The notes under the pieces are model-generated. The model did no database searches, was not told the origin of the DNA, and saw only the letters and a program-made list of their open reading frames with translations. 64,000 nucleotides of DNA, from positions 2,728,001 through 2,792,000 of the forward strand of contig NZ_JHZX01000001.1 of assembly GCF_000688335.1 (NCBI RefSeq). The letters run 5' to 3'. The translations under genes and the position numbers were made by a program. This document shows, piece after piece, positions 1-64,000 of this stretch (the first letter of the stretch is position 1; the number at the start of each line of letters is the position of its first letter). The DNA is from Sediminibacter sp. Hel_I_10. GTDB lineage: Bacteria > Bacteroidota > Bacteroidia > Flavobacteriales > Flavobacteriaceae.

Positions 1-558
1 GAGTGTATTGACGATCCATTATATATTAAGTTAGTTAAAGCTTATGATGCGGCATCACCTTCTGCAGATACCAAATATTTCTTGGCAACCACGTTGTTCA
101 AGCAAGGTAAAGATAAAGAGGGAGAGCAATACTTAAAAGAGTCTTATGACCTTGAGACAGATAAGCTTAAAAAGGCAAGATTGGCCAAGCGTATTGCAAA
201 TACCTTTAAGAGCAAAGGTAGCTATGGTACGGCTAGAAATTATTACAGAGAGGCTTTGAAAATGAATCCTTCTGACGGTACGCCTCACTTATACATCGCA
301 GCTATGTATGCGAAAAGTGCAAACAGTTGTGGCGATACTAACTTTAATAAAAGAGCGGTATTCTGGTATGCAGCACAAGAGGCTAGAAAAGCAGGTCAGG
401 TTGATCCTAACTTGAAATCTAATGCGGCTCAAGCTGCTGCATCTTATGAGGCTAATGCACCTACTCGAAGTGAGATATTTACAGAAGGCAATGGTGGCAA
501 ATCGATTTCAATTGGTTGCTGGATTGGCGGTAGTGTTACTGTGCCAAATGTTGATTAA
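1..558 (+). CDS. TPR-repeat protein, 5' truncated by window edge
   Basis: The frame is open from base 1 with no start codon, so only the C-terminal 185 or so residues are seen; the TTG at 82 is not needed as a start. The visible part contains a TPR-like stretch (KGSYGTARNYYREALKMNPSDGTPHLYIA) and ends in a glycine-rich tail (IGCWIGGSVTVPN). TPR repeats mediate protein-protein contacts; a cell-envelope role is inferred only from the lptC gene 18 nt downstream. The specific partner is not recognisable. Confidence 0.7.
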   Translation, partial: ECIDDPLYIKLVKAYDAASPSADTKYFLATTLFKQGKDKEGEQYLKESYDLETDKLKKARLAKRIANTFKSKGSYGTARNYYREALKMNPSDGTPHLYIAAMYAKSANSCGDTNFNKRAVFWYAAQEARKAGQVDPNLKSNAAQAAASYEANAPTRSEIFTEGNGGKSISIGCWIGGSVTVPNVD

Positions 559-576
559 ATTTTGTAAATAACATAA

Positions 577-1146
577 ATGAATAGTAGAATACTTTTTCAA
601 TTACATCTCATAGTCACAGCTGTTGCTGTGACTATGTTGTTTTCATGCGAGAATAACTTCAAGGAAGTGCAGAAGATTGGTGTACTACAAAATGAGCCGA
701 TAGGTATCGCTGAAAACATCAATCTGAAATATACTGAAGCAGAAGACTCAATTGGCAGATTGGTAGCCAATCTCGAAAGTCCGAAAATGTTAGATTTTTC
801 TAACCGAGAATTTGCATTTACAGAATTTCCCGATGGTGTAAAACTATCTTTATACGACGATAAAAACCAACGTAATATCGTGTTGGCAGATTATGGTATC
901 GTTTACAGTGAGACTGATCTTATTGATCTTCAAGGCAATGTTATTTTAATTACACCCCAAAAAGACAGTCTTTTTGCTGAGCAAATGTATTATGACCAAA
1001 AGCAAGAATGGTTATTTAGTAATTTACCTGTGGCATTAAAATCGGCCACCGCCAATAGTGGAAAGGGAGATATATTTGACTCAGATACCAAATTTAAAAA
1101 CTACACCATCCTCGAGGGACGTGGTGATATGATTTTGAAAGATTAG
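577..1146 (+). CDS. lptC: LPS export periplasmic protein LptC
   Basis: LptC is the membrane-anchored bridge that passes lipopolysaccharide from the LptBFG transporter to periplasmic LptA. The 189-residue protein starts with a hydrophobic segment ending in a lipobox-like MLFSC with Cys24, so it is probably a lipoprotein, as is common in Bacteroidota. The rest is a beta-jellyroll-type sequence with the family's repeated motifs (YSETDLIDLQGNVILITPQKDSLFAEQMYYD region), in which strands are defined by D-L-x-G-N-V. It lies 18 nt after the TPR gene and is probably cotranscribed. A perfect 12-bp inverted repeat lies inside its signal-peptide codons at 609-636 (see findings). Confidence 0.85.
   Translation: MNSRILFQLHLIVTAVAVTMLFSCENNFKEVQKIGVLQNEPIGIAENINLKYTEAEDSIGRLVANLESPKMLDFSNREFAFTEFPDGVKLSLYDDKNQRNIVLADYGIVYSETDLIDLQGNVILITPQKDSLFAEQMYYDQKQEWLFSNLPVALKSATANSGKGDIFDSDTKFKNYTILEGRGDMILKD
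609..636 (+). repeat. Perfect 12-bp hairpin inside lptC
   Basis: CATAGTCACAGC (609-620) and GCTGTGACTATG (625-636) are exact reverse complements around the loop TGTT. It begins 32 nt after the lptC start codon and is followed by TTGTTTT, so it could act as an RNA structure or attenuator. Function is inferred only. Confidence 0.6.
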
Positions 1147-1176
1147 TTCTTGGACTAAAAGTTGACAAAACATCTT

Positions 1177-1184
1177 TATCTTTG
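1177..1184 (+). promoter_or_regulatory. Candidate -7 promoter box for the corC-like unit
   Basis: TATCTTTG matches the Bacteroidota -7 consensus TAnnTTTG exactly and lies 22 nt before the start of the small membrane protein. The nearest upstream TTG elements are at 12 and 24 nt, not ideal for a -33 box. Confidence 0.45.
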
Positions 1185-1205
1185 TAGCTAATTATAACTA
1201 TTTTA

Positions 1206-1397
1206 ATGAAAATACTTCAGTTTTTTCAATACGTATATTTGTTTTTTGCAGCGCTCTTCATCTATGATGGGATCTCTTACATAGGTTCAGATTCTAGTAG
1301 AGTGATTATCTCTTTTGTGTTTGCTGGACTAGCCATTTTTATGTTTTTCTTCCGTAAAAAGTTTAGGAAAAAATTTGACAACCGTAAAGATTCTTAA
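1206..1397 (+). CDS. Small two-helix membrane protein
   Basis: This 63-residue protein consists of two hydrophobic segments (about residues 5-24 and 33-49) followed by a very basic tail rich in Lys and Arg, as in small inner-membrane proteins with cytoplasmic positive ends. Its stop codon overlaps the start codon of the CorC-like gene by one base (TAATG), which points to translational coupling. No family is recognised; a real gene is supported by the coupled overlap and by the TATCTTTG box just upstream. Confidence 0.6.
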   Translation: MKILQFFQYVYLFFAALFIYDGISYIGSDSSRVIISFVFAGLAIFMFFFRKKFRKKFDNRKDS

Positions 1398-2686
1398 TGG
1401 ACTTTAGTATCATTATTATCGTTGTCACGCTATTGCTCTCAGCTTTCTTCTCTGGGATGGAAATTGCCTATGTATCTTCTAATAAAATTCATATTGAAAT
1501 TGAAAAGAAGCAAGGCGATTTTTTGGCATCAATTCTAACCAAGCTTACCGCTAAACCTTCAAAATTTATAGCGACCATGCTTATTGGCAATAATATTGCC
1601 TTGGTGGTTTATGGTTTTATTATGGGCGATGTTTTGGTAGATTGGTTTCGATCTATGCTGCCTTCAGACTATCAGTTGGTCACTTATTTGCTTAATGATT
1701 TGAGTCTATTGACCCAAACTATTGTATCTACGATTATCATCTTAATTACTGCGGAATTTTTGCCAAAGGTGTTTTTTCAAATTTATGCCAATTCATTTCT
1801 AAAGATTTTTGCATTTCCAGCCTATCTGTTTTATCTGTTATTTTGGTTCATATCCTCCTTTATCATTTGGGTTTCAGATAATATTTTGAGGAAGTTTTTT
1901 AAGACAGAAGGTGATAACGTCCAGTTAGCGATGACCAAGGTGGAATTAGGAAACTACATTAGTGAGCAAATGGAATCTGTAGAGGAGCATGATGAGGTGG
2001 ATAGTGAAATACAGATTTTTCAGAACGCGCTAGAATTTTCCGAAGTAAAAGCACGAGAAGTCATGGTGCCACGTACCGAGATCATTGCTGTAGAGATTAA
2101 TGAGTCTATTAAGAGCATCAGTACCTTATTTATAGATTCTGGACTCTCCAAAATTTTAGTATATAAAGATTCTATTGACGATATTCTTGGGTATGTGCAT
2201 TCTTTTGAGCTCTTTAAGAAGCCTAAAACCATTAAAAGCGTGACCATGCCCGTCATTTTTGTTCCGGCAACAATGCTGGTAAAAGATGTGCTTAATGCCC
2301 TTACTAAAAAGCGAAAGAGTATGGCCGTGGTTATTGATGAGTACGGAGGTACCGCTGGGATAATGACTATAGAAGATATTGTAGAAGAACTTTTTGGAGA
2401 AATTGAAGATGAGCATGATAGCGTAGCACTTACCGAAGAGAAGATTGGTGATAATCACTTTAGATTTTCGGCACGTTTAGAGGTAGATTACATCAACGAG
2501 ACTTATAAGCTTGAATTGCCCGATAGTGAAAACTATGAAACTTTGGGAGGGCTTATCGTTCATGAAACTGAAGGAATTCCGCAAGTAAATGATACGGTGA
2601 TTATTGATATCTTTAGATTCAAAATAATAGAGGTCTCCACAACCAAAATTGATGTTGTCGAGTTAGAAATTATAGAAGAAGATTAA
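1397..2686 (+). CDS. CNNM/CorC-HlyC family membrane protein with CBS domains
   Basis: The 429-residue protein has the three-part layout of the HlyC/CorC family: an N-terminal DUF21/CNNM membrane domain with four helices (about residues 1-170), a CBS pair (about 205-335, including AREVMVPRTEI and the second-CBS motif VVIDEYGGTAGIMTIEDIVEELFGEI) and a C-terminal CorC_HlyC transporter-associated domain (about 350-425, YETLGGLIVHETEGIPQVND). Such proteins are linked to Mg2+ or other divalent cation efflux; the older name hemolysin is misleading. GldE of flavobacterial gliding belongs to the same family, but no gldD is nearby, so I do not call it gldE. Confidence 0.85.
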   Translation: MDFSIIIIVVTLLLSAFFSGMEIAYVSSNKIHIEIEKKQGDFLASILTKLTAKPSKFIATMLIGNNIALVVYGFIMGDVLVDWFRSMLPSDYQLVTYLLNDLSLLTQTIVSTIIILITAEFLPKVFFQIYANSFLKIFAFPAYLFYLLFWFISSFIIWVSDNILRKFFKTEGDNVQLAMTKVELGNYISEQMESVEEHDEVDSEIQIFQNALEFSEVKAREVMVPRTEIIAVEINESIKSISTLFIDSGLSKILVYKDSIDDILGYVHSFELFKKPKTIKSVTMPVIFVPATMLVKDVLNALTKKRKSMAVVIDEYGGTAGIMTIEDIVEELFGEIEDEHDSVALTEEKIGDNHFRFSARLEVDYINETYKLELPDSENYETLGGLIVHETEGIPQVNDTVIIDIFRFKIIEVSTTKIDVVELEIIEED

Positions 2687-2937
2687 ATCTCTAGACTGTT
2701 AGCAATGTTCAGCTGTCTATTTTGAATGTGCATCACGTTTTGTTTCTTAACATGGACTATCGCTTTTTTCCTTTAGATATAGCTTAAAGACTGTTATTTC
2801 TCAATTCCGCTTGATGTAGGACTTAGAGACCTGCTAATAACATTGCAGGCAACACAATAAAAAAGAGATTCCGCTTTCATTATTTCATGGAAAATGGTAT
2901 TTTCGCCCACTTATTATTAGATAAATTATACATAAAA

Positions 2938-5097
2938 ATGGCAGTTTTAAATAAGATTAGACAACGTTCTTTGTTCTTGATATTGATTATCGCTCTAGCG
3001 TTGTTCTCCTTTGTATTAACCGATTTGTTTAGAAACAGTGATGCCCTTTTTGGTGCGTCCCAAGATGTTGTGGCGACGGTTAATGGTCAAAACATCAACA
3101 GAAATGAGTTTATGGCCAAGGTTGAAAACGTGCAACGCCAGTTAGGCCCTAATGCAACGTCTACAACGGCGATGAATCGTGTTTACGACCAAGAGGTGAG
3201 ACGTGCGGTGATGACTACTCAATTTGAAGAATTGGGATTGAGCGTTGAGGAAGACCAAATGCGTGACTTATTACAGCAAAATTTCGCAAGCTATCCAGAG
3301 TTTCAAAATGAAGCTGGATTATTTGATGAAAATAAACTAACTGAGTTTGTAGCCAATCTTAAAGAGATTTCTCCAGAGCCTGCCGTGTTAGGTAATTTTC
3401 AAATTAGATATAGTGACTGGGTCAATAACGAAAGCAATATCGCTGTTTCGGCTCAAGAACGCACCTATTACAATATGGTGAAGGCTGGAGTTAATGCAAC
3501 TTTAAACGAAGCTGAAGTAGATTATAAGTTAGAAAACTATACTAGAGATTTACAATATGTTCAAGTGCCATATAGCACTATAAGCGATAGTTTGGTTGAA
3601 GTATCTAAGGGAGATATTAAGGCCTTTATGAATAAGAACAAAAAGAAATATGAAGTTGAGGCTTCAAGAGATATTAGATTTGTTCAGTTTAAAGAAGAAC
3701 CAAGTTTAGATGATGAGAATAATCTAAAAGCAGAGTTTGACCAATTTACTAATGGTAAAGTGGTTTTTGAAGACGGTAAGAATGATACTATCCAAGCGTT
3801 TTCAAGAGTGAAAGCGGAAAACATGGAAGATTATATCAACTTCACTGCTGATTCAGATGTAGATTATGTAGATACTTACGTGAAGAAATCGGCTTTGCCA
3901 ACTGCAGTTGCAGATTCTATTTATACTATGAATGTTGGTCAAGTTTACGGCCCTTACAGAGATAACGGGATGATGAAGTTGACAAAACTTGTTGCAGAAC
4001 GTCAAATGCCAGATTCAGCTAAAGTAAGACACATCTTGATTCCTTATATGGGAGCTAGCAGTGCTGGTCCAGATGTTACTCAAACCGAAGCGCAAGCTAG
4101 AAAAACGGCAGATAGCGTTTTAGCTATTGTAAAAGCGACTCCTTCTAAATTTCCTGAATTGGTGACAGCTTTGTCTTCAGATCAAGGAAGTGTTGATAAT
4201 GGAGGAGAATATGATTTTCACCCAAGCACACAAATGGTGAAGCCGTTTAGTGATTTTGAGTTTCAAAATAATGTAGGTGATATCGATGTGGTTCAAACCC
4301 AATTTGGTTTTCATATCATTGAAATTTTAGATCAAAAAGGATCATCAAGAGCGGTAAAAGTGGCAACTATTGCAAGAAAAATTGAGCCTTCTGCCGAAAC
4401 TATTGATAACGTTTTTACTGAAGCTTCTAAGTTTGAAATGGCATTACAGGATGGTGAATTTCAAGAAGCTGCAAATGCTAAAGATTTTAAAGTGAGACCT
4501 GTAAATAGCATTAAGGTATTAGATGAAAACATTCCAGGACTTGGCAGTCAACGTCCTATTGTAAGATGGGCTTTTGAAGAAGGAACTAAAGTTGGAGATT
4601 ACAAGCGTTTCTCTGTTCCTGGCGGCGGTTATGCTGTTGTACAAGTCACAAAAATTACCAAGAAAGGATTGATGGAGCCAGAAAATGCTTCAGCATCTGC
4701 ACTTGCTGAAATCAGAAAAGAAAAGAAAGCCGAAATGATTCGTGAGAAAATTTCTGGATCTACCATTGAAGAAGTTGGGAAAGCAGAAGGTGCACGTATC
4801 AATACTGCAGCAGCTGTAAACATGAAGAACCCTACCTTATCTGGAGCAGGTCAAGAACCTAAAGTTGTTGGTGTTGCTTTTGGATTAAATGAAGGGGAAA
4901 CTTCTAGCTTAATTGAAGGTAAGAGTGGTGTGTTTATGGTAAAAGTCAACAAAATTGATGAAGCTGCAGGTCTAGATAATTATCAATCTGTAGCCAATAG
5001 ATTAAGTACAACTCGCGTGAGTGCTGCACAAACCAAAGTTTATAATGCGTTGAAGGAAACTGCAGATATTGAAGATAACAGAGCGACGTTCTATTAA
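2938..5097 (+). CDS. PpiD/SurA-type peptidyl-prolyl isomerase
   Basis: The 719-residue protein is a membrane-anchored periplasmic foldase. It has one N-terminal membrane helix (about residues 10-32), a SurA_N-like helical region and a parvulin rotamase domain (about residues 340-460, with VRHILIPY and the motif FGFHIIEI). The frame is open back to 2887, but ATG 2938 gives the usual start (MAVLNKIRQRS followed at once by the helix), so the 17 upstream residues are left out. It probably helps outer-membrane protein folding. It ends at a bidirectional terminator. The 250 nt before it contain no gene that I can support. Confidence 0.85.
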   Translation: MAVLNKIRQRSLFLILIIALALFSFVLTDLFRNSDALFGASQDVVATVNGQNINRNEFMAKVENVQRQLGPNATSTTAMNRVYDQEVRRAVMTTQFEELGLSVEEDQMRDLLQQNFASYPEFQNEAGLFDENKLTEFVANLKEISPEPAVLGNFQIRYSDWVNNESNIAVSAQERTYYNMVKAGVNATLNEAEVDYKLENYTRDLQYVQVPYSTISDSLVEVSKGDIKAFMNKNKKKYEVEASRDIRFVQFKEEPSLDDENNLKAEFDQFTNGKVVFEDGKNDTIQAFSRVKAENMEDYINFTADSDVDYVDTYVKKSALPTAVADSIYTMNVGQVYGPYRDNGMMKLTKLVAERQMPDSAKVRHILIPYMGASSAGPDVTQTEAQARKTADSVLAIVKATPSKFPELVTALSSDQGSVDNGGEYDFHPSTQMVKPFSDFEFQNNVGDIDVVQTQFGFHIIEILDQKGSSRAVKVATIARKIEPSAETIDNVFTEASKFEMALQDGEFQEAANAKDFKVRPVNSIKVLDENIPGLGSQRPIVRWAFEEGTKVGDYKRFSVPGGGYAVVQVTKITKKGLMEPENASASALAEIRKEKKAEMIREKISGSTIEEVGKAEGARINTAAAVNMKNPTLSGAGQEPKVVGVAFGLNEGETSSLIEGKSGVFMVKVNKIDEAAGLDNYQSVANRLSTTRVSAAQTKVYNALKETADIEDNRATFY

Positions 5098-5121
5098 TAT
5101 GACGTTGACAGTTTAAACTAT

Positions 5122-5153
5122 AAAAAAAGCGCCACATCTTGTGGCGCTTTTTT
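5122..5153. terminator. Bidirectional intrinsic terminator
   Basis: GCGCCAC (5129-5135) pairs with GTGGCGC (5141-5147) around a 5-nt loop, with A7 before and T6 after, so it can stop both the foldase gene and the convergent GHMP kinase gene, whose stop codon overlaps the T-run. Confidence 0.9.
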
Positions 5154-6093
5154 AGTTTTTAATCAGGTCTTGATATTTAATAATGGTATTAAAACCTTTA
5201 GATTTAAAATAGGGTTTAGGGTCTTTATGACTAGCGACCATCACAAAGTCACCTCCCCAGGCGCCAAGGCTTTTGATGCTGCCATTTAAGTCTGAAAATA
5301 AGGTCTGCTTTACGGGATCTTGCTTAATCACTTCGGAAATAAGCGCTTCATGTCTGTCTATCAAAGACTGAAACTCTAAAAGTGATTTACAAAGAATCAT
5401 ATCTTGGGTAATGCGCGTAATCTCATTGATAACATTTGAGGTATCTGAAGTTGTACGTCTGTAGCGGGCAATGCCGTCTCTGCTATTTTGTTTTTGGTTA
5501 AGGTGCACAAAGTATAGGTGCTCCTTGAAGGATGGGTTAAATGTAACCGATGAAACTGCTCTTGAGACCTTAGGATCGTTCTTGTTGAGTTGATAGGTTA
5601 TAGCACCATTTGCCTCTGCACAGGCAAGGTCATAACCGCTTCCGCCAAACGTTAAATCCAACAATTGATAAGCATCTATATTGGCCCAATTGGCAATATT
5701 GTTAATCACGGTAGAGGAGGCGCCAAGACCCCAGTCTCTAGGAAACTCCAAATGGGTCTCCACAAGATAGCCTTTAGTATTGCCTTGTAAGAAATTAGGG
5801 TTGAGTTGCTTTGCGGCGTTTAAAATTTGAAGAAGTCGTTTTGAAATATCGTTTTCATCTCCAAGAAGTCTTAAACTGCCAGAAGTACCTAATTCAAATG
5901 CCATCTTAAACCATAGCTGGTGTTTGTAATCATAGCTGTTCCAAACTAAATCGCGATTGCTATTTCGCGTAATGCTTAAGGATTGGCCTAATTGAGTTGG
6001 TAGTGCTAGGGCAAGAGCGCCGTCTAGAACTACATATTCTCCAGTTATTAAGAGTTTACCGTTACTTTTATATGTGGGTTCTTTAATGTTCAA
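5152..6093 (-). CDS. GYDIA-family GHMP kinase
   Basis: The 313-residue protein has the GHMP kinase layout: an N-terminal GEYVVLDG substrate loop, the ATP-phosphate loop DWGLGASST (about residues 120-128) and GGSGYDLACAEANG (about 150-163), a Leu variant of the GYDIA signature that names this Bacteroidota family. GHMP kinases phosphorylate small alcohols and acids such as mevalonate and phosphomevalonate. Its neighbour is HMG-CoA reductase, so a step of the mevalonate route to isoprenoids is the natural inference, but the substrate is not shown by sequence. It ends inside a shared terminator. Confidence 0.85.
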   Translation of the reverse strand: MNIKEPTYKSNGKLLITGEYVVLDGALALALPTQLGQSLSITRNSNRDLVWNSYDYKHQLWFKMAFELGTSGSLRLLGDENDISKRLLQILNAAKQLNPNFLQGNTKGYLVETHLEFPRDWGLGASSTVINNIANWANIDAYQLLDLTFGGSGYDLACAEANGAITYQLNKNDPKVSRAVSSVTFNPSFKEHLYFVHLNQKQNSRDGIARYRRTTSDTSNVINEITRITQDMILCKSLLEFQSLIDRHEALISEVIKQDPVKQTLFSDLNGSIKSLGAWGGDFVMVASHKDPKPYFKSKGFNTIIKYQDLIKN

Positions 6094-6132
6094 GATCTTA
6101 ATGAGGGTTGCGTTTTTCTAACAATAAAGGGT

Positions 6133-7437
6133 TTAGTTTTTTCTCAAATCAATTAAAGCATCCTCTACGGCGCTATGAGAAACAATATGATTTTTGAAAT
6201 GGGCGACTAAGCTCGCTTTTTCGTCCGATGAGGCTCTAAATTGGTTCATGATATTCATCAGGTGCATTTTCATGTGTCCTTCTTGTATTCCCGTTGTAGT
6301 GAGGGAACGCAGGGCAGCAAAATTTTGCGCAAGACCTGCCACAGCTACAATTTGCATTAATTCTTTAGCAGAGGGCTGTCCCAAAAGTTCCAATGCCCAT
6401 TTCACAAGCGGGTGTAGTTTCGTGAGTCCACCAACGGTACCAAGTGCCAAAGGGATTTCCATCCAAAAAGTGAAAACACCGTTTTCAACCTTAGCATGGG
6501 TTAAACTGCGGTACTGTCCGTCTTTAGCAGCATAGGCATGAATCCCAGCCTCAACTGCTCTAAAATCGTTGCCAGTGGCCAATACAACGGCATCAATGCC
6601 GTTCATAATGCCTTTGTTATGGGTGACTGCACGATAAGGTTCAATTTCAGCAATAGACACCGCCTGTACCATTTTTTTAGCAAACTCTTCTGCGGAAATA
6701 TTAGTGTTTTCAGTCAATTCTGAAACATTACAGCTCACTTCAGCTCTTACTAGGCAGTTAGGCACATAATTAGAGAGAATAGACATGACGACATCTAACT
6801 GACCGTCCAAGACGCGATCTGCTTCTTGTTTTAAAGTTTTGGCAAATTGTTCTAAACACGAATTAATGAAATTGGCACCCATGGCATCCAAAGTCTCAAA
6901 GCTGGCATGTAATTGAAAATAGCCAGGCATCTCTTTGGTCTTATCCCGAAGCTTAATATCTAAAATACCACCACCGCGCTTTTCCATGTTTTTAGTGATG
7001 GATTTGGCTTCAAGAATAAGCTTGGGTTTGATGTCTGCAAAAAAGGCTTTGATCGTCTCTGTGTTTTTGCGACAAATAAAATGAACTTGTCCAATTTTTT
7101 CGGTGGAGATCACCTTGGTTTTAAAGCCCCCACGGTCGTACCAAAATTTAGCCGCTTTACTTGCCGCAGCTACTACAGAGCTTTCTTCTATGGCCATGGG
7201 AATGGCATAAAGTTTTCCGTTGATTAAGAAGTTTGGAGCTACGCCTAAAGGCAGGTAATAGTTTGAAATGGTATTTTCAATAAACTCATCGTGAAGCTGT
7301 TGCAGCTTTTGGTCACTGTTTATATACTGTTGGAGTACAGATTTTGCTTGGTCACTATCCTTAAAAAATGTCGAAACGAGCCAGTCAATCTTTCCTTCTT
7401 TTGATAATTTCGAGAATCCAGCAATCGGTTGGGTCAT
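6133..7437 (-). CDS. Hydroxymethylglutaryl-CoA reductase, class II
   Basis: HMG-CoA reductase makes mevalonate, the committed step of the mevalonate pathway. The 434-residue protein shows the class II features: an N-terminal PIAGFSKLSKEGKIDWL, NKGIMNGIDAVVLATGNDFRAVEAG (substrate and cofactor region), LGTVGGLTKLHP and, near the C-terminus, TTGIQEGHMKMH with the catalytic His. The frame extends to 7461, but ATG 7437 is preferred: the family begins here and a perfect -7 box (7459-7466) would put the transcript start downstream of 7461. The GHMP kinase follows on the same strand after 39 nt. Confidence 0.92.
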   Translation of the reverse strand: MTQPIAGFSKLSKEGKIDWLVSTFFKDSDQAKSVLQQYINSDQKLQQLHDEFIENTISNYYLPLGVAPNFLINGKLYAIPMAIEESSVVAAASKAAKFWYDRGGFKTKVISTEKIGQVHFICRKNTETIKAFFADIKPKLILEAKSITKNMEKRGGGILDIKLRDKTKEMPGYFQLHASFETLDAMGANFINSCLEQFAKTLKQEADRVLDGQLDVVMSILSNYVPNCLVRAEVSCNVSELTENTNISAEEFAKKMVQAVSIAEIEPYRAVTHNKGIMNGIDAVVLATGNDFRAVEAGIHAYAAKDGQYRSLTHAKVENGVFTFWMEIPLALGTVGGLTKLHPLVKWALELLGQPSAKELMQIVAVAGLAQNFAALRSLTTTGIQEGHMKMHLMNIMNQFRASSDEKASLVAHFKNHIVSHSAVEDALIDLRKN

Positions 7438-7458
7438 GTGCTTTACTTTTGTGAGTCG

Positions 7459-7466
7459 CAAAGATA
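7459..7466 (-). promoter_or_regulatory. -7 promoter box for HMG-CoA reductase
   Basis: TATCTTTG on the minus strand matches TAnnTTTG exactly, about 20 nt before ATG 7437. It decides the start codon of the reductase. Confidence 0.6.
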
Positions 7467-7586
7467 GTGTTCTTGGTATTATTATTGATAACGCTTTATT
7501 ATAATACGTATTTTAACCACTTTTAGTTACTGCTTTTTGCATTATTTTTAGTAAACTTGACACATTCTTAGCGAAAAAATAACTTT

Positions 7587-9788
7587 ATGAACATATTAAA
7601 AAGTCTCTCTTTATTTTTATTTGTATCAACGGCTGTCTTAACAGCACAAAATAAGGATATTACCTTAGAAGAAATTTGGAGCGGCGGCTTCAGAACTTCG
7701 GGGCTTGACGCTTTGCATTCCATGGATAATGGTCAGCAATATTCTGTATTGAACTTTGAAAACAGAAACTCCCAAATTGACATTTACAATTACCAGACGC
7801 TCGAAAAAGTTAAGACGCTACTCAGTTCTTCAAACATTCCATCCATTGCCTATTTTACAGATTACACCTTTAGTGATGATGAGTCTAAAATACTTTTAGC
7901 AACAGATGTAGAGGCTATTTATAGACGTTCATCTCTCGGAAAGTATTATGTTCATGATACTAAAACGGGACAAACGACTCTAGTTTCCGAAGAAAAGATT
8001 CAAGAGCCAACATTTTCGCCAAATGGATCTAAAATTGCCTACGGATTAAATAATAATTTGTACATCAAGGATCTAGATTCCAATGAAACCAAACAAATCA
8101 CCAACGATGGTGAGTATAACAACATCATCAACGGTATTACAGATTGGGTATATGAGGAAGAATTTAGTTTTGTAAGAGCTTTTGAATGGAATGCAAATGG
8201 TGATAAATTAGCATTTATTCGTTTTGATGAGTCTAAGGTTCCAGAATTTTCTATGGATGTCTATGGGACTGAACTTTACCCAAAACAACAAGTTTTTAAG
8301 TATCCAAAGGCAGGAGAAACCAACTCTGTGGTGTCACTTCATATTTATGATTTAAAATCTGAGAAAGCAAATGAAGTAAAGCTAGATAAAGATTATAAAG
8401 ATTTTTACATTCCTAGAATCAAATGGACCAATGAGCCTAATAAACTGAGTGCACAATACATGAATCGTCACCAAAGTGAATTGGATGTTTGGTTTATTGA
8501 TGCTGAAAGCATGAAAGGAGATTTGGTTTTAGCAGAAAAGGATAAAGCTTATATAGACGTCACGTTTAATCTAACGTTTTTAAAGGATCATAGTTTTATT
8601 TGGACCAGCGAGAAAGATGGCTATAATCACATTTACCATTACGATAAGAACGGAAAACTCATTCAACAAGTGACATCAGGAAACTGGGAAGTGACTGATT
8701 ATTATGGTTACGATAGTGACTCCAAACGCATCTTTTATCAATCTACAGAAGATGGCTCTATCAATAGAAGTGTGTTTGCTATTGGGTTGAACGGTAAAAA
8801 GAAACAACGGTTAACTCAAAATACGGGCACCAACTCAGCAGACTTTAGTGCTGATTTCTCTTACTTTATCAACACGTATTCCAGTGCAGATACGCCTCCA
8901 ATATATACCCTTAATTATGCCGATTCTGGAAAGGTGTTAAAAACAATAAAAACCAATCAAGATTTAGCTGATAAGCTTAAGGACTATAAAGTATCAAAGA
9001 AAGAATTTAGTACCATTTCTGTCAACGGCAATGAATTAAACATGTGGATGCTTAAGCCGTTGGATTTTGATGAGAGCAAACAATATCCGTTGTTTATGTT
9101 TCAATATTCTGGTCCTGGGTCTCAGCAAGTAGCAAATACTTGGAACGGCATCAATGATTATTGGTATCAGGATTTAGCGCAGCAAGGTTATATAGTGGCT
9201 TGTGTAGATGGAAGAGGAACTGGTTTTAAAGGGGCAGATTTTAAAAAAGTCACCCAAAATGAACTGGGTAAATATGAGTTGGAAGACCAAATCACGGCTG
9301 CCAAGCAATTAGGACAACGTGCCTATATAGATGCAGATCATATTGGTATTTGGGGCTGGAGTTTTGGTGGTTATTTGAGTAGCAATGCCTTATTTAAGGG
9401 TAATGATGTGTTTACCATGGCTATAGCAGTAGCACCTGTAACCAGCTGGAGGTTTTATGATACCATTTATACAGAACGGTACATGACTACGCCACAAGAG
9501 AACCCTAGTGGTTATGACGAAAACTCTCCTATTAATCACGTGGATAAGCTAAAAGGAGATTTTCTTTTGGTACATGGAACCGGAGATGATAATGTTCACG
9601 TTCAAAATACCATGCGTATGGTAGAAGCTTTAATTCAGGCAGATAAGCAATTTGAATGGGCGCTCTATCCAGATAAAAACCATGGTATTTACGGGGGGAA
9701 CACCCGTTTGCACCTTTATAAAAAAATGACTGATTTCATCAATAGAACACTTGGTGATGGAAGACCAGAAACATATTTATCTAAATAA
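7587..9788 (+). CDS. Dipeptidyl peptidase IV, S9 family
   Basis: DPP IV removes X-Pro or X-Ala dipeptides from peptide N-termini. The 733-residue protein begins with a signal peptide (cleaved after about residue 20, TAVLTAQ), followed by an N-terminal beta-propeller (DPPIV_N) and a C-terminal alpha/beta-hydrolase domain. The catalytic Ser is in GWSFGGY (about residue 592), the Asp in HGTGDDNVH and the His in DKNHGIYGG. The propeller has the DWVYEEEF motif with the paired Glu that binds the substrate N-terminus. A POT-family peptide transporter follows after 40 nt, so exported cleavage and dipeptide uptake are probably coupled. Confidence 0.92.
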   Translation: MNILKSLSLFLFVSTAVLTAQNKDITLEEIWSGGFRTSGLDALHSMDNGQQYSVLNFENRNSQIDIYNYQTLEKVKTLLSSSNIPSIAYFTDYTFSDDESKILLATDVEAIYRRSSLGKYYVHDTKTGQTTLVSEEKIQEPTFSPNGSKIAYGLNNNLYIKDLDSNETKQITNDGEYNNIINGITDWVYEEEFSFVRAFEWNANGDKLAFIRFDESKVPEFSMDVYGTELYPKQQVFKYPKAGETNSVVSLHIYDLKSEKANEVKLDKDYKDFYIPRIKWTNEPNKLSAQYMNRHQSELDVWFIDAESMKGDLVLAEKDKAYIDVTFNLTFLKDHSFIWTSEKDGYNHIYHYDKNGKLIQQVTSGNWEVTDYYGYDSDSKRIFYQSTEDGSINRSVFAIGLNGKKKQRLTQNTGTNSADFSADFSYFINTYSSADTPPIYTLNYADSGKVLKTIKTNQDLADKLKDYKVSKKEFSTISVNGNELNMWMLKPLDFDESKQYPLFMFQYSGPGSQQVANTWNGINDYWYQDLAQQGYIVACVDGRGTGFKGADFKKVTQNELGKYELEDQITAAKQLGQRAYIDADHIGIWGWSFGGYLSSNALFKGNDVFTMAIAVAPVTSWRFYDTIYTERYMTTPQENPSGYDENSPINHVDKLKGDFLLVHGTGDDNVHVQNTMRMVEALIQADKQFEWALYPDKNHGIYGGNTRLHLYKKMTDFINRTLGDGRPETYLSK

Positions 9789-9828
9789 ACATTGATTTTT
9801 TTTACAATTAACTAACTAATATATTGAT

Positions 9829-11418
9829 ATGGAATTTAAGTTTGGAGGTTCAGCAACTAATCAAAAAACAGTTTTAGGTCATCCCTCAGGTCTGTTTGTC
9901 CTTTTCTTTACAGAGATGTGGGAGCGTTTTTCATACTATGGTATGCGTGCCCTGTTGGTGCTTTTTTTAGTGGCTTCTTTAATGGAAGAAGGCTGGGGTT
10001 GGGAAAGAGCTGAAGCTTTAGTTCTATATGGTTGGTATACAGGTCTTGTTTACGTAACCCCTATTTTAGGGGGGTTAATTGCAGATAAGCTTACGGGATA
10101 TCGCAATGCGGTGATTATAGGCGCATTTCTGATGACTTTGGGACATGCGGCGATGGCTTTAGAGGTATTCTCTGACCCGTTTTTCTATTTAGGATTGGGG
10201 CTTCTAATTATTGGTAATGGTTTATTTAAGCCTAATATTTCTTCTATGGTTGGGCAGTTGTACAAAAACCAAGGAAAGGAAAAAGATGCAGGTTATACCA
10301 TTTTCTATATGGGGATTAATGCTGGGGCTTTTCTTGGTATTCTGTTATGTGGTTATATTGGTGAATCTGTTGGATGGCATTTTGGATTTGGATTAGCTGG
10401 AGTGTTTATGTTCTTCGGAATGTTACAATTCTACTTTGCCCAAAAGATTTTTGGAAGAATAGGTCTTTCACCAAAAGGAACTCAAGATTTTGATGATGCC
10501 GTTGAAAATACGGTAGAAAACACAAAAGATGCTATTGAAGATACTGTGGAAGATGCTAAAAAATCTGGTGTTACAGCAGATCGTTTAATAGTGATTGGTG
10601 TATTGGCCTTTTTTACCATTTTCTTTTGGTGGGCTTTTGAGCAGGCTGGTGGGTCGATGACTATTTTTGCAGCAGATTATACCGATAGAGTTTTGGAAGG
10701 AAATGGTGCACTTACCTTTAAGATCTTCAATACCATTCTTACAGTAGTCCCCATGTTAATTATTACTTGGGTTTTGGCGATGTTATTTAGACAAACCTTT
10801 TCAAAATATGCATTATCAAATGTGCTATTGGGAACAAGTTTTGTCATTATTTGGGCCATTGTCATTTGGATGTTGATCAGAGAGTTTAACGCAGATGTTG
10901 CCGAAGTGAAGGCCTCTTGGTTTGGTATTTTAAACTCATTCTTTATCATTGCATTCGCGCCATTATTTTCTAAGATATGGCAAAGTAAATACAATCCGAC
11001 TGGACCTGTGAAATTTGCAATCGGACTTATTTTACTAGGTTTTGGTTTTGGTATTTTAGCATACGGCTCTATGGGTATTCCTTTAGGAGCAAAAACAGCA
11101 TCTGTAAGTATGATGTTCTTAGTATTTGCTTATTTGTTCCATACGTTGGGAGAGCTTTGTGTTTCTCCAGTAGGACTTTCATATGTAAGTAAATTGGCTC
11201 CAGTTAAATTGGTGGGTCTAATGTTCGGTGTTTGGTTTGTAGCTAACTTTATTGCGAATTTAGCTGCGGGTATAACAGGAAGTTATATGGATCCAATTTT
11301 AGAAGAAAAAGGATTAACGTATTTCTTTATGATATTTACTTTAATTCCAGTTGGAGCAGGAATTGTCATGCTGATATTAAACAAAACGTTGATCAAAAAG
11401 ATGCATGGGATTAGATAA
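9829..11418 (+). CDS. POT/PTR2-family proton-coupled peptide transporter
   Basis: The 529-residue inner-membrane MFS protein imports di- and tripeptides with protons. It carries the family's ExxERFxYY motif (EMWERFSYYGMR, about residues 28-39), the PTR2 signature FYMGINAGAFLGILLCGYIGE and a long hydrophilic acidic loop (about residues 220-250, TVENTKDAIEDTVEDAKK) between the two helical halves. It follows the DPP IV gene on the same strand, giving a sensible peptide-use unit. A good intrinsic terminator lies just after the stop. Confidence 0.92.
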   Translation: MEFKFGGSATNQKTVLGHPSGLFVLFFTEMWERFSYYGMRALLVLFLVASLMEEGWGWERAEALVLYGWYTGLVYVTPILGGLIADKLTGYRNAVIIGAFLMTLGHAAMALEVFSDPFFYLGLGLLIIGNGLFKPNISSMVGQLYKNQGKEKDAGYTIFYMGINAGAFLGILLCGYIGESVGWHFGFGLAGVFMFFGMLQFYFAQKIFGRIGLSPKGTQDFDDAVENTVENTKDAIEDTVEDAKKSGVTADRLIVIGVLAFFTIFFWWAFEQAGGSMTIFAADYTDRVLEGNGALTFKIFNTILTVVPMLIITWVLAMLFRQTFSKYALSNVLLGTSFVIIWAIVIWMLIREFNADVAEVKASWFGILNSFFIIAFAPLFSKIWQSKYNPTGPVKFAIGLILLGFGFGILAYGSMGIPLGAKTASVSMMFLVFAYLFHTLGELCVSPVGLSYVSKLAPVKLVGLMFGVWFVANFIANLAAGITGSYMDPILEEKGLTYFFMIFTLIPVGAGIVMLILNKTLIKKMHGIR

Positions 11419-11440
11419 GCCAATGCGTTAAAATAATTCA

Positions 11441-11467
11441 AAATGCACCATTTTAGGTGCATTTTTT
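11441..11467 (+). terminator. Intrinsic terminator after the peptide transporter
   Basis: AAATGCACC (11441-11449) pairs perfectly with GGTGCATTT (11456-11464) and is followed by further T residues. Confidence 0.85.
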
Positions 11468-11501
11468 GTAAGTTCGGAATGACTTTTGAAAAGAAAATGA
11501 T

Positions 11502-12050
11502 ATGAGAACAACCCTATTATTTATATCGGTATTGCTAACGATGTTTGCAACCGTAACAGCTCAAGAAATTAAATGGATGACTTTTGAGGAAGCACTAGCA
11601 GCTCAGAAAAAAAATCCGAAAAAAATTATGATGGATGTCTATACCAGTTGGTGTGGCCCTTGTAAAATGCTAGATAAAAACACCTTTCATAATAAAGATG
11701 TTGTGGCTTACGTGAATAAACACTTTTACGCCGTAAAGTTTAATGCCGAAGGTAATGATGTTATTACCTACAAAGGGCAGACCTTTAGTAATCCCAATTA
11801 CAAGGAGGAGATGAAAAACCGACGCAACAGCGCGCATGAACTTTCTCGTTTCTTTCAGGTTTCGGCTTATCCAACCATTGTCTATTTAGATGAAAAAGGA
11901 GAAGTGATTGCGCCTATTAAAGGCTATCAAAAACCGCAACAGATTGAACTTTATCTAAAGATGTTTAATAGTGATGCTCATAAAGAACTCACCACGCAAG
12001 AAGCATTTAATGACTACTATAAAGCCTTTACACCTGAATTTGAAATGTAG
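11502..12050 (+). CDS. Thioredoxin-fold protein with signal peptide
   Basis: The 182-residue protein has a cleavable signal peptide (hydrophobic to about residue 20, then Q-E) and a thioredoxin fold with the redox motif SWCGPCKML (about residues 48-56) and a cis-Pro segment SAYPTIVYLD. It is therefore a periplasmic thiol-disulfide protein, similar to the DUF255-like/thioredoxin_7 proteins common in Bacteroidota. It stands alone between a terminator and the convergent comEC gene, so its client proteins cannot be inferred. Confidence 0.85.
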   Translation: MRTTLLFISVLLTMFATVTAQEIKWMTFEEALAAQKKNPKKIMMDVYTSWCGPCKMLDKNTFHNKDVVAYVNKHFYAVKFNAEGNDVITYKGQTFSNPNYKEEMKNRRNSAHELSRFFQVSAYPTIVYLDEKGEVIAPIKGYQKPQQIELYLKMFNSDAHKELTTQEAFNDYYKAFTPEFEM

Positions 12051-12130
12051 TCCAGATGGTGAATTATGCAGAGCTCTATCATAGCGACAAAGTGCATTAG
12101 ACCATAAGAATCGTTGTTCAAGCAGGATCT

Positions 12131-14167
12131 CTACTTCATGACGTAGGCGCCTTCTTGAGCTGTGTGATGAAAAGGAATCTTCCGTTTTAGGCAAGTCGCT
12201 CTCCATCGGTTTACGTAGGATCTGTAATTACTGCCATCTGCCACAATCAGCTTTGGTTGAAGGGAATCAATAAGTCGGTTTAAGTTCAATTTCGGCGAAT
12301 TTCTGAAAAGAACCACCTCGGGTTGAAATGCGTTGATTTGATATATGGCAAAACTATCCACCACGAATAGGGATTTCCTCTTAAAATAATAAAGTGATCT
12401 TAAGCTGTCAGAGGCTGTTGTTTCTATAAAATTTCCGACGTAAAAATCATTCAAAACTCGGTTTTTGCGCAATGCGTCCTGGTCTAAATTGTGTGATATT
12501 GCTAAATGCTGTGCATTTTTGTAAGCGATTATCGATGCTTTGCTCTTGTGAAAGATAATCAGCGTATCATCACTATTTTGAAATTTCTGAAACACATAAG
12601 CACCTTGTACTAAAAGCATACTTATTAGAACAACTACCAACCTATTGAATTTCGGTTTCTTAAACCATAACACAAAGGCAATAAGCAACACATAGCATGT
12701 GAGTAATTGCGGTGTTTCAAACGAAATATTCTTAAAAAGAAAGGACTCTTGTTCAGCCACCCAGGTCACGATGGTATTCATAAGGCTAATGATAGTTGAG
12801 TATAGGTCTGCAATGACATTAGGAAGTACGTTGAGCACAGCCAACACAATCACGAGAATTCCCAAAGCCAGAATCCCACCTAAAAAAGGAACGATGGCCA
12901 TATTCGAAATAAAAAATAAAGCTGGGAATTGATGAAAATAATAGAGTGCTAAAGGCGCCACACCCAATTGTGCGGCCATGGTGACCGTAAGTATGTTCCA
13001 AAAATAATTGGTGAGCTTCCATTTAGGCTGCCACAATCGGTAAAGAAGGGGTTGAATAGAGACAATGGCAAATACAGCCACATAGCTTAATTGAAACCCC
13101 ACATCAAACAAGAACATGGGCTTGAAGAGAAGTAGCAACAGCATTGAAATGGCCAATGTGTTATAGATGTTGGTTGGTTTCTTTAGATACGTTGCAAACG
13201 TAATAATTGTGAACATGGTGACTGCTCTTGTGATAGAGGCCGATAACCCAGCGATCAAAGCAAAACTCCACAGTAGAATTATCAGTAATGCAAAATTGAA
13301 AGTTTTGCCATATTTAAAGCGCTCTAAAGGTTTTAAGAGTATCGAAAACAGCCATAGTACAATCCCAACATGTAGTCCAGAGACTGCCAAAATGTGAATG
13401 ACGCCGGCGTTAACAAAGGTATCATAGACCACTTTACTCATGTCTTGCCTTTGACCCAAAATTAAAGCATTGATAATAGCAAGTTCGTCCTTTTGAAACG
13501 CATAAGATTTCAGTTTTTTATTGATATGGGTTCTTAATTTATCGGCATATCCAAAAAGGGTTACGCTCTCAGAGTTGATAGGTAATAATAGCGTTTGATC
13601 AGTATAAATTTGATGATACATTTGGCGGTGTTCCAAATAGTGTTTATAATCAAATTGATTCGGATTTAATGGAGCTTTTAGCGCTGTAAGGTTTGAAATC
13701 GTGAGAAATACATCATCAACTTTTAGCGGGATGTTTAGGCTGTCTTTTGAAATGTTAAGCAACGTTTGTCCTTTGACCTGTTTACCTTCAATCTCTAGAA
13801 CGGTAATAACATATTTATCATGGTAGGCCGTAGGTTTTAAACGTTCTCTAACTTTAAAGGTAATGGAGTAATCGCTCTCTTTTTCTTCGGAAATGTGATG
13901 GCTATAATGGGTTTTGAATAATCGTGGGTCCTGAAGTTGGTGCAATGTCATGCCTAAGCAAATCATCGAGCTGAAGCTAAAGGCTCCAAACCAAACCGTC
14001 TTTTCAAGTTGATATTTGGCAATAACAAAGCTTATGAGTGTGCCAGCTAAGCACAGGGACAATAGCCAAAGTAAAAGCGTAAGAGAGCAACTTGAAAATT
14101 CAGCAATTAAAATGCCTATGATTAAGCAAATGGTGAGTTTTATAATTGTGAAATTCAGTAACTTCAT
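12131..14167 (-). CDS. ComEC/Rec2-family DNA uptake channel protein
   Basis: ComEC carries single-stranded DNA across the inner membrane in natural transformation. The 678-residue protein has two N-terminal helices, a soluble DUF4131-type region (about residues 60-210) and the polytopic Competence domain (about 215-500) with the hallmark NAGVIHILAVSGLHVGIV and LSASITRAV. The last 140 residues, where many relatives have a metallo-beta-lactamase domain, lack an HxHxDH motif. Length is normal for the short Bacteroidota form. Whether the host is competent is not shown here. Confidence 0.88.
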   Translation of the reverse strand: MKLLNFTIIKLTICLIIGILIAEFSSCSLTLLLWLLSLCLAGTLISFVIAKYQLEKTVWFGAFSFSSMICLGMTLHQLQDPRLFKTHYSHHISEEKESDYSITFKVRERLKPTAYHDKYVITVLEIEGKQVKGQTLLNISKDSLNIPLKVDDVFLTISNLTALKAPLNPNQFDYKHYLEHRQMYHQIYTDQTLLLPINSESVTLFGYADKLRTHINKKLKSYAFQKDELAIINALILGQRQDMSKVVYDTFVNAGVIHILAVSGLHVGIVLWLFSILLKPLERFKYGKTFNFALLIILLWSFALIAGLSASITRAVTMFTIITFATYLKKPTNIYNTLAISMLLLLLFKPMFLFDVGFQLSYVAVFAIVSIQPLLYRLWQPKWKLTNYFWNILTVTMAAQLGVAPLALYYFHQFPALFFISNMAIVPFLGGILALGILVIVLAVLNVLPNVIADLYSTIISLMNTIVTWVAEQESFLFKNISFETPQLLTCYVLLIAFVLWFKKPKFNRLVVVLISMLLVQGAYVFQKFQNSDDTLIIFHKSKASIIAYKNAQHLAISHNLDQDALRKNRVLNDFYVGNFIETTASDSLRSLYYFKRKSLFVVDSFAIYQINAFQPEVVLFRNSPKLNLNRLIDSLQPKLIVADGSNYRSYVNRWRATCLKRKIPFHHTAQEGAYVMK

Positions 14168-14210
14168 AACTCTAAGTTACTGAAAAATAAGATGTAATGA
14201 GTAAAATTTT

Positions 14211-14729
14211 CTAGAGTACCCTGCGCGCTTGCACGTAAGCCAAGTACCAATACCGTTCTGAAAGATTTGACGTAATTACGCCTCTACTCGTGGTAGAGTG
14301 TATAAATTCTACATGGCCTGGTCTGCTGGAGGTGACGATGCCTACGTGGTTAACACTTCTGCTATTTTTATTAGTAGCAAAAAATAAAAGATCACCTTCT
14401 TGAACATCATTAACATCTATCCAATTTCCTTGAGACGAAAGTGCTCCCGTAGTGCGTGGCATTTGGATGTCTTCCTTTAAAAAGGAGGTGTAAATCAAAC
14501 CTGAGCAATCCATGCCTTTTTTGGTGGTACCGCCATATTTGTAACGCGTCCCTTCAAATGATTTGGCATGCTCAATAATCTCAGAGATGGTTTTAGAGGT
14601 GTTTTTAGAGATTGGAGCAGGTCTTGTTACAGTGGTTGATGAGTTCGTTTTTTTGGTAACAACACCACGTTTCGACTTACAACTGCTCAAGCTTAGGCAC
14701 AGTAAAAGTGCAAGTGTAATATATCTCAT
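14211..14729 (-). CDS. C40 (NlpC/P60) family peptidase, lipoprotein
   Basis: NlpC/P60 enzymes cleave peptide stems of peptidoglycan. The catalytic Cys is in KGMDCSGLIYTSF, the His in SVNHVGIVTS, and a third polar residue follows in VEFIHST. The frame opens at 14762, but ATG 14729 gives a tidy lipoprotein signal, MRYITLALLLCLSLSSC, with the lipobox LSSC at residue 17; the longer form would put 11 extra residues before it. Protein length from 14729 is 172. It is followed in the same direction by comEC after 43 nt. The exact bond cut is unknown. Confidence 0.85.
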   Translation of the reverse strand: MRYITLALLLCLSLSSCKSKRGVVTKKTNSSTTVTRPAPISKNTSKTISEIIEHAKSFEGTRYKYGGTTKKGMDCSGLIYTSFLKEDIQMPRTTGALSSQGNWIDVNDVQEGDLLFFATNKNSRSVNHVGIVTSSRPGHVEFIHSTTSRGVITSNLSERYWYLAYVQARRVL

Positions 14730-14815
14730 TTGGGGAATTTTTTCTAAAAATACTAGTTTCATGGTTTCAAAAGAAAGACCCTCTGATTTTAGTTAACACT
14801 GTTTTCAACAATAAA

Positions 14816-15937
14816 TTAGAAGCGATTGGATTTACAGCTTTCAAATATGAGTTCTGCAGTTTTTTTACTGGCTCCTTTTCCACCGAGTTTCTTTTCAAGC
14901 TCGTAGTAATTTAGAAAAAATTTAATACGCTCTTGATCATCTAGAATCTTGCTTAATTCGTGTTTTAAACGTTTGGTGTTGAGTTCATGTTGAATAAGTT
15001 CAGTAACCACTTCTTTGTCCATAATTAAATTGACTAAAGAAATATATTTTAATGTGATAATGCGCTTTGCAATTTGGTAAGAAATAGCATTGGCTTTATA
15101 ACAAACCACTTGAGGTACTTTAAATAAGGCTGTTTCTAAGGTTGCTGTGCCAGAGGTGACCAAAGCAGCAGTAGAGACACTCAACAAATCATACGTTTGA
15201 TTTTCAACAAAGCTCACATTGGCCTGCTTTATAAAGGTATTATAGAAACTGCGTTCTTGACTTGGAGCACCAGCAATAACGAACTGGTAATCCTTGAAAT
15301 CTTCAACCACGCTAAGCATTACACCTAGCATTTTTGTGATTTCCTGCTTTCGGCTTCCCGGAAGCAAAGCAATAATGGGTTTGTTAGATAAGTCGTGCTT
15401 TGCACAAAACTCATGCTCACTAATTTGAGTGCGATCTGCAATAGCATCTATTAAGGGGTGGCCAACAAAATGCACTGGATAATCATAACCATCGTAAAAT
15501 GATTTTTCAAACGGTAAAATAACATACATGGCATCTACGTCTCTTTTTATTTTTTCAACACGACTGGCTCGAGACGCCCAAACTTGAGGTGAAATATAGT
15601 ACTGTGTGTTATAGTTTTCTTCTTTTGCCCATTTAGCAATACGTAGATTAAATCCAGAGTTGTCTATAAAAATAATCACATCGGGCTGAAAGATTGCAAT
15701 GTCTTTTTTGCAAAATTTTATGAGGCCTAAGAGCTTTCTAAGATTTAATATCACTTCAGCAAAACCCATGAACTGACGCTCCTTGTAGTGCTTTACTAAA
15801 GTACCACCAACAGCTTGCATCAAATCACCGCCCCAAAACCTAAAATTAGCGTGAGCGTCTTGATCTTGCAAAGCTTTCATGAGGTTCGCGCCATGTAAAT
15901 CTCCAGAGGCCTCGCCAGCGATGATGTAGTACTTCAT
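14816..15937 (-). CDS. lpxB: Lipid-A-disaccharide synthase
   Basis: LpxB, a family GT19 glycosyltransferase, joins UDP-2,3-diacylglucosamine and lipid X to form the lipid A disaccharide at the inner membrane. The 373-residue protein starts with the family signature MKYYIIAGEASGDLHGANL and contains DVIIFIDNSGFNLRIAKWAK, YYISPQVWASRASRVEKIK, FVGHPLIDA and LLPGSRKQEI, then the nucleotide-binding TSGTATLETALFKVPQVVCYK. It follows surE on the same strand, as is usual in this group, with a 107-nt gap that holds no gene that I can support. Confidence 0.95.
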   Translation of the reverse strand: MKYYIIAGEASGDLHGANLMKALQDQDAHANFRFWGGDLMQAVGGTLVKHYKERQFMGFAEVILNLRKLLGLIKFCKKDIAIFQPDVIIFIDNSGFNLRIAKWAKEENYNTQYYISPQVWASRASRVEKIKRDVDAMYVILPFEKSFYDGYDYPVHFVGHPLIDAIADRTQISEHEFCAKHDLSNKPIIALLPGSRKQEITKMLGVMLSVVEDFKDYQFVIAGAPSQERSFYNTFIKQANVSFVENQTYDLLSVSTAALVTSGTATLETALFKVPQVVCYKANAISYQIAKRIITLKYISLVNLIMDKEVVTELIQHELNTKRLKHELSKILDDQERIKFFLNYYELEKKLGGKGASKKTAELIFESCKSNRF

Positions 15938-16044
15938 AATTTAGTGTTCAGCCTTAGTTTAAAGATCGTATGTCATACGTGTTAAAGTTGGCAGGTTTTG
16001 ACTTCAATTTGTAATCTGATTTTGCTTTAATTTCTTTCTTGAAG

Positions 16045-16821
16045 TTAATTATTGAGTTCCCAAGTATTTAATTGTTGAATGCTTTGATGCGCGGTGAGGT
16101 CAAATTGAACCGGCACTACAGATACATAGCCGTGATCTAATGCCCACTGGTCTGTATCTTCACCTTTATCAAGATTTACAAATTTACCGGTAAGCCAATA
16201 GTAATCTTTACCAAAAGGCGTTTGTCTTTTGTCAAACTCTTCTTCCCAATTAGCCCGAGCTTGGCGGCATATTTTAATGCCTTTTAAATCTTCTTTTTTT
16301 ACGTTAGGGATGTTGACATTAAGCACGACACCATCATTTAATCCATGTTTTAAGACGTTTTCAGTAATGGTTTTAATGGGAGCTTTACAGGCTTCAAAGT
16401 CTGCATTCCAATTATAATCACACAAAGAAAATCCTATGGCAGGAATGCCTTCGATTCCAGCTTCTAAAGCAGCGCTCATGGTGCCAGAATAAATAACATT
16501 TATAGAGGCGTTAGAGCCATGATTAATGCCAGATACGCAAATATCTGGACGTCTATCTAATACTTGTCTTATTCCTAATTTCACGCAATCTGCTGGTGTG
16601 CCAGAACAACTGTATTCCAATTGATCACCATCATCAATAGTAACTTTTTCAAGATGAAGGGTGGAGTTGATGGTAATGGCATGACCCATACCGCTTTGTG
16701 GGCCATCGGGAGCTACCACTACGACATCACCTATGGTCTTCATTACCGAAATCAAGGTTCTTATTCCTGGCGCTGTAATTCCGTCATCATTAATTACTAA
16801 AATAAGGGGTTTTTTAGACAT
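16045..16821 (-). CDS. surE: 5'/3'-nucleotidase SurE
   Basis: SurE is a divalent-metal-dependent survival phosphatase for nucleoside monophosphates. The 258-residue protein has the N-terminal metal site INDDGITAPGI (Asp-Asp at 11-12), GPQSGMGHAIT, CSGTPADCVKLG, the SGINHGSNASINVIYSGTMSAALEA motif and VLNVNIPN. The gene pair surE-lpxB is shared with many flavobacteria. An exact -7 box lies about 23 nt before the start codon. Confidence 0.95.
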   Translation of the reverse strand: MSKKPLILVINDDGITAPGIRTLISVMKTIGDVVVVAPDGPQSGMGHAITINSTLHLEKVTIDDGDQLEYSCSGTPADCVKLGIRQVLDRRPDICVSGINHGSNASINVIYSGTMSAALEAGIEGIPAIGFSLCDYNWNADFEACKAPIKTITENVLKHGLNDGVVLNVNIPNVKKEDLKGIKICRQARANWEEEFDKRQTPFGKDYYWLTGKFVNLDKGEDTDQWALDHGYVSVVPVQFDLTAHQSIQQLNTWELNN

Positions 16822-16843
16822 GTGCTATTGGGATTTAGGCTAA

Positions 16844-16851
16844 CAAAAATA
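16844..16851 (-). promoter_or_regulatory. -7 promoter box for surE-lpxB
   Basis: Minus-strand TATTTTTG matches TAnnTTTG exactly, 23 nt upstream of the surE start. Confidence 0.55.
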
Positions 16852-17011
16852 GACAAACCGTCTTGGATTTCCTATAAATAGGCGTTTAACATAAAATTAG
16901 TAGCGCTCCACTTTATTGGCATGGTTTTTTCTGTTACTTTAGTAGAAATTATATAAATAAACGGTAACGTAGTTTGAGGCAAGATTAAAATTGCTGATTT
17001 TTACGTCTGAC

Positions 17012-19234
17012 ATGGAAATAATGAAACATATGATGAAGAGGAATTATAAACTCGTGCTTTTTGTGCTGCTTCTTGCTTTTGCTTCTTGCAGCTTTACCAC
17101 AAATAAATTTAATGATCCCGATAAGGATAAATTACTAATTCAATTGATTAAATATGTTCTGGAAGAAGGGCATTTTAGTCCGCAGGATATTAATGATACG
17201 TTTTCCGAAAATGTCTATCAAGACTATTTGGAACAGCTAGATCCTTTTAAGCGTTATTTCTATGCTTCGGATATCAAGGAGTTTGATAAATATGCTACAG
17301 AAATAGATGATCAAATCAATGCGTATGACATCTCATTTTTCAATATCACGCATGAGCGTTTATTGAAGCGTATTGCAGAGTCTAAGGAAATGTATAAGGA
17401 AGTACTTTCTGAGCCATTTGACTTTTCAAAAAAAGAAGAATTTTCTACAGATTATGATCAATTGGATTACGTAGATTCTAGAAAGGAAATGAAGGAACGT
17501 TGGAGACAGCAACTTAAGTTTTCTACGATTGCTAATTACGATGATCTTATTTCAGAAGAAGAATATAGCAGTTCAGATAAGCAAAAGCTACAGACTGCAA
17601 ATGATTTAGGTGAAGGTACGGTTGAGAACGTTGCTTCTAAAGAATCAAAATCCGAAACGCGCAAATCTAATGACGATTTAGAAAAAGAAGCCAGAGAAAT
17701 TACTCTAAAATCTTTAGATGAGCTATATGACTTTATTGATGATAGACAACGTAAAGATTGGTTTGCTGTTTACATCAATGCCATAGTAGAAGAATTTGAT
17801 CCACATACCTTTTATTTCGCACCAGAAGAAAAAGAACGATTTGATGTGGCCATGTCCGGTAATTTTGAAGGGATTGGCGCTAGATTACAAAAGAAAATGG
17901 ATAATATCACGGTTACCGAAATTATAAGCGGTGGTCCTGCCTGGAGACAGAATGAACTTGAAGTTGGTGATCAAATCATGAAAGTGAAGCAAGAAGATGA
18001 GGTGGAAGCGGTAAATGTCGTCGGTATGCGTCTAGATGATGCTATTAAGTTTATTAAAGGTCCTAAAGGCACTGATGTAACCTTGACCTTAAAGCGTGTA
18101 GACGGAGCCATTGAAGACATCACGATTAGACGTGATATTGTTGAGATTGAAGAGACCTATGCTAAGTCATCAACGGTTAAAAAAGATGGTAAGACTTTTG
18201 GAGTGATCAACCTTCCTAAGTTTTACGTAGATTTTGAAGACTATGCTAAAAGAAATGCAGCTTCAGATATCAAATTAGAATTAGAGCGCTTAAAAGAAGC
18301 AGGTGTTGAAGGTATTGTGCTCGATTTAAGAAATAATGGCGGCGGTTCTTTGCAAACAGTAGTGGATATGGGCGGATTGTTTATAGAAGAAGGTCCTATC
18401 GTACAAGTCAAAACAGCAGGAGAGCCAAAGGAAATTTTGAATGATAAAGACAAATCTATTGTTTGGGATGGTCCATTGGTCATTTTGGTCAACGAACTCT
18501 CTGCTTCTGCTTCTGAAATTTTAGCAGCGGCGATGCAAGATTACAAAAGAGCAATCGTTATCGGGAGTAAGCAAACCTATGGTAAGGGAACTGTGCAAAA
18601 CGTATTGGACCTTAACCGCATGGTAAGATCAAATGATAATGGTGATATGGGCGCTTTAAAATTTACAACCCAAAAATTCTACCGAATCAATGGTGGTTCT
18701 ACCCAATTAGAAGGTGTTAAAAGTGATGTCGTCGTTCCAGACCGTTACAGTTACATAAACATTGGAGAGAAAGATCAAGACAATCCATTGCCTTGGGATA
18801 AAATAGATTCTGTGGATTATGATCTGTGGAAAGGGTATTATGATTATGATTCTACTGTTTCAAAAAGTAAAGAAAGAATGGCTAACAACAATCAATTAAA
18901 GCTAATTGATGCCAACGCCCAATGGGTTAAGAAAATTAGAGATAAAGAGAGCTATTCTTTAAACTACGAGGATTACAAGAAGGATATGTCAGAAAATGAA
19001 GAGGAGTCCAAACGCTTTGACGAGATCTCAGGCTACACTACAAATTTGACATTTGAATCTTTACCTTACGAGCAAGAAATGATGGCTAAAGACTCTGTAT
19101 TACAAGAAAAACGTCAACGCTGGCACACAAGCCTTAGCAAAGATGTGTATATGGAAGAGGCGCTTAATGTTTTAAACGATTTAAAAATGACTTACGAGGT
19201 GAAAACAAAAGTAGCCAGTTCCGTAAAAAACTAA
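17012..19234 (+). CDS. Tail-specific carboxy-terminal processing protease, S41
   Basis: This periplasmic protease of the Prc/Tsp type cuts proteins at their C-termini. It has a lipoprotein-like N-terminus (LLLAFASCSF), a helical TSP N-terminal domain, a PDZ domain (about residues 250-340, GIGARLQKKMDNITVTEIISGGPAW) and the S41 catalytic domain with LRNNGGGSL, the nucleophile in SASASEILAAAMQDY and the Lys in TYGKGTVQ, then a DUF3340-like C-terminal part. The frame is open from TTG 16991; ATG 17012 (or 17021) is preferred because it places the signal near the terminus. The permease gene starts 2 nt later. Confidence 0.92.
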   Translation: MEIMKHMMKRNYKLVLFVLLLAFASCSFTTNKFNDPDKDKLLIQLIKYVLEEGHFSPQDINDTFSENVYQDYLEQLDPFKRYFYASDIKEFDKYATEIDDQINAYDISFFNITHERLLKRIAESKEMYKEVLSEPFDFSKKEEFSTDYDQLDYVDSRKEMKERWRQQLKFSTIANYDDLISEEEYSSSDKQKLQTANDLGEGTVENVASKESKSETRKSNDDLEKEAREITLKSLDELYDFIDDRQRKDWFAVYINAIVEEFDPHTFYFAPEEKERFDVAMSGNFEGIGARLQKKMDNITVTEIISGGPAWRQNELEVGDQIMKVKQEDEVEAVNVVGMRLDDAIKFIKGPKGTDVTLTLKRVDGAIEDITIRRDIVEIEETYAKSSTVKKDGKTFGVINLPKFYVDFEDYAKRNAASDIKLELERLKEAGVEGIVLDLRNNGGGSLQTVVDMGGLFIEEGPIVQVKTAGEPKEILNDKDKSIVWDGPLVILVNELSASASEILAAAMQDYKRAIVIGSKQTYGKGTVQNVLDLNRMVRSNDNGDMGALKFTTQKFYRINGGSTQLEGVKSDVVVPDRYSYINIGEKDQDNPLPWDKIDSVDYDLWKGYYDYDSTVSKSKERMANNNQLKLIDANAQWVKKIRDKESYSLNYEDYKKDMSENEEESKRFDEISGYTTNLTFESLPYEQEMMAKDSVLQEKRQRWHTSLSKDVYMEEALNVLNDLKMTYEVKTKVASSVKN

Positions 19235-19235
19235 T

Positions 19236-20333
19236 ATGGCTAAATCCAGTAGCTCATTAACACAATTAGCGCTCCAAAAGTTTAAAAAGAACTTTTGGGG
19301 CGTTTTTAGTTTCTGGTTGATTATAGCAACCGGGCTGATATCCATCTTTGCTTATGTAGTAGCTCCAGACGATTCTCAGAATGCCAATCAAATGCATTTG
19401 TCCATTCATTCCAACCGTCCCGGATTTCAGGTTGAGATGCTTATTATTCCTTCGGAAATAGGAACGTCTCAAAATTGGTTCTCAAAACTGATGCTTGGTG
19501 ATGCTCATGCAAATACAGAGATTCCTATTTCAGAATATCATATTGAAGGTAACCATTTAGTATATACGGAATATGCTTCCGATGGTCTTATTGGTGCGGA
19601 AAAAGAAGTGAGTTTAGATCTTTTTCCAGAAAGGGAGTATCAAGAATTTATAGTAGAACGCACCTTCTTATTTGGTACAGATAAATATGGGCGAGACTTG
19701 TTAAGCAGGATTCTGATAGGTTCTAGAATTTCGTTCTTTATAGGGTTTGTAGCGGTATTTATCTCTTTGGCTATTGGTCTTGTTATGGGCAGTATTGCAG
19801 GCTACTTTGGGGGTAAGATTGATGCCGCCATTATGTGGATCATAAACGTGACCTGGTCCATACCTACCTTATTATTGGTAATTGCCATTACTTTGGCTTT
19901 GGGTAAAGGCTTCTGGCAAGTGTTTATTGCTGTTGGTCTTACCATGTGGGTAGAAGTAGCACGTGTGGTGCGAGGGCAAATCATTAGTGCCAAAGAAATG
20001 CAATATGTTACTGCTGCAAGAGCTTTAGGTTATAACGATTATAGAATCATCTCAAAACACATTCTTCCCAATATCATGGCACCTATTATTGTCATTTCCG
20101 CAGCAAACTTTGCCGCAGCCATTTTAATAGAAAGTGGGTTGAGCTTTTTAGGGATTGGTGCACAGCCGCCAATGGCAAGTTGGGGCGCTATGATTAAGGA
20201 CCATTACAACTACATCATCTTGGGCAAACCTTATTTGGCTTTAATTCCCGGACTTTGTATCATGATTTTGGTGATGGCATTTATGTTGATTGGGAATGCG
20301 CTTAGGGATGCTTTGGATGTGAAAGCCTCATGA
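19236..20333 (+). CDS. OppC/DppC-type ABC transporter permease
   Basis: The 365-residue protein is the inner-membrane permease half of a peptide or nickel ABC importer. It has an OppC_N-like first helix, then about 95 extra periplasmic residues (roughly 47-140), the family's FGTDKYGRDLLSRILIGSR, and the BPD_transp_1 domain with the EAA loop EMQYVTAARALGYNDYRIISKHILPN and the end motif SGLSFLGIGAQPPMASWG. No ATPase, partner permease or binding protein gene is adjacent, so the rest of the transporter must be encoded elsewhere. It is probably cotranscribed with the protease gene. Confidence 0.88.
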   Translation: MAKSSSSLTQLALQKFKKNFWGVFSFWLIIATGLISIFAYVVAPDDSQNANQMHLSIHSNRPGFQVEMLIIPSEIGTSQNWFSKLMLGDAHANTEIPISEYHIEGNHLVYTEYASDGLIGAEKEVSLDLFPEREYQEFIVERTFLFGTDKYGRDLLSRILIGSRISFFIGFVAVFISLAIGLVMGSIAGYFGGKIDAAIMWIINVTWSIPTLLLVIAITLALGKGFWQVFIAVGLTMWVEVARVVRGQIISAKEMQYVTAARALGYNDYRIISKHILPNIMAPIIVISAANFAAAILIESGLSFLGIGAQPPMASWGAMIKDHYNYIILGKPYLALIPGLCIMILVMAFMLIGNALRDALDVKAS

Positions 20334-20401
20334 TTTGGTGATCATTAGAAAACAGATCAGCTTCTGATCTTAATACTTACGGTCGCTTTAAGAGTTGACA
20401 C

Positions 20402-21010
20402 TTACCTCAATTTTTCTATTTCGGCATTAGTGGCATCTATAAATTCCAATACTTCATCGCGGCCTATGGTTTTTGAGGAAGAGGTAATGAAATAGTTGGG
20501 CAGTTCTTCCCAAGTCTTTAGCAGTTCTTCGCAATAAGCAGAGACATTCCTTTCAATGACTTGAGGTTTGAGCTTATCAGATTTTGTAAAAATGATTGAA
20601 AACGGAATTTGACTAATGCCAAGATATTCCATAAACTCCAAATCAATTTTTTGAGGCTCATGCCTAATATCTACAAGAACAAATGCCGAAACCAATTGCT
20701 GGCGTTGTTCAAAATAATCGGTAATAAAACGCTGAAACTTTTTCTTTGCCGTTTTAGAAACTCTAGCATAACCGTAGCCAGGTAAATCGACTAGAAACCA
20801 TTCTTTATTAATCAAAAAATGATTGATCAATTGGGTTTTGCCTGGTCGTCTTGAGGTTTTAGCTAAGTTTTTATGATTGGTAAGCATATTGATGAGCGAA
20901 GATTTCCCCACATTACTGCGGCCAATAAAGGCGTATTCGGGAATCTGATTTTTGGGGCATTTTGCCACATCAGAATTGCTCATCGTAAATTCAGCCGTTT
21001 TTATAACCAT
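20402..21010 (-). CDS. engB: Ribosome biogenesis GTP-binding protein EngB/YsxC
   Basis: EngB is an essential-type small GTPase acting in large ribosomal subunit assembly. The 202-residue protein has the P-loop [12 protein letters not shown] (G1, about residues 29-40), [14 protein letters not shown] (G2), DLPGYGYA (G3), TKSDK (G4) and SSSK (G5), in the spacing of the TrmE-Era-EngA-EngB group. Length is typical. It is preceded by an exact -7 box and stands as a single gene. Confidence 0.95.
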
Positions 21011-21063
21011 ATCGTTTGCTTCTGCACAAAAGGATGTGCTTTTTAATCAAAAAATTATATTGC

Positions 21064-21071
21064 CAAAAATA
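21064..21071 (-). promoter_or_regulatory. -7 promoter box for engB
   Basis: Minus-strand TATTTTTG matches TAnnTTTG exactly, 54 nt before the engB start. Confidence 0.5.
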
Positions 21072-21152
21072 CGAACAAACCAATCGTCTTAGCAAATACA
21101 ATAGCTATGTTTCATCTCATATTGAGAATTGAGATGCGTTTAAAGGTATTTC

Positions 21153-21917
21153 TTAAAGCTTGCGCTTTTCAAACCAAGCGTTAAGTAGCTCGTTGAACTC
21201 TTCAGGATGTTCCATCATGGCCGCATGACCACATTTGTCAATCCAGTACAAATCAGAATTTGGGAGTAATTCTTGAAATTCCGTAGCAACTTCAGGAGGT
21301 GTTACCGTATCATTTTTACCCCAAATAATGCAAACGGGAAGTGTCATGTTAGGCAAATCCTTAGACATATTGTGGCGAATGGCACTTTTGGCAATCGCTA
21401 ATGTTTTGATTAGCTTATTTCGGTCATTTACAGTTTCGTAAACTTCATCTACAATGTCTTTGGTGGCAACAGCGGGATCATAAAACACATCTTGTGCTTT
21501 CTTCTTGATCACCTCATAATCGCCACGTTTTGTATAACCACCGCCCATAGCACTTTCGTAAAGACCAGAACTTCCAGTAATGATCAAGGCTTTTACCTTT
21601 TTAGGAAACATTTTAGTATGGTAGAGACCAATATGCCCACCTAGCGAATTTCCGAGTAAAATAACATCGTCAAGTTCTTTAAAAGCAATAAAGTCATGAA
21701 GGTATTTGGCAAAACTCTTCACGTTGGTCTTTAAAAGAGACATGCTATAAATGGGTAGCTCGGGAATAATGACTCTATAGCCTCTTTTGCTAAAGTATTC
21801 TGTAACCGCATCAAAATTACTTAAGCCTCCCATAAGCCCGTGAAGCACAATGAGTGGCTTGCCTTCGCCTACTTCGATATAGCTGTAATCTCTCTCTCTT
21901 TTTAAACGGTGTGCCAT
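21153..21917 (-). CDS. Alpha/beta-hydrolase fold protein
   Basis: The 254-residue cytoplasmic-type hydrolase has the oxyanion motif VLHGLMGGLSNF (about residues 24-35), the nucleophile elbow LLGNSLGGHIGL (Ser about 94), an acidic residue in IIWGKNDTVTPPE and the catalytic His in DKCGHAAMMEHPEEF. There is no signal peptide. The substrate cannot be deduced; relatives are annotated as esterases or meta-cleavage hydrolases. It is a single gene with its own -7 box, next to but not part of the dcw cluster. Confidence 0.85.
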   Translation of the reverse strand: MAHRLKRERDYSYIEVGEGKPLIVLHGLMGGLSNFDAVTEYFSKRGYRVIIPELPIYSMSLLKTNVKSFAKYLHDFIAFKELDDVILLGNSLGGHIGLYHTKMFPKKVKALIITGSSGLYESAMGGGYTKRGDYEVIKKKAQDVFYDPAVATKDIVDEVYETVNDRNKLIKTLAIAKSAIRHNMSKDLPNMTLPVCIIWGKNDTVTPPEVATEFQELLPNSDLYWIDKCGHAAMMEHPEEFNELLNAWFEKRKL

Positions 21918-21942
21918 TAATAGTTGGTGCTTTGGTCAAAAA

Positions 21943-21950
21943 CAAATATA
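21943..21950 (-). promoter_or_regulatory. -7 promoter box for the alpha/beta hydrolase
   Basis: Minus-strand TATATTTG matches TAnnTTTG exactly, 26 nt upstream of the start codon. Confidence 0.55.
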
Positions 21951-22134
21951 GGTATTTCCATTAAAAGTAAACCATATTATTTCTGATGCTATAAATCAAT
22001 TGCGGGTAGATGTTAACAACAAAAATGGGACGGACTTCTAAGATTTCAGCACCTTGTCATCAAAGAGATTAAGGGGTTTTATTCGGAAATAGGACTTTGA
22101 AATTGGCAACCAAACCACCCTTTTTATCAACAAT

Positions 22135-22158
22135 GTGGAATATAGTGGTAAATAGTGG
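22135..22158 (+). promoter_or_regulatory. MraZ-box-like array (three GTGG repeats)
   Basis: GTGG occurs at 22135, 22145 and 22155, an exact 10-bp period (GTGGAATATA, GTGGTAAATA, GTGGTATAAT). MraZ operators in other bacteria are direct TGGGN or related repeats with one-helical-turn spacing, so this fits an autoregulatory operator of the cluster. It lies over the expected -33 region. Confidence 0.6.
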
Positions 22159-22170
22159 TATAATTTTCAA

Positions 22171-22178
22171 TATATTTG
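22171..22178 (+). promoter_or_regulatory. -7 promoter box of the dcw cluster
   Basis: TATATTTG matches TAnnTTTG exactly, 35 nt before the mraZ start and just downstream of the GTGG repeats. It is the only good promoter signal I see before mraZ. Confidence 0.6.
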
Positions 22179-22212
22179 AATTGTAAACGTTTATAAGATC
22201 AAACCCATCATT

Positions 22213-22680
22213 TTGAACCCTTTAATAGGAACATACGAGTGTAAAGTTGATGCCAAAGGAAGGCTGATGCTCCCTGCTGCCATAAAAAAGCAGCTGCTCC
22301 CTGTGTTGCAAAATGGTTTTGTCTTGAAGCGAGCGGTATTTCAACCTTGCTTAGAATTGTACCCAATGAGTGAATGGGACAGCTTAATGCAAAAAATAAA
22401 TAAGCTCAACAGATTCAAGAAAAAGAATAATGATTTTATCAGACGCTTTACGGCAGGTCTTAAAATGGTTGAGGTAGATGCTACCGGAAGATTGCTTATT
22501 CCAAAAGATTTGGTGGCATTTTCTGGTATTAGCAAAGATATTGTAGTGTCTTCTGCCATCAACATCATTGAGATTTGGGACAAGGATAAATATGAACAGG
22601 CTATTGATGATGCTACGGGAGATTTTGCAGATTTAGCCGAAGAAGTAATGGGACAAGATGACGACGATGGACTATCATAA
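22213..22680 (+). CDS. mraZ: Transcriptional regulator MraZ
   Basis: MraZ is an AbrB-fold, ring-forming DNA-binding protein that regulates the division and wall (dcw) cluster it heads. The 155-residue protein contains both signature copies, DAKGRLMLPAA (about residues 13-23) and DATGRLLIPKDL (about 91-102). The start is TTG at 22213; no in-frame ATG lies near and the family begins with N-x-x-I/L-G-T-Y-E, so TTG is used. The three GTGG repeats upstream are its likely operator. The gene's end overlaps rsmH. Confidence 0.93.
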   Translation: MNPLIGTYECKVDAKGRLMLPAAIKKQLLPVLQNGFVLKRAVFQPCLELYPMSEWDSLMQKINKLNRFKKKNNDFIRRFTAGLKMVEVDATGRLLIPKDLVAFSGISKDIVVSSAINIIEIWDKDKYEQAIDDATGDFADLAEEVMGQDDDDGLS

Positions 22681-23563
22681 CCCGGTATTGTTAAAAGAAA
22701 CAGTGGATGGCTTGGCTATTAAACCAAGCGGTATCTATGTGGATGTCACCTTTGGTGGTGGTGGCCACAGTAAGGAAATTCTTAAAAGGTTGGGGCCAGA
22801 AGGGAAGTTGTTTGCTTTTGATCAAGACAAGGATGCGCTTTTAAACACCATTGACGATTCTCGTTTTACGTTGATCAATGAGAATTTTAGACATGTCAAA
22901 CGATTTCTAAGATTTTATGGTGCCAAGGAAGTAGACGGTGTGTTGGCGGATTTTGGTGTGTCATCCCATCAATTTGATGTTGCTGAGCGCGGATTTTCTA
23001 CACGTTTTGAGGCAGATTTAGATATGCGCATGAATCAAGATGATAAAATATCAGCTTATCACGTGGTCAATGAATATGATGAGGAGCAAATAAAGCGCGT
23101 GTTGCTTCAATATGGAGAGTTGAGACAGGCTCCAGCGATGGCTAAAGCTATTGTAGATGAGCGTAAAAACGCGGTAATCAAAACAAGTGAACATTTAAAG
23201 AAAACCTTAAATCGGTTTTTGAATCATAAAAGAGAAAATAAGGTCTTGGCTCAAATTTACCAGGCCATTCGTATTGAGGTCAATCAAGAAATTGAGGTGC
23301 TTAAGGAGTTTTTGCAACAAACACCCGAGGTCTTGAAAAAGGGTGGGAGATTAAGTGTCATCTCATACCATTCATTAGAAGATCGTCTAGTGAAACGCTT
23401 TATCAGAAATGGATTGTTTGAGGGGGAGCCAGAGCGTGACGTATTTGGGCGTTACGAGGTGCCTTTAAAAAAGGTAGGAAATTTAATCGTACCAACAGCA
23501 GCAGAAATTTCGGCAAACAATAGAGCGCGGAGTGCAAAATTAAGAATTGCTAAAAAGCTATAA
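22667..23563 (+). CDS. rsmH: 16S rRNA (cytosine1402-N4)-methyltransferase
   Basis: RsmH (MraW) methylates N4 of C1402 in 16S rRNA using SAM. The protein starts MDYHNPVLLKETVDGL, has the SAM motif YVDVTFGGGGHSKEIL, FAFDQDKDAL, DGVLADFGVSSHQFD and the C-terminal SVISYHSLEDRLVKRF. Two starts are possible: 22658 and 22667; the family's usual N-terminus (M-x-Y-H-N-P-V-L-L) favours 22667, still overlapping mraZ by 14 nt. It gives 298 residues, the normal length. Confidence 0.94.
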   Translation: MDYHNPVLLKETVDGLAIKPSGIYVDVTFGGGGHSKEILKRLGPEGKLFAFDQDKDALLNTIDDSRFTLINENFRHVKRFLRFYGAKEVDGVLADFGVSSHQFDVAERGFSTRFEADLDMRMNQDDKISAYHVVNEYDEEQIKRVLLQYGELRQAPAMAKAIVDERKNAVIKTSEHLKKTLNRFLNHKRENKVLAQIYQAIRIEVNQEIEVLKEFLQQTPEVLKKGGRLSVISYHSLEDRLVKRFIRNGLFEGEPERDVFGRYEVPLKKVGNLIVPTAAEISANNRARSAKLRIAKKL

Positions 23564-23662
23564 GCTCCGTGAGTTTGGTTGGTTTATATGAAGTAAGCAG
23601 CACTTAACATAAATAATCAAATAATTTTCAATACAGTAACGTCGTGCAATTAAAGAGGATCT

Positions 23663-23980
23663 ATGAAGAACAATGTTAGCGGCATATTGAGAGGTAAGTT
23701 TTTAGTGAGTGATGACTCTTTTAAAAACTGGAGAATAATCATTTTTATCTCATTCTTGGCCATTATCATGATTGCAAGTTCGCATAGCGCAGATCAAAAA
23801 GTCTACAAAATTGCAAGAATGAAAAATGAGGTTAAAGAATTAAGATCGGCATTTGTTGACGGAAGAGGAAAGCTGATGAGAATGAAAAAAGAGTCACATA
23901 TAGAAAGTGTAATGAGAGAAAAAGGGATTGTAATCTCAGAGATCCCGCCAAGAAAAATAAAAGTAAAATCACAGGATTAA
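23663..23980 (+). CDS. ftsL: FtsL-like cell division protein
   Basis: FtsL is a bitopic divisome protein that with FtsB activates FtsWI. The 105-residue protein has a short cytoplasmic part, one membrane helix (about residues 26-43, IIIFISFLAIIMIASS) and a basic coiled-coil periplasmic part (KIARMKNEVKELRSAF), the FtsL shape. The assignment rests on this shape and on its fixed place between rsmH and ftsI; sequence similarity in this family is weak. A 99-nt gap precedes it. Confidence 0.8.
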   Translation: MKNNVSGILRGKFLVSDDSFKNWRIIIFISFLAIIMIASSHSADQKVYKIARMKNEVKELRSAFVDGRGKLMRMKKESHIESVMREKGIVISEIPPRKIKVKSQD

Positions 23981-23984
23981 AACC

Positions 23985-25988
23985 GTGGCAATAACCGAAA
24001 AAAACATATTAAACCGATTGTACTTTGTGGCTGGCTGCATGTTTGTGTTCGCGCTTGCTGTGGTGTTCAAGTTGTGTGTGATTCAATATGTTCAGGGAGA
24101 TGAATACCGCAGTCTATCTGAAGATCGTATTGTGAAAAACATCGAAATTCAGGCCAATCGGGGTAACGTGTATTCTGCAGATGGAAGTTTATTGGCAACA
24201 TCGATTCCTAAATATGATATTAGAATTGATGCCATTCAGCCAAAACAAGAAACCTTTAACGCGTTGATCAAACCTTTAGGAGATTCGCTTTCAAAATACA
24301 CTGGTAAAAGCTCTAGTTATCATCAAAACAGCATTAAAAAAGCTCGAAATAACAAGAACCGCTATTTTCTTTTAGCCAGAAATATTAGTTATTCAGATTA
24401 CATACGGCTACGCAATTTTCCAATGCTTAATCTAGGTGCGATCAAGGGCGGTCTTATTGTTGAGCAAACTACAAGGAGAGAGCATCCTATGGGTGGTATT
24501 GCAGAGCGTACTATTGGTTACGAGCGTAAGGACGATCAAGGTAATGTTACAAGACCAGGGATTGATGGTGCTTTTGGAGCAAGATACTTAACAGGTACAA
24601 ACGGCAAGCGACTGAGTCAAAAAATTGGAAACGGGAAATGGAAACCAATTGTAGATTACAACCAAGTAGAGCCAAAAGATGGTTATGATGTGTACACCAC
24701 TATAGATGTCAATATTCAGGATATCGCGCACCATTCGCTTTTAGGACAATTGGAATATTATGAAGCAGAACATGGCTGTGCTGTGGTAATGGATGTTAAA
24801 ACTGGAGAAATTCGCGCCATCTCTAATTTGGGTCGAAATACCAATGGCGAGTATTATGAGCGTCTTAATTACGCTGTTGGTGAGAGTCATGAGCCGGGAT
24901 CTACCTTTAAAGTCATGGCCTTAATGGCGGCTTTGGAAGACAAGGTTATTGATACGTCATCTGTGGTCGATACTCAAAAAGGTGTCAAGCGTTTCTACGG
25001 AAGAAATATATACGACTCACATCACGGTGGCTACGGAAAAATATCTGCTGCACGAGCACTAGAAGTGTCTTCCAACATTGGTTTGGCCACAATTATTGAT
25101 GAGCATTATTCTGATCAACCAAATAAATTTATTGATCATATCAAGTCTTGGCATTTAAATAAAATGCTTGGTGTCTCAATTATAGGGGAAGGTGCTCCAG
25201 TGATTCCAGAGCCAGGTGATAAGCTTTGGAGTAAAAATGCGTTGCCATCTATGGCTTATGGTTATAATCTTAAAATGACGCCGTTGCAGGTTTTGGCCTT
25301 CTACAATGCCATAGCAAATAACGGAGAAATGGTGAAACCACGATTTATAAAATCGGTTAAGGAGTTTGATAAGGATATTGAGGTTTTCGAAAAAGAGGTT
25401 ATTAATGAGCAAATCTGTTCTGAAAAGACTTTAAAAGAAATACGAGAGATTCTTAAAAATATTGTCGTGCGAGGTACTGGTTCTAGTTTGTATTCCGAAA
25501 ACTTCTCTATGGCGGGCAAGACTGGTACAGCCCAAACCGAATATTGGATGGATGGCTGGAAAGAGAACAAGCGTTATATCTCTTCGTTTGCAGGGTATTT
25601 TCCTGCGGAAAACCCTAAATACTCCTGTATTGTGGTCATTCATAAACCGAGTACCAATAAAGGGTATTATGGCGCAGATGTATCGGGTCCCGTATTTAAA
25701 AGAATTGCCCAAAAAATATTTACAGAAACCCCTTTGGTGGATGAGGTAGAGCAGTTGGGTGTTGTGAGTACTAAAGCAGATCAAGAGTTTCAAGATTTTT
25801 TTAAAACAGCTCAAACTTATAAAACCATTATGCCAAACGTTGTGGGCTTACCTACAATGGACGCTTTGGCATTATTAGAAAACATGGGGCTTAAGGTCAC
25901 AACCAAAGGGGTTGGTACCGTAAAATACCAGTCTGTAGAAAAGGGCATCAAAGTTAAACGTAATCAAACGGTTCTCATAAATAGTTAA
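23985..25988 (+). CDS. ftsI: Septal peptidoglycan transpeptidase (PBP3/FtsI type) with PASTA domain
   Basis: FtsI cross-links septal peptidoglycan in the divisome. The 667-residue class B PBP has one N-terminal membrane helix (about residues 12-32), a PBP dimer domain and the transpeptidase domain with HEPGSTFKVM (active Ser), SSNIG (SxN) and AGKTGTAQ (KTG). A single C-terminal PASTA domain (about 610-667, MPNVVGLPTMDALALLENMG) is present, unlike E. coli FtsI. Start is GTG 23985, 4 nt after ftsL. Its stop overlaps the murE start (TAATG). Confidence 0.93.
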   Translation: MAITEKNILNRLYFVAGCMFVFALAVVFKLCVIQYVQGDEYRSLSEDRIVKNIEIQANRGNVYSADGSLLATSIPKYDIRIDAIQPKQETFNALIKPLGDSLSKYTGKSSSYHQNSIKKARNNKNRYFLLARNISYSDYIRLRNFPMLNLGAIKGGLIVEQTTRREHPMGGIAERTIGYERKDDQGNVTRPGIDGAFGARYLTGTNGKRLSQKIGNGKWKPIVDYNQVEPKDGYDVYTTIDVNIQDIAHHSLLGQLEYYEAEHGCAVVMDVKTGEIRAISNLGRNTNGEYYERLNYAVGESHEPGSTFKVMALMAALEDKVIDTSSVVDTQKGVKRFYGRNIYDSHHGGYGKISAARALEVSSNIGLATIIDEHYSDQPNKFIDHIKSWHLNKMLGVSIIGEGAPVIPEPGDKLWSKNALPSMAYGYNLKMTPLQVLAFYNAIANNGEMVKPRFIKSVKEFDKDIEVFEKEVINEQICSEKTLKEIREILKNIVVRGTGSSLYSENFSMAGKTGTAQTEYWMDGWKENKRYISSFAGYFPAENPKYSCIVVIHKPSTNKGYYGADVSGPVFKRIAQKIFTETPLVDEVEQLGVVSTKADQEFQDFFKTAQTYKTIMPNVVGLPTMDALALLENMGLKVTTKGVGTVKYQSVEKGIKVKRNQTVLINS

Positions 25989-27451
25989 TGGCACAGCTTA
26001 AAGACATATTGTATAAGGTTACCATCAACGCCGTTACGGGAAGTACAGGGGTTGAGGTAAATGCAGTGGATTTTGACTCTCGCAACATTAAGCAAAATGA
26101 CGTGTTTGTTGCCATTACGGGCACTGCTGTGGATGGGCATGATTTTATAGAAACAGCCATTACAAATGGAGCTACGGCAGTGGTCTGTGAAACGCTTCCT
26201 GAAAAATTACAAGATGGTATTACCTATGTAGAGGTTGCGCATTCTAGCCAAGCATTGGCGTTTATGGCTGCTAATTATTATGGTAATCCTTCAGAGAACT
26301 TACGATTGGTCGGGGTCACGGGAACCAATGGAAAAACAACGGTTACGACCTTGCTTTATCAGTTGTTTAAAAAGGCTGGGTATAAAGTCGGGTTATTGTC
26401 TACCGTAAAGATCATGGTAGACGATCAAGAGCATAAAGCAACGCATACCACGCCAGATTCTCTGACTATAAATAAGTACTTAAAATTAATGAATGATACC
26501 GGTGTTGAGTTTTGCTTTATGGAAGTGAGTTCGCATGGCATTCATCAAAATAGAACAGAAGGGCTTCATTTTGAAGGTGGGATTTTCACAAACCTGTCTC
26601 ATGACCATTTAGATTATCACAACTCTTTTGCAGAGTATCGGGATGTGAAAAAATCCTTCTTTGATAAGTTACCAAAGACCGCCTTTGCATTGGTCAATAT
26701 TGACGATAAAAACGGCTTGGTCATGTTGCAAAATACCAAGGCGAAGACCTATACCTACGCCTTAAAAACTTATGCAGATTATAAGACGAAGGTGTTGGAG
26801 AATGAGTTTAGCGGACTCCTTCTGAAATTGAATAATAATGAATTATGGTCTAAACTCATCGGGAGCTTTAACGCCTATAATGTGGCCGCTATTTACGGTG
26901 CGGCAGAATTATTGGGTTTAGAAACGGTTGAAATCTTAAGATTGATAAGTGAACTGGAGTCTGTAAGCGGACGCTTTCAATATCTCATTTCCGAAGAAAA
27001 AATAACCGCAATCGTGGATTATGCACATACGCCCGATGCGCTCAAAAATGTATTAGAGACCATTAACAGTATTCGTACTAAAAATGAAGAACTAATCACG
27101 GTGGTAGGTTGCGGTGGCAATCGTGATAAGACCAAACGTCCAAAAATGGCACATATCGCCTCTGCATTGAGTACCAAAACGATTTTTACAAGTGATAACC
27201 CTCGAAATGAAGTGCCCGAAACCATTATTGAGGAGATGGAGAAAGGTGTAGAGCCTCAAAACTTTAAGAAAACACTGTCGATTACAGATAGAAGACAGGC
27301 CATTAAAACCGCATGTCAAATGGCTGGACCTAAAGACATCATTTTGATTGCAGGAAAGGGACATGAAACCTATCAGGAAATTAAGGGAGAGCGCTTTGAT
27401 TTTGATGATTATAAGATTGTAAGTGACTATTTAAAACAACTAAATAAGTGA
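25988..27451 (+). CDS. murE: UDP-MurNAc-tripeptide synthetase MurE (meso-DAP type)
   Basis: MurE adds the third amino acid to UDP-MurNAc-L-Ala-D-Glu. The 487-residue enzyme has the ATP loop GVTGTNGKTTVTTLL, the carbamylated-Lys region (HTTPDSL, YCFMEVSSHGI) and the residue-selecting motif SDNPRNE; DNPR is the marker for meso-diaminopimelate rather than lysine. Length is typical. It begins one base inside the ftsI stop codon and is followed by mraY after 60 nt. Confidence 0.95.
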   Translation: MAQLKDILYKVTINAVTGSTGVEVNAVDFDSRNIKQNDVFVAITGTAVDGHDFIETAITNGATAVVCETLPEKLQDGITYVEVAHSSQALAFMAANYYGNPSENLRLVGVTGTNGKTTVTTLLYQLFKKAGYKVGLLSTVKIMVDDQEHKATHTTPDSLTINKYLKLMNDTGVEFCFMEVSSHGIHQNRTEGLHFEGGIFTNLSHDHLDYHNSFAEYRDVKKSFFDKLPKTAFALVNIDDKNGLVMLQNTKAKTYTYALKTYADYKTKVLENEFSGLLLKLNNNELWSKLIGSFNAYNVAAIYGAAELLGLETVEILRLISELESVSGRFQYLISEEKITAIVDYAHTPDALKNVLETINSIRTKNEELITVVGCGGNRDKTKRPKMAHIASALSTKTIFTSDNPRNEVPETIIEEMEKGVEPQNFKKTLSITDRRQAIKTACQMAGPKDIILIAGKGHETYQEIKGERFDFDDYKIVSDYLKQLNK

Positions 27452-27511
27452 AGATGCACACGTTTGAAACTAGTAGGTAGCTAAAACGAAATAACAAACT
27501 CTAAGTAACCA

Positions 27512-28747
27512 ATGCTGTATTATTTATTCGAATATCTAGAACAACAATTCCAATTGCCTGGGGCAAGTGTGTTTCAGTACATCACCTTCAGGGCAGCTTT
27601 GGCTATCATCTTTTCGCTGTTGTTTTCAACTATTTTCGGAAGAAAAATCATTAGGTATTTACAGAAACAACAGGTAGGGGAAACGGTTAGGGATTTAGGT
27701 CTTGCTGGTCAAGTTGAAAAAGCAGGTACGCCAACTATGGGTGGTATCATCATCATCATTTCTACGCTTTTACCAGTGCTCTTGCTTTCTAGATTAGATA
27801 ATATTTATGTAATCATGCTCATTGTCACCACGATTTGGATGGGGCTTATTGGTTTTGTAGATGATTACATCAAGGTATTTAAAAAAGATAAAGAAGGTCT
27901 TAGTGGTAAGTTTAAAGTGCTTGGCCAAGTAGGCCTCGGGATTTTTGTTGGTGCAGTAATGTATTTTCATCCCGGTGTTACAGTAAAGCAAGAGATTGTA
28001 AATCCAGAATTTTCAAATCAGGTGGTTTCTCAAAATGCGCCTGCAGAGTTTTCTGCGGAAGAAAGTCGCTCGCTTAAAACAACCATTCCTTTTGTTAAGG
28101 ATAATGAGTTTGACTATGCCACGTTGGTAAGTTGGTTGGGTGACGATTATAAAAAATACGCCTGGTTGATTTTTATTCCTATTGTGATCTTTATCATCAC
28201 GGCAGTCTCTAATGGAGCTAATCTTACGGATGGTATTGATGGTTTGGCTGCAGGAAGCTCGGCCATTATTGTATTTGCATTGGCGATTTTTGCCTTTGTT
28301 TCGGGTAATATTTTCTTTTCAGATTATTTGAATGTCATGTTTATCCCCAGGTTAGGGGAGCTCGTGGTCTTTATTGCGGCATTTGTAGGAGCGCTCATCG
28401 GTTTTCTGTGGTATAACACCTATCCCGCCCAAGTGTTTATGGGAGATACGGGAAGTTTGACCATTGGAGGGATCATTGCCGTTATAGCCATTGCGGTTAG
28501 AAAAGAGTTGCTTATTCCTGTGCTTTGCGGAATCTTCTTTGCAGAATCCCTATCGGTCATTATGCAGGTAAGTTGGTTTAAATACACACGAAATAAATTT
28601 GGTGAAGGACGTCGCATTTTTAAGATGTCGCCGTTGCACCACCATTACCAGAAATCTGGATATCACGAAAGCAAAATTGTAACCCGATTTTGGATTGTTG
28701 GAATTTTTCTGGCAATACTCTCTATCGTCACCTTAAAATTAAGATAG
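27512..28747 (+). CDS. mraY: Phospho-N-acetylmuramoyl-pentapeptide transferase MraY
   Basis: MraY makes lipid I from UDP-MurNAc-pentapeptide and undecaprenyl phosphate in the inner membrane. The 411-residue polytopic protein contains [13 protein letters not shown], the catalytic [19 protein letters not shown] and [11 protein letters not shown], with [10 protein letters not shown] near the end. It is about 50 residues longer than E. coli MraY owing to a hydrophilic insert (about residues 155-215), as is usual in Bacteroidota. murD starts on the next base after its stop. Confidence 0.95.
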
Positions 28748-30079
28748 ATGAAACGGTTAGTGGTATTAGGAGGTGGCGAAAGTGGTGTGGGAGCAGCATT
28801 GCTAGCAGTAGCTAAAGGCTTTGAGGTTTTTGTCTCAGATAAAGGGATTATAAAAGAAAAGTACAGCAACGTTCTTAAACATCATGGAATTGCATTTGAA
28901 AGTGAAATGCATTCCGAAGAAAAGATTTTAAATGCAGATCTGGTCATGAAGAGTCCAGGTATACCAGATAAGGCAGCATTGATTCAAAAATTAAAAGCTC
29001 AAGGTGTTGAGATCATTTCTGAAATAGAATTGGCCTCAAGATATACAAATGCCGTTTTGGTGGGAATCACTGGGAGTAATGGTAAAACAACGACTTCAGC
29101 ATTAACCCATCACATTTTAAAGCAAGAGCTAGAAGTGGGATTGGCAGGAAATATTGGTGACAGTTTTGCAAAACAAATACTGGAAAAAGATTACCCCAAC
29201 TATGTGTTGGAGATCAGCAGTTTTCAGTTGGATGATATTGTAGATTTCAAACCACATATTGCTGTGTTGCTCAATATTACACCAGACCATTTAGATCGGT
29301 ACGATTATCAATTTGAGAATTATATCGCTTCTAAATTTAGAATTGCTGAGAATCAAACCGAAGATGATTATTTCATCTATGATACAGATGATGAGGTTAT
29401 TGCATCCTGGATGGAAACACATCCCGTAAAATCAAGATTACTGCCATTTTCCTTAACAAAAAAGGTTGAAAATGGCGCATACTTAGAAAAAGAGATTATA
29501 AAAATAACTATAGATAACAACGAAATTATTATGCCAACACCAAATTTAGCACTAGAGGGAAAACACAACATCAAGAACGCCATGGCGGCATCAACGGTGG
29601 CGCATTTACTAAAGATTAGAAAGCAGACCATTCGTGAGAGTCTTGAGAATTTTCAAGGTGTCGAGCATCGTCTAGAGCATGTGCTAAAAATCAATAAAGT
29701 ACAATACATCAACGATTCTAAAGCCACAAACGTTAACGCAACGTATTATGCTTTAGAAAGTATGGAAACCCCTACCGTTTGGATTGTGGGAGGTCAAGAT
29801 AAAGGGAATAACTATAGAGAGTTGTTTCAGTTTGTGAACGAAAAAGTAAAGGCCATCATCTGTTTGGGCGTAGATAATGCTAAGTTGTTTGAAAACTTCG
29901 GAAACATGGTAGATGTTATTGTAGAAACGCAATATATGAGCGAGGCAGTGAAAATTGCTTATAAAATTGCAGAATCAGGCGATAGTGTATTATTGTCTCC
30001 AGCCTGCGCCAGTTTTGATTTGTTTGAAAATTACGAAGATCGCGGTCGCCAGTTTAAAGACGCCGTAAGAAATTTATAA
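28748..30079 (+). CDS. murD: UDP-MurNAc-L-alanine:D-glutamate ligase MurD
   Basis: MurD adds D-glutamate to UDP-MurNAc-L-alanine in the cytoplasm. The 443-residue protein has an N-terminal Rossmann-like domain (VVLGGGESGVGAA), the ATP loop GITGSNGKTTTSAL (about residues 109-122), LEISSFQLD, NITPDHLDRY, INDSKATNVNAT and VGGQDKGNNY. Length and layout are standard. It abuts mraY directly and is followed by ftsW after 31 nt. Confidence 0.95.
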   Translation: MKRLVVLGGGESGVGAALLAVAKGFEVFVSDKGIIKEKYSNVLKHHGIAFESEMHSEEKILNADLVMKSPGIPDKAALIQKLKAQGVEIISEIELASRYTNAVLVGITGSNGKTTTSALTHHILKQELEVGLAGNIGDSFAKQILEKDYPNYVLEISSFQLDDIVDFKPHIAVLLNITPDHLDRYDYQFENYIASKFRIAENQTEDDYFIYDTDDEVIASWMETHPVKSRLLPFSLTKKVENGAYLEKEIIKITIDNNEIIMPTPNLALEGKHNIKNAMAASTVAHLLKIRKQTIRESLENFQGVEHRLEHVLKINKVQYINDSKATNVNATYYALESMETPTVWIVGGQDKGNNYRELFQFVNEKVKAIICLGVDNAKLFENFGNMVDVIVETQYMSEAVKIAYKIAESGDSVLLSPACASFDLFENYEDRGRQFKDAVRNL

Positions 30080-30110
30080 ATCGCTTAGCAACTAAATCGC
30101 TAGAGGACAC

Positions 30111-31301
30111 ATGCAACTACTAAAGAACATAAAAGGAGATCGACTCATCTGGGCTATTGTGGCCTTGCTGGCACTCTTTTCATTTCTACCAGTATATAGC
30201 GCGGCAAGCAATTTGGCTTATGTGGGTGGATCTGGTAGTACGTTCACGTTTTTTGTAAAGCACTTTATGCACTTGTTTTTGGGCTTTGCAATTATTTACG
30301 GCGTACATAAAGTGCCATACCGTTATTTCAGGGGGTTGTCTATGATCATGATTCCTGTGGTTTTGGTGCTGCTAGTGGTTACCATGTTACAGGGCACTAC
30401 TATTGATGGGGCAAACGCGAGCAGATGGATTCAAATTCCTTTTGTCGGGATGTCTTTTCAAACCTCTACCCTTGCAGCAGTTGTGCTTATGGTGTACGTG
30501 GCGCGTTACCTGTCTAAAATTCAGGATCGGGAAGTGACATTTAAGGAGACTATTTTGCCGCTCTGGATCCCTGTGTTTTTTACGTTGATTTTGATTTTAC
30601 CTGCCAACTTTTCTACCGCAGCAATCATGTTTGTTATGATCATGATGTTGTCGTTTATTGGAGGTTATCCTTTAAAGTTCTTATCGGTAATTATTGGTAC
30701 GGGCATTTTGTCTCTGGCGTTATTTGTTTTGGTAGCTAAAGCTTTTCCAGAAGCCATGCCCAATAGAATTGATACCTGGATGAGCCGGATTGAAAATTTT
30801 TCAAACGGAGAAGATACAGAAGCAGATTATCAAATAGAAAAAGCAAAGATTGCCATTGCAACAGGAGAGGTGTTCGGAAAAGGACCTGGCAAAAGCAGAC
30901 AAAAGAATTTTTTACCACAATCTTCATCAGATTTTATTTTCGCCATTATTATTGAAGAATATGGTTTGGTGGGAGGATTGGTCTTATTGACCATGTACTC
31001 TTGGTTGCTATTCAGGATTGTAATTGTGTCTCAAAAGTCGGATACGGTTTTTGGTAAGTTATTGGTTTTAGGCGTTGGTTTACCAATTGTATTTCAGGCA
31101 CTGATCAATATGGCGGTTGCGGTTGAGTTGTTTCCCGTAACTGGCCAAACGCTTCCGCTCATAAGTAGTGGGGGAACCTCTATTTGGATGACTTGCTTAG
31201 CCATAGGTATTGTGTTGAGCGTAAGTGCAAAACGAGAAGAAATTAAAGAACAGGAAGATGCTGAAGATAATCCGCTATCCATTTTGAGTGAAGCGATATA
31301 G
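30111..31301 (+). CDS. ftsW: Septal peptidoglycan polymerase FtsW
   Basis: FtsW is the SEDS-family glycosyltransferase that polymerises septal glycan with FtsI. The 396-residue protein has about ten membrane helices, the SEDS loop with DGANASRWIQIPFVGMSFQTS, the GKGPGKSRQKNFLPQSSSDFIFAIIIEE motif and the C-terminal TGQTLPLISSGGTSIWM. Its place between murD and murG supports FtsW rather than RodA. Confidence 0.94.
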   Translation: MQLLKNIKGDRLIWAIVALLALFSFLPVYSAASNLAYVGGSGSTFTFFVKHFMHLFLGFAIIYGVHKVPYRYFRGLSMIMIPVVLVLLVVTMLQGTTIDGANASRWIQIPFVGMSFQTSTLAAVVLMVYVARYLSKIQDREVTFKETILPLWIPVFFTLILILPANFSTAAIMFVMIMMLSFIGGYPLKFLSVIIGTGILSLALFVLVAKAFPEAMPNRIDTWMSRIENFSNGEDTEADYQIEKAKIAIATGEVFGKGPGKSRQKNFLPQSSSDFIFAIIIEEYGLVGGLVLLTMYSWLLFRIVIVSQKSDTVFGKLLVLGVGLPIVFQALINMAVAVELFPVTGQTLPLISSGGTSIWMTCLAIGIVLSVSAKREEIKEQEDAEDNPLSILSEAI

Positions 31302-31347
31302 TGTTGGCGATGTACGATATAGTATTTACGATTAAAATAAAAAATTA

Positions 31348-32478
31348 TTGAAAACAAAGAACCCATCTAAAGCATATAAAATCATCCTCTCAGGAGGCGG
31401 GACAGGAGGTCATATCTATCCTGCGATAGCTATTGCAGATGAGTTGAAATCGAGGTTCCCAAATGCCGAATTTTTGTTTGTGGGAGCGAAAGACCGTATG
31501 GAAATGGAAAAAGTGCCACAAGCTGGCTATAAGATTGAAGGGCTTTGGATCTCTGGTATTCAAAGAAAATTAACGTTAAAGAATTTAGCGTTTCCTTTAA
31601 AACTTATGCTCAGTTTAATGCGCTCCAGAAATATCGTTAAGACCTTTAAGCCCGATATTGCTATCGGCACAGGTGGATTTGCTAGCGGTCCTCTATTAAA
31701 TATGGCGGCCTCTAAAAAAGTACCAACACTAATACAAGAACAAAATTCGTTGCCGGGCATTACTAATAAACTGCTGGGTAAAAGGGTAAATACCATTTGT
31801 GTGGCCTATGAAGGCCTAGAGCGCTTTTTTCCGAAGCACAAAATTGTACTCACAGGAAATCCTATTCGTAAAGACTTGTTGGATTTAGACCATAAATCTA
31901 TTGAAGCTAAAGATGCCTTTACTTTAAAACACAGCAAATTAGTGGTATTGGTGCTTGGTGGTAGTTTAGGTGCGAGACGTATCAATGAGCTTATTGCCTC
32001 AAAGCTTGAGTTTTTTGAAAACCAGAATGTGCAACTCATTTGGCAATGTGGGAAGCTGTATTATCAAGATTACAAGCAGTATAGTGATTTGGGTCATGTG
32101 CAGGTACATCCGTTTTTGAACACTATGGATATGGCTTATTCTGCAGCAGATATCATCATCTCAAGAGCGGGAGCAAGTTCTGTTTCAGAGTTGTGTGTTG
32201 TGGGCAAGCCGGTTATTTTTATCCCATCGCCAAATGTGGCAGAAGACCATCAAACAAAAAATGCTATGGCCATTGCCAATAAAAAGGCAGCGGTTCTTAT
32301 AAAGGAAAGTGATTTGAATTCTGAATTTGAAAAGCATTTTTCAGAACTGATATCTTCTCCTAAAAAACGAGAAGAGTTATCAATTAATATAAAAGCGTTA
32401 GCATTAGTAAATGCAACAACAGATATTGCGAACGAAGTTGAAAAACTGCTAAAAACGAATAAAGCGGAAAAAGAATAG
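31348..32478 (+). CDS. murG: UDP-GlcNAc:lipid I N-acetylglucosaminyltransferase MurG
   Basis: MurG converts lipid I to lipid II at the cytoplasmic face of the membrane. The 376-residue GT28 enzyme has the N-terminal [54 protein letters not shown] and the UDP-GlcNAc site [18 protein letters not shown]. The start used is TTG 31348 with the lipid-binding glycine loop at about residue 15, the normal position; no better ATG is present. Confidence 0.94.
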
Positions 32479-32487
32479 AAGCGTTAA

Positions 32488-33885
32488 ATGAGTAAAGACA
32501 ACCGACATATAGACTTAGATTCAGCTGATTTTTTCTTCGGAAAAAACATTCAAAACCTTTATTTTATTGGTATTGGAGGGATTGGTATGTCGGCCTTGGC
32601 GCGGTATTTTGCAGCAAAGGGAATGCAGGTAGCGGGTTATGATAAAACCAAGACCGAAATTACCGAAGCATTAAAAGACCTTGGGATTGACACACACTTT
32701 GAAGATGATATTTCAAAAATTGAAGCCAAGTTTTTAAATAAAGAGCAAACCCTGGTAATTTATACTCCTGCAATACCTAAAGATCACAGCGAGTTTAATT
32801 ATTTTAAAGCAAATGGGTTTCAGCTCATGAAACGCTCTGCTGTTTTAGGCGAAATCACAAAACAAACCTTTTGTCTCGCTGTAGCAGGAACCCACGGAAA
32901 AACAACAACGACCAGCATTTTAGGGCATCTACTCAATGAGTGTGGTGTTGAGGTCACTGCTTTTTTGGGTGGCATTAGTGAAAACTACAACTCTAACCTT
33001 ATTCTAAACGGAACAAAAGTAACGGTGGTGGAGGCAGATGAGTTTGATCGGTCATTTTTGACGCTCTCGCCAGATTTTGCCTGTATTACGTCTATGGATG
33101 CTGATCATTTAGATATTTATGGTGACGCCTCAGAGTTGATAAAATCATTTAAAGAATTTTCAGAGAGAGTCAAGCCCAATGGCAAGCTTTTTGTAAAGAA
33201 CGGATTGCCTATTGAAGGCATTACCTATGGCATTGAAGACGATTCAGATTATTCAGTAAAACATATAAAAATAATAAACGGGAGTTATGAGTTTGACGTA
33301 CAAACACCTAAAGGACTCCTCGAAAGATTCAGATTTAACCTACCTGGTAGACATAACTTGTCGAATGCATTAATAGCCTTGGCGATGTCTGTAGAATATG
33401 GTATCCCTCACCAGCAGCTCGCCAAAGCATTAGCGTCTTACAAAGGGGTTAAACGCAGATTTACCTACCAAATTAGAACATCAAATTTGGTCTATATCGA
33501 TGATTATGCGCATCATCCAGAAGAAATTAACGCCGTGCATCAAGCGGTGCGTGAGATGTATCCAGGACAAAAAGTATTGGTTGTATTTCAGCCACATCTT
33601 TTTAGCCGAACAAAAGATTTTGGAGAAGATTTTGCAAAAAGCTTGTCCAAGTTTGATGAAGTAGCCCTTCTAGAAATTTATCCAGCTCGTGAGTTGCCTA
33701 TAGAAGGCATCAACTCAAAATGGCTATGGGATAAAATAGAAAACGAGAATAAACGATTAATAAGTAAAGAGCAAATCATCAAAACCATACAAGAGTCTCA
33801 GGCCACTGTAATTTTAACCTTAGGAGCTGGAGATATTGGAGAAGAAGTTAAACATATAAAAAAAGCATTAAGCGTTGCGAGTTAA
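32488..33885 (+). CDS. murC: UDP-MurNAc:L-alanine ligase MurC
   Basis: MurC starts the stem peptide by adding L-alanine to UDP-MurNAc. The 465-residue protein has an N-terminal IGIGGIGMSALA nucleotide loop, the ATP loop AGTHGKTTTTSILGHL, EADEFDRSFL, DADHLDIYG and DDYAHHPEEI, all normal for the family. It follows murG after 9 nt and its 3' end overlaps ftsQ by 11 nt. Confidence 0.95.
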   Translation: MSKDNRHIDLDSADFFFGKNIQNLYFIGIGGIGMSALARYFAAKGMQVAGYDKTKTEITEALKDLGIDTHFEDDISKIEAKFLNKEQTLVIYTPAIPKDHSEFNYFKANGFQLMKRSAVLGEITKQTFCLAVAGTHGKTTTTSILGHLLNECGVEVTAFLGGISENYNSNLILNGTKVTVVEADEFDRSFLTLSPDFACITSMDADHLDIYGDASELIKSFKEFSERVKPNGKLFVKNGLPIEGITYGIEDDSDYSVKHIKIINGSYEFDVQTPKGLLERFRFNLPGRHNLSNALIALAMSVEYGIPHQQLAKALASYKGVKRRFTYQIRTSNLVYIDDYAHHPEEINAVHQAVREMYPGQKVLVVFQPHLFSRTKDFGEDFAKSLSKFDEVALLEIYPARELPIEGINSKWLWDKIENENKRLISKEQIIKTIQESQATVILTLGAGDIGEEVKHIKKALSVAS

Positions 33886-34594
33886 TTATAACTACATAAA
33901 GATCTTTGGGTTACTAGCATTGGTGGTGTTCTTGTGTGCTTTTTCTTCGGAAAGAAACGCCAAGCGCAAACTACCTACGCCAGAAATCAAATTTATTGGG
34001 GATGATAACCTCTTCGTTACCCATGAGACTGTTAGTAAATTGTTAATAGTAAATGAAGGCACTGTTACGAATAAGCCTAAAGAAATTATAGATTTGAACG
34101 AGTTGGAAACTGCCCTAAAGTCCAACCAAATGATAAAAAACGCACAAGTGTTCATGAGCGTTAATGGTTTGATTACTGCTGAAATAGAGCAGCGAAAGCC
34201 AATTGCTCGTGTTCGTACTAGTGCTTCCTACTACATTGATGATGAAGGTCATTTTATGCCTTTGTCGCACAACTATACCGCTCGTGTCCCTTTGGTCACC
34301 GGCGCGGTAGATAAAAATAATTTACAAAATATCTATCAAGTAGCTAAAAAAGTTCAAGAAGATGATTTTCTGTTGGTTCATGTTGTCGAAATTCATCAAA
34401 ACAATGATAAAACAATTGACCTTAAGTTTAGAAACCAAGAGTTCACCATTCATTTGGGAAATTTAGAACTGTTAGATAAAAAGATAAATAATTTGAAAGC
34501 GTTTTACGTAAAAGCTAAAAAAGATAATCTGTTGGACGATTATCAGCTGGTGAACCTCAAATTTGATCAGCAAGTGATTTGCAGCAAAAAGTAA
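33875..34594 (+). CDS. ftsQ: Cell division protein FtsQ
   Basis: FtsQ is a bitopic divisome organiser that binds FtsL and FtsB. The 239-residue protein has a membrane helix close to the N-terminus (IFGLLALVVFLCAF) and a POTRA-like then beta domain (NEGTVTNKPKEIIDLNELETALKSNQMIKNAQVFMSVNGLITAEIEQRKPIARV). The start is TTG 33875, inside the end of murC, giving the usual short cytoplasmic part. Its sequence is divergent and the assignment is helped by the invariant murC-ftsQ-ftsA order. ftsA starts 3 nt later. Confidence 0.88.
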   Translation: MRVNYNYIKIFGLLALVVFLCAFSSERNAKRKLPTPEIKFIGDDNLFVTHETVSKLLIVNEGTVTNKPKEIIDLNELETALKSNQMIKNAQVFMSVNGLITAEIEQRKPIARVRTSASYYIDDEGHFMPLSHNYTARVPLVTGAVDKNNLQNIYQVAKKVQEDDFLLVHVVEIHQNNDKTIDLKFRNQEFTIHLGNLELLDKKINNLKAFYVKAKKDNLLDDYQLVNLKFDQQVICSKK

Positions 34595-34597
34595 ACA

Positions 34598-35938
34598 ATG
34601 GAGAATAATAAAATTTCAGTTGGATTAGATATCGGGACCACAAAGATTGTGGCTATGATAGGTAGAAAGAACGACTATGGTAAGGCCGAAATTTTAGGTA
34701 TCGGAAAATCCAAAAGCCTAGGTGTACATCGCGGCGTGGTAAATAATATCACACAAACCATTCAATCCATTCAGCAAGCGGTTCAAGAAGCTGAAGCCGA
34801 AGCGGGATTAAAGATTGAGGATGTTACCGTTGGTATCGCAGGGCAGCACATTCGCAGCCTACAACATAGCGATTACATTACCCGTGCCAATTCCGAAGTC
34901 GTTATAGATGAAGATGATATTGACCGATTGATCAATCAAGTTCATAAACTAGTGATGTTGCCTGGAGAGGAAATCATTCACGTGCTTCCGCAGGAATATA
35001 AGATTGATGGTCAGGCTGAAATTAAAGAGCCTATTGGAATGTACGGCGGACGATTGGAAGCTAATTTTCACGTGGTAGTAGGTCAAGTGTCCTCTATTAG
35101 AAATATTGGACGTTGCGTTAAAAGTTCTGGTTTAGAGCTTGAGGGCATTACTCTAGAGCCGTTGGCTTCGGCAAATTCGGTATTGAGCCAGGAAGAAAAA
35201 GAAGCCGGTGTCGCATTGATCGATATTGGTGGTGGTACTACAGATTTAGCCGTATTTAAAGATGGTATCATTCGCCACACGGCGGTGATTCCATTTGGAG
35301 GTAATGTGGTTACAGAAGATATCAAGGAAGGTTGCTCTATTATAGAGAAACAAGCGGAGTTGTTGAAAATTAAGTTTGGTTCGGCATGGCCTGGTGAAAA
35401 TAAGGATAATGAGATTGTATCTATTCCAGGACTGCGTGGGCGAGAACCTAAGGAGATTACCCTAAAAAACCTTTCTAAGATTATTCATGCTAGAGTCGTG
35501 GAGATTATAGAACAAGTTTATGTAGAAATCAAGAACTACGGGCATGAGGAGCAAAAAAAGAAACTCATAGCAGGTATTGTGCTTACGGGAGGAGGTAGCC
35601 AACTAAAACATCTCAAGCAGTTGGTAGAATATATCACTGGTATGGATACCAGAATTGGTTATCCTAACGAGCATTTAGCTGGAGATAGTGATGATGAAAT
35701 TGCTAGCCCATTATATGCTACGGCCGTTGGTTTGGTGATGGACGGTTTAAAACGTCAAGAGCGCAAGCGCATTGAGAAAGAAATTGAAGCAGAAGCGGAA
35801 GAAACGCCAGAAGCAATAGAAGAGGAAGTCCCTTTAGAAATAGAAGAGGATGTTATTGAACCGCAGAAAAAAGAACGAAAGTCCTTTTTAGATAAGCTCA
35901 CGGAGCGCGTCAAGGATTTTTTGGATAATGCGGAATAG
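34598..35938 (+). CDS. ftsA: Cell division protein FtsA
   Basis: FtsA is the actin-like protein that ties FtsZ filaments to the membrane. The 446-residue protein has the ATPase motifs VGLDIGTTKIVAMIG (about residues 8-22), the 1C domain (about 85-165), ALIDIGGGTTDLAVF and LTGGGSQLKHL. After a long Glu-rich stretch (about 388-425) it ends in a short basic, amphipathic segment (FLDKLTERVKDFLDN), the likely membrane-targeting helix. ftsZ follows after 77 nt. Confidence 0.94.
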   Translation: MENNKISVGLDIGTTKIVAMIGRKNDYGKAEILGIGKSKSLGVHRGVVNNITQTIQSIQQAVQEAEAEAGLKIEDVTVGIAGQHIRSLQHSDYITRANSEVVIDEDDIDRLINQVHKLVMLPGEEIIHVLPQEYKIDGQAEIKEPIGMYGGRLEANFHVVVGQVSSIRNIGRCVKSSGLELEGITLEPLASANSVLSQEEKEAGVALIDIGGGTTDLAVFKDGIIRHTAVIPFGGNVVTEDIKEGCSIIEKQAELLKIKFGSAWPGENKDNEIVSIPGLRGREPKEITLKNLSKIIHARVVEIIEQVYVEIKNYGHEEQKKKLIAGIVLTGGGSQLKHLKQLVEYITGMDTRIGYPNEHLAGDSDDEIASPLYATAVGLVMDGLKRQERKRIEKEIEAEAEETPEAIEEEVPLEIEEDVIEPQKKERKSFLDKLTERVKDFLDNAE

Positions 35939-36015
35939 TTTCGAAGTCAAACTATCGAAACACAAAAATTAGATATAAAGAATTTAAGAATAGAGAACCC
36001 AGCAAATACGATATT

Positions 36016-37962
36016 ATGAGTAACAATGAAATAGGAAACATTGCATTCGACCTACCGAAAAATCAGAGCAACGTCATTAAAGTCATTGGTGTTGGCGGAG
36101 GCGGTAGCAACGCCATCAACCACATGTTTTTACAAGGCATTAAGGGTGTTGATTTTGTAATTTGTAATACAGATTCACAAGCGCTTCAAAATAGCGGTGT
36201 ACCCAACAAGATTCAATTGGGGGTGAACCTCACCGAAGGGCTTGGGGCAGGAGCTAATCCTGAAGTCGGTGAACAAGCTGCTGTTGAAAGTATAGAAGAC
36301 CTAAGACGTATGCTAGATACCAATACCAAAATGGTATTTATAACCGCTGGTATGGGTGGTGGTACTGGTACTGGAGCAGCTCCTGTAATTGCAAAACTTT
36401 CTAAAGAGTTGAATATCTTGACTGTGGGTATCGTCACCATGCCATTTCAGTTTGAAGGTAAAACTAGAAATGAACAAGCTCAAAAAGGTATAGAAACCTT
36501 AAGAAGTCATGTAGACTCTCTTGTGGTGATTAACAACAATAAACTTCGAGAAGTGTATGGAAATCTTGGCTTCAAGGCTGGTTTCTCTAAAGCAGATGAA
36601 GTTTTAGCAACAGCTTCTCGCGGTATAGCAGAAGTCATTACACATCACTACACTCAAAACATCGATTTACGTGATGCAAAAACAGTCTTAAGTAATAGTG
36701 GTACAGCTATCATGGGATCTTCAACAGCATCTGGAAAAGCCAGAGCACAAGAAGCCATTATGAAAGCTTTGGATTCTCCGTTGCTCAATGATAATAAAAT
36801 TACCGGTGCTAAAAATGTACTGTTACTTATTGTTTCTGGATCTCAAGAGATTACCATTGATGAAATAGGAGAGATTAACGATCACATTCAAAATGAAGCT
36901 GGGCATGGGGCTAATATCATTATGGGTGTTGGCGAAGATGAATCTTTACAAGAATCTATTTCTGTAACCATTATTGCTACGGGTTTTGATATCGATCAAC
37001 AAAACGAAATTTCAAACACTGAGGCCAAACGCGTGATTCATGCGTTGGGAGATGAACAGCAAAATAATTTTGATAGAAAAAAGAAGGAGTCTGAATCAGA
37101 CCATCAAGTAGCTCAACCTAAAGTGGAAGCGCCAAAAGCTCCGGAAGTTGTCGTGCATACGCTCATGGAAGAGGAGGATCAAGAAGAGGTGCCTTCTAGA
37201 AGTCCTAGAAATGAGACCGACTTGATCACTACTAATGATTTGATCAGAAATTTGAATGTGGTATACGACGAAGTTCTAGATCATAAATACATAGAAGAAG
37301 ATTTTGTGATTACTTCCGTTAAAAAAGAAGAGCTTGATATCAGGATTGACGATTTTGAAGAAGAGCAAACCACCTTAACCTTTGATTTACCTTTACCAAA
37401 ATCTAAGATATCAGAAGATGAAGAAGAAACTTCGTCACAATCGAATTTAAAGACTTTTTTCGATCTAGAAGAGGATGTAAATAGTATTGAAGTGAATGAT
37501 CACATTGAGATTGTTCCTGTAGTTGAAGCTAATGATCAAGGCGAAAAGCGATATGCTCTTGACGACTTTATGTCTAATGAATCTGCATCTAATGAGACAA
37601 AGTCTAAAGCAAAACCAAAGGTAGAAGAAGATATTGTGTTTGAGAAGAAAACACTTCAACCTGAAAAGGAAAATGATCAAAATTCTGATGAGATTGATCC
37701 GATGACAAGTCCGATTTCAGAATTATTGAAATCTAGAGCCGATGAAAGACGCCGTAAGATGAAAGATTTTAATTATAAGTTTAATCAGGCAAAAATTGAC
37801 GAAATTGAAAAGGAGCCGGCTTATAGAAGACAAGGGGTGAATCTTGAGGATTCTCAGCCATCTTCAGAAACAACAGCATCAAGAACCTCTGTAGGTACTG
37901 ATGATAATGATGATATTCAATTACGAAGCAATAATTCGTTTTTACACGATAATGTAGATTAG
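36016..37962 (+). CDS. ftsZ: Cell division protein FtsZ
   Basis: FtsZ is the tubulin-like GTPase of the Z ring. The 648-residue protein has GVGGGGSNAINHM (about residues 25-37), the tubulin signature GMGGGTGTGAAPVIA (about 114-128), the T7 loop and GTPase C-terminal domain to about residue 330. A roughly 300-residue charged, acidic, probably disordered tail follows; E. coli FtsZ has 383 residues in total, so the extension is large but normal for flavobacteria. It is the last gene of the dcw unit and is followed by a terminator. Confidence 0.95.
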   Translation: MSNNEIGNIAFDLPKNQSNVIKVIGVGGGGSNAINHMFLQGIKGVDFVICNTDSQALQNSGVPNKIQLGVNLTEGLGAGANPEVGEQAAVESIEDLRRMLDTNTKMVFITAGMGGGTGTGAAPVIAKLSKELNILTVGIVTMPFQFEGKTRNEQAQKGIETLRSHVDSLVVINNNKLREVYGNLGFKAGFSKADEVLATASRGIAEVITHHYTQNIDLRDAKTVLSNSGTAIMGSSTASGKARAQEAIMKALDSPLLNDNKITGAKNVLLLIVSGSQEITIDEIGEINDHIQNEAGHGANIIMGVGEDESLQESISVTIIATGFDIDQQNEISNTEAKRVIHALGDEQQNNFDRKKKESESDHQVAQPKVEAPKAPEVVVHTLMEEEDQEEVPSRSPRNETDLITTNDLIRNLNVVYDEVLDHKYIEEDFVITSVKKEELDIRIDDFEEEQTTLTFDLPLPKSKISEDEEETSSQSNLKTFFDLEEDVNSIEVNDHIEIVPVVEANDQGEKRYALDDFMSNESASNETKSKAKPKVEEDIVFEKKTLQPEKENDQNSDEIDPMTSPISELLKSRADERRRKMKDFNYKFNQAKIDEIEKEPAYRRQGVNLEDSQPSSETTASRTSVGTDDNDDIQLRSNNSFLHDNVD

Positions 37963-37996
37963 GTTCAGTTGTAATTAGTTAATATATTAATCCAAT

Positions 37997-38034
37997 AACC
38001 CAGAATGTTTCCCTCAATATTCTGGGTTTTTTTA
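37997..38034 (+). terminator. Intrinsic terminator after ftsZ
   Basis: AACCCAGAAT (37997-38006) pairs perfectly with ATTCTGGGTT (38019-38028) and runs into T residues. Confidence 0.9.
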
Positions 38035-38109
38035 TTGAAATAGGAAGGCAACACCGCTCATAGAACTTACAAATTTTACTATCTTCGCAGTTCAAAATTG
38101 AAAACACAA

Positions 38110-38562
38110 ATGGCTTTACAACAAGATGTGATGACTGCTATGAAAGCAGCTATGAAGGAGAAAGACCAAACAGCTTTGGCTGCTTTACGAGCAATTAAGT
38201 CTGAATTGCTACTGGCTCAAACAGGCGGTGGTGCTTCAGATGAAATGAGTGAGGAAGAAGAGATCAAGATTTTATCTAAGTTAGTAAAGCAACGTAAGGA
38301 TAGTGCTGCAATTTATAATGAGCAAAACCGAAGTGATTTGGCTGAGCCAGAATTAGCACAAGCAGAAGTTATTAGTCAGTTTTTACCAGTACAGTTGACC
38401 GAATCTGAAATTGAGGAGGTGGTTGAAGCAACCATTTCTAAGGTTGGAGCAGAGGGCATGAAAGACATGGGTAAAGTTATGGGGTTAGTGAGTCAAGAGT
38501 TAGCAGGAAAGGCTGATGGCAAGACCATTTCTAACATTGTTAGAGCAAAATTGGCAAAATAA
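38110..38562 (+). CDS. GatB/YqeY domain protein
   Basis: The 150-residue protein is a free-standing YqeY domain, related to the tail of the tRNA-amidotransferase GatB that contacts tRNA. Typical features are MKAAMKEKDQTALAALRAIKSEL, EIKILSKLVKQRKDSAAIY, QFLPVQLTESEIEEVV and MGKVMGLVSQELAGKADGKTISNIVRAKL. ATG 38110 is preferred over TTG 38098 since the family begins M-x-L-x-x-x-V. A -7-like TATCTTCG lies about 25 nt upstream. Its cellular role is not established. Confidence 0.88.
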   Translation: MALQQDVMTAMKAAMKEKDQTALAALRAIKSELLLAQTGGGASDEMSEEEEIKILSKLVKQRKDSAAIYNEQNRSDLAEPELAQAEVISQFLPVQLTESEIEEVVEATISKVGAEGMKDMGKVMGLVSQELAGKADGKTISNIVRAKLAK

Positions 38563-38573
38563 ACAGTGTAATC

Positions 38574-38593
38574 GCCCCGTCGCGCAACTGAAT
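38574..38593 (+). other. tRNA-like 5' fragment
   Basis: GCCCCGTCGCGCAACTGAAT matches the 5' part of the intact tRNA-Arg at 38727-38746 at 18 of 20 positions, including 12 identical bases in a row. No tRNA follows it; instead there is a tandem GCCAGTAT (38594-38609). It looks like a relic of a duplicated or interrupted tRNA gene. Confidence 0.5.
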
Positions 38594-38725
38594 GCCAGTA
38601 TGCCAGTATGCTGGGCGCAAAAGACTAGGTGTGATTTTTATGTTTATGTATTGAAAAGTATGAAAGACTGAAGATTATACAAAGGACATACTTAGAAGTT
38701 AAAAGAAAGAATTTAATAATATATT

Positions 38726-38799
38726 GGCCGCGTGGCGCAACTGAATAGCGCATCAGATTTCGGCTCTGAGGGTTGGGGGTTTGAATCCCTTCGCGGTCA
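38726..38799 (+). tRNA. tRNA-Arg (anticodon TCG)
   Basis: The 74 nt fold as a cloverleaf: acceptor GGCCGCG with CGCGGTC (one G-T pair), D stem GCGC/GCGC, anticodon stem TCAGA/TCTGA with loop TTTCGGC (anticodon TCG at 38760-38762), T stem GGGGG/CCCTT with loop TTTGAAT, discriminator A. CCA is not encoded. The usual G19-C56 contact appears as A19-T56, a compensated pair. The phage integrase gene starts 106 nt downstream, so its 3' half is the likely attachment site. Confidence 0.9.
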
Positions 38800-38800
38800 C
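38775..38800 (+). other. Probable left attachment site (attL) of the prophage
   Basis: Tyrosine integrases commonly recombine within the 3' half of tRNA genes, and the integrase gene lies just downstream. The core cannot be delimited because the right end of the prophage is outside the window; the T arm and acceptor 3' strand are the likely region. Confidence 0.45.
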
Positions 38801-38904
38801 AATCGAATAGATTTTATCTATTCAAACCATTAGTTACGTTTAAAGTGAAGTTTAAGAGCCCTTTAAAGCAAAGGGTTCTTTAACTATTTTAACACTTTAA
38901 CGAC

Positions 38905-40095
38905 ATGAGACTGAAAATTCTGGAATTTGACACAAGAATTGACACAAAGAAATTCTTTGTGCCAATGACTATCAAAATCAAAAGGAGAAACTACGTTAAT
39001 AAGGACGGCGAAAGCCTCCTTTATCTTCACGTATCATCTGCAGGAGAGCGCCAACGCATACCGTTGGATATCTACGTTGACCCAAAATACTGGATTAAGG
39101 AACGAGAAATTTTAAAAGGTCCTGAAGAACATACAGAACTTCAAAATCTACTCGTGGCCAATGTCAAGTCTAAGATTACCAAAATCAAAACCTTTTATAA
39201 GCTCTCTTATCAAGATCTTACGATGCATGCCTTTATCGAGGAATTCACTAATAACTTGCCCAGGGCTAATTTTGTGAGCTTCTTTGAGCACATGTTGGAG
39301 GATCGTAGAAATACGATTGAAGACTCAACACACCGTAAGGAGTTGGCGGTTCTAAACAAGCTCAAGAACTTTCAATCGGAAGTATTGTTTTACCAAATTG
39401 ATCAAATGTGGTTTACCAAATTCAGAAACTACTTAGGGAGATTGGGCAACAAAAGAACCACCAGGAACGCCAATATGAAAGTGATCAAGCTTTATATCGG
39501 TTTCGCTGTGTCTGCAGGAGTGAAGTTAAAAGTCAATTTAAAGGACATTAAGACCGGATCTACGGCGGGAGATAAAAAATACCTGAACATCAATGAAATT
39601 GAAAAACTCTATAAATTTTATTTCAGTGATTTCATTAACGCTAATGAAAAACTAGCGCTTGGTTATTTTTTAATGGGATGCTTCACCGGACTTCGATTCT
39701 CTGATTTGATGCAACAAAAACGTGAGTCTCTATTAACTGGAGCTTTTACGTTTACGCACATTAAGACCAAAAAGGCACAGTCGGTCAAACTCAATAAAAA
39801 GGCCATGCGCATCATAGATCATAACAAGCAGCTGTTCATTGACCGATACACCCCAGAACATACCAGAAGATTGGTGAAGGCCATTTGCAAAAAGATATCG
39901 ATTTTTAAACCTGTGGATTTTCATACGAGTCGACATAGTTTTGGTACCAATTACATTTTACTAGGAGGGAACGTGATGAAATTGAAAGGACTACTAAACC
40001 ATGGAGACATTAAGGAAACAATGGGTTACGTTCACCTTGCAGAATTGGAACGAAATTCTGAAGCAGATCTCATGGACCAAATGTTTGATGATTAA
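38905..40095 (+). CDS. int: Prophage tyrosine recombinase (integrase)
   Basis: The 396-residue integrase has an N-terminal arm-binding domain, a SAM-like core-binding domain (about residues 100-200) and the catalytic domain (about 220-390). Catalytic residues are visible: Arg in TGLRFSDL, a Lys in HIKTKKAQSVKL, HxxR in HTSRHSFGT, His in LLNHGD and the nucleophile Tyr in ETMGYVHL. It most resembles the phage-integrase/SAM-like recombinases of Bacteroidota. Its stop codon overlaps the convergent stop of the last tail gene (TTAA), with no terminator between them. Confidence 0.92.
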   Translation: MRLKILEFDTRIDTKKFFVPMTIKIKRRNYVNKDGESLLYLHVSSAGERQRIPLDIYVDPKYWIKEREILKGPEEHTELQNLLVANVKSKITKIKTFYKLSYQDLTMHAFIEEFTNNLPRANFVSFFEHMLEDRRNTIEDSTHRKELAVLNKLKNFQSEVLFYQIDQMWFTKFRNYLGRLGNKRTTRNANMKVIKLYIGFAVSAGVKLKVNLKDIKTGSTAGDKKYLNINEIEKLYKFYFSDFINANEKLALGYFLMGCFTGLRFSDLMQQKRESLLTGAFTFTHIKTKKAQSVKLNKKAMRIIDHNKQLFIDRYTPEHTRRLVKAICKKISIFKPVDFHTSRHSFGTNYILLGGNVMKLKGLLNHGDIKETMGYVHLAELERNSEADLMDQMFDD

Positions 40096-41939
40096 ATCAA
40101 ACTTTCGGTTTCAATCTCTGCAGATATTGTTTCGTCACTTATCTGTTTTCTGGTAAGTCTTCGGATGATATGAAACTGGCCATAAGCATACACAATAGAT
40201 TTGATCTTTAGCTTCAGCATTTCTTCGTGAAACGCGCTGAAGCTCCATACAAACCGAATACTCTTGAGAAGAAAATCAAACCAATCTTGATGATGGTTTA
40301 GGTAAAGGTTCAATATAGATAAGGGCTCTGGGTTACGCGCGAGATTTACACCGCCTAATAATCCTGAATACAAAACTAATTGAGTTTTTGAATTATCATC
40401 AAGAAAACCATGAGCCGTAAGCACTGATCCTTTCTGCTTTCTGGGTAACGGTAATGCATTTATTATAATTTCCTCGGCGTCTTCAGGTTTCGTGTAAGGA
40501 GATGATGTAAAGCCATCATTGTTGATCAATAGAGAAGGGAACTCATATTCATCTGAGTCTATCTCAAAAAAACCAAACGTAAAACTTTTTCCCTGGTTAA
40601 AATTGCGCTCAGGATATTGCACCTCAAAAGGAACCAAATAAAAAGCTTCATCATTACTATCTATAAGAGCTCTTTTTTTGCTCATAGTGACCACGAGACC
40701 ATCGATGTTGATCCCGTAATTTTTCATTTTAGCTATGGCGTTAACCAAATCGCCAAAATTAATGTCAGGAACACATTTGGTGAGATCAATGACATCCGGT
40801 ATAACCAAAGAAGGTAAAGTATTGCCTTCACTATCTAATTGTGTCAATCTCGTCAATGTTAAATCACAAATCATCGCATCGTCTATAATATCTCCATTTG
40901 TAATGCCATAATTGAGCTGAACGCTAAAAATATTCAACGGGCCCTCAACTCCCGTATAATCAAAATTAACATCTAATGAGTGGAAACTTTCCTGATATCC
41001 ATTATTAGCAGAATTAATATTTGCCCACCAAAATGGATTTCCATTATAAGACATGTTCACTGAGCCAGAATACACTTGAGCATTAGAGTTAGCCCTCACA
41101 ATTACGTTTCCTGCAATCTTATAACGACCTGGAGAAGGTAAAACTATATCTAATGAATAACTACCGCGACTACCTACCAACTCATAATAATCATCGGTAT
41201 TGATATTGTAAATTTCTGAGACCTCACTAAAATTCGTATAGAATTCTGATAACGTATAAATTGTAGCCATTTTAAGCTCGGGATCATTCAATATTTCCCC
41301 TTCAAGTGTATATCCAGCGTCTTCAAACCCCTTGGTTAAGACATGCAGAAGATAGGGGAGTGGTTGAATAATATTTCTGTTGATCTGTATATCGTTTTCA
41401 GCATCATATTCGTTTATAAGAAAGCTTGAGCCGACGTATTTGTTTACCAGTCCTTCAAAATACGCCCATTGATCGGTTTCTGTATCGAACTTATCCGTTA
41501 TAACCTGAGGAAAATTAAAATTAACAGCTGGCCATGTTTGAGTAATAATTGATTCAGCATATTCAAAAATCGACAATCCTAAATTAACGATCTCCAAAGG
41601 GAGCTCTGACAACTTCTTTGAAAAATTCGGAAACTCCTCAAGGCCATAACTGATTTGAAAATAGGCACGCTTACCAATCATGCGCTCGATCTCCAGAACG
41701 GCATCGTGACGCTCTCCCATAGTGTAGAAATCGACCTCAAATAAAGAGTCGTAAGATTCTAAATTGTAATCGGTGATGTTTTTAAAGGCGACGATCTGTT
41801 CAGGGGTCAAATCTTTCTCAATAGGGTAGGTGTATTTTGCCTGTACCTTATCGTTGAGCCAATTGTTTTCTTCTACATGCGTGATTTCGTCGTTAGACAA
41901 TTCAAGCTCAAAGGTGCTATGTATAACTTTCGTAATCAT
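40092..41939 (-). CDS. Phage tail-associated protein, unrecognised
   Basis: This 615-residue protein is the last gene of the leftward tail block and is not recognised by family. It is rich in beta-type, acidic and aromatic residues, has no signal peptide or membrane helix and includes a Leu/Ile-rich region (SLVIPDVIDLTKCVPDINFGDLVNAIAKMKNYGINIDGLVVTMSKKRALI). Its start overlaps the preceding gene's end by 23 nt. The position, two genes after the tape measure protein in a tail operon, suggests a distal tail or baseplate role. Confidence 0.65.
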   Translation of the reverse strand: MITKVIHSTFELELSNDEITHVEENNWLNDKVQAKYTYPIEKDLTPEQIVAFKNITDYNLESYDSLFEVDFYTMGERHDAVLEIERMIGKRAYFQISYGLEEFPNFSKKLSELPLEIVNLGLSIFEYAESIITQTWPAVNFNFPQVITDKFDTETDQWAYFEGLVNKYVGSSFLINEYDAENDIQINRNIIQPLPYLLHVLTKGFEDAGYTLEGEILNDPELKMATIYTLSEFYTNFSEVSEIYNINTDDYYELVGSRGSYSLDIVLPSPGRYKIAGNVIVRANSNAQVYSGSVNMSYNGNPFWWANINSANNGYQESFHSLDVNFDYTGVEGPLNIFSVQLNYGITNGDIIDDAMICDLTLTRLTQLDSEGNTLPSLVIPDVIDLTKCVPDINFGDLVNAIAKMKNYGINIDGLVVTMSKKRALIDSNDEAFYLVPFEVQYPERNFNQGKSFTFGFFEIDSDEYEFPSLLINNDGFTSSPYTKPEDAEEIIINALPLPRKQKGSVLTAHGFLDDNSKTQLVLYSGLLGGVNLARNPEPLSILNLYLNHHQDWFDFLLKSIRFVWSFSAFHEEMLKLKIKSIVYAYGQFHIIRRLTRKQISDETISAEIETESLI

Positions 41940-44145
41940 TGTTTGGGTTTACTTCAAATTCAATTTCATATTCATAGAGATCACGATCACTATCCTTTCC
42001 GGAAAGTGACTTGCTCATGGGTATCAATTCAATTGGCGCTTTGTTCTCTTTACTCATGATCCAAGCACGCTTGGCTTCAATTAGGCTTTCTATACGCTTT
42101 GTATTGACCGATAAAATGAATCCTGTATTCGCCTTAAAGCTTTGATTTTTTCGTGAGTCAATCTTCCGGAGTTTTTCTAAAAAACGCGAATAATTAAGCA
42201 CCGTATTATTTTCAAATTCTAGACCAAAAGTCAAGCTACCCGTAAACTCCAAGCACTCTAATACACCGTACTCATTCTCCCAGGCTATATGATAAGATTC
42301 TTTTCCTTCAGGTAATACTATGTAACGCTGAGAGAGATAGTTTTCTGTATTTTCATACCAAACGTCATCAACAATTGTCGTTATATTTTTATAAAGCCTG
42401 ATATCAATAATATCTCCAGGGGCATGGTTGATCATGCTGTACTTTAAAGCAAAAATTCTTTCTTGAGACACTCCCCTGGTAATCGACGTTTCTAAAATGC
42501 CATTTTTATAGATCCGGATCTCATGCCCAACTTCTTTGTAATAGTTGAATAGCACCACACTTTGAGCAGTTACCCGCAATGGCTCGCCATAGTAATTTAA
42601 AATAGCCGTGTTTGGAAATACTTTTTTAGGCTTACGGCCCTTAATGAATCTTACGTTGGTGAACGCGATCTCAATATTGTCTTCAATATTGAATTTATGC
42701 TCAAAAAGGGCATTCAATTCAATCTCTGCAGGGAGATAATAACTACGGAAGAAAAAACCATCATTAGGAAAACCACCATTTGTAAAGTTGGATAAATTGA
42801 TTGCGGTTAGATCCTTGAGTTCCGGCATTACATTTCGGCAAGTTTTGCCCACAAAATAAGAGGACTGCAGATTGAAAAATCCCAGCTTAATATTAAGTGT
42901 TGTAACTGTTGGATTATTATTGCCATATCTGTACACCGCCAAAGCAAGATCAAGCTTTAAACGGAAATCTTGATTCGCGTAGAAATCTGATATCTTATCA
43001 TAATCATCGGTGAAATTTAAAGAATCCGTATCGAAGCCAGTGCTTAAATTCTCAATTACCGTATGGATGACATTAACACTGTACTCAACCCCGTCAACGT
43101 CAACAACTATAACTCCATAATAGATGCCAGGCGTAAAGTTAGAAGAGGGGATGGGTAAAATACTAGCCAGAGAGGTTTCGTCTATAAAATCTATTATAGG
43201 CGCTGTTGTGAGCCACGCAGGTAATGTTATTGTTCCCGTACCCGGGCCCTGAATGCTTAAGGTCTGTGCATCTGCCTCAATAACGTTTTTTACTGCCGAG
43301 AATTCCAGGACCTCAGGAAGTATGGTAATGCTGTCATCTGCATATACAACTCTTCTAATCGTAAAGCTATCATTGTCATCACTTGAATTAAAGGATAAAT
43401 TCGATATGTGCACACCAGGATCTAAATCGTTAATGCTTGCAGCAGGAGCAATGGTAATAGTGCGAGATCCAATAGCTGTATAGACCCTGTTGCCCGCTTC
43501 ATTAAGCGTGCCCGTACCCATATTGGTGATCACAAAGTCATCATTAGGCACTACTATAACAAAAAGACCATTGACCAAAACTTGCACATTTTTAGCTGGA
43601 GCAATATCACCACCCAAAACGTGCTCAAAAAATAAAGCTGAAGGGACTGCCTTAATTGAAGCGCTTGCAATAAATTCAATAAATACTCCGAAGCTTTTGC
43701 TCTCTATAAATTCTGCAGGTGCTGCACCATTTTTGCCGTAAACAGAATATTTAACCAGAGTGTATCTCGTAGTGTCTACATTGACTGAAAAATTAATAAA
43801 CTCAATAGTGGTTACGATATCTAAATTGTCTGAAATCCCGTTAACATCTTGAGTGAGCTCATAACCATCTCCAACAGCATCGAATACAGGTCCTGAAGCA
43901 GCAATAGTAGGATTAAAAAACGATTCTAATTCAGCCTTTACAAAATATTGATCATAAGCATCTCCCAACTCTTGGAACATGTCTTTGATCTTTACATTTA
44001 CATCAATATTTGCAGGAACAGCATCACCATTTAAATGGTAAATGTTACCTGGGGTATTCTCAAAAAGCCAGCCTTGAGAATTTGCCAAAGCATTATCATC
44101 TGCAGAAAATCCCTGATCATCACTTAGTATAATTTCAAACGGCAT
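41917..44145 (-). CDS. Large phage tail protein with Ig-like/BACON-like repeats
   Basis: The 742-residue protein is beta-rich. Two tandem regions (about residues 155-250 and 265-375) look like immunoglobulin-like or BACON-like modules: each has a strand pattern such as VLEFSAVKNVIEADAQTLSI and one has the characteristic LPAWLT. BACON domains occur in tail proteins of Bacteroidota phages and are thought to bind mucin or carbohydrate. Family membership is my pattern reading only. It probably forms a distal tail or host-recognition part. It lies 2 nt after the 133-residue gene. Confidence 0.6.
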   Translation of the reverse strand: MPFEIILSDDQGFSADDNALANSQGWLFENTPGNIYHLNGDAVPANIDVNVKIKDMFQELGDAYDQYFVKAELESFFNPTIAASGPVFDAVGDGYELTQDVNGISDNLDIVTTIEFINFSVNVDTTRYTLVKYSVYGKNGAAPAEFIESKSFGVFIEFIASASIKAVPSALFFEHVLGGDIAPAKNVQVLVNGLFVIVVPNDDFVITNMGTGTLNEAGNRVYTAIGSRTITIAPAASINDLDPGVHISNLSFNSSDDNDSFTIRRVVYADDSITILPEVLEFSAVKNVIEADAQTLSIQGPGTGTITLPAWLTTAPIIDFIDETSLASILPIPSSNFTPGIYYGVIVVDVDGVEYSVNVIHTVIENLSTGFDTDSLNFTDDYDKISDFYANQDFRLKLDLALAVYRYGNNNPTVTTLNIKLGFFNLQSSYFVGKTCRNVMPELKDLTAINLSNFTNGGFPNDGFFFRSYYLPAEIELNALFEHKFNIEDNIEIAFTNVRFIKGRKPKKVFPNTAILNYYGEPLRVTAQSVVLFNYYKEVGHEIRIYKNGILETSITRGVSQERIFALKYSMINHAPGDIIDIRLYKNITTIVDDVWYENTENYLSQRYIVLPEGKESYHIAWENEYGVLECLEFTGSLTFGLEFENNTVLNYSRFLEKLRKIDSRKNQSFKANTGFILSVNTKRIESLIEAKRAWIMSKENKAPIELIPMSKSLSGKDSDRDLYEYEIEFEVNPNNDYESYT

Positions 44146-44147
44146 AT

Positions 44148-44549
44148 TTAATTGATTTTTGCAGGCACATCTGCAGGATCCTGCACATATATTCCTGATT
44201 CGTTATTAATGGTGCCTATTGCTGTCTCTAACCAACACTCAAGCGCCACATTTCTATAAGTCATTTGCACTCGATCTTTATATAAAATTGCTGTGGTACC
44301 CAAAGCTTTGGCCAATGGCCTGCCAAAATATTTAAAGATTGCAGCATTAATGGTTACAAATGGTATTACCGTAATTTCTTTGGCTGTAGATCCTTGGATT
44401 TCTTTTGCTAAAGATCCCGAAATACAAAAGGCGGCATTAAGTGTTGCTGCAGTAAACTCATTGATAAGGATGTCATAAATTTGATTCAGGATGACATTAT
44501 AATCCTGGTTAACAAAGAGCTGTTGTTTGGTAAAATTATCGAAAGCCAT
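44148..44549 (-). CDS. Small phage tail-region protein
   Basis: The 133-residue protein is unrecognised. It starts 3 nt after the tape measure gene's stop and ends 2 nt before the large tail protein, so it is a coupled member of the tail operon. Composition is mixed, with an alanine-rich middle (LAKALGTTAIL) and no membrane helix. A distal-tail-connector role is possible from position but unsupported by motif. Confidence 0.7.
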   Translation of the reverse strand: MAFDNFTKQQLFVNQDYNVILNQIYDILINEFTAATLNAAFCISGSLAKEIQGSTAKEITVIPFVTINAAIFKYFGRPLAKALGTTAILYKDRVQMTYRNVALECWLETAIGTINNESGIYVQDPADVPAKIN

Positions 44550-44552
44550 ATT

Positions 44553-47500
44553 TTAAGAAATTATTGTTGATTTGCGTTCTATTTTTTCGAGCCTTTGCAT
44601 CTCGTCTCTAAATTTTTTGATGTTGGTCATGTCTTTGCTCATCACTGCAGTTAAGCCGTTAGACTCAATTCTTTCAAGTACTTCAGAATTTCTGTTTAAA
44701 GCTATGATCAGCATTTTACGTTCTTCAGAACTGTAAGAGTCGGTCACATCTTCATTTGATGGTTTTGGGTAATACCCCTTTTCAAAACCTGGGACACGGC
44801 CAAGCTCTCTATACAATGAGTTTTTAAGATCTGGATTAAGCTGCTTAAGATCTGGACCATTAATAATAAGCTCTGGGAAATTTTTACCACCCTCTCCAGC
44901 TAAAAACACGGTTGGCTTATCTACCACTCCAGATCTAGACTGGCCGCCAAAACCTGCGTTAAACAATTTACCGTCTTGTTCACGGCGCACTTGCATAGTG
45001 TTACCGTAATAGCCTTTTTCAAAACCTTTGGCGGGTAGGGGAGCGGCTATAGCTGCAGCTAATTGAAGTCCGGCAAATGCCGCAACAATACCTGCCCATG
45101 GAATACCCAAAACAAAACCACCTTGAGCTAGAGCTTTAGAAATGGCAACAGCTTGATTACCTAAAATAGTAGCAATATTCATTGCTTTTTCTCTTTTGGC
45201 TTGCTTGTATTCAATTTCGGCCTTTTGTTTTGCGAGTTTCTTTTCCGCATTTTCAACAGCATCATTATGCTGTTTTCTTGAAATCAATTTACTATCCAGT
45301 AACCTACCCTGCTTTTGAATCTCAGTTCTAGAAGCGTTCTCAAAAGCTTGTAGTTTTTTGTTTTCGCCTTGGGTTACAAACTGATCATAAATAGAATAGG
45401 CCTGAGCTGTAGCTTGAGCGATCTTACCAACCTTACCGATGAGTCCGGCAAGGGTTTCGGTGCGCGAGAAGAGCTGATTCCATTGCTCGTCGTTCATTCC
45501 AAGAATATCGACCTTACTACCACCGTCAATACCTAATCCGGCAAGCTCATCGATACCTGATTGGTCGCCTTTTTGCATGGCGCTCAACAACTTGTTTATT
45601 TCAGAAAGCGATAAGCCCAGTGTCGCTAGACGGTCCTTAAGTGCTTGCAGCTGCTCTTCAGATAATAAATCTAGACTGAAACCTTCAAACTTATCTATAT
45701 CGACAATATTTTTGAGCTCGTCAATAAGCGCTTGCTGATTTGCCTTTTGACGCTCTAACGTCTCTTTGTCAAATTGCTCTTGTAATCGTTTTTTGGCTTC
45801 TTCATTATTACCAAGGGCAGCTATGGCATTGTTATGAGCAGTTTGACGCTCCTGTTCCTCACGCTCAAATTCACTTTTAAGTGAATCAATACGGTCTTGT
45901 ATTCCGGCTTCTAGGATTTTATTTTGATTAGATTGGTGCTCATCACCCAACATTTCAATCTGGTCGTAAAGCTCATTGTATTGCTTAAGCAATACTGAAG
46001 CTAAATCTGTATCTCCGGCATCAATAGCCTTATCGTATGCGTTCAAAACTTCATCACTCTGGGTCTGCAAGTCCTGCATTTTACGCTTGAAATTAGCGTC
46101 TGCTTGAGCCATCTCTCTAGCAAAGCTATCTTCAATTAATGCTATACGGGCATCTTCGGTTTCACGTTGTAATTTTAGGAGTGCTGCAGCTTCACGTTTT
46201 TGCTGTTCCAAACGTTTAGACTCTGTTTTATCATCTTTATCCCCAACCGGTTTAAAAGCTGCTACTTTTTTCCAAGTGCCATTTTGAAACACGTATTTTA
46301 CGCCATCTATATATTTAGTATCACCTTCTTGAGTTCCTGCAGGAGTATTGCCACCACCTGCATTGGCGTTGGTTCTTAATTGTTGTTCGTAGAGCTCTGC
46401 GAGTTTGTCGATTTCAGCTTGAGTAGCATCAACTAACTCATATTTATTTTTTACAGCCTGTTTTGTAACGTCTGCAACATAGCCAGCGGCATTACCACCA
46501 TTTTTAATGGCAACCCAGGCAGCTTCGTACCATTTTATGCTGTCATCAAGTGTTTGGTTTTGAGCTTCAACCAGTTCTTGACTTTTCTTATCCAACATCG
46601 CCTTAAGTGCCGTTGCCATAGAAGCGCGCTTAATAGCTTCAATATGCTCGTTTAGTTTTTTAGTAGCTTCTGCAGTATTGGCCGTTTCAATGGTTAATTG
46701 ATTGTTATATTCTGCAACAGTTTCATTTAACTTCTCTACAGCATACTGTTTTTCGGCACGGGTGGAATTTTCATCTTGGGCAATCTTTAACCAGATTTTC
46801 TTTTGGGAAATTTCGGCAGCAGTGTTTTTGGTAGATTCGGCAATGGCTTTATTAAGAAGTGACTGGCTTGAAGCTGCCTCTTCGGCCGAATCTGAGAACA
46901 CCAAATAAGCCACCCCGATAGCTGCTATTGCAGCTGCTATTAATCCAATAGGGGATAGTAGCATCGTCGCATTTAATAATGCTAAAGCTGCCCTGGCCCT
47001 AACTATATTACCAGTCATTAAAGCGTAGGCCGCAGACATCAATAACGACAATGTTCTAAGAACTTTTGTAGAAGCTATCTGGATGCGCTGAGTAACGATA
47101 TAAAGTTTAGAGGTTTTGTCTAGTCTGCCCGTCCAAAGCGCTGCCAATTGCACCGCGACTCTATAAGATACAATGGCGGCAGTAATAATAAGAAAGGTCT
47201 TTAAGAGCGCCACCAACCTATTACGGAAAACAGTAACGGTACCATCACCATCTTCAACAGCGCCTATAAATTTACCAAACCAAGTAACAAATGCTGTTAG
47301 ACCGTTTACGACAGATTCATCAGCAAAAATACCACGAATCCTACGGCTGACTTTTTCAAGAATTGCGGCGAAGTTTGTTTCCCGAAGCATGGCTTCTTTG
47401 GTGAGCGATTCGTTTTTAAGAAGCGCATCATTGGCGATTTCCTGTTTTTTACGTACGTTATCAATATCGGCAGCCAAAGCAGCTAAAGCTTGTTTACCAC

Positions 47501-48749
47501 GAGTACCGCCAAGTTCTATGCCTTTAAGGCGTTCTTCCATTTCCTCAAGAGACGGATTTCCTTTATTTAGCCCTTCAAGAAAGAGAATCAGAGCTTCATT
47601 TGCATCTTCCCGGAGCAGCTGAGAAAATTCTTTAACGCCGATGCCAGCAATATTTGCAAACTTTTCGGCATTTTCGCCCATAGAACCAAAGGTCTTATTA
47701 ATGGCAGTGGCTGAAATTTCTTGACTCTGCCCAACTTCATCAAAAGCGGCCGCAAGCCCAATCATATCTTGAGCCGTAATGTTTGCAATATCACTAATAC
47801 CACCGGTACGTTTTAAGAAATCCACTAAAAATGGCGCCATGTTCTCGCCAGAAGCTGACACCTCGTTAATGGCAGAACCAACACTTTCAAAACTCTTAGC
47901 GTAATTAAGGTTGTTCTGCTCACCAACCTTATAGATTTTTGCAATCTTACCGACTTCCCTAATTTGCTCATCGCTCAAATCATCACCAAGAGCGAGTTTA
48001 ATCATGTTGGCAGAAGCGACGAACTCTTGTATATTCTTTTTACCGCGTTGGCCAAGACGCCCAGCTTCTTCAGCTAATTTTAAAAGCTCAATACGTGCTG
48101 TACGAGTTTTTAGGAGTCCGAATTCTTTGGTAAGTTCCCGGGTCTCTTCCTTAGTGAGTTCAGTAGTTTTTTGAACGGCTGATTGTGCATCTGATAATTT
48201 GCCGTTAAAATCTATCATTTCCTGAAACGTCAAAACAATACCAGTACCGGTAGCAATAACAGAAGCACCAAGTGCAGCATATTTATTAAAGCCATTAGCC
48301 ACTTTAGTCATTGCCGACTCTGAAGCTCTAGCATTTAAGCGGAGCTTAGTTAATTGGGTATTAACTTGCTTCAAATCATTTTCAAGACGTTTATATGGGG
48401 CAGAACCTGGTACCATGTTATTGAGTTGCAATCTCAATTGCGATGCTCTTTGTTGCAGTTGACGCATGGTCAATCCCGTAACTCCAATTTGATCTTGGAG
48501 CACCTTCATTCTAGACTTATTGGTCTTTAACTCGGTATTGTTTTGTTTGATTTCTGCAGTAAGATTTTTATACTCTACAGTGTTTTTTTTGCCTTGAGCA
48601 ACAAGTTTTGCTTGTTCGGCACGTAAATCTTTATTTGAAGCAGTAAGAGATCGGTTTCTTTTTTCGAGATCGTAGAGTTCTTTTTTACCCGCATCGCCAT
48701 TAATGACGACGGTAAATCTCATTTCTTCATCTACAACACGTTTTGCCAT
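44553..48749 (-). CDS. Phage tail tape measure protein
   Basis: The tape measure protein sets tail length and fills the tail tube. The 1,398-residue protein has an N-terminal coiled coil (about residues 20-150), the TP901-type tape-measure core (about 165-480, LSDAQSAVQKTTELTKEE to LGGTRGKQALAALAADIDNVRKK), hydrophobic segments (about 520-630), long Gln/Glu/Lys coiled coil (about 850-1240) and a hydrophobic AAAIAAPLP patch. At about 0.15 nm per residue it implies a tail near 0.2 micrometres, so a long-tailed phage. It is the first gene of its operon and is led by phage late-promoter site 1. Confidence 0.92.
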   Translation of the reverse strand: MAKRVVDEEMRFTVVINGDAGKKELYDLEKRNRSLTASNKDLRAEQAKLVAQGKKNTVEYKNLTAEIKQNNTELKTNKSRMKVLQDQIGVTGLTMRQLQQRASQLRLQLNNMVPGSAPYKRLENDLKQVNTQLTKLRLNARASESAMTKVANGFNKYAALGASVIATGTGIVLTFQEMIDFNGKLSDAQSAVQKTTELTKEETRELTKEFGLLKTRTARIELLKLAEEAGRLGQRGKKNIQEFVASANMIKLALGDDLSDEQIREVGKIAKIYKVGEQNNLNYAKSFESVGSAINEVSASGENMAPFLVDFLKRTGGISDIANITAQDMIGLAAAFDEVGQSQEISATAINKTFGSMGENAEKFANIAGIGVKEFSQLLREDANEALILFLEGLNKGNPSLEEMEERLKGIELGGTRGKQALAALAADIDNVRKKQEIANDALLKNESLTKEAMLRETNFAAILEKVSRRIRGIFADESVVNGLTAFVTWFGKFIGAVEDGDGTVTVFRNRLVALLKTFLIITAAIVSYRVAVQLAALWTGRLDKTSKLYIVTQRIQIASTKVLRTLSLLMSAAYALMTGNIVRARAALALLNATMLLSPIGLIAAAIAAIGVAYLVFSDSAEEAASSQSLLNKAIAESTKNTAAEISQKKIWLKIAQDENSTRAEKQYAVEKLNETVAEYNNQLTIETANTAEATKKLNEHIEAIKRASMATALKAMLDKKSQELVEAQNQTLDDSIKWYEAAWVAIKNGGNAAGYVADVTKQAVKNKYELVDATQAEIDKLAELYEQQLRTNANAGGGNTPAGTQEGDTKYIDGVKYVFQNGTWKKVAAFKPVGDKDDKTESKRLEQQKREAAALLKLQRETEDARIALIEDSFAREMAQADANFKRKMQDLQTQSDEVLNAYDKAIDAGDTDLASVLLKQYNELYDQIEMLGDEHQSNQNKILEAGIQDRIDSLKSEFEREEQERQTAHNNAIAALGNNEEAKKRLQEQFDKETLERQKANQQALIDELKNIVDIDKFEGFSLDLLSEEQLQALKDRLATLGLSLSEINKLLSAMQKGDQSGIDELAGLGIDGGSKVDILGMNDEQWNQLFSRTETLAGLIGKVGKIAQATAQAYSIYDQFVTQGENKKLQAFENASRTEIQKQGRLLDSKLISRKQHNDAVENAEKKLAKQKAEIEYKQAKREKAMNIATILGNQAVAISKALAQGGFVLGIPWAGIVAAFAGLQLAAAIAAPLPAKGFEKGYYGNTMQVRREQDGKLFNAGFGGQSRSGVVDKPTVFLAGEGGKNFPELIINGPDLKQLNPDLKNSLYRELGRVPGFEKGYYPKPSNEDVTDSYSSEERKMLIIALNRNSEVLERIESNGLTAVMSKDMTNIKKFRDEMQRLEKIERKSTIIS

Positions 48750-48765
48750 TGTGGTAATTTTATGG

Positions 48766-48805
48766 CAATTTATAGTATGATGGTGGCTGTTACCGTGACA
48801 TGGTT
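48766..48805 (-). promoter_or_regulatory. Phage promoter copy 1 (tape measure operon)
   Basis: The minus-strand element AACCATGTCACGGTAA (48805 down to 48790) is followed by 17 nt and then TAAATTG (48772-48766), 17 nt before the tape measure start codon. The element is identical to the copies at 56724 and 63502, and the box spacing is the same in all three. Confidence 0.75.
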
Positions 48806-48813
48806 GTAATCAA

Positions 48814-48841
48814 CAAAAAACCAACCCCTTGAGGTTGGTTT
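48814..48841 (-). terminator. Intrinsic terminator upstream of the tape measure operon
   Basis: On the minus strand AAACCAACC pairs with GGTTGGTTT (plus 48833-48841 and 48818-48826) and is followed by TTTTG. It closes the J-domain-like transcript or a short RNA starting near 48873. Confidence 0.8.
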
Positions 48842-48873
48842 GATGAGAAATACTTGCTATAACTAATCTTGGC
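48814..48873 (-). ncRNA. Candidate small RNA of about 60 nt
   Basis: A -7-like TATATTTA (minus strand, 48887-48880), preceded by the TTTAC-N5-GTAAA palindrome, would start a transcript near 48873 that ends at the terminator 48841-48814. No ORF is present in it. The transcript start is inferred; it may instead be a leader of the tape measure operon. Confidence 0.3.
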
Positions 48874-48897
48874 AGAGACTAAATATAGTAAAAATTG

Positions 48898-48912
48898 TTT
48901 ACGTATTGTAAA
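48898..48912. promoter_or_regulatory. TTTAC-N5-GTAAA palindrome A
   Basis: Copy A of the five-copy palindrome (arms TTTAC 48898-48902 and GTAAA 48908-48912), in the gap between the J-domain-like gene and the tape measure operon, 10 nt before a TATATTTA box on the minus strand. Confidence 0.6.
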
Positions 48913-49003
48913 TTTTTTACATGAATGGACGCCAATTAGCGTCCGTTCAGCTACTTTTTCAATATATCGGGACACATCTGCCACGATATATTATTTGTTT
49001 TAG

Positions 49004-49942
49004 TTAAGCGCTCCTTTTAAATTGAACAACCATAGCCCTCATGCTGCCTAGGTCCCTATTTATATAGTGCTTGTTGAATTCTTTAAACAGCTCTAGACCT
49101 TCAGGGTTTTTATCTGGATGGAATAATTTAGCTCCTTCACGCAAAGTTGCTTTTAAAGCCTTGATATCTACATAATGTTGTATTGCCTTCTTATTTAGGT
49201 GTGACGCTTTTTCTTTATAAAAACGCTTTTTATGCTCAATTGCAATTACTTTTTCTACAAGGCTTATAATACATTTTTTGTAATGTTTAAGCAATTTCTT
49301 TTGTCTATGGTTTAAAGGATACTCTTCTGAAATTAAACGTAATAGATTGATGTAACTAAGCCTATACTCACTATCAGTACTGTCATAAGATAAGTAAGGT
49401 ATGTTTTGGCCGCCCTTATACATGCCAGAGTTGACTACTTCAGCCCTAACCGCACAATGCCGCCATTGTAATTCAACAGCGCAAAATTTATATAGGTCAT
49501 AAGGATCAACACGGATAGCTTCGCTAAGATTAATTGTGTTTAAACTGTGAGAATAATATATGCCAGCTGGCCTGTTATACATTCGTAACGTATGTGGCTC
49601 ACCTTTTTTTAGGTTTGGAAAATGCTCAGTTGACTTTTTAATCTTATCCTTACAGTATTGGTAATACCATGACATAATTTTATCATCATGAATTTTTCTA
49701 TGCTCGCAGACGATTAAAAACATTTCACGATTTAATAAAACTGTTTCAGCACTTCTTGATACAACTAATCCATAATCATTAAAAACAATTTTTTTATAAA
49801 ATTTAGGATTGTCCAGATATCTCTTAAAATCCCTATGATGAGAATAATTAAAAAACTTAAAAAAATCTGAAGAGGAAAAAGGGTGTTCCAGTTTCGTGTC
49901 CAACATCTTTTTTTTGATGATTTCAATCATTTTATTGTTCAT
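49004..49942 (-). CDS. J-domain-like (HPD motif) phage protein
   Basis: The last 50 residues of this 312-residue protein match a J domain: a helix ALKATLREGAKLF, the HPD motif HPDKNP (His-Pro-Asp at about 275-277) and a helix GLELFKEFNKHY, which together resemble helices II and III of DnaJ proteins. J domains stimulate Hsp70 (DnaK) ATPase. The first 260 residues are unlike any family I know and are basic, with a Tyr/Lys-rich coiled segment (about 210-260). Presence in a prophage suggests recruiting host DnaK to a phage step. It follows a 67-residue gene after 53 nt. Confidence 0.7.
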   Translation of the reverse strand: MNNKMIEIIKKKMLDTKLEHPFSSSDFFKFFNYSHHRDFKRYLDNPKFYKKIVFNDYGLVVSRSAETVLLNREMFLIVCEHRKIHDDKIMSWYYQYCKDKIKKSTEHFPNLKKGEPHTLRMYNRPAGIYYSHSLNTINLSEAIRVDPYDLYKFCAVELQWRHCAVRAEVVNSGMYKGGQNIPYLSYDSTDSEYRLSYINLLRLISEEYPLNHRQKKLLKHYKKCIISLVEKVIAIEHKKRFYKEKASHLNKKAIQHYVDIKALKATLREGAKLFHPDKNPEGLELFKEFNKHYINRDLGSMRAMVVQFKRSA

Positions 49943-49995
49943 TTTTAGTTGTTAATGCGCACTTATTTTTAATAAAAATGCGCATTAAGAAAACT

Positions 49996-50199
49996 TTAAT
50001 CGGTTAAAAATTCGTCTAAATTTTCAAATAAAGCCAATTGATCGAAATCGGCTTTTGCGTTAATTAATTCTTCAAACCTTTCTTGAACAATTTTTAACTC
50101 AGCATTAATTTGATTTCTTTCTTGCTTGAGCTTTTTAATTTTGTCATAGTACTTAGAAATTAGAACTTGCTTTTTCTTAAATGAACTTAATGTACTCAT
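49996..50199 (-). CDS. Small coiled-coil protein
   Basis: The 67-residue protein is one long charged helix, heptad-like and rich in Lys, Glu and Leu (VLISKYYDKIKKLKQERNQINAELKIVQERFEELINA), ending in an acidic tail FENLDEFLTD. No family is recognised. It is the first gene after promoter B (50307-50338) with a large leader hairpin between them, and it shares direction with the J-domain-like gene. Confidence 0.6.
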   Translation of the reverse strand: MSTLSSFKKKQVLISKYYDKIKKLKQERNQINAELKIVQERFEELINAKADFDQLALFENLDEFLTD

Positions 50200-50220
50200 A
50201 TCTATAAGGTATTAAAACAG

Positions 50221-50263
50221 AAATCCCCCTCGATAGTAGTCACGATACTAAAGAGGGGGTTTC
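50221..50263. terminator. Long hairpin in the leader of the 67-residue gene
   Basis: CCCCCTC (about 50225-50231) pairs with GAGGGGG (about 50253-50259), flanked by A/T pairs, and inside it TAGTA and TACTA pair again. It can form in either strand. Its T-run is weak (ATTTCTGTTTT on the minus strand), so it is a weak terminator or an attenuator-like leader element. Confidence 0.6.
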
Positions 50264-50306
50264 TAAAAATGAGAGAATGTCTTGATATAGCCGTGACTCT
50301 ATACTA

Positions 50307-50338
50307 CAAACCTATCAAACTTTACAATAAGTAAACAA
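50307..50338 (-). promoter_or_regulatory. Operator-bearing promoter B
   Basis: Minus strand: -33 TTG (50338-50336), 21-nt spacer, -7 TAGGTTTG (50314-50307), an exact TAnnTTTG match. The first 15 nt of the spacer are the palindrome TTTACTTATTGTAAA (50335-50321). It would drive the 67-residue and J-domain-like genes. Confidence 0.65.
50321..50335. promoter_or_regulatory. TTTAC-N5-GTAAA palindrome B
   Basis: Copy B, inside the spacer of promoter B. Arms are TTTAC 50321-50325 and GTAAA 50331-50335. Confidence 0.65.
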
Positions 50339-50343
50339 AAAAG

Positions 50344-50358
50344 TTTACAAAAGGTAAA
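50344..50358. promoter_or_regulatory. TTTAC-N5-GTAAA palindrome C
   Basis: Copy C, just upstream of the -33 element of promoter B, centre 23 bp from copy B. Arms are TTTAC 50344-50348 and GTAAA 50354-50358. Confidence 0.65.
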
Positions 50359-50394
50359 TTTATTCGGTGAGTTGCATATCAACCAATAGGTTGA

Positions 50395-50547
50395 TCAGTT
50401 GGCCTTTACAAACTCGGTTGTAAAATCATGGGTAAGATGTTGATCTTCATCATCCAATACCAGGACACCATCTACCATAAACCATAAACTGCCAGCATCT
50501 ACAGGGATGCCCTCATTGCTGGTAACGTCTATTTTGTTTCTATACAT
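50395..50547 (-). CDS. Small acidic protein, 50 residues
   Basis: The ORF runs from ATG 50547 to TGA 50395 and encodes 50 residues, MYRNKIDVTSNEGIPVDAGS followed by LWFMVDGVLVLDDEDQH and an acidic end. Its start lies inside the end of the 99-residue gene (19-nt overlap), which supports coupled translation. It is short but reads as a plausible folded beta-type protein, with no known family. Confidence 0.5.
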   Translation of the reverse strand: MYRNKIDVTSNEGIPVDAGSLWFMVDGVLVLDDEDQHLTHDFTTEFVKAN

Positions 50548-50828
50548 GGCGCAGAGATGTTAAGGTTAGACAATTGATCAAAGTCATCGTTTGAGAACTT
50601 TAGCAGATCTTTTAAAAAGCGGTGGATTAGGTTGCGATGAAAGATGATTTGCTTACGCTCATCTGGCTCATCAGCCATTGGGGAATTTAAATAACCAAAT
50701 TCAAGATCTTGTAAGGACTCTATGATCTCGGTTTCTCTCCAGGATCTAAAGCCTCTAGACCATTCAATTAATTTGTGCGCCAGCTCTTGCGCCTTGTTTG
50801 TTTGAGCTTTTTCATTTTCTGTAGACAT
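50529..50828 (-). CDS. Unrecognised 99-residue phage protein
   Basis: The 99-residue helical protein has a Trp-rich motif (LIEWSRGFRSWRETEII) and a basic segment (DERKQIIFHRNLIHRFLKDLLKF). It is unrecognised. It overlaps the 50-residue gene and lies downstream of a 170-nt structured leader with promoter D, so the two genes form a separately controlled unit within the accessory island. Confidence 0.6.
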   Translation of the reverse strand: MSTENEKAQTNKAQELAHKLIEWSRGFRSWRETEIIESLQDLEFGYLNSPMADEPDERKQIIFHRNLIHRFLKDLLKFSNDDFDQLSNLNISAPCIETK

Positions 50829-50993
50829 AAGAAAATATTTTATAAGCGAAGCCTACCTTTAGATGTGTCTACACAGTCTAGGACCGGATATCCCTTCGTT
50901 TCCTGAGGGTCATCTTGGATAGGCTTCTATCGTTATAAAAAATAGTTTCGGATTTCTCCTAAACTTGTGTAGACAAAGCAAACATAATAAAAA

Positions 50994-51022
50994 AAAGTAT
51001 GCAATGTGTGGTTGCATACTTT
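50994..51022 (-). terminator. Intrinsic terminator after the HIRAN gene
   Basis: AAAGTATGCAA (50994-51004) pairs with TTGCATACTTT (51012-51022), a perfect 11-bp stem, followed on the minus strand by a further T-run. Its first base pair overlaps the -7 box of promoter D. Confidence 0.85.
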
Positions 51023-51054
51023 AAATATAGTGATGTTTACGTGGTGTAAACCAA
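51022..51054 (-). promoter_or_regulatory. Operator-bearing promoter D
   Basis: Minus strand: -33 TTG (51054-51052), 22-nt spacer, -7 TATATTTA (51029-51022). The spacer holds the palindrome TTTACACCACGTAAA (51050-51036), the same arrangement as promoter B. Confidence 0.55.
51036..51050. promoter_or_regulatory. TTTAC-N5-GTAAA palindrome D
   Basis: Copy D, inside the spacer of promoter D; arms TTTAC 51036-51040 and GTAAA 51046-51050. Confidence 0.65.
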
Positions 51055-51067
51055 TAACTGTCATTAA

Positions 51068-51082
51068 TTTACATATTGTAAA
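51068..51082. promoter_or_regulatory. TTTAC-N5-GTAAA palindrome E
   Basis: Copy E, centre 32 bp upstream of copy D; arms TTTAC 51068-51072 and GTAAA 51078-51082. Confidence 0.65.
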
Positions 51083-51125
51083 TAATTAGCTTTTTTATCC
51101 ATTACAAGGCGGATAATTAAAAACA

Positions 51126-51590
51126 TTAATCGTAATAATTAAGAACATCTTCTGGATGGTCGTTCTCATTAAAATAGATTTTGTAGGTTACATGTAACCA
51201 ATCTGGATTTCTATCTACCACACCTGTAAGCGCAAAGTGTTTTTTCTTTATTATTTTACTCACATAATCTGTGTCACAAGAAGCAACGTAACCTATATGA
51301 GCGCTCTCTGCCAAAACTTTTATGGCGTTTGGATCATATTCGTTATTCGGTTCATGCTCAAAGGTCAATGGGTTTCTTTCTCCAACGTAGTTGATGATGT
51401 AATATTTGTTTTCATGGACGTGCACCCCAGTAAGCTCCAACTCCTCATAATGCGTGAATGGCGTAAGGTCTTCATGAATGGTTTTTACATCTTGTCCTGG
51501 GGCAAAATGATCTGGAAATGGCTTGTGATTTATAGCCATAAGTATTGATCCCAATAAAATCACCCCAATAATAATGACTATATAAATCAT
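51126..51590 (-). CDS. Membrane-anchored HIRAN-domain protein
   Basis: The 154-residue protein starts with one membrane helix (about residues 2-19, IYIVIIIGVILLGSILMA) and carries a HIRAN-like domain (about 50-145): VGERNPLTFEHEPNNEYDPNAI (only part quoted), then the glycine-isoleucine-glycine turn in AHIGYVASCDTDYVSKII. HIRAN domains bind DNA ends or gaps, usually in helicases such as HLTF. The open frame extends to 51710, but that part overlaps another small gene and a terminator; ATG 51590 lies 15-20 nt after a TATCTTCG box. A membrane-attached HIRAN protein is unusual. Confidence 0.65.
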   Translation of the reverse strand: MIYIVIIIGVILLGSILMAINHKPFPDHFAPGQDVKTIHEDLTPFTHYEELELTGVHVHENKYYIINYVGERNPLTFEHEPNNEYDPNAIKVLAESAHIGYVASCDTDYVSKIIKKKHFALTGVVDRNPDWLHVTYKIYFNENDHPEDVLNYYD

Positions 51591-51611
51591 TTGTAAAATA
51601 TTTAATATTTC

Positions 51612-51619
51612 CGAAGATA
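51612..51619 (-). promoter_or_regulatory. Candidate -7 box for the HIRAN gene
   Basis: Minus-strand TATCTTCG (one mismatch to TAnnTTTG) lies 22 nt before ATG 51590 and abuts the T-run of the upstream terminator. Confidence 0.4.
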
Positions 51620-51646
51620 AAAAAAAACAGCCAATACGGCTGCTTT
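51619..51646 (-). terminator. Intrinsic terminator after the portal-led operon
   Basis: On the minus strand CAGCC pairs with GGCTG (plus 51638-51642 and 51628-51632) and is followed by nine T residues. It lies 6 nt after the 53-residue gene. Confidence 0.8.
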
Positions 51647-51651
51647 TCAAT

Positions 51652-51813
51652 TTATAGTGCTTGAGCAAGATCTTTAAAGAGCACGAGCGCCTCTGATCGC
51701 TCATCTGCATCGCTAGCGTAATCGCTAGTGAGATAGGCCTCGAAGACCTTTGAAAATAATTTTAAATTTTTAATGGATTGCGGGCTCTTGTCACTAACGT
51801 CTAATAATAGCAT
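51652..51813 (-). CDS. Small acidic helical protein, 53 residues
   Basis: The ORF runs from ATG 51813 to TAA 51652 and encodes 53 residues, an acidic helical sequence with KNLKLFSKVFEAYLTSDYASDADERSEALVLFKDLAQAL. It lies 34 nt after the 126-residue gene and directly before a terminator, which suits a last gene of an operon. No family is recognised. It shows that the longer HIRAN reading frame to 51710 is not the real start. Confidence 0.55.
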   Translation of the reverse strand: MLLLDVSDKSPQSIKNLKLFSKVFEAYLTSDYASDADERSEALVLFKDLAQAL

Positions 51814-51847
51814 AATAGAGGGTTTTAGTTAAAAAAAATGCTATTAA

Positions 51848-52228
51848 TCAATTGGGAGTATCTGAAAGCTCTTTTTTGATTCTGTCGGTATATTCAAACG
51901 AAAGCCTTTGTAAGATGATGTTAGCCATGCCGTAAAGCGGCGCATTATGAATTTTGTAAAAGGCTTTTTTCTGAACACCTGCTTTGCTTTGCCTAGTCTT
52001 CATATCAATAAAACGCAATTCTGTTGGGTGCGTGTATTTAAGAACGTTATCTGTAACGTTAAATGTACGGCCAGTATAAAATTTTTGAGTCTCAAAACCA
52101 CGTGAGCGCATCAACTTGACCTGTGCTTGATCAAAATCTTTTGATTCTTCACTAAGGATCTTCGCTATAAAACGCTGCTCTAGTACAGCGTTTTTATTTG
52201 GTAGTTGCCTCTGCCTAATCAGGTCCAT
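51848..52228 (-). CDS. Unrecognised 126-residue phage protein
   Basis: The basic 126-residue protein is rich in Arg and Lys with a central beta-type part (TGRTFNVTDNVLKYTHPTELRFIDM). It overlaps the preceding 60-residue gene by 14 nt. By position, late in the portal-led operon and before the tail genes, a neck or tail-completion role is possible; no motif proves it. Confidence 0.6.
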   Translation of the reverse strand: MDLIRQRQLPNKNAVLEQRFIAKILSEESKDFDQAQVKLMRSRGFETQKFYTGRTFNVTDNVLKYTHPTELRFIDMKTRQSKAGVQKKAFYKIHNAPLYGMANIILQRLSFEYTDRIKKELSDTPN

Positions 52229-52397
52229 CTTCTATGATTTTAAGTTTACCAGCTTCAAAGAGCAGCTGTAGCTTTTGTGTTGTATTCGCCTTATTTCTCA
52301 AATAATAAACGGCATGTTTGTCTAGATCATGTTTGCTCTTAAATTCTTTACTTTTTAATAACGGTTTTAAGGCGTTATCAATATCAGCTTCGGTCAT
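52215..52397 (-). CDS. Unrecognised 60-residue protein
   Basis: The 60-residue helical protein, MTEADIDNALKPLLKSKEFK followed by a Lys-rich middle and an acidic end, overlaps the next gene by 14 nt and follows the 150-residue gene after 32 nt. That 32-nt gap holds the palindrome AGTCGTA-TAATT-TACGACT (52411-52429). Function unknown. Confidence 0.55.
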   Translation of the reverse strand: MTEADIDNALKPLLKSKEFKSKHDLDKHAVYYLRNKANTTQKLQLLFEAGKLKIIEDGPD

Positions 52398-52429
52398 CTT
52401 GTTATGTTTTAGTCGTATAATTTACGACT

Positions 52430-52882
52430 TTATAACGAGGTATCAAAACTAAATAAGATGTTGCAACCGTTGCATGACGATAAGTTCCAGACCGGAACAA
52501 TCTTAATTGAACTTACATCCAGCTTTCTAAGCACAGTACAACCGCGCATTTGTTGATCTAGCATTTTCTTGATTACGAGCTGTGCCTGGCTATAAGACTT
52601 TTCGAATATTGCGAAAAACTCATCGTAATTAATATCTGAATATCCTGTTTTCTCAAGGATCATGAATTGACATACGGCAACCTGCTCAAAAGTTTCTGCA
52701 GAATCTCCTTTACTGTTAAGATCTGGCAATACACCTATGAGTAGGTTATTAAAATCTGATGAGTGCGACTCAAGGTACTTAGACAGTTGAGAACTATCAA
52801 TTACCATTTTTTGACGATTGATGCCTTCAATGTCTGTTACAACTTCATCTAGATAGCTCTTTAACCAGGTTATGATGTTCAT
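52430..52882 (-). CDS. Unrecognised 150-residue phage protein
   Basis: The 150-residue protein has an amphipathic start (MNIITWLKSYLDEVVTDIEG), a central helical region and a Cys/beta-type end with WNLSSCNGCNILFSFD. It starts 4 nt inside the preceding gene's end (ATGA), typical of coupled phage genes. The layout, late in a head-to-tail operon, is compatible with a tail terminator or neck protein, but this is inference. Confidence 0.6.
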   Translation of the reverse strand: MNIITWLKSYLDEVVTDIEGINRQKMVIDSSQLSKYLESHSSDFNNLLIGVLPDLNSKGDSAETFEQVAVCQFMILEKTGYSDINYDEFFAIFEKSYSQAQLVIKKMLDQQMRGCTVLRKLDVSSIKIVPVWNLSSCNGCNILFSFDTSL

Positions 52883-53772
52883 GAGTTAGTTGAGTTTGAT
52901 TTATTTTCAGCCTCTTTTTGGCGCGCCAGATTGTCCATATCCTTTTTACGTAGGTCATAGAGCAGGAGCAGTACTTCCCAAAGCTTTTCTTTTCTTACAT
53001 CATTTAAGTTGCCTATGATGTTGCTTTCGGCCAGGGTATAGGCAATGCTTTTCATCCCAAGACCAGGTATTTCACTTTTGAAATCGTCATTGCTGCCAGA
53101 AAACAACATGGAGAAGTCTATGAGATTGCCTTCCCAAGACATTCTTGATGTGGTGATGTCGTTGTGAAACGACGAGAAATACAAAAAGAATCCGTGTACG
53201 TGCTCTTTAGATATCAATGCCTTAATAAGTGATGCGCGTTTTTCTGTCTTGTCTGGATTGTAAGGTCTGTTTTTTGGAAGATAATAGGTAGCCATTAGCA
53301 AGTAGAGATACTTTACATCTGATGTTCTATGGTATAAATGGAAAATATTAAGCGCATCTATATATTGCCCAAAGGTTGTATTTACGAAACGAGCTTCAGG
53401 ACCCATCCATTCCTTTATAAATGGCTTAATGTTAAGGATAGGATTGTTGATCAAGTTCAATTTGATCTGAAGGTCATTTTCTGGAGTCTTAGTAAAAAAT
53501 GTATCGATACATCTTGAGATCTCGTATATGTTGGAGTGCATTGCCATTTGCTCTAGATCATTGATACGACGTTTGCCAAATTTGAAATCTAAAAACGAAT
53601 AAACCGCTTGAACCCTTAGATCTTCATACTCTATCTCCCCAAGTTGCCATCTCAAAAGAAGACCGCTCATTACGAGAAACTCTTCTTCATTACAAAATGC
53701 CAGTTCCCTGGGCATATACTTTGTAACTCCAGCTCTTAACAACTCTATTTCATGATGCGTCTTGTTTGCCAT
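52879..53772 (-). CDS. Unrecognised 297-residue phage protein
   Basis: The 297-residue helical protein, rich in Leu, Tyr and Phe, has a C-terminal charged coil (LLLYDLRKKDMDNLARQKEAENKSNST). It has no signal or membrane segment and no recognised family. Overlaps of a few bases on both sides (TAATG before, ATGA after) make it a firm operon member between the portal-side and tail-side genes. Confidence 0.6.
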   Translation of the reverse strand: MANKTHHEIELLRAGVTKYMPRELAFCNEEEFLVMSGLLLRWQLGEIEYEDLRVQAVYSFLDFKFGKRRINDLEQMAMHSNIYEISRCIDTFFTKTPENDLQIKLNLINNPILNIKPFIKEWMGPEARFVNTTFGQYIDALNIFHLYHRTSDVKYLYLLMATYYLPKNRPYNPDKTEKRASLIKALISKEHVHGFFLYFSSFHNDITTSRMSWEGNLIDFSMLFSGSNDDFKSEIPGLGMKSIAYTLAESNIIGNLNDVRKEKLWEVLLLLYDLRKKDMDNLARQKEAENKSNSTNS

Positions 53773-54062
53773 TATTTAAAGAGATCTTCATATTGAAGGT
53801 TTAAGGCTGTCATCCTCCCATTGAATTTCTCGGTGACAGAAACCCTTACTTCTTCCTTATTTTTAAAATCTTTTGGGATGTACTTAGAATTGGCATTTAT
53901 GCCAAAATAGCCTCGTAAAAAAGCATGGATATCACTCTTTAGAGCCTTACGAGCAACTAACTGCCTATTAAAAGCCGCTTGCATTTTTACATAAGCTTTA
54001 GCTAGAATATATCTGCGCTTTAGCTTTTTGAACCATTTAATTATTGAGTTGATCAGAATCAT
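53772..54062 (-). CDS. Unrecognised 96-residue basic protein
   Basis: The 96-residue protein is strongly basic in its first half (IIKWFKKLKRRYILAKAYVKMQAAFNRQLVARKALK) with an amphipathic helix, then a beta-type second half. It lies 3 nt after the 334-residue gene. A DNA or membrane contact is possible from charge, but no family is known to me. Confidence 0.55.
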   Translation of the reverse strand: MILINSIIKWFKKLKRRYILAKAYVKMQAAFNRQLVARKALKSDIHAFLRGYFGINANSKYIPKDFKNKEEVRVSVTEKFNGRMTALNLQYEDLFK

Positions 54063-54065
54063 TTT

Positions 54066-55070
54066 TTAGGTGTTTACAAAGGTGTCGTTTTCATCAAATC
54101 CATATGGATTGGATATTGTTGTTGTATCTGTGGCGGGTATAACAGCAGGAGGGAACATTTTTTTATAATGGCTCTCCACCTCCAGTAAGGAGTTGTCAGC
54201 ATCTTTTTTAAATAAGTCTGCCACTTGTTTGATCTCTAAAAATTGAGGCACTTGACGCGCTTTAACCGTAGAACTGTCACTACGTATAGATTGCAAAATG
54301 CCTTCAGGAAATAAGTTTACCTGCAGTCTTGGCAATCCATAGGACAGCGAGGAATAAGACGAAGATTTTTGAATAAGAAAAATCATTTTCTTTTCGTCTG
54401 CAGACAATGTTTCCGGTTGCGCTTTCTTGGTCTTGAGACTTTCGTAAAGCTCTTGGCCAATTCTTGGTATAATTTCATGTGATTCGCACATACTTAACCC
54501 TGGGCGAAGCTTAATTAACAACAATCTTGACTCAAGGGTGTAGAATTGGCTGAAATCCTCTGTGGTACGCACAAATAACTCATGTGATTTTGTAAACGAG
54601 GTTGATGCCTTCCAAACATCAAAATTATTGTCCATATAATTAATGAGAACGTCAATAGCCTTGTAAGAGCGCTTTTGCAGGTTATCGTCATCACGCGCAA
54701 GCATCCACTCAAACGGTGTTTTCTCATCGTCTGATGAACGCATACGACGCCCATTTGGGGTATGCGCTAGATCTGAAGCAGAGGCGTGATCTACCCATGC
54801 CATTGAACCGATAGCGTATTTAAAATACCCTGTTAGCATTTCGTCTTGATAAGGCTCTGCAGCACCTTCTTCTCCTTCTTTGTTTAGATTTTTATTGACT
54901 ATAAGTGCATCGTATGTAGATTGCCCAATTGTTTTAACGAGGTCATACGCGGCCGCGTCAAGATCTGGTTTGATTTTACGCAAGGCAATATCAGAATCGA
55001 CAAAACCAAGTGTGTCCTTAAGGTCTGAAGCAAATGCCGTGTTTGATGATATGTCGAATGGTAGTTCCAT
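54066..55070 (-). CDS. Unrecognised 334-residue protein next to the portal
   Basis: The 334-residue soluble protein lies directly after the portal gene with no gap. It is alpha-rich with conserved-looking aromatic and Asp residues and a disordered Pro/Thr C-terminus (FPPAVIPATDTTTISNPYGFDENDT). It could be a head-completion or neck protein by position. I do not recognise the family; no capsid-like fold motif is evident. Confidence 0.6.
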   Translation of the reverse strand: MELPFDISSNTAFASDLKDTLGFVDSDIALRKIKPDLDAAAYDLVKTIGQSTYDALIVNKNLNKEGEEGAAEPYQDEMLTGYFKYAIGSMAWVDHASASDLAHTPNGRRMRSSDDEKTPFEWMLARDDDNLQKRSYKAIDVLINYMDNNFDVWKASTSFTKSHELFVRTTEDFSQFYTLESRLLLIKLRPGLSMCESHEIIPRIGQELYESLKTKKAQPETLSADEKKMIFLIQKSSSYSSLSYGLPRLQVNLFPEGILQSIRSDSSTVKARQVPQFLEIKQVADLFKKDADNSLLEVESHYKKMFPPAVIPATDTTTISNPYGFDENDTFVNT

Positions 55071-56432
55071 CTAATTGTTTTTAATACGTTTTTTTTCTGA
55101 AACGTCCTCTTCTTTCTCTGGAGCCATATGATAGAAGCCTAGTTTAAAGTCCTTGCCTGGGAAGTTGAGCTTAAGTGCATAGTTAATGGCCTTCATTATG
55201 ATTTGCTCTGGGATGTCGATACCCGTGAGTAGATAGTTCTTTAAAGCATAGAGCTGTTCGCTTCCGGAATCTGATCTTCCAGACTCTCCAGCTCCTCCAA
55301 GAGCAGGATGCATACCTACACCTGCAGCTACCATTCTATTAGCTTGATCACTTATGGATATTTGAGACGCAACAAAGTCTTTTATATTTTGCTTGATCTC
55401 TTTAATCTCCCAGCCTTCCTCAAATATCTTATGCCCCTCTACAGTTGCATACTTAATGGAGTGCCAGAATTTACCAGTGTTTTCTGCCCCCGATAATACT
55501 TTTGAAACCTGACGCAAATACTCGGTTTTATATTTGATTAAATCTGAGTCCTGGTACTTTTCTCCATTTTGTTCAGCTTTCTTTTCTAATTCACCCTTCT
55601 TTTCTTCCCAGAAACGGGCAGGAGATATCACATGATACTTTAAATTAATACTGTTTTTAGAGAGCGCTTTAAGTATCATTGGTATCGCCGAAGAACGCCT
55701 AACCCATTCTAAGGAGCCGTAGATGTCCGGAACCGTGTAATAATCTGAACAGAAACTGTACATGTTACTGTAAAGAATTGCATTGCGATATTGAAATGGA
55801 TTGCGCATATCAAACAATGCGTAAACCTTATAATCTGTCACAGATACTACACGCTTAAAGGTCCAATCTGTAACGATACAATATTTAGGTTTTGGGTTTA
55901 ATAACTGAAGATCGGTCGCAAGTCTTGAATCTTCTGGAGAACTATGCTCTAAAGAAGCCACAGAAGGTCTACCAACGCGCATGCCTTTAGCCATATTGAA
56001 CTTGGTGAAGACACCCTCTATATTTGAAAAGTCTACAACTGCTTTGTTCAGGTAGTCTAAATACTCCCAACTATCTAGCCAGTCCTGTATCTCTTTATCC
56101 TGTACCCAATTGCGTTTGAGCGCATTATCTTCAATAACCTCAGTATACAACTGTGGTCCTTTACCCCATATCAATTGGCTCTTCTTTTTAAGAATGCCAG
56201 GAGCTATTGAATTGTTTTGAACAACATCCTTTATCACCTTTGGGAGATCGTTGTTAGTTCCATAAGGAAACACTCTGTAGTTGCCAATCAAGTACTCTTG
56301 ATCTGTCCAGTCCAATGTTTCTTGAGCACTTCGATACTTATCGAAATCTCTTGGATTCTCAGCAGATTCAAACGTAAACGCTACGTCTTCAGTTTGAACT
56401 AGGGCGTTTCTACCATGATATTCTACAGTCAT
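55071..56432 (-). CDS. Phage portal protein
   Basis: The portal is the dodecameric vertex channel through which DNA enters the head. The 453-residue protein has portal-like order: a stem-and-wing region (PYGTNNDLPKVIKDVVQNNSIAPGILKKKSQLIWGKGPQLY; quoted in part), a clip, then the helix segment with AGVGMHPALGGAGESGRSDSGSEQL and the C-terminal GIDIPEQIIMKAINYALKLNFPGKDFKLG. Asparagine-rich loops that normally line the channel are present. It overlaps the preceding gene by 4 nt. The assignment is by layout and motif, not a search. Confidence 0.7.
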   Translation of the reverse strand: MTVEYHGRNALVQTEDVAFTFESAENPRDFDKYRSAQETLDWTDQEYLIGNYRVFPYGTNNDLPKVIKDVVQNNSIAPGILKKKSQLIWGKGPQLYTEVIEDNALKRNWVQDKEIQDWLDSWEYLDYLNKAVVDFSNIEGVFTKFNMAKGMRVGRPSVASLEHSSPEDSRLATDLQLLNPKPKYCIVTDWTFKRVVSVTDYKVYALFDMRNPFQYRNAILYSNMYSFCSDYYTVPDIYGSLEWVRRSSAIPMILKALSKNSINLKYHVISPARFWEEKKGELEKKAEQNGEKYQDSDLIKYKTEYLRQVSKVLSGAENTGKFWHSIKYATVEGHKIFEEGWEIKEIKQNIKDFVASQISISDQANRMVAAGVGMHPALGGAGESGRSDSGSEQLYALKNYLLTGIDIPEQIIMKAINYALKLNFPGKDFKLGFYHMAPEKEEDVSEKKRIKNN

Positions 56433-56695
56433 TCTAAAGTCGTTTGATTAATGCTTATTAATAATGGTATATAGAACATACCGGGCTTTTGAGTATCCAA
56501 GTCTGTATAAGCTACCAATGAGTTATGTTTCTTTGAATGTGTACTTGAATAACCTGTTCGCAGTATGGCTCGCTTAACAACTTTTAAGCCTCCACCTTCA
56601 TCAATAGTTAGGTTGCATTTTATAAATGACAATTCAAAAGGAACATTCTGTTCAGATCTTAACCTCATTTGTTGTAATGCTTGGTAAACAGTCAT
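56429..56695 (-). CDS. Unrecognised protein heading the portal operon
   Basis: The ORF can begin at ATG 56755, 56695 or 56668. The promoter box TAATATTG ends at 56699, so the transcript would begin close to 56694 and the 56755 start is excluded. ATG 56695 would be leaderless; ATG 56668 would give an 80-residue product. From 56695 the product has 88 residues, a beta-type sequence (VPFELSFIKCNLTIDEGGGLKVVKRAILRTGY) with no recognised family. Its stop overlaps the portal start (ATGA). Confidence 0.5.
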   Translation of the reverse strand: MTVYQALQQMRLRSEQNVPFELSFIKCNLTIDEGGGLKVVKRAILRTGYSSTHSKKHNSLVAYTDLDTQKPGMFYIPLLISINQTTLE

Positions 56696-56698
56696 ACG

Positions 56699-56739
56699 CA
56701 ATATTAAAACAGATGGAAAGTCTTTACCGTGACATGGTT
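56699..56739 (-). promoter_or_regulatory. Phage promoter copy 2 (portal operon)
   Basis: AACCATGTCACGGTAA (56739 down to 56724) is followed by 17 nt and TAATATTG (56706-56699), the same architecture as copies 1 and 3. The five bases before it (ATCAA) are shared with copy 3. Confidence 0.75.
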
Positions 56740-57062
56740 TGATACTGTTGGACACACCACCAACCCTGTTGGATGGTGAGCACTAATACTGTTGGGTTTT
56801 GGGTCGCTCAATCATATATCTGAGGTTTTTTGAGGGGTGCAATTGCAAATACAACTCTCAGCGGGTCGGGGTCAACTAACGAACAACCAAACGCCTATAA
56901 TTTTTTTATAGGCGTTTGTTTGCTGTTAGTCAGACGATTAGATTTTTTTAATGTTTCTAAGGACCATTTTTTTAATGGTTTTATATAAAAACTTGTAATT
57001 ATTTAGAAAGGTTTTAAACTGAAAAATTAGTAACGAATTAAAGCAAATACACCTCAAAAAGG
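56740..57062. other. Intergenic region between divergent phage units
   Basis: No gene that I can support lies in these 323 nt, which separate the leftward portal operon from the rightward 151-residue gene. They hold three CTGTTGG repeats (56745, 56766, 56789) and a perfect 13-bp hairpin, CAAACGCCTATAA with TTATAGGCGTTTG (56888-56918), around a T5 loop. Confidence 0.7.
56888..56918. repeat. 13-bp perfect hairpin with T5 loop
   Basis: The stem 56888-56900 pairs with 56906-56918. No T-run follows in either direction strong enough for a firm terminator call, so its role is open. Confidence 0.6.
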
Positions 57063-57093
57063 TTGTAAAATTTACGACTTTTTTGTATCTTTA
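57063..57093 (+). promoter_or_regulatory. Promoter of the rightward small-gene unit
   Basis: -33 TTG (57063-57065), 20-nt spacer and -7 TATCTTTA (57086-57093) fit a Bacteroidota promoter. The spacer starts with the palindrome GTAAAATTTAC (57065-57075), placed like the operator palindromes of promoters B and D but with the half-sites in reverse order. Confidence 0.6.
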
Positions 57094-57124
57094 AGTAAGT
57101 TAAATAATTAAAAATCAATTTATT

Positions 57125-57580
57125 ATGAGTACACAGACACCAACAGCCAAAAAGGCAAACAACGAGAAAACAGCGCCAAAAGTAAAAGACGCTAAAAATT
57201 CAAAAACTCAAAAAGATGCGATTGCATCTAAGGAAGTTAAAAAAGAAGTTGATGCAGAAAAGCCTAAAAACTTGGATGAAGCAAAAGCGAAGATTTCTAA
57301 AATCTTAACGCCTAACGTCAACACTCGTATTAATAGGCTTGAAACCTTTCAAATTAAGGTAGACAAATTCAAAGCGGTAAGCGAAAAATACGACGAGTTA
57401 ACCAATTTTATGGCGGGTAACGATAGCACAAATGCAAACATGAAATTTGCAAGCGCATCGAATTACGGTTTTACCCTTCGCAATCCTGTATTGATAGACA
57501 AAATTTTAGGGTTTGTTGAAGCTGAATTTTCGCAAATCGTAGAAAAGGCAGAAAATGAAGTTTTAGAATTCGAGATTTAA
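57125..57580 (+). CDS. Lysine-rich protein with C-terminal helical domain
   Basis: The 151-residue protein has a Lys/Ala/Thr-rich, probably disordered first third (TPTAKKANNEKTAPKVKDAKNS) and a helical domain with LTPNVNTRINRLETFQIKVDKF and ASNYGFTLRNPVLIDKILGFVEAEFSQIVEKAENEVLEFEI. It has its own promoter and terminator and runs against the surrounding phage genes. Highly basic N-termini suit nucleic acid binding, but no DNA-binding fold is evident. I do not recognise the family. Confidence 0.65.
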   Translation: MSTQTPTAKKANNEKTAPKVKDAKNSKTQKDAIASKEVKKEVDAEKPKNLDEAKAKISKILTPNVNTRINRLETFQIKVDKFKAVSEKYDELTNFMAGNDSTNANMKFASASNYGFTLRNPVLIDKILGFVEAEFSQIVEKAENEVLEFEI

Positions 57581-57593
57581 GAGGATGTTAAAC

Positions 57594-57626
57594 AAATAGG
57601 CGACACGTTGCAGATGTCGCCTATTT
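57594..57626 (+). terminator. Intrinsic hairpin after the lysine-rich gene
   Basis: AAATAGGCGACA (57594-57605) pairs with TGTCGCCTATTT (57615-57626), a perfect 12-bp stem. The T-run lies within the stem end. It sits between the two rightward genes. Confidence 0.8.
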
Positions 57627-57633
57627 TAAATTT

Positions 57634-57864
57634 ATGACCATGAAAAACACAGCCACCAACAACGACAAAATTAACCCTTTTACGGTTAGTTACCAAGTTA
57701 AAGCCATACTTCACAAAAAAGGACTTTCCCAGGCTTTTAACTATGCGGATTATGAGTACTTCAAAATCAAATGCCGTAACGCTTTTAACAAGGCGCAAGC
57801 TATTGCAAATCTATTCATTGAGGAATATAGGGAGGAAAGTAATCTAAAGGATTATCAATTTTAA
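57634..57864 (+). CDS. Unrecognised 76-residue protein
   Basis: The 76-residue protein, helical, with a central KAILHKKGLSQAFNYADYEYFKIKCRNAFNKAQAIANLF, ends in an acidic helix. It directly follows the terminator hairpin and could be read by leaky termination or a promoter not seen. The family is unknown. Confidence 0.5.
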   Translation: MTMKNTATNNDKINPFTVSYQVKAILHKKGLSQAFNYADYEYFKIKCRNAFNKAQAIANLFIEEYREESNLKDYQF

Positions 57865-58020
57865 AAAACAGTATTGTAACCGTGGATGAATTTTGCTCTG
57901 TAGGGCTTTTGAGACGACCACGCTAAAAAAAACCTGAAAACGCCCGCCGTGTAATATGGTTTTGTGAGCCGAAAGCAAACGCGGATGCTTAATACATCAC
58001 TATCCTAAGTGGCGATTTCT

Positions 58021-58045
58021 AAAAAAAAATCGCCCTTACGGGCGG
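58021..58045 (-). terminator. Strong terminator after the three-gene cassette
   Basis: On the minus strand CGCCC-GTAA-GGGCG (58044-58031) is followed by A and nine T residues. It starts immediately after the TGA of the 54-residue gene, which supports that gene being real. Confidence 0.88.
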
Positions 58046-58210
58046 TCATTGTTTCTTTTCTATTTTTCTTGAAAGCCAATCAACAATTTTCTCTAAAAAA
58101 TCATATAAAAAACTTCTTTCAAAATCTCTTAAAACTGATAATTTCCATATTGCTATCTCAGGGAATAAAAACTCTTGTCTTCGTTTTTGTGTCAATATTG
58201 GTTTCTTCAT
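58046..58210 (-). CDS. Cassette gene 3, basic 54-residue protein
   Basis: The ORF runs from ATG 58210 to TGA 58046. It encodes 54 residues, starting MKKPILTQKRRQEFLFPEIA, with aromatic and basic residues and a final helix (FLYDFLEKIVDWLSRKIEKK). ATG overlaps the preceding TGA as ATGA, and a terminator follows at once, so the gene is credible though short. No family is known. It may be an antitoxin, inhibitor or accessory partner of the two upstream proteins; that is inference from gene arrangement only. Confidence 0.55.
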   Translation of the reverse strand: MKKPILTQKRRQEFLFPEIAIWKLSVLRDFERSFLYDFLEKIVDWLSRKIEKKQ

Positions 58211-58608
58211 TTTTCCAAGGTAATTACTTCTTGTTTTAAGATAATAAAAATTCCGTTTCTTTCAAAAGCTATACATCTGTAAAGGAAACCGTCTTCAATT
58301 AATTCATCTTGAACTAACTCACTTTTTTGGAAGTGCTCAATTTTAAGTTTTGGTAAATGTAAAGATTGATGTCTAGATTTTAAATTGAAAATTCTATCGA
58401 GAGGTGTTAAAGCTTTTTTACTAGAAAAATAAATTCTGTCATAAAAGTCTTTAGTTTCTTTTGTGAGATTATTAGTGCATTTGATTTTAATCCCAGGATT
58501 ATAACTCTCAAATAAATGAAAAGAATTTCCTTTTAGCCCAGAATTAGCGTCTGCTAATTCAATAGAAGATCCATTTACAAACTTAATCGTTCCTTTATTT
58601 TTTGTCAT
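58207..58608 (-). CDS. Cassette gene 2, unrecognised 133-residue protein
   Basis: The 133-residue protein, of beta-type, is Lys/Phe/Ile-rich and AT-rich in codon use compared with the terminase gene upstream. It contains FVNGSSIELADANSGLKGNSFHLFESYNPGIKIKC and a charged end. It overlaps gene 1 by 14 nt and gene 3 by 4 nt. No domain is recognised. The cassette is unlike a packaging gene and looks like cargo. Confidence 0.6.
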   Translation of the reverse strand: MTKNKGTIKFVNGSSIELADANSGLKGNSFHLFESYNPGIKIKCTNNLTKETKDFYDRIYFSSKKALTPLDRIFNLKSRHQSLHLPKLKIEHFQKSELVQDELIEDGFLYRCIAFERNGIFIILKQEVITLEK

Positions 58609-59179
58609 AAGAAATATGACCTAATTTTAATAATAAATTGACTTGTTTTAAATTTCTTATCCCAATTCTAGAATAATCCTTTAAAATTATTCTAGTCTTT
58701 TCAATTTTGAGACCAGAAAGTTTCATGAAATCTAAAATCGATTCTTCTGTATAAGGGGTAATACAACTCAATGAAAATGTTGCAGTGTAAGGTAAACACT
58801 CTTCCGTAATAGTAACATCTCCGAAAGATTTTCCATCTGCTTTAATTGATAGTTCTTTTATAAGATATTTTTGAAAGGAAAAAGGTTCAAAAGGATTTTC
58901 CCTATTTTTTTCAATTTCTTCATTCCATTCTTTCCAATACTTTTTGAATTTTTTATCAGTATCTTTTCCTAGTGGATTAAGCTTATAACTTATTAGCTTT
59001 TTAACATTAGATATATTTCTATTCAGCCAATCAACGCTAGAAGATCCATGTCCATCCAGAAGCTTATCGCCGTTTAAGGTTTTAACATAAAACCAATAAT
59101 TACCTTTATTAGCCGGTTTTCTTTGAAAGTCTAAACCTAATGAATTTAGCAATTCAATATTTTTTTTATACTCATCCAT
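58595..59179 (-). CDS. Cassette gene 1, unrecognised 194-residue protein
   Basis: The frame opens at 59290, but ATG 59179 is preferred because the upstream part lies inside the terminase gene; it gives MDEYKKNIELLNSLGLDFQRK (first residues). The 194-residue protein is Lys/Ile/Asn-rich with WFYVKTLNGDKLLDGHGSSSVDWLNRN and a C-terminal beta-type half. It begins 16 nt after the terminase stop. No family is recognised; base use is AT-richer than neighbours, which fits recent acquisition. Confidence 0.6.
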   Translation of the reverse strand: MDEYKKNIELLNSLGLDFQRKPANKGNYWFYVKTLNGDKLLDGHGSSSVDWLNRNISNVKKLISYKLNPLGKDTDKKFKKYWKEWNEEIEKNRENPFEPFSFQKYLIKELSIKADGKSFGDVTITEECLPYTATFSLSCITPYTEESILDFMKLSGLKIEKTRIILKDYSRIGIRNLKQVNLLLKLGHISYDKK

Positions 59180-59195
59180 ACCCAAATATAAGAAA

Positions 59196-60884
59196 TCAAA
59201 CAACACCCTCCAGACCTGCAGGTAGATTAATACGCTTGTACTTAACGAGCTTCGCCCATTCGTCTCTAAACAAAAGATATTTTCCGGCATCGCTAAAATT
59301 GGTGCTCTGCAGAGGGAGTTTTTTTAAGGCTAAAGCTTCAGAACTTTTGTCTTTATGAATTTCTGGGCTTCCTGTTCGTCTGTTTTTCTTTACCAAGATC
59401 TTTGAGAGTTCCATACTGCTCTTTAATTCTCTACATTGATATTCGTCAATTAAGAGCTGTGGTAATCCTGGTACCGTTTGCTGAAGTACTTGCTTCATAA
59501 AGAAATATTCCTCGCTCTGGTAAATAGTAGCCTGGCCTTTTGACATTAAGGTGACTTTCCAATTTGTACTGTTTCCGTTTTCGTCAAACTCAATGTTGTT
59601 TTTTACTTCTGTAGCCCAATCACGGCCACTACTTGCGTATTGGTTACCCGAACGGTCGTAATACATATAGAGTCGCTTATTTTGATGTGGCGCAAAGAAA
59701 TCCCTAAATTTCTTACCAATCTCCTTACTGCTTTCTGGGATTAAGGTATAAAAGTTCTTTAGGCAATAGATTTTGTTACCGAAAGTTTGTGCCACAACCA
59801 TACTAATCATCTTGCCAAAATCTACGCCGCACTCTAATGGCGCGTGTGGGTCTACATACCGAAGCATCAAACTTGTAAAATCTTCCTTATCCTTAATGCC
59901 GGTGCGCATGGCAATCTCATTCAAAATACCATCGCTATAAAAATGCTCTTGGCCGAGTCCGGTATAAAACTTATCTCCTTCCTCAAGAGAAGATTTAAAA
60001 CTCAACACACTTTGCTTAAACTCTTCCCATCCAAGCGCATCCAGCTGGTCAATAATATATCCTGGTGTTAGGATATCCAAATTGACCAAACTACTTACTA
60101 CGAGAAAAAACGTAGTGTCATATCTGGCGGTGTACCACCTGATCATCCAACGCTCTCTTTGCTTTACCAATTTTTTTAATGCAATACGATCTTTTTTGTC
60201 ATAAGCCCTTTTAATCTTATGGTTAATGTCATTCAAGATACTGCCTGCCTGGTAAGCACGTTTTACTTTCTCCACGTCCATTTGATCACGGGTCTCCATG
60301 ATCCAGTCGTGGTTCTTTTTAGAAATGTTTGGTAAATCTGTTGTAAAGGTTGTTCCTCTGTAAAAAGGCGAATAAGATACTTGCGAAAATCCACGTAGAG
60401 CAGGGTAGATGATGTCTACCACCTTTTTGTCATGATACTTCACTTCGTCCCCAAAGAGATGCTGAAAACTATCCCCTGCAAGTCCTGAAGGCTGATCTAA
60501 GCTTCCTAACTTAAATATAGCGCCGTTATGTATGGAAATTGTGTTTTTGTACCTGATAATAGGCGTATAGGGATGCTTGAAATGAGATGGAGGCCTTTCG
60601 TCATAAACATAATGCTTACCCTCAATCCATCCTTTGTACTCTCTCCAACCTTCAATGAGCTTTGGTATCACCTTATCTTTTGCATTTACAAAAGTATCTG
60701 CAACAAATCCTAATACACTCCTGGGCATATCATAAACAACATCCATTGAGCGATCTGCCTGAACATCTGTGGTTTTTGTGGTACCACGCCCGGCTATAAA
60801 ACGCAAATGTTTAGGGGATATAAGATCTATGGCCTGCTTCACAGGGTTACCATATCGATATTCTACATTGTGATCATTCTTCAT
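59196..60884 (-). CDS. terL: Phage terminase large subunit
   Basis: TerL is the ATPase and nuclease motor that packs DNA into the head. The 562-residue protein has a Walker A of the terminase type, FIAGRGTTKTTD (about residues 29-40), a Walker B-like HLFGDEV preceded by hydrophobic residues (about 140-150), and a nuclease part with ECGVDFGKMISMVVA and YYDRSGNQYASSGRDW. The length is normal for terminases. It overlaps the preceding gene by 11 nt and lies upstream of the cargo cassette. Confidence 0.88.
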   Translation of the reverse strand: MKNDHNVEYRYGNPVKQAIDLISPKHLRFIAGRGTTKTTDVQADRSMDVVYDMPRSVLGFVADTFVNAKDKVIPKLIEGWREYKGWIEGKHYVYDERPPSHFKHPYTPIIRYKNTISIHNGAIFKLGSLDQPSGLAGDSFQHLFGDEVKYHDKKVVDIIYPALRGFSQVSYSPFYRGTTFTTDLPNISKKNHDWIMETRDQMDVEKVKRAYQAGSILNDINHKIKRAYDKKDRIALKKLVKQRERWMIRWYTARYDTTFFLVVSSLVNLDILTPGYIIDQLDALGWEEFKQSVLSFKSSLEEGDKFYTGLGQEHFYSDGILNEIAMRTGIKDKEDFTSLMLRYVDPHAPLECGVDFGKMISMVVAQTFGNKIYCLKNFYTLIPESSKEIGKKFRDFFAPHQNKRLYMYYDRSGNQYASSGRDWATEVKNNIEFDENGNSTNWKVTLMSKGQATIYQSEEYFFMKQVLQQTVPGLPQLLIDEYQCRELKSSMELSKILVKKNRRTGSPEIHKDKSSEALALKKLPLQSTNFSDAGKYLLFRDEWAKLVKYKRINLPAGLEGVV

Positions 60885-61551
60885 GTCTCGGATCTTCTCC
60901 AGGTTCTATAAATAATTTGAAAGGCAAACGTCCGGCCTCACGTTTAAGAACATCTTTTTCCATTTCGGTAAGCTCTTTATAACCGTCAATTGCTGCAGCA
61001 ATTTCTCTACGATCGTATTTAACCATTCCAACATCTTCAGGATTTTGCGTATAAAGTTTAAATGGCCTATCAAATAATCCTTCAGGGAAATCTTCGATAT
61101 CTGGTTGATCAAGCTGGCGAAACTTAAAGGCCTTCTCGCGCATCTTGCTTATTTTTTCCAAATCGTCAATGCCTTCAGATGCTAATCGTGCAATTGCAAT
61201 ATCCTGGTCCTGCTCATCGGCATACATATTTCTATAGGCTTGCTTTGAAATGGAGCTCTCCATGTAGAAATACTCAATGGTATCACAATAAATTTTGTTT
61301 GCTATATGCGGATCTAGATTATTGACCTTAACCAAATGGTTTATGATATGGTTTTTAGTGGCAAATTGACGATAGCGCAGTTTCATTGCTCTAACCTTTT
61401 CAAGAGCATCTAAATAATCAACGATATCTGCAGGAGCGTTTTCAAAATTGCCTGTCTCTACAAAATCATGGATATCATCCACGGTAATATGAGCAGGTAC
61501 TTTAATATTTTTATATAGTTCCACCATAGACCTGGGATTTATAGTTTTCAA
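60874..61551 (-). CDS. Unrecognised 225-residue protein in the packaging block
   Basis: The 225-residue helical, acidic protein lies between a candidate small terminase and TerL and overlaps both, the first by up to 41 nt (17 nt if ATG 61527 is used) and TerL by 11 nt. It has a helical stretch with KLRYRQFATKNHIINHLVKVNNLDP and a glutamate-rich end. It could be a second small-terminase-like protein or a head assembly factor; no motif decides it. Confidence 0.6.
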   Translation of the reverse strand: MKTINPRSMVELYKNIKVPAHITVDDIHDFVETGNFENAPADIVDYLDALEKVRAMKLRYRQFATKNHIINHLVKVNNLDPHIANKIYCDTIEYFYMESSISKQAYRNMYADEQDQDIAIARLASEGIDDLEKISKMREKAFKFRQLDQPDIEDFPEGLFDRPFKLYTQNPEDVGMVKYDRREIAAAIDGYKELTEMEKDVLKREAGRLPFKLFIEPGEDPRHEE

Positions 61552-61846
61552 AATCTTTGATCTTACGTCGCTTCTCTATAGTTTGTGCCGCTGTAATATT
61601 TCCTGTCCTGGCGTTTTGGCTCAATTTATCATCAATTTCAAATTGAGACTCCAAACGCCCTCGCTGTATGGCCAACCATTCATCACTATCTTCAGTAGTG
61701 GCTTTAATTCTAAATTTGCTTTTAGATTGAGAGAGGTATATCGCCATTTCATCGTAACTGTAGTTTACAGAAGATAAACGCTCAATAGTTTCTAAATAGG
61801 AGCAGTCTGATAATTCTTTAGGTAGTTTTGGGGCTTCCTTTTTCAT
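61511..61846 (-). CDS. Candidate small terminase subunit
   Basis: The 111-residue protein has an N-terminal helix-turn-helix-like part (YSYDEMAIYLSQSKSKFRIKA) and a helical charged C-terminal part (LSQNARTGNITAAQTIEKRRKIKDFENYK). Small terminases bind the packaging site with such an HTH and form rings by helical parts. The place just before TerL supports this. The call is by pattern only. Confidence 0.5.
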   Translation of the reverse strand: MKKEAPKLPKELSDCSYLETIERLSSVNYSYDEMAIYLSQSKSKFRIKATTEDSDEWLAIQRGRLESQFEIDDKLSQNARTGNITAAQTIEKRRKIKDFENYKSQVYGGTI

Positions 61847-61847
61847 G

Positions 61848-62474
61848 TCAACTTTTTACAATTTCACCATTAATAGCTCTGTAGCGGATCTCGCTCTCTG
61901 TAAAGAGCTTCATTCTAAAATCAAACAAACCTTTGCTATTGGCAAAAATGTATTGTTCTAAACTTGCGTTTTCACTCCAGTTCCCCGAGCCCTCAATAAT
62001 ATAATTCGCTTCTTTTGTTTCTATAAGGCAAACTTTAGAGTGATTCCATCCAAACAACACATTTATATTAGCGTACTGTCTATTCACTGTGCTCAGTAGG
62101 TCACAGATCATCATATTCCGGCTTAACATCGTATCGCTAACCAAAAGCGTTATCTCATCCACCTTTCCAGTTTGATGAAGTTCTACCAATGCATTTATAA
62201 CGCGCTTATTAATACTGTACGTTGTGGCCAACAAATGTTTGGCGCTCTGGTTCTCTAAAACCACAGGTATAAACGTAAATGCATTGAAGGACTTCTCACT
62301 TTGCAGAAAAAAGAACTCCTCGGCCTCTGGCAATCGAGTAAGTTCCTTTTTTATGCTAGAAACCTTTTGGTAATGGGCCAACAAATATTTAGAAACAAAA
62401 CTTCCAGAAACCGACGCCTGCTCTATAGGAGTAGGCTTAGCATCTGGAAGTGAAAAGAACTTATTACGCTTCAT
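61848..62474 (-). CDS. PLD-like (HKD motif) protein
   Basis: The 208-residue protein carries the phospholipase D-type motif WNHSKVCLIETKEANYIIEGSGNWS, that is HxK, four further residues and an acidic Glu, then GSxN, in about residues 142-166. The PLD superfamily includes nucleases and lipid hydrolases; one HKD is enough in dimeric nucleases. The acidic residue differs from the usual Asp. Sitting in the packaging block suggests a DNA role. It lies 1 nt before the small terminase candidate. Confidence 0.65.
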   Translation of the reverse strand: MKRNKFFSLPDAKPTPIEQASVSGSFVSKYLLAHYQKVSSIKKELTRLPEAEEFFFLQSEKSFNAFTFIPVVLENQSAKHLLATTYSINKRVINALVELHQTGKVDEITLLVSDTMLSRNMMICDLLSTVNRQYANINVLFGWNHSKVCLIETKEANYIIEGSGNWSENASLEQYIFANSKGLFDFRMKLFTESEIRYRAINGEIVKS

Positions 62475-62477
62475 ATA

Positions 62478-63446
62478 CTAGCTGATCTTAGCAATCCTTG
62501 TATCTACGAGCTCCAGTTCTTTTTTTGCGAGGTTAAGCTTGTCTGCAAATTTGGTTTTTGCATCTCCATCATCCATCTTCTCTAATTTTCCGTTGTCACG
62601 GCTTATATTGGCGCGCAGTGTTTTTTGACGTTGCGATAATTTAATGCCTGGTAATTCATCTACCTTTTTTTGTAGCATGGTCATTTCAAAAATGGGGTGC
62701 TTTCCAAGTATCTCACCTTCATTTTTATAGTAGTTCAGCTCGTCGTAGATATCTAGGTTCAATTCAAAGTTTTCTACGGAAACCTTAGCCAATTCAAAAA
62801 TCTCATCTTCTGAAGCTCCAGCTTCTAAAAGTTTTTTGATTTCCTCACGTGAATCTTTAAACTTACCGTAAGCCGTCATTTTATCTGCCACTAAAACCTT
62901 AAGTTCGTCCGGACAATCGTCTGCAGATAAAAACGGAAATTCATCACGTAACTTTACGTTTTGCTTTACGTCTTCAGGCGCGTCTAAAAACGGATTTACA
63001 AAAGTTTCCTCTACTTTTTTATAATCTTGAATAAATTTAATAAGGTCCTCTTTTTTGCGAGACTCCAGCTCTACTTTTACAGCTTCAGAAATATCATTGG
63101 CCAGTGGCACAATTTCTTTGTGATAATTGGCAGTCTCAAGATCTATAGCGTTTATCGTTTCTTGAAGTTCTTGAGAAATATCTAGAACAATTTCTAAATC
63201 TTCAGCTTTACGCTCTTCTTTTTTGGCAGATCTGATGTCTGCCTCTGTAATGTGAAATAGCTTTTTTACATCATACTCCAGACTGTCTAAATTTTTGGGA
63301 CTATAACCTCCGGCATTGTAAAATCTTTTTTGAAAGGGGGTAGCATCCTTATGATCTAAAAGGACCTGCAGCAGATCGTTAAAACGGACTTTTAAAGCAG
63401 CAATTAAAAAGATGGTCAACACCTTTTGTTTTAATGTAGTTTTCAT
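62478..63446 (-). CDS. Long charged coiled-coil phage protein
   Basis: The 322-residue protein, Lys/Glu-rich and mostly helical, begins with a hydrophobic stretch (KVLTIFLIAALKVRF) and has long coils (LQKKVDELPGIKLSQRQKTLRANISRDN). It heads the packaging operon from promoter copy 3 and could be a scaffolding protein, but such a call needs evidence beyond charge and coil. No family is recognised. Confidence 0.6.
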   Translation of the reverse strand: MKTTLKQKVLTIFLIAALKVRFNDLLQVLLDHKDATPFQKRFYNAGGYSPKNLDSLEYDVKKLFHITEADIRSAKKEERKAEDLEIVLDISQELQETINAIDLETANYHKEIVPLANDISEAVKVELESRKKEDLIKFIQDYKKVEETFVNPFLDAPEDVKQNVKLRDEFPFLSADDCPDELKVLVADKMTAYGKFKDSREEIKKLLEAGASEDEIFELAKVSVENFELNLDIYDELNYYKNEGEILGKHPIFEMTMLQKKVDELPGIKLSQRQKTLRANISRDNGKLEKMDDGDAKTKFADKLNLAKKELELVDTRIAKIS

Positions 63447-63477
63447 ACGTATGTATTATTAAGTTCTTAAGAAGTCA

Positions 63478-63517
63478 CAATTTAAGAGCAATTGCATACG
63501 CTTACCGTGACATGGTT
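63478..63517 (-). promoter_or_regulatory. Phage promoter copy 3 (packaging operon)
   Basis: AACCATGTCACGGTAA (63517 down to 63502), 17 nt, then TAAATTG (63484-63478), 32 nt before the 322-residue gene. It matches the other two copies in element and spacing. Confidence 0.75.
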
Positions 63518-63524
63518 TGATACT

Positions 63525-63555
63525 AAAAAAGGCCCTGCAATACGCAGAGCCTTTT
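63525..63555 (-). terminator. Intrinsic terminator after the edge gene
   Basis: AAAAAGGC-TCTGC pairs with GCAGG-GCCTTTTT (one G-T pair) on the minus strand and is followed by more T residues, directly before promoter copy 3. Confidence 0.85.
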
Positions 63556-63582
63556 TAGACCAATTAAATAATTCAAATCATA

Positions 63583-64000
63583 CTAAGCGGTTCTTTGACG
63601 CTCCACCAAGTATATAGTAGCGCCACCGTCAACAACTTCAAAAGAAATGGTTGCACCATCTAGAGCGGTCCATGTGGTACCCGAGCTCAAGATAACGGTA
63701 GCCACTGTTTTATCTCCTGCAGTTAATGTTGCAGGTGCTGCACCTCCAGAACCAATTAAGGTAATGGTATCGCCGTTTTCAAAATCAAAATCTGTAAGAG
63801 AGATCTCATCCGTTACATCTAAAGCTTCTACTTTAAATTGGTACCCTGAAGCTTTCAATAAATCTATTGAAACATCAGTTGCTGCAGGCGCTAATGTTGG
63901 TAAAACACCTCTATAATGACCAGGAACAAAGCGTGTGCCTTGTATTTGCTCAAAGGTTAAGGTGTGGCCAGTTTTGTCCTTATTGGCTTGAAAGTTATTT
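63583..64000 (-). CDS. Phage protein of unknown role, cut by the window edge
   Basis: The frame is open without a stop from 63583 to the last base, so the gene continues past 64000 and the TTG at 63858 is not needed as a start. The visible C-terminal 138 or so residues are beta-type, rich in Thr, Gly and Ala (ITLIGSGGAAPATLTAGDKT, then TVILSSGTTWTALDGATI). A structural protein is likely from composition and position; whether it is the capsid cannot be told. Confidence 0.6.
   Translation of the reverse strand, partial: NNFQANKDKTGHTLTFEQIQGTRFVPGHYRGVLPTLAPAATDVSIDLLKASGYQFKVEALDVTDEISLTDFDFENGDTITLIGSGGAAPATLTAGDKTVATVILSSGTTWTALDGATISFEVVDGGATIYLVERQRTA

Follow-up and report, generated by a model that had tools for sequence, protein, structure and literature searches.

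The 64,000-nt window of Sediminibacter sp. Hel_I_10 analysed here contains late operons of a prophage whose portal, terminase, capsid and tape measure genes are homologous to those of Duneviridae, the phage being grouped by this gene homology. A 16-mer, AACCATGTCACGGTAA, lies at the head of three leftward operons in the window (Table 1). A first-pass annotation had reported these three copies, and they are exact, lie where it placed them and are the sole matches in the window at up to 3 mismatches; 100 shuffles serving as control gave a mean of 0.40, and 0 of the 100 had at least three. The annotated operon identities also hold, copy 1 heading the tape-measure operon by PHROGs match, copy 2 the portal operon by homology to the annotated Ingeline portal with a weak PHROGs match, and copy 3 the packaging operon, judged from synteny and from a terminase-like protein that has no match in PHROGs. 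The annotated terminator ahead of copy 1 gives a stable fold (-14.2 kcal/mol, z -3.1), as does the one ahead of copy 3 (-19.7 kcal/mol, z -5.7); the stretch before copy 2 is unremarkable in folding (z -0.9). The shared bases noted before copies 2 and 3 are agtatca, which directly precedes both. An att repeat of at least 15 nt shared by the tRNA-Arg end and the remaining stretch was not found, and the right prophage boundary is hence not fixed.

Table 1. Features at the putative late promoters and the two candidate reader genes, in window numbering, which is continued past the window end.
Feature	Position	Strand	Remark
P1 site, 16-mer	48790..48805	-	heads tape-measure/tail operon
P2 site, 16-mer	56724..56739	-	heads portal operon
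P3 site, 16-mer	63502..63517	-	heads packaging operon
P4 site, 16-mer	67602-67587	-	just outside window
P5 site, 16-mer	70921-70906	-	just outside window
P1 -7-like box TAAATTG(C)	48766..48772	-	matches TAnnTTGY (motif: PMC9723704)
P2 box TAATATTG	56699..56706	-	one mismatch to TAnnTTTG/TAnnTTGY
P3 box TAAATTG(T)	63478..63484	-	matches TAnnTTGY
P4 box TTTTTTTG	17 nt behind P4 16-mer		without the A
P5 box TAAGTTTG	17 nt behind P5 16-mer		matches TAnnTTTG
Palindrome GCAATTGC, P3 site-to-box spacer	63488..63495	-	recurs at same promoter in relatives
Intrinsic terminator upstream of P1	48818..48841	-	by folding
Intrinsic terminator upstream of P3	63523..63558	-	by folding
Tape measure gene	44553..48749	-	first gene behind P1; PHROGs
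Portal gene	55071..56432	-	second gene behind P2; Ingeline homology, weak PHROGs
Terminase-like gene	59196..60884	-	packaging operon behind P3
First gene of operon behind P3	62478..63446	-	directly behind P3
ORF40, candidate reader, 189 aa	70922-71491		outside window
ORF64, LuxR/GerE-type candidate reader	85600-86172		outside window; second gene of early operon

Across the whole 4.1 Mb genome the exact 16-mer occurs five times, with no copies at 1 or 2 mismatches, and all five lie inside the prophage on a single strand; the whole-genome scan thus dispels the concern that the motif might be common in the rest of the host genome. For the reversed pattern, 4 matches are found when up to 2 mismatches are allowed. 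With the two copies just outside the window, the 16-mers head the lysis, protease/capsid, packaging, portal and tape-measure operons. When the limit is raised to 4 mismatches over positions 38000-87300, three further places appear, all of them at 4 mismatches; the one at 49679, within ORF8, also has TAAGATT 17 nt on. The exact 16-mer is found in none of the 396 other sampled genomes of the family, and none of the other genomes or viral contigs searched holds it in more than one copy; the viral contigs give 11 single matches, with the box at 0 of 11.

Behind all three window copies, the annotated arrangement of a 17-nt gap followed by TAAATTG, TAATATTG and TAAATTG is exact, and the same gap recurs in 5 of 5 prophage copies, with a poor box at P4. 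An exact Bacteroidota -7 box (TAnnTTTG or TAnnTTGY) is present in three of the five putative promoters (P1, P3 and P5). At P2 an ATG (56695-56693) follows 3 nt past the box, so the mRNA would probably be leaderless. The core of the 16-mer, TGTCACG, covers the expected -33 position, and the 16-mer, which spans this region, lacks TTG and with it the -33 TTTG element of Bacteroidota promoters described in PMC7366714, where the element is reported as not found in F. johnsoniae. In the passages covered, PMC9723704 describes the flavobacterial promoter motifs SM1-3 (TAnnTTTG), which P5 TAAGTTTG fits, and SM5 (TAnnTTGY), which P1 and P3 TAAATTGY fit. These passages contain no TGTNACA element, and the word 'phage' occurs 0 times in the main text.

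In Duneviridae and their kin, sites that differ from the 16-mer yet are related to it, TGTNACA or TGTCCTTT, are often found at the corresponding operon heads, about 21 nt ahead of TAnnTTTG at the expected -33 position. Flavobacterium phages 6H and laban6-1 and Cellulophaga phage Ingeline, of the Duneviridae, have homologous late genes with related sites at the same heads, and the version of the site differs from phage to phage. This repeated own site is found at the same late heads for 5 of 5 pattern matches in laban6-1, 4 of 4 in 6H and 5 of 6 in Ingeline, and in the four complete phages the sites are confined to late heads, bar two partial matches without a box. A family survey covered 184 upstream regions from 90 dereplicated loci, using patterns derived from these same loci. 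TGTNACR is present in 69 of the 184 regions (7.4 in random stretches, 12.6 in base shuffles), TGTCCTYY in 29 (random 2.2, shuffles 1.6, other strand 0) and TGTCTTAA in 6 (random 0.1, shuffles 1.0, other strand 0). Any of the three patterns occurs in 104 regions and none in 80, as per-anchor counts summed. Random stretches and base shuffles are the controls used for TGTNACR; its opposite-strand count (71) was dropped as a control because the pattern is nearly self-complementary. Over 78 family sites the positions of site and box are fixed relative to each other, and the TAnnTTTG positions, which are no part of the search patterns, are conserved at this distance (A 87%, T 92%, G 72%). Taking the box as -12 to -5, the core of the family site is centred near -37. 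A late-promoter class is well supported by the syntenic heads and the fixed-distance box, and the related sites point to a shared, undescribed switch for virus particle production. Within one phage the sites are similar and from phage to phage they differ, as would suit a reader encoded by the phage.

The first-pass annotation had proposed a late-promoter class with a dimeric activator. Its first part is well supported by the five prophage late heads and the syntenic sites of relatives; the dimer is not supported, as the near-palindrome of the Sediminibacter phage is not kept in relatives. The centre of TGTNACA in the 78 sites is C in 68%, A in 18%, T in 14% and G in 0%, and since it is never G the orientation is fixed and the inference of a dimer weak. 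A two-fold symmetry usable both ways is not found, the TGTGACA orientation being present in 0 of 78 sites. Further relatives have the non-palindromic TGTCCTTTTAA or CATGTCTTAAA as their site, and the palindrome is ruled out as dimer evidence by the fixed orientation together with these asymmetric classes.

The reading considered probable here is that a phage activator binds the 16-mer at five late promoters, P1 to P5, of a Duneviridae-like prophage, with ORF40 as the most likely reader of the site. Host RNA polymerase would recognise the -7 box and, because the 16-mer spans the -33 region, would require a phage protein bound there. Once the repressor is off, the ORF43-40 operon, with its repressor-type operator, would be switched on, and the ORF40 product would bind the sites and turn on the lysis, head, packaging, portal and tail operons together. 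Palindromes of the form TTTACN5GTAAA have 8 of their 26 genomic copies in the prophage, one of them before the ORF43-40 operon. This operon is without a 16-mer in the Sediminibacter prophage, and the homologous operon of Ingeline is headed by a site.

ORF40 ends where the first late 16-mer starts, a position kept in many relatives. Among 41 loci in which the protease match lies 2.5 kb or more inside the locus, 37 have ORF40, and the remaining four have it in their genome or record. In 22 of 54 distinct members, the ORF40 stop codon has the start of a site no more than 40 nt away, compared with 1.8% of control stretches, and unusual own-version sites stand at this stop in L035 (TATCACAA), L058 (CCTTGCTGTT) and L097 (TGTAACA). 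In 27 of the 54 members, mainly distant ones, no site matches the patterns at -40 to +250 nt; CGTCACA or CGTTACA is seen by eye in 3 of these 27. Pfam and NCBIfam give no recognised DNA-binding domain for ORF40, and Mor/C, Ogr and RinA/ArpU domains are found neither in ORF40 (Pfam, NCBIfam) nor in ORF64 (Pfam). A fold search finds no similar solved structure (best E 0.23), and against PDB sequences the ORF40 profile gives only weak matches that are probably due to chance (eIF3 subunit H, E about 0.01). ORF43 and a 111-aa protein of the terminase operon were also considered as readers and rejected, both being conserved yet structural or terminase-related in look. A wider proposal, advanced tentatively and with somewhat less than even confidence, is that ORF40 may found a new late-activator family with a fold outside the PDB, which would replace -33 recognition, be encoded directly before the late block and read a site diversified by phage across Bacteroidota phages, from Flavobacteriia to Bacteroides and Porphyromonas.

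The main competitor, ORF64, was the first choice on account of its universality. It would read the site and recruit polymerase, leaving ORF40 a different role, and LuxR/GerE-type proteins usually activate from a site that overlaps the -33 region. ORF64 is the sole protein family present in 22 of 22 early regions, 18 of which were picked for having it, and it occurs in 24 of 28 records. Model and fold give it a GerE-type HTH; in its C-terminal part the model finds VraR and NarL as matches (probability 1.00, E 0.03; none at E <= 0.001), and Pfam GerE scores the Ingeline homologue above cut-off and that of laban6-1 just below it and does not list Sediminibacter ORF64. Site distance correlates with the ORF64 HTH (0.44; 0.177 given terminase, p 0.003), and the recognition-helix stretch keeps 0.191 (p 0.002). 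These values come from 33 of 42 phages with an ORF64 sequence, those with fewer than two matching sites being excluded. However, the signal is gone given portal (0.039, p 0.24, and 0.024, p 0.34) or given ORF40 (0.059, p 0.14). In L022, L035 and L095 the HTH neighbours are mostly TGTCCTTT-type phages, yet the sites are of TGTCACA or TATCACA type. A few TGTCCTTT-like sites occur in Bacteroides phage BT-TP2 and in a Porphyromonas phage, in both of which ORF64 is undetectable; the first 50 of 58 kb of Bacteroides phage Versailles have the protein and no repeated site of this kind, and prophage L101, though decayed-looking, has sites without a full ORF64. ORF64 was demoted by the partial Mantel test given portal and by L022, L035 and L095, while the terminase-controlled signal stays; as the reader it is now judged unlikely.

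Site covariation does not settle the choice between ORF40 and ORF64. The Mantel correlation with site divergence is no better for ORF40 (0.52) than for portal (0.55) or terminase (0.50). The ORF40 correlation falls to 0.107 given portal (p 0.048) and to 0.089 given portal and terminase (p 0.08), and that of portal given ORF40 is 0.223 (p 0.001). Phages with a missing or cut ORF40 were excluded, leaving 24 of 33 in one run and 31 of 33 in the other, in which the ORF40 of L085 stands in for that of L100. That the site tracks portal and other late-block genes as well as or better than the tested regulators, and has a fixed, promoter-element-like orientation, would suit another factor, such as a late-block protein (e.g., a small HTH-like terminase partner), a sigma-like protein or a phage-altered host polymerase. 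Gene comparisons, which are incomplete for small genes, find no other universal regulatory-looking gene before the late block, and this option ranks slightly below ORF64. Short exact repeats between operons can also serve as RNA processing, packaging or recombination sites, and some of the present ones adjoin terminators; such a non-promoter role is very improbable given the conserved TAnnTTTG at fixed distance, the nearby start codons, the single strand and the confinement to late heads. The product of ORF40 remains the best candidate reader in this comparison of genes and sites. Leef_1, an unrelated phage, has both ORF64 and sites.

Activator-dependent late promoters are known from Mu (C protein), P2/P4 (Ogr/Delta) and staphylococcal phages (RinA). 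By description, the proposed arrangement resembles these in having one activator with a -35-region site at each late operon, and a host polymerase that uses its own -10/-7 box, so that the late operons are switched jointly. It differs in the Bacteroidota box TAnnTTTG, in the site core TGTNACA or TGTCCTTT, and in a candidate activator that lacks a recognised family or a similar solved fold. Late gene control in Bacteroidota phages has so far been little described, and the open-licence literature matches listed include no late promoter or activator of such phages. In the parts covered, PMC8776804 discusses quorum sensing and reads the LuxR genes that Duneviridae and Helgolandviridae carry as density sensors for the lytic switch; these are the ORF64 gene family, which is weighed and disfavoured here as the late activator. 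The main text of that paper never uses the word 'promoter'. With a promoter class that is recognisable in the sequence itself and a named candidate activator found in dozens of phages, late regulation becomes directly testable, and the site may serve as a marker for the heads of late operons in genomes that are largely unannotated. Activator-promoter pairs of differing specificity could also serve Bacteroidota genetics.

A de novo motif search (k=11) missed the motif in the Sediminibacter prophage owing to an A/T-rich alternative motif. For the 16-mer of L094, chance matches in viral contigs have the box at 0 of 18; one viral contig carries three L094 16-mers, with the box at 2 of 3 and ORF40 ending at one site.

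The five late operons of the Duneviridae-like prophage, which encode tape-measure (P1), portal (P2), packaging (P3), protease/capsid (P4) and lysis (P5) functions, are each headed by an exact copy of the 16-mer AACCATGTCACGGTAA. The first-pass annotation had described the three copies at P1-P3 and proposed a late-promoter class with a dimeric activator. These copies are confirmed in position, with no other match in the window at up to three mismatches, and each is followed by a 17-nt gap and then by a Bacteroidota -7-like box, namely TAAATTG, TAATATTG and TAAATTG, respectively. The 16-mer is not frequent elsewhere in the host, as the 4,106,053-base genome holds five exact copies, all on the prophage minus strand, and none with one or two mismatches; as a control, the 16-mer read backwards gives four matches at up to two mismatches. 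It is absent from 396 other genomes sampled in the family, and each of 11 viral contigs carries it once, with a correctly spaced box in 0/11. The short form TGTCACGG adds one match in the prophage, on the opposite strand at 62594 and without a box.

The prophage is roughly 48 kb long, its right end being approximate, and its early region, at about 86 kb, holds genes for a repressor (ORF66), a small cro-like protein (ORF65), the LuxR-type ORF64 and a primase (ORF61). From there the prophage reads leftward to the tail genes. The late genes resemble those of Duneviridae; the terminase-like, portal and capsid-region proteins match 48, 47 and 44 of 50,697 phage records, with laban6-1, 6H-type phages and Ingeline as top matches. 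Two rightward gene pairs lie within the leftward late block, one at 57125-57864, which is kept in laban6-1 and 6H, and one at 67746-68422, which includes an XRE-type HTH gene.

Features of the prophage and its putative regulatory sites (numbering of the window, continued beyond 64000)
Feature	Coordinates	Strand	Remarks
tRNA-Arg	38726-38800		adjoins prophage start
Integrase	38905-40095		near tRNA-Arg end of prophage
GCAATTGC palindrome	63488-63495		separates site and box of packaging promoter
P4 site	67602-67587	minus	ahead of protease/capsid genes; 3.6 kb outside window; 17 nt, then TTTTTTTG
P5 site	70921-70906	minus	ahead of lysis genes; 6.9 kb outside window; 17 nt, then TAAGTTTG
ORF40	70922-71491	minus	outside window; stop codon abuts P5 16-mer
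ORF64, LuxR-type	85600-86172	minus	outside window; initial reader candidate
TTTACN5GTAAA operators	86487-86550, 74657-74682, 51036-51082, 50321-50358, 48898-48912		between called ORFs; some outside window

The complete relatives carry their own related but different repeats ahead of the corresponding late operons. These are (T/C)ATGTCACAA in laban6-1, ahead of tape measure, portal, packaging, protease and holin; CATGTCTTAAA in 6H, ahead of the portal, packaging, protease and lysis operons, with no site found ahead of the tape measure; and TGTCCTTTTAA in Ingeline, at gp01, gp07, gp29, gp42 and gp47. Scans of the whole records with these patterns return five, four and six places, respectively. 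All matches in laban6-1 (5/5) and 6H (4/4) are late operon heads, and five of the six in Ingeline have a box, the sixth lying 97 nt ahead of another match. In the wider family (90 of 120 loci after near-copy removal), 184 upstream stretches of 150 nt before four anchor genes give counts that are descriptive rather than a test, because the patterns were derived from those very loci: TGTNACR occurs in 69, versus 7.4 for random stretches of the same loci and 12.6 for base shuffles, TGTCCTYY in 29 (versus 2.2 and 1.6) and TGTCTTAA in 6 (versus 0.1 and 1.0), the last two with none on the opposite strand. With anchor starts estimated and the versions TATCACAA, TGTCAR, CCTTGCTGTT and CGTCACA left out, at least one of the three patterns is found ahead of holin in 5/6, protease in 25/50, packaging in 29/73 and portal in 45/55 stretches (104/184 in total). 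Sites of the TGTCCTTT type are also present in the Helgolandviridae phage Leef_1; in Bacteroides phage BT-TP2 and a Porphyromonas phage they are fewer and nearer background. Judged from these sequence patterns, the putative late-promoter class is real, family-wide and larger than first described. Activator-dependent late promoters are already known from Mu C, P2 Ogr and RinA, and it is the members and the candidate activator that are new. No late promoter or activator of Bacteroidota phages was found among the literature matches listed, which is weak evidence since these were mainly non-subscription texts.

Alignment of 78 TGTNACR sites, a few of them chance matches, gives the layout TGTNACR, 21 nt, TAnnTTTG, and the box, which was not part of the search pattern, is conserved at A (87%), the three T positions (65/92/76%) and G (72%). 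An excerpt of PMC9723704 places the TAnnTTTG box at -12 to -5, which would put the site core near -37; the P1 and P3 boxes match the SM5 motif TAnnTTGY of the same excerpt, while the P2 box has one mismatch and the P4 box lacks the A. There is no TTG within the 16-mer and thus no -33 TTTG element, as described in an excerpt of PMC7366714, at that place. This favours an activator, with one caveat, namely that the motif is reported in that excerpt as not found in F. johnsoniae. Among the 78 aligned sites TGTNACA has C, A or T in the middle and never G, indicating that the palindrome is used in a single orientation. Together with the asymmetric site classes, this weakens the dimeric part of the original proposal, which is not supported; the promoter class itself stands.

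Between site and box, GNAATTNC is present in 18 of the 30 packaging promoters found, 1/32 protease, 3/24 portal and 0/20 other promoters. This enrichment makes a second regulator possible at packaging promoters, where the palindrome would perhaps serve such a regulator or terminase binding. The ATG of the portal operon follows its box by 3 nt (56693-56706), and an ATG lies no more than 8 nt from the box in 17/24 portal and 5/32 protease promoters; such closeness makes leaderless messages likely, and the portal operon mRNA is probably of this kind.

As sites are alike within one phage and differ between phages, even between two Flavobacterium phages, the protein reading them should be phage-encoded. 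ORF64 was found in 24/28 records, near full length in 14/30 of a second record set (4 of those 30 searched earlier), and in 22/22 early regions, 18 of them selected for having it. Site distance correlates with its HTH in Mantel tests (0.44) and in partial tests given terminase (0.177, p 0.003), and controlling for portal removes this signal (0.039, p 0.24, n=33; 0.024, p 0.34, n=31). In three loci (L022, L035, L095) the nearest HTH neighbours are mostly TGTCCTTT phages, yet the sites are of TGTCACA or TATCACA type. LuxR and integrase genes together are read as a sign of density sensing in an excerpt of PMC8776804. In Bacteroides phage Versailles (L213:4947-5453), an ORF64-type protein annotated as a sigma factor lies directly behind a repressor-like gene, and the Versailles terminase and portal are absent among the relatives listed. 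The related prophage of L101 (L210/L211) has no LuxR gene in the interval from cro to primase and lacks a site ahead of the protease; its tail genes look fragmented, and it is probably decaying.

ORF40 (189 aa), first noticed via a Bacteroides phage protein annotated as a transcriptional regulator, has a converged profile whose 62 matches (54 distinct) extend to Ingeline, Leef_1, BT-TP2 and a Porphyromonas phage. It is present in 37/41 dereplicated loci whose protease match is 2.5 kb or more into the locus and in 13/14 further records, which include genomes or records of the four loci without it; in three of these four its coordinates place it shortly upstream of the locus, with contig identity deduced. 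A site starts within 40 nt of the ORF40 stop in 22/54 distinct members, versus 1.8% of control stretches, and lies within -40 to +250 of it in 27/54; by-eye reading of 12 further members finds a site-like stretch at or after the stop in 10, three of them CGTCACA. Where a phage has an unusual version of the site, that version is also seen behind ORF40, namely TATCACAA in L035, CCTTGCTGTT in L058 and TGTAACA in L097, and L068 has TGTAACAC behind ORF40 and TGTAACGC at its other sites. One viral contig (L075, about 2900-3050) has a GGTAAC-like repeat array behind ORF40 instead of the usual single site. Site distance (n=31) correlates with ORF40 (0.52), portal (0.55), terminase (0.50) and LuxR HTH (0.41). 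Partial values in this set are 0.355 (p 0.0005) for ORF40 given LuxR and 0.059 (p 0.14) for the reverse, and ORF40 gives 0.193 (p 0.002) given terminase, 0.107 (p 0.048) given portal and 0.089 (p 0.08) given both, with 0.223 (p 0.001) retained by portal given ORF40; in a smaller set (n=24), ORF40 given portal is 0.149 (p 0.022). Judging from the partial correlations of ORF40, portal and terminase, the reader appears to move together with the late block. Position and spread make ORF40 the best candidate, and covariation gives no proof. Neither Pfam nor NCBIfam places it in a family, and it has a PHROG of unknown function or none; its predicted model, of moderate confidence (pLDDT 80.6), has no similar solved fold, and its sequence matches in the PDB are weak throughout.

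The genome contains 26 copies of the palindrome TTTACN5GTAAA (19 of the pattern read backwards), 8 of them in the prophage versus about 0.3 expected by length, and these operators would mark the outline of a second regulon, including spots within the late block. Two lie between repressor and cro, and one (74668-74682), with a second dyad, stands directly before a perfect box TATATTTG of the ORF43-42-41-40 operon; these positions suggest that the repressor may repress both the early operon and the one producing ORF40. In Ingeline, the operon homologous to ORF43-40 is headed by a late site instead. Upstream of P1 (48912-48818, minus strand), a repressor-type operator, a TATATTTAG stretch and a terminator fall within about 95 nt, a possible short repressor-controlled RNA. 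Ahead of ORF43 and outside the window (74620-74908), nine of the 62 TTCAAG/CTTGAA hexamers in the 60 kb scanned occur in 290 bases, an iteron-like cluster that is perhaps a replication origin or a set of sites for another regulator.
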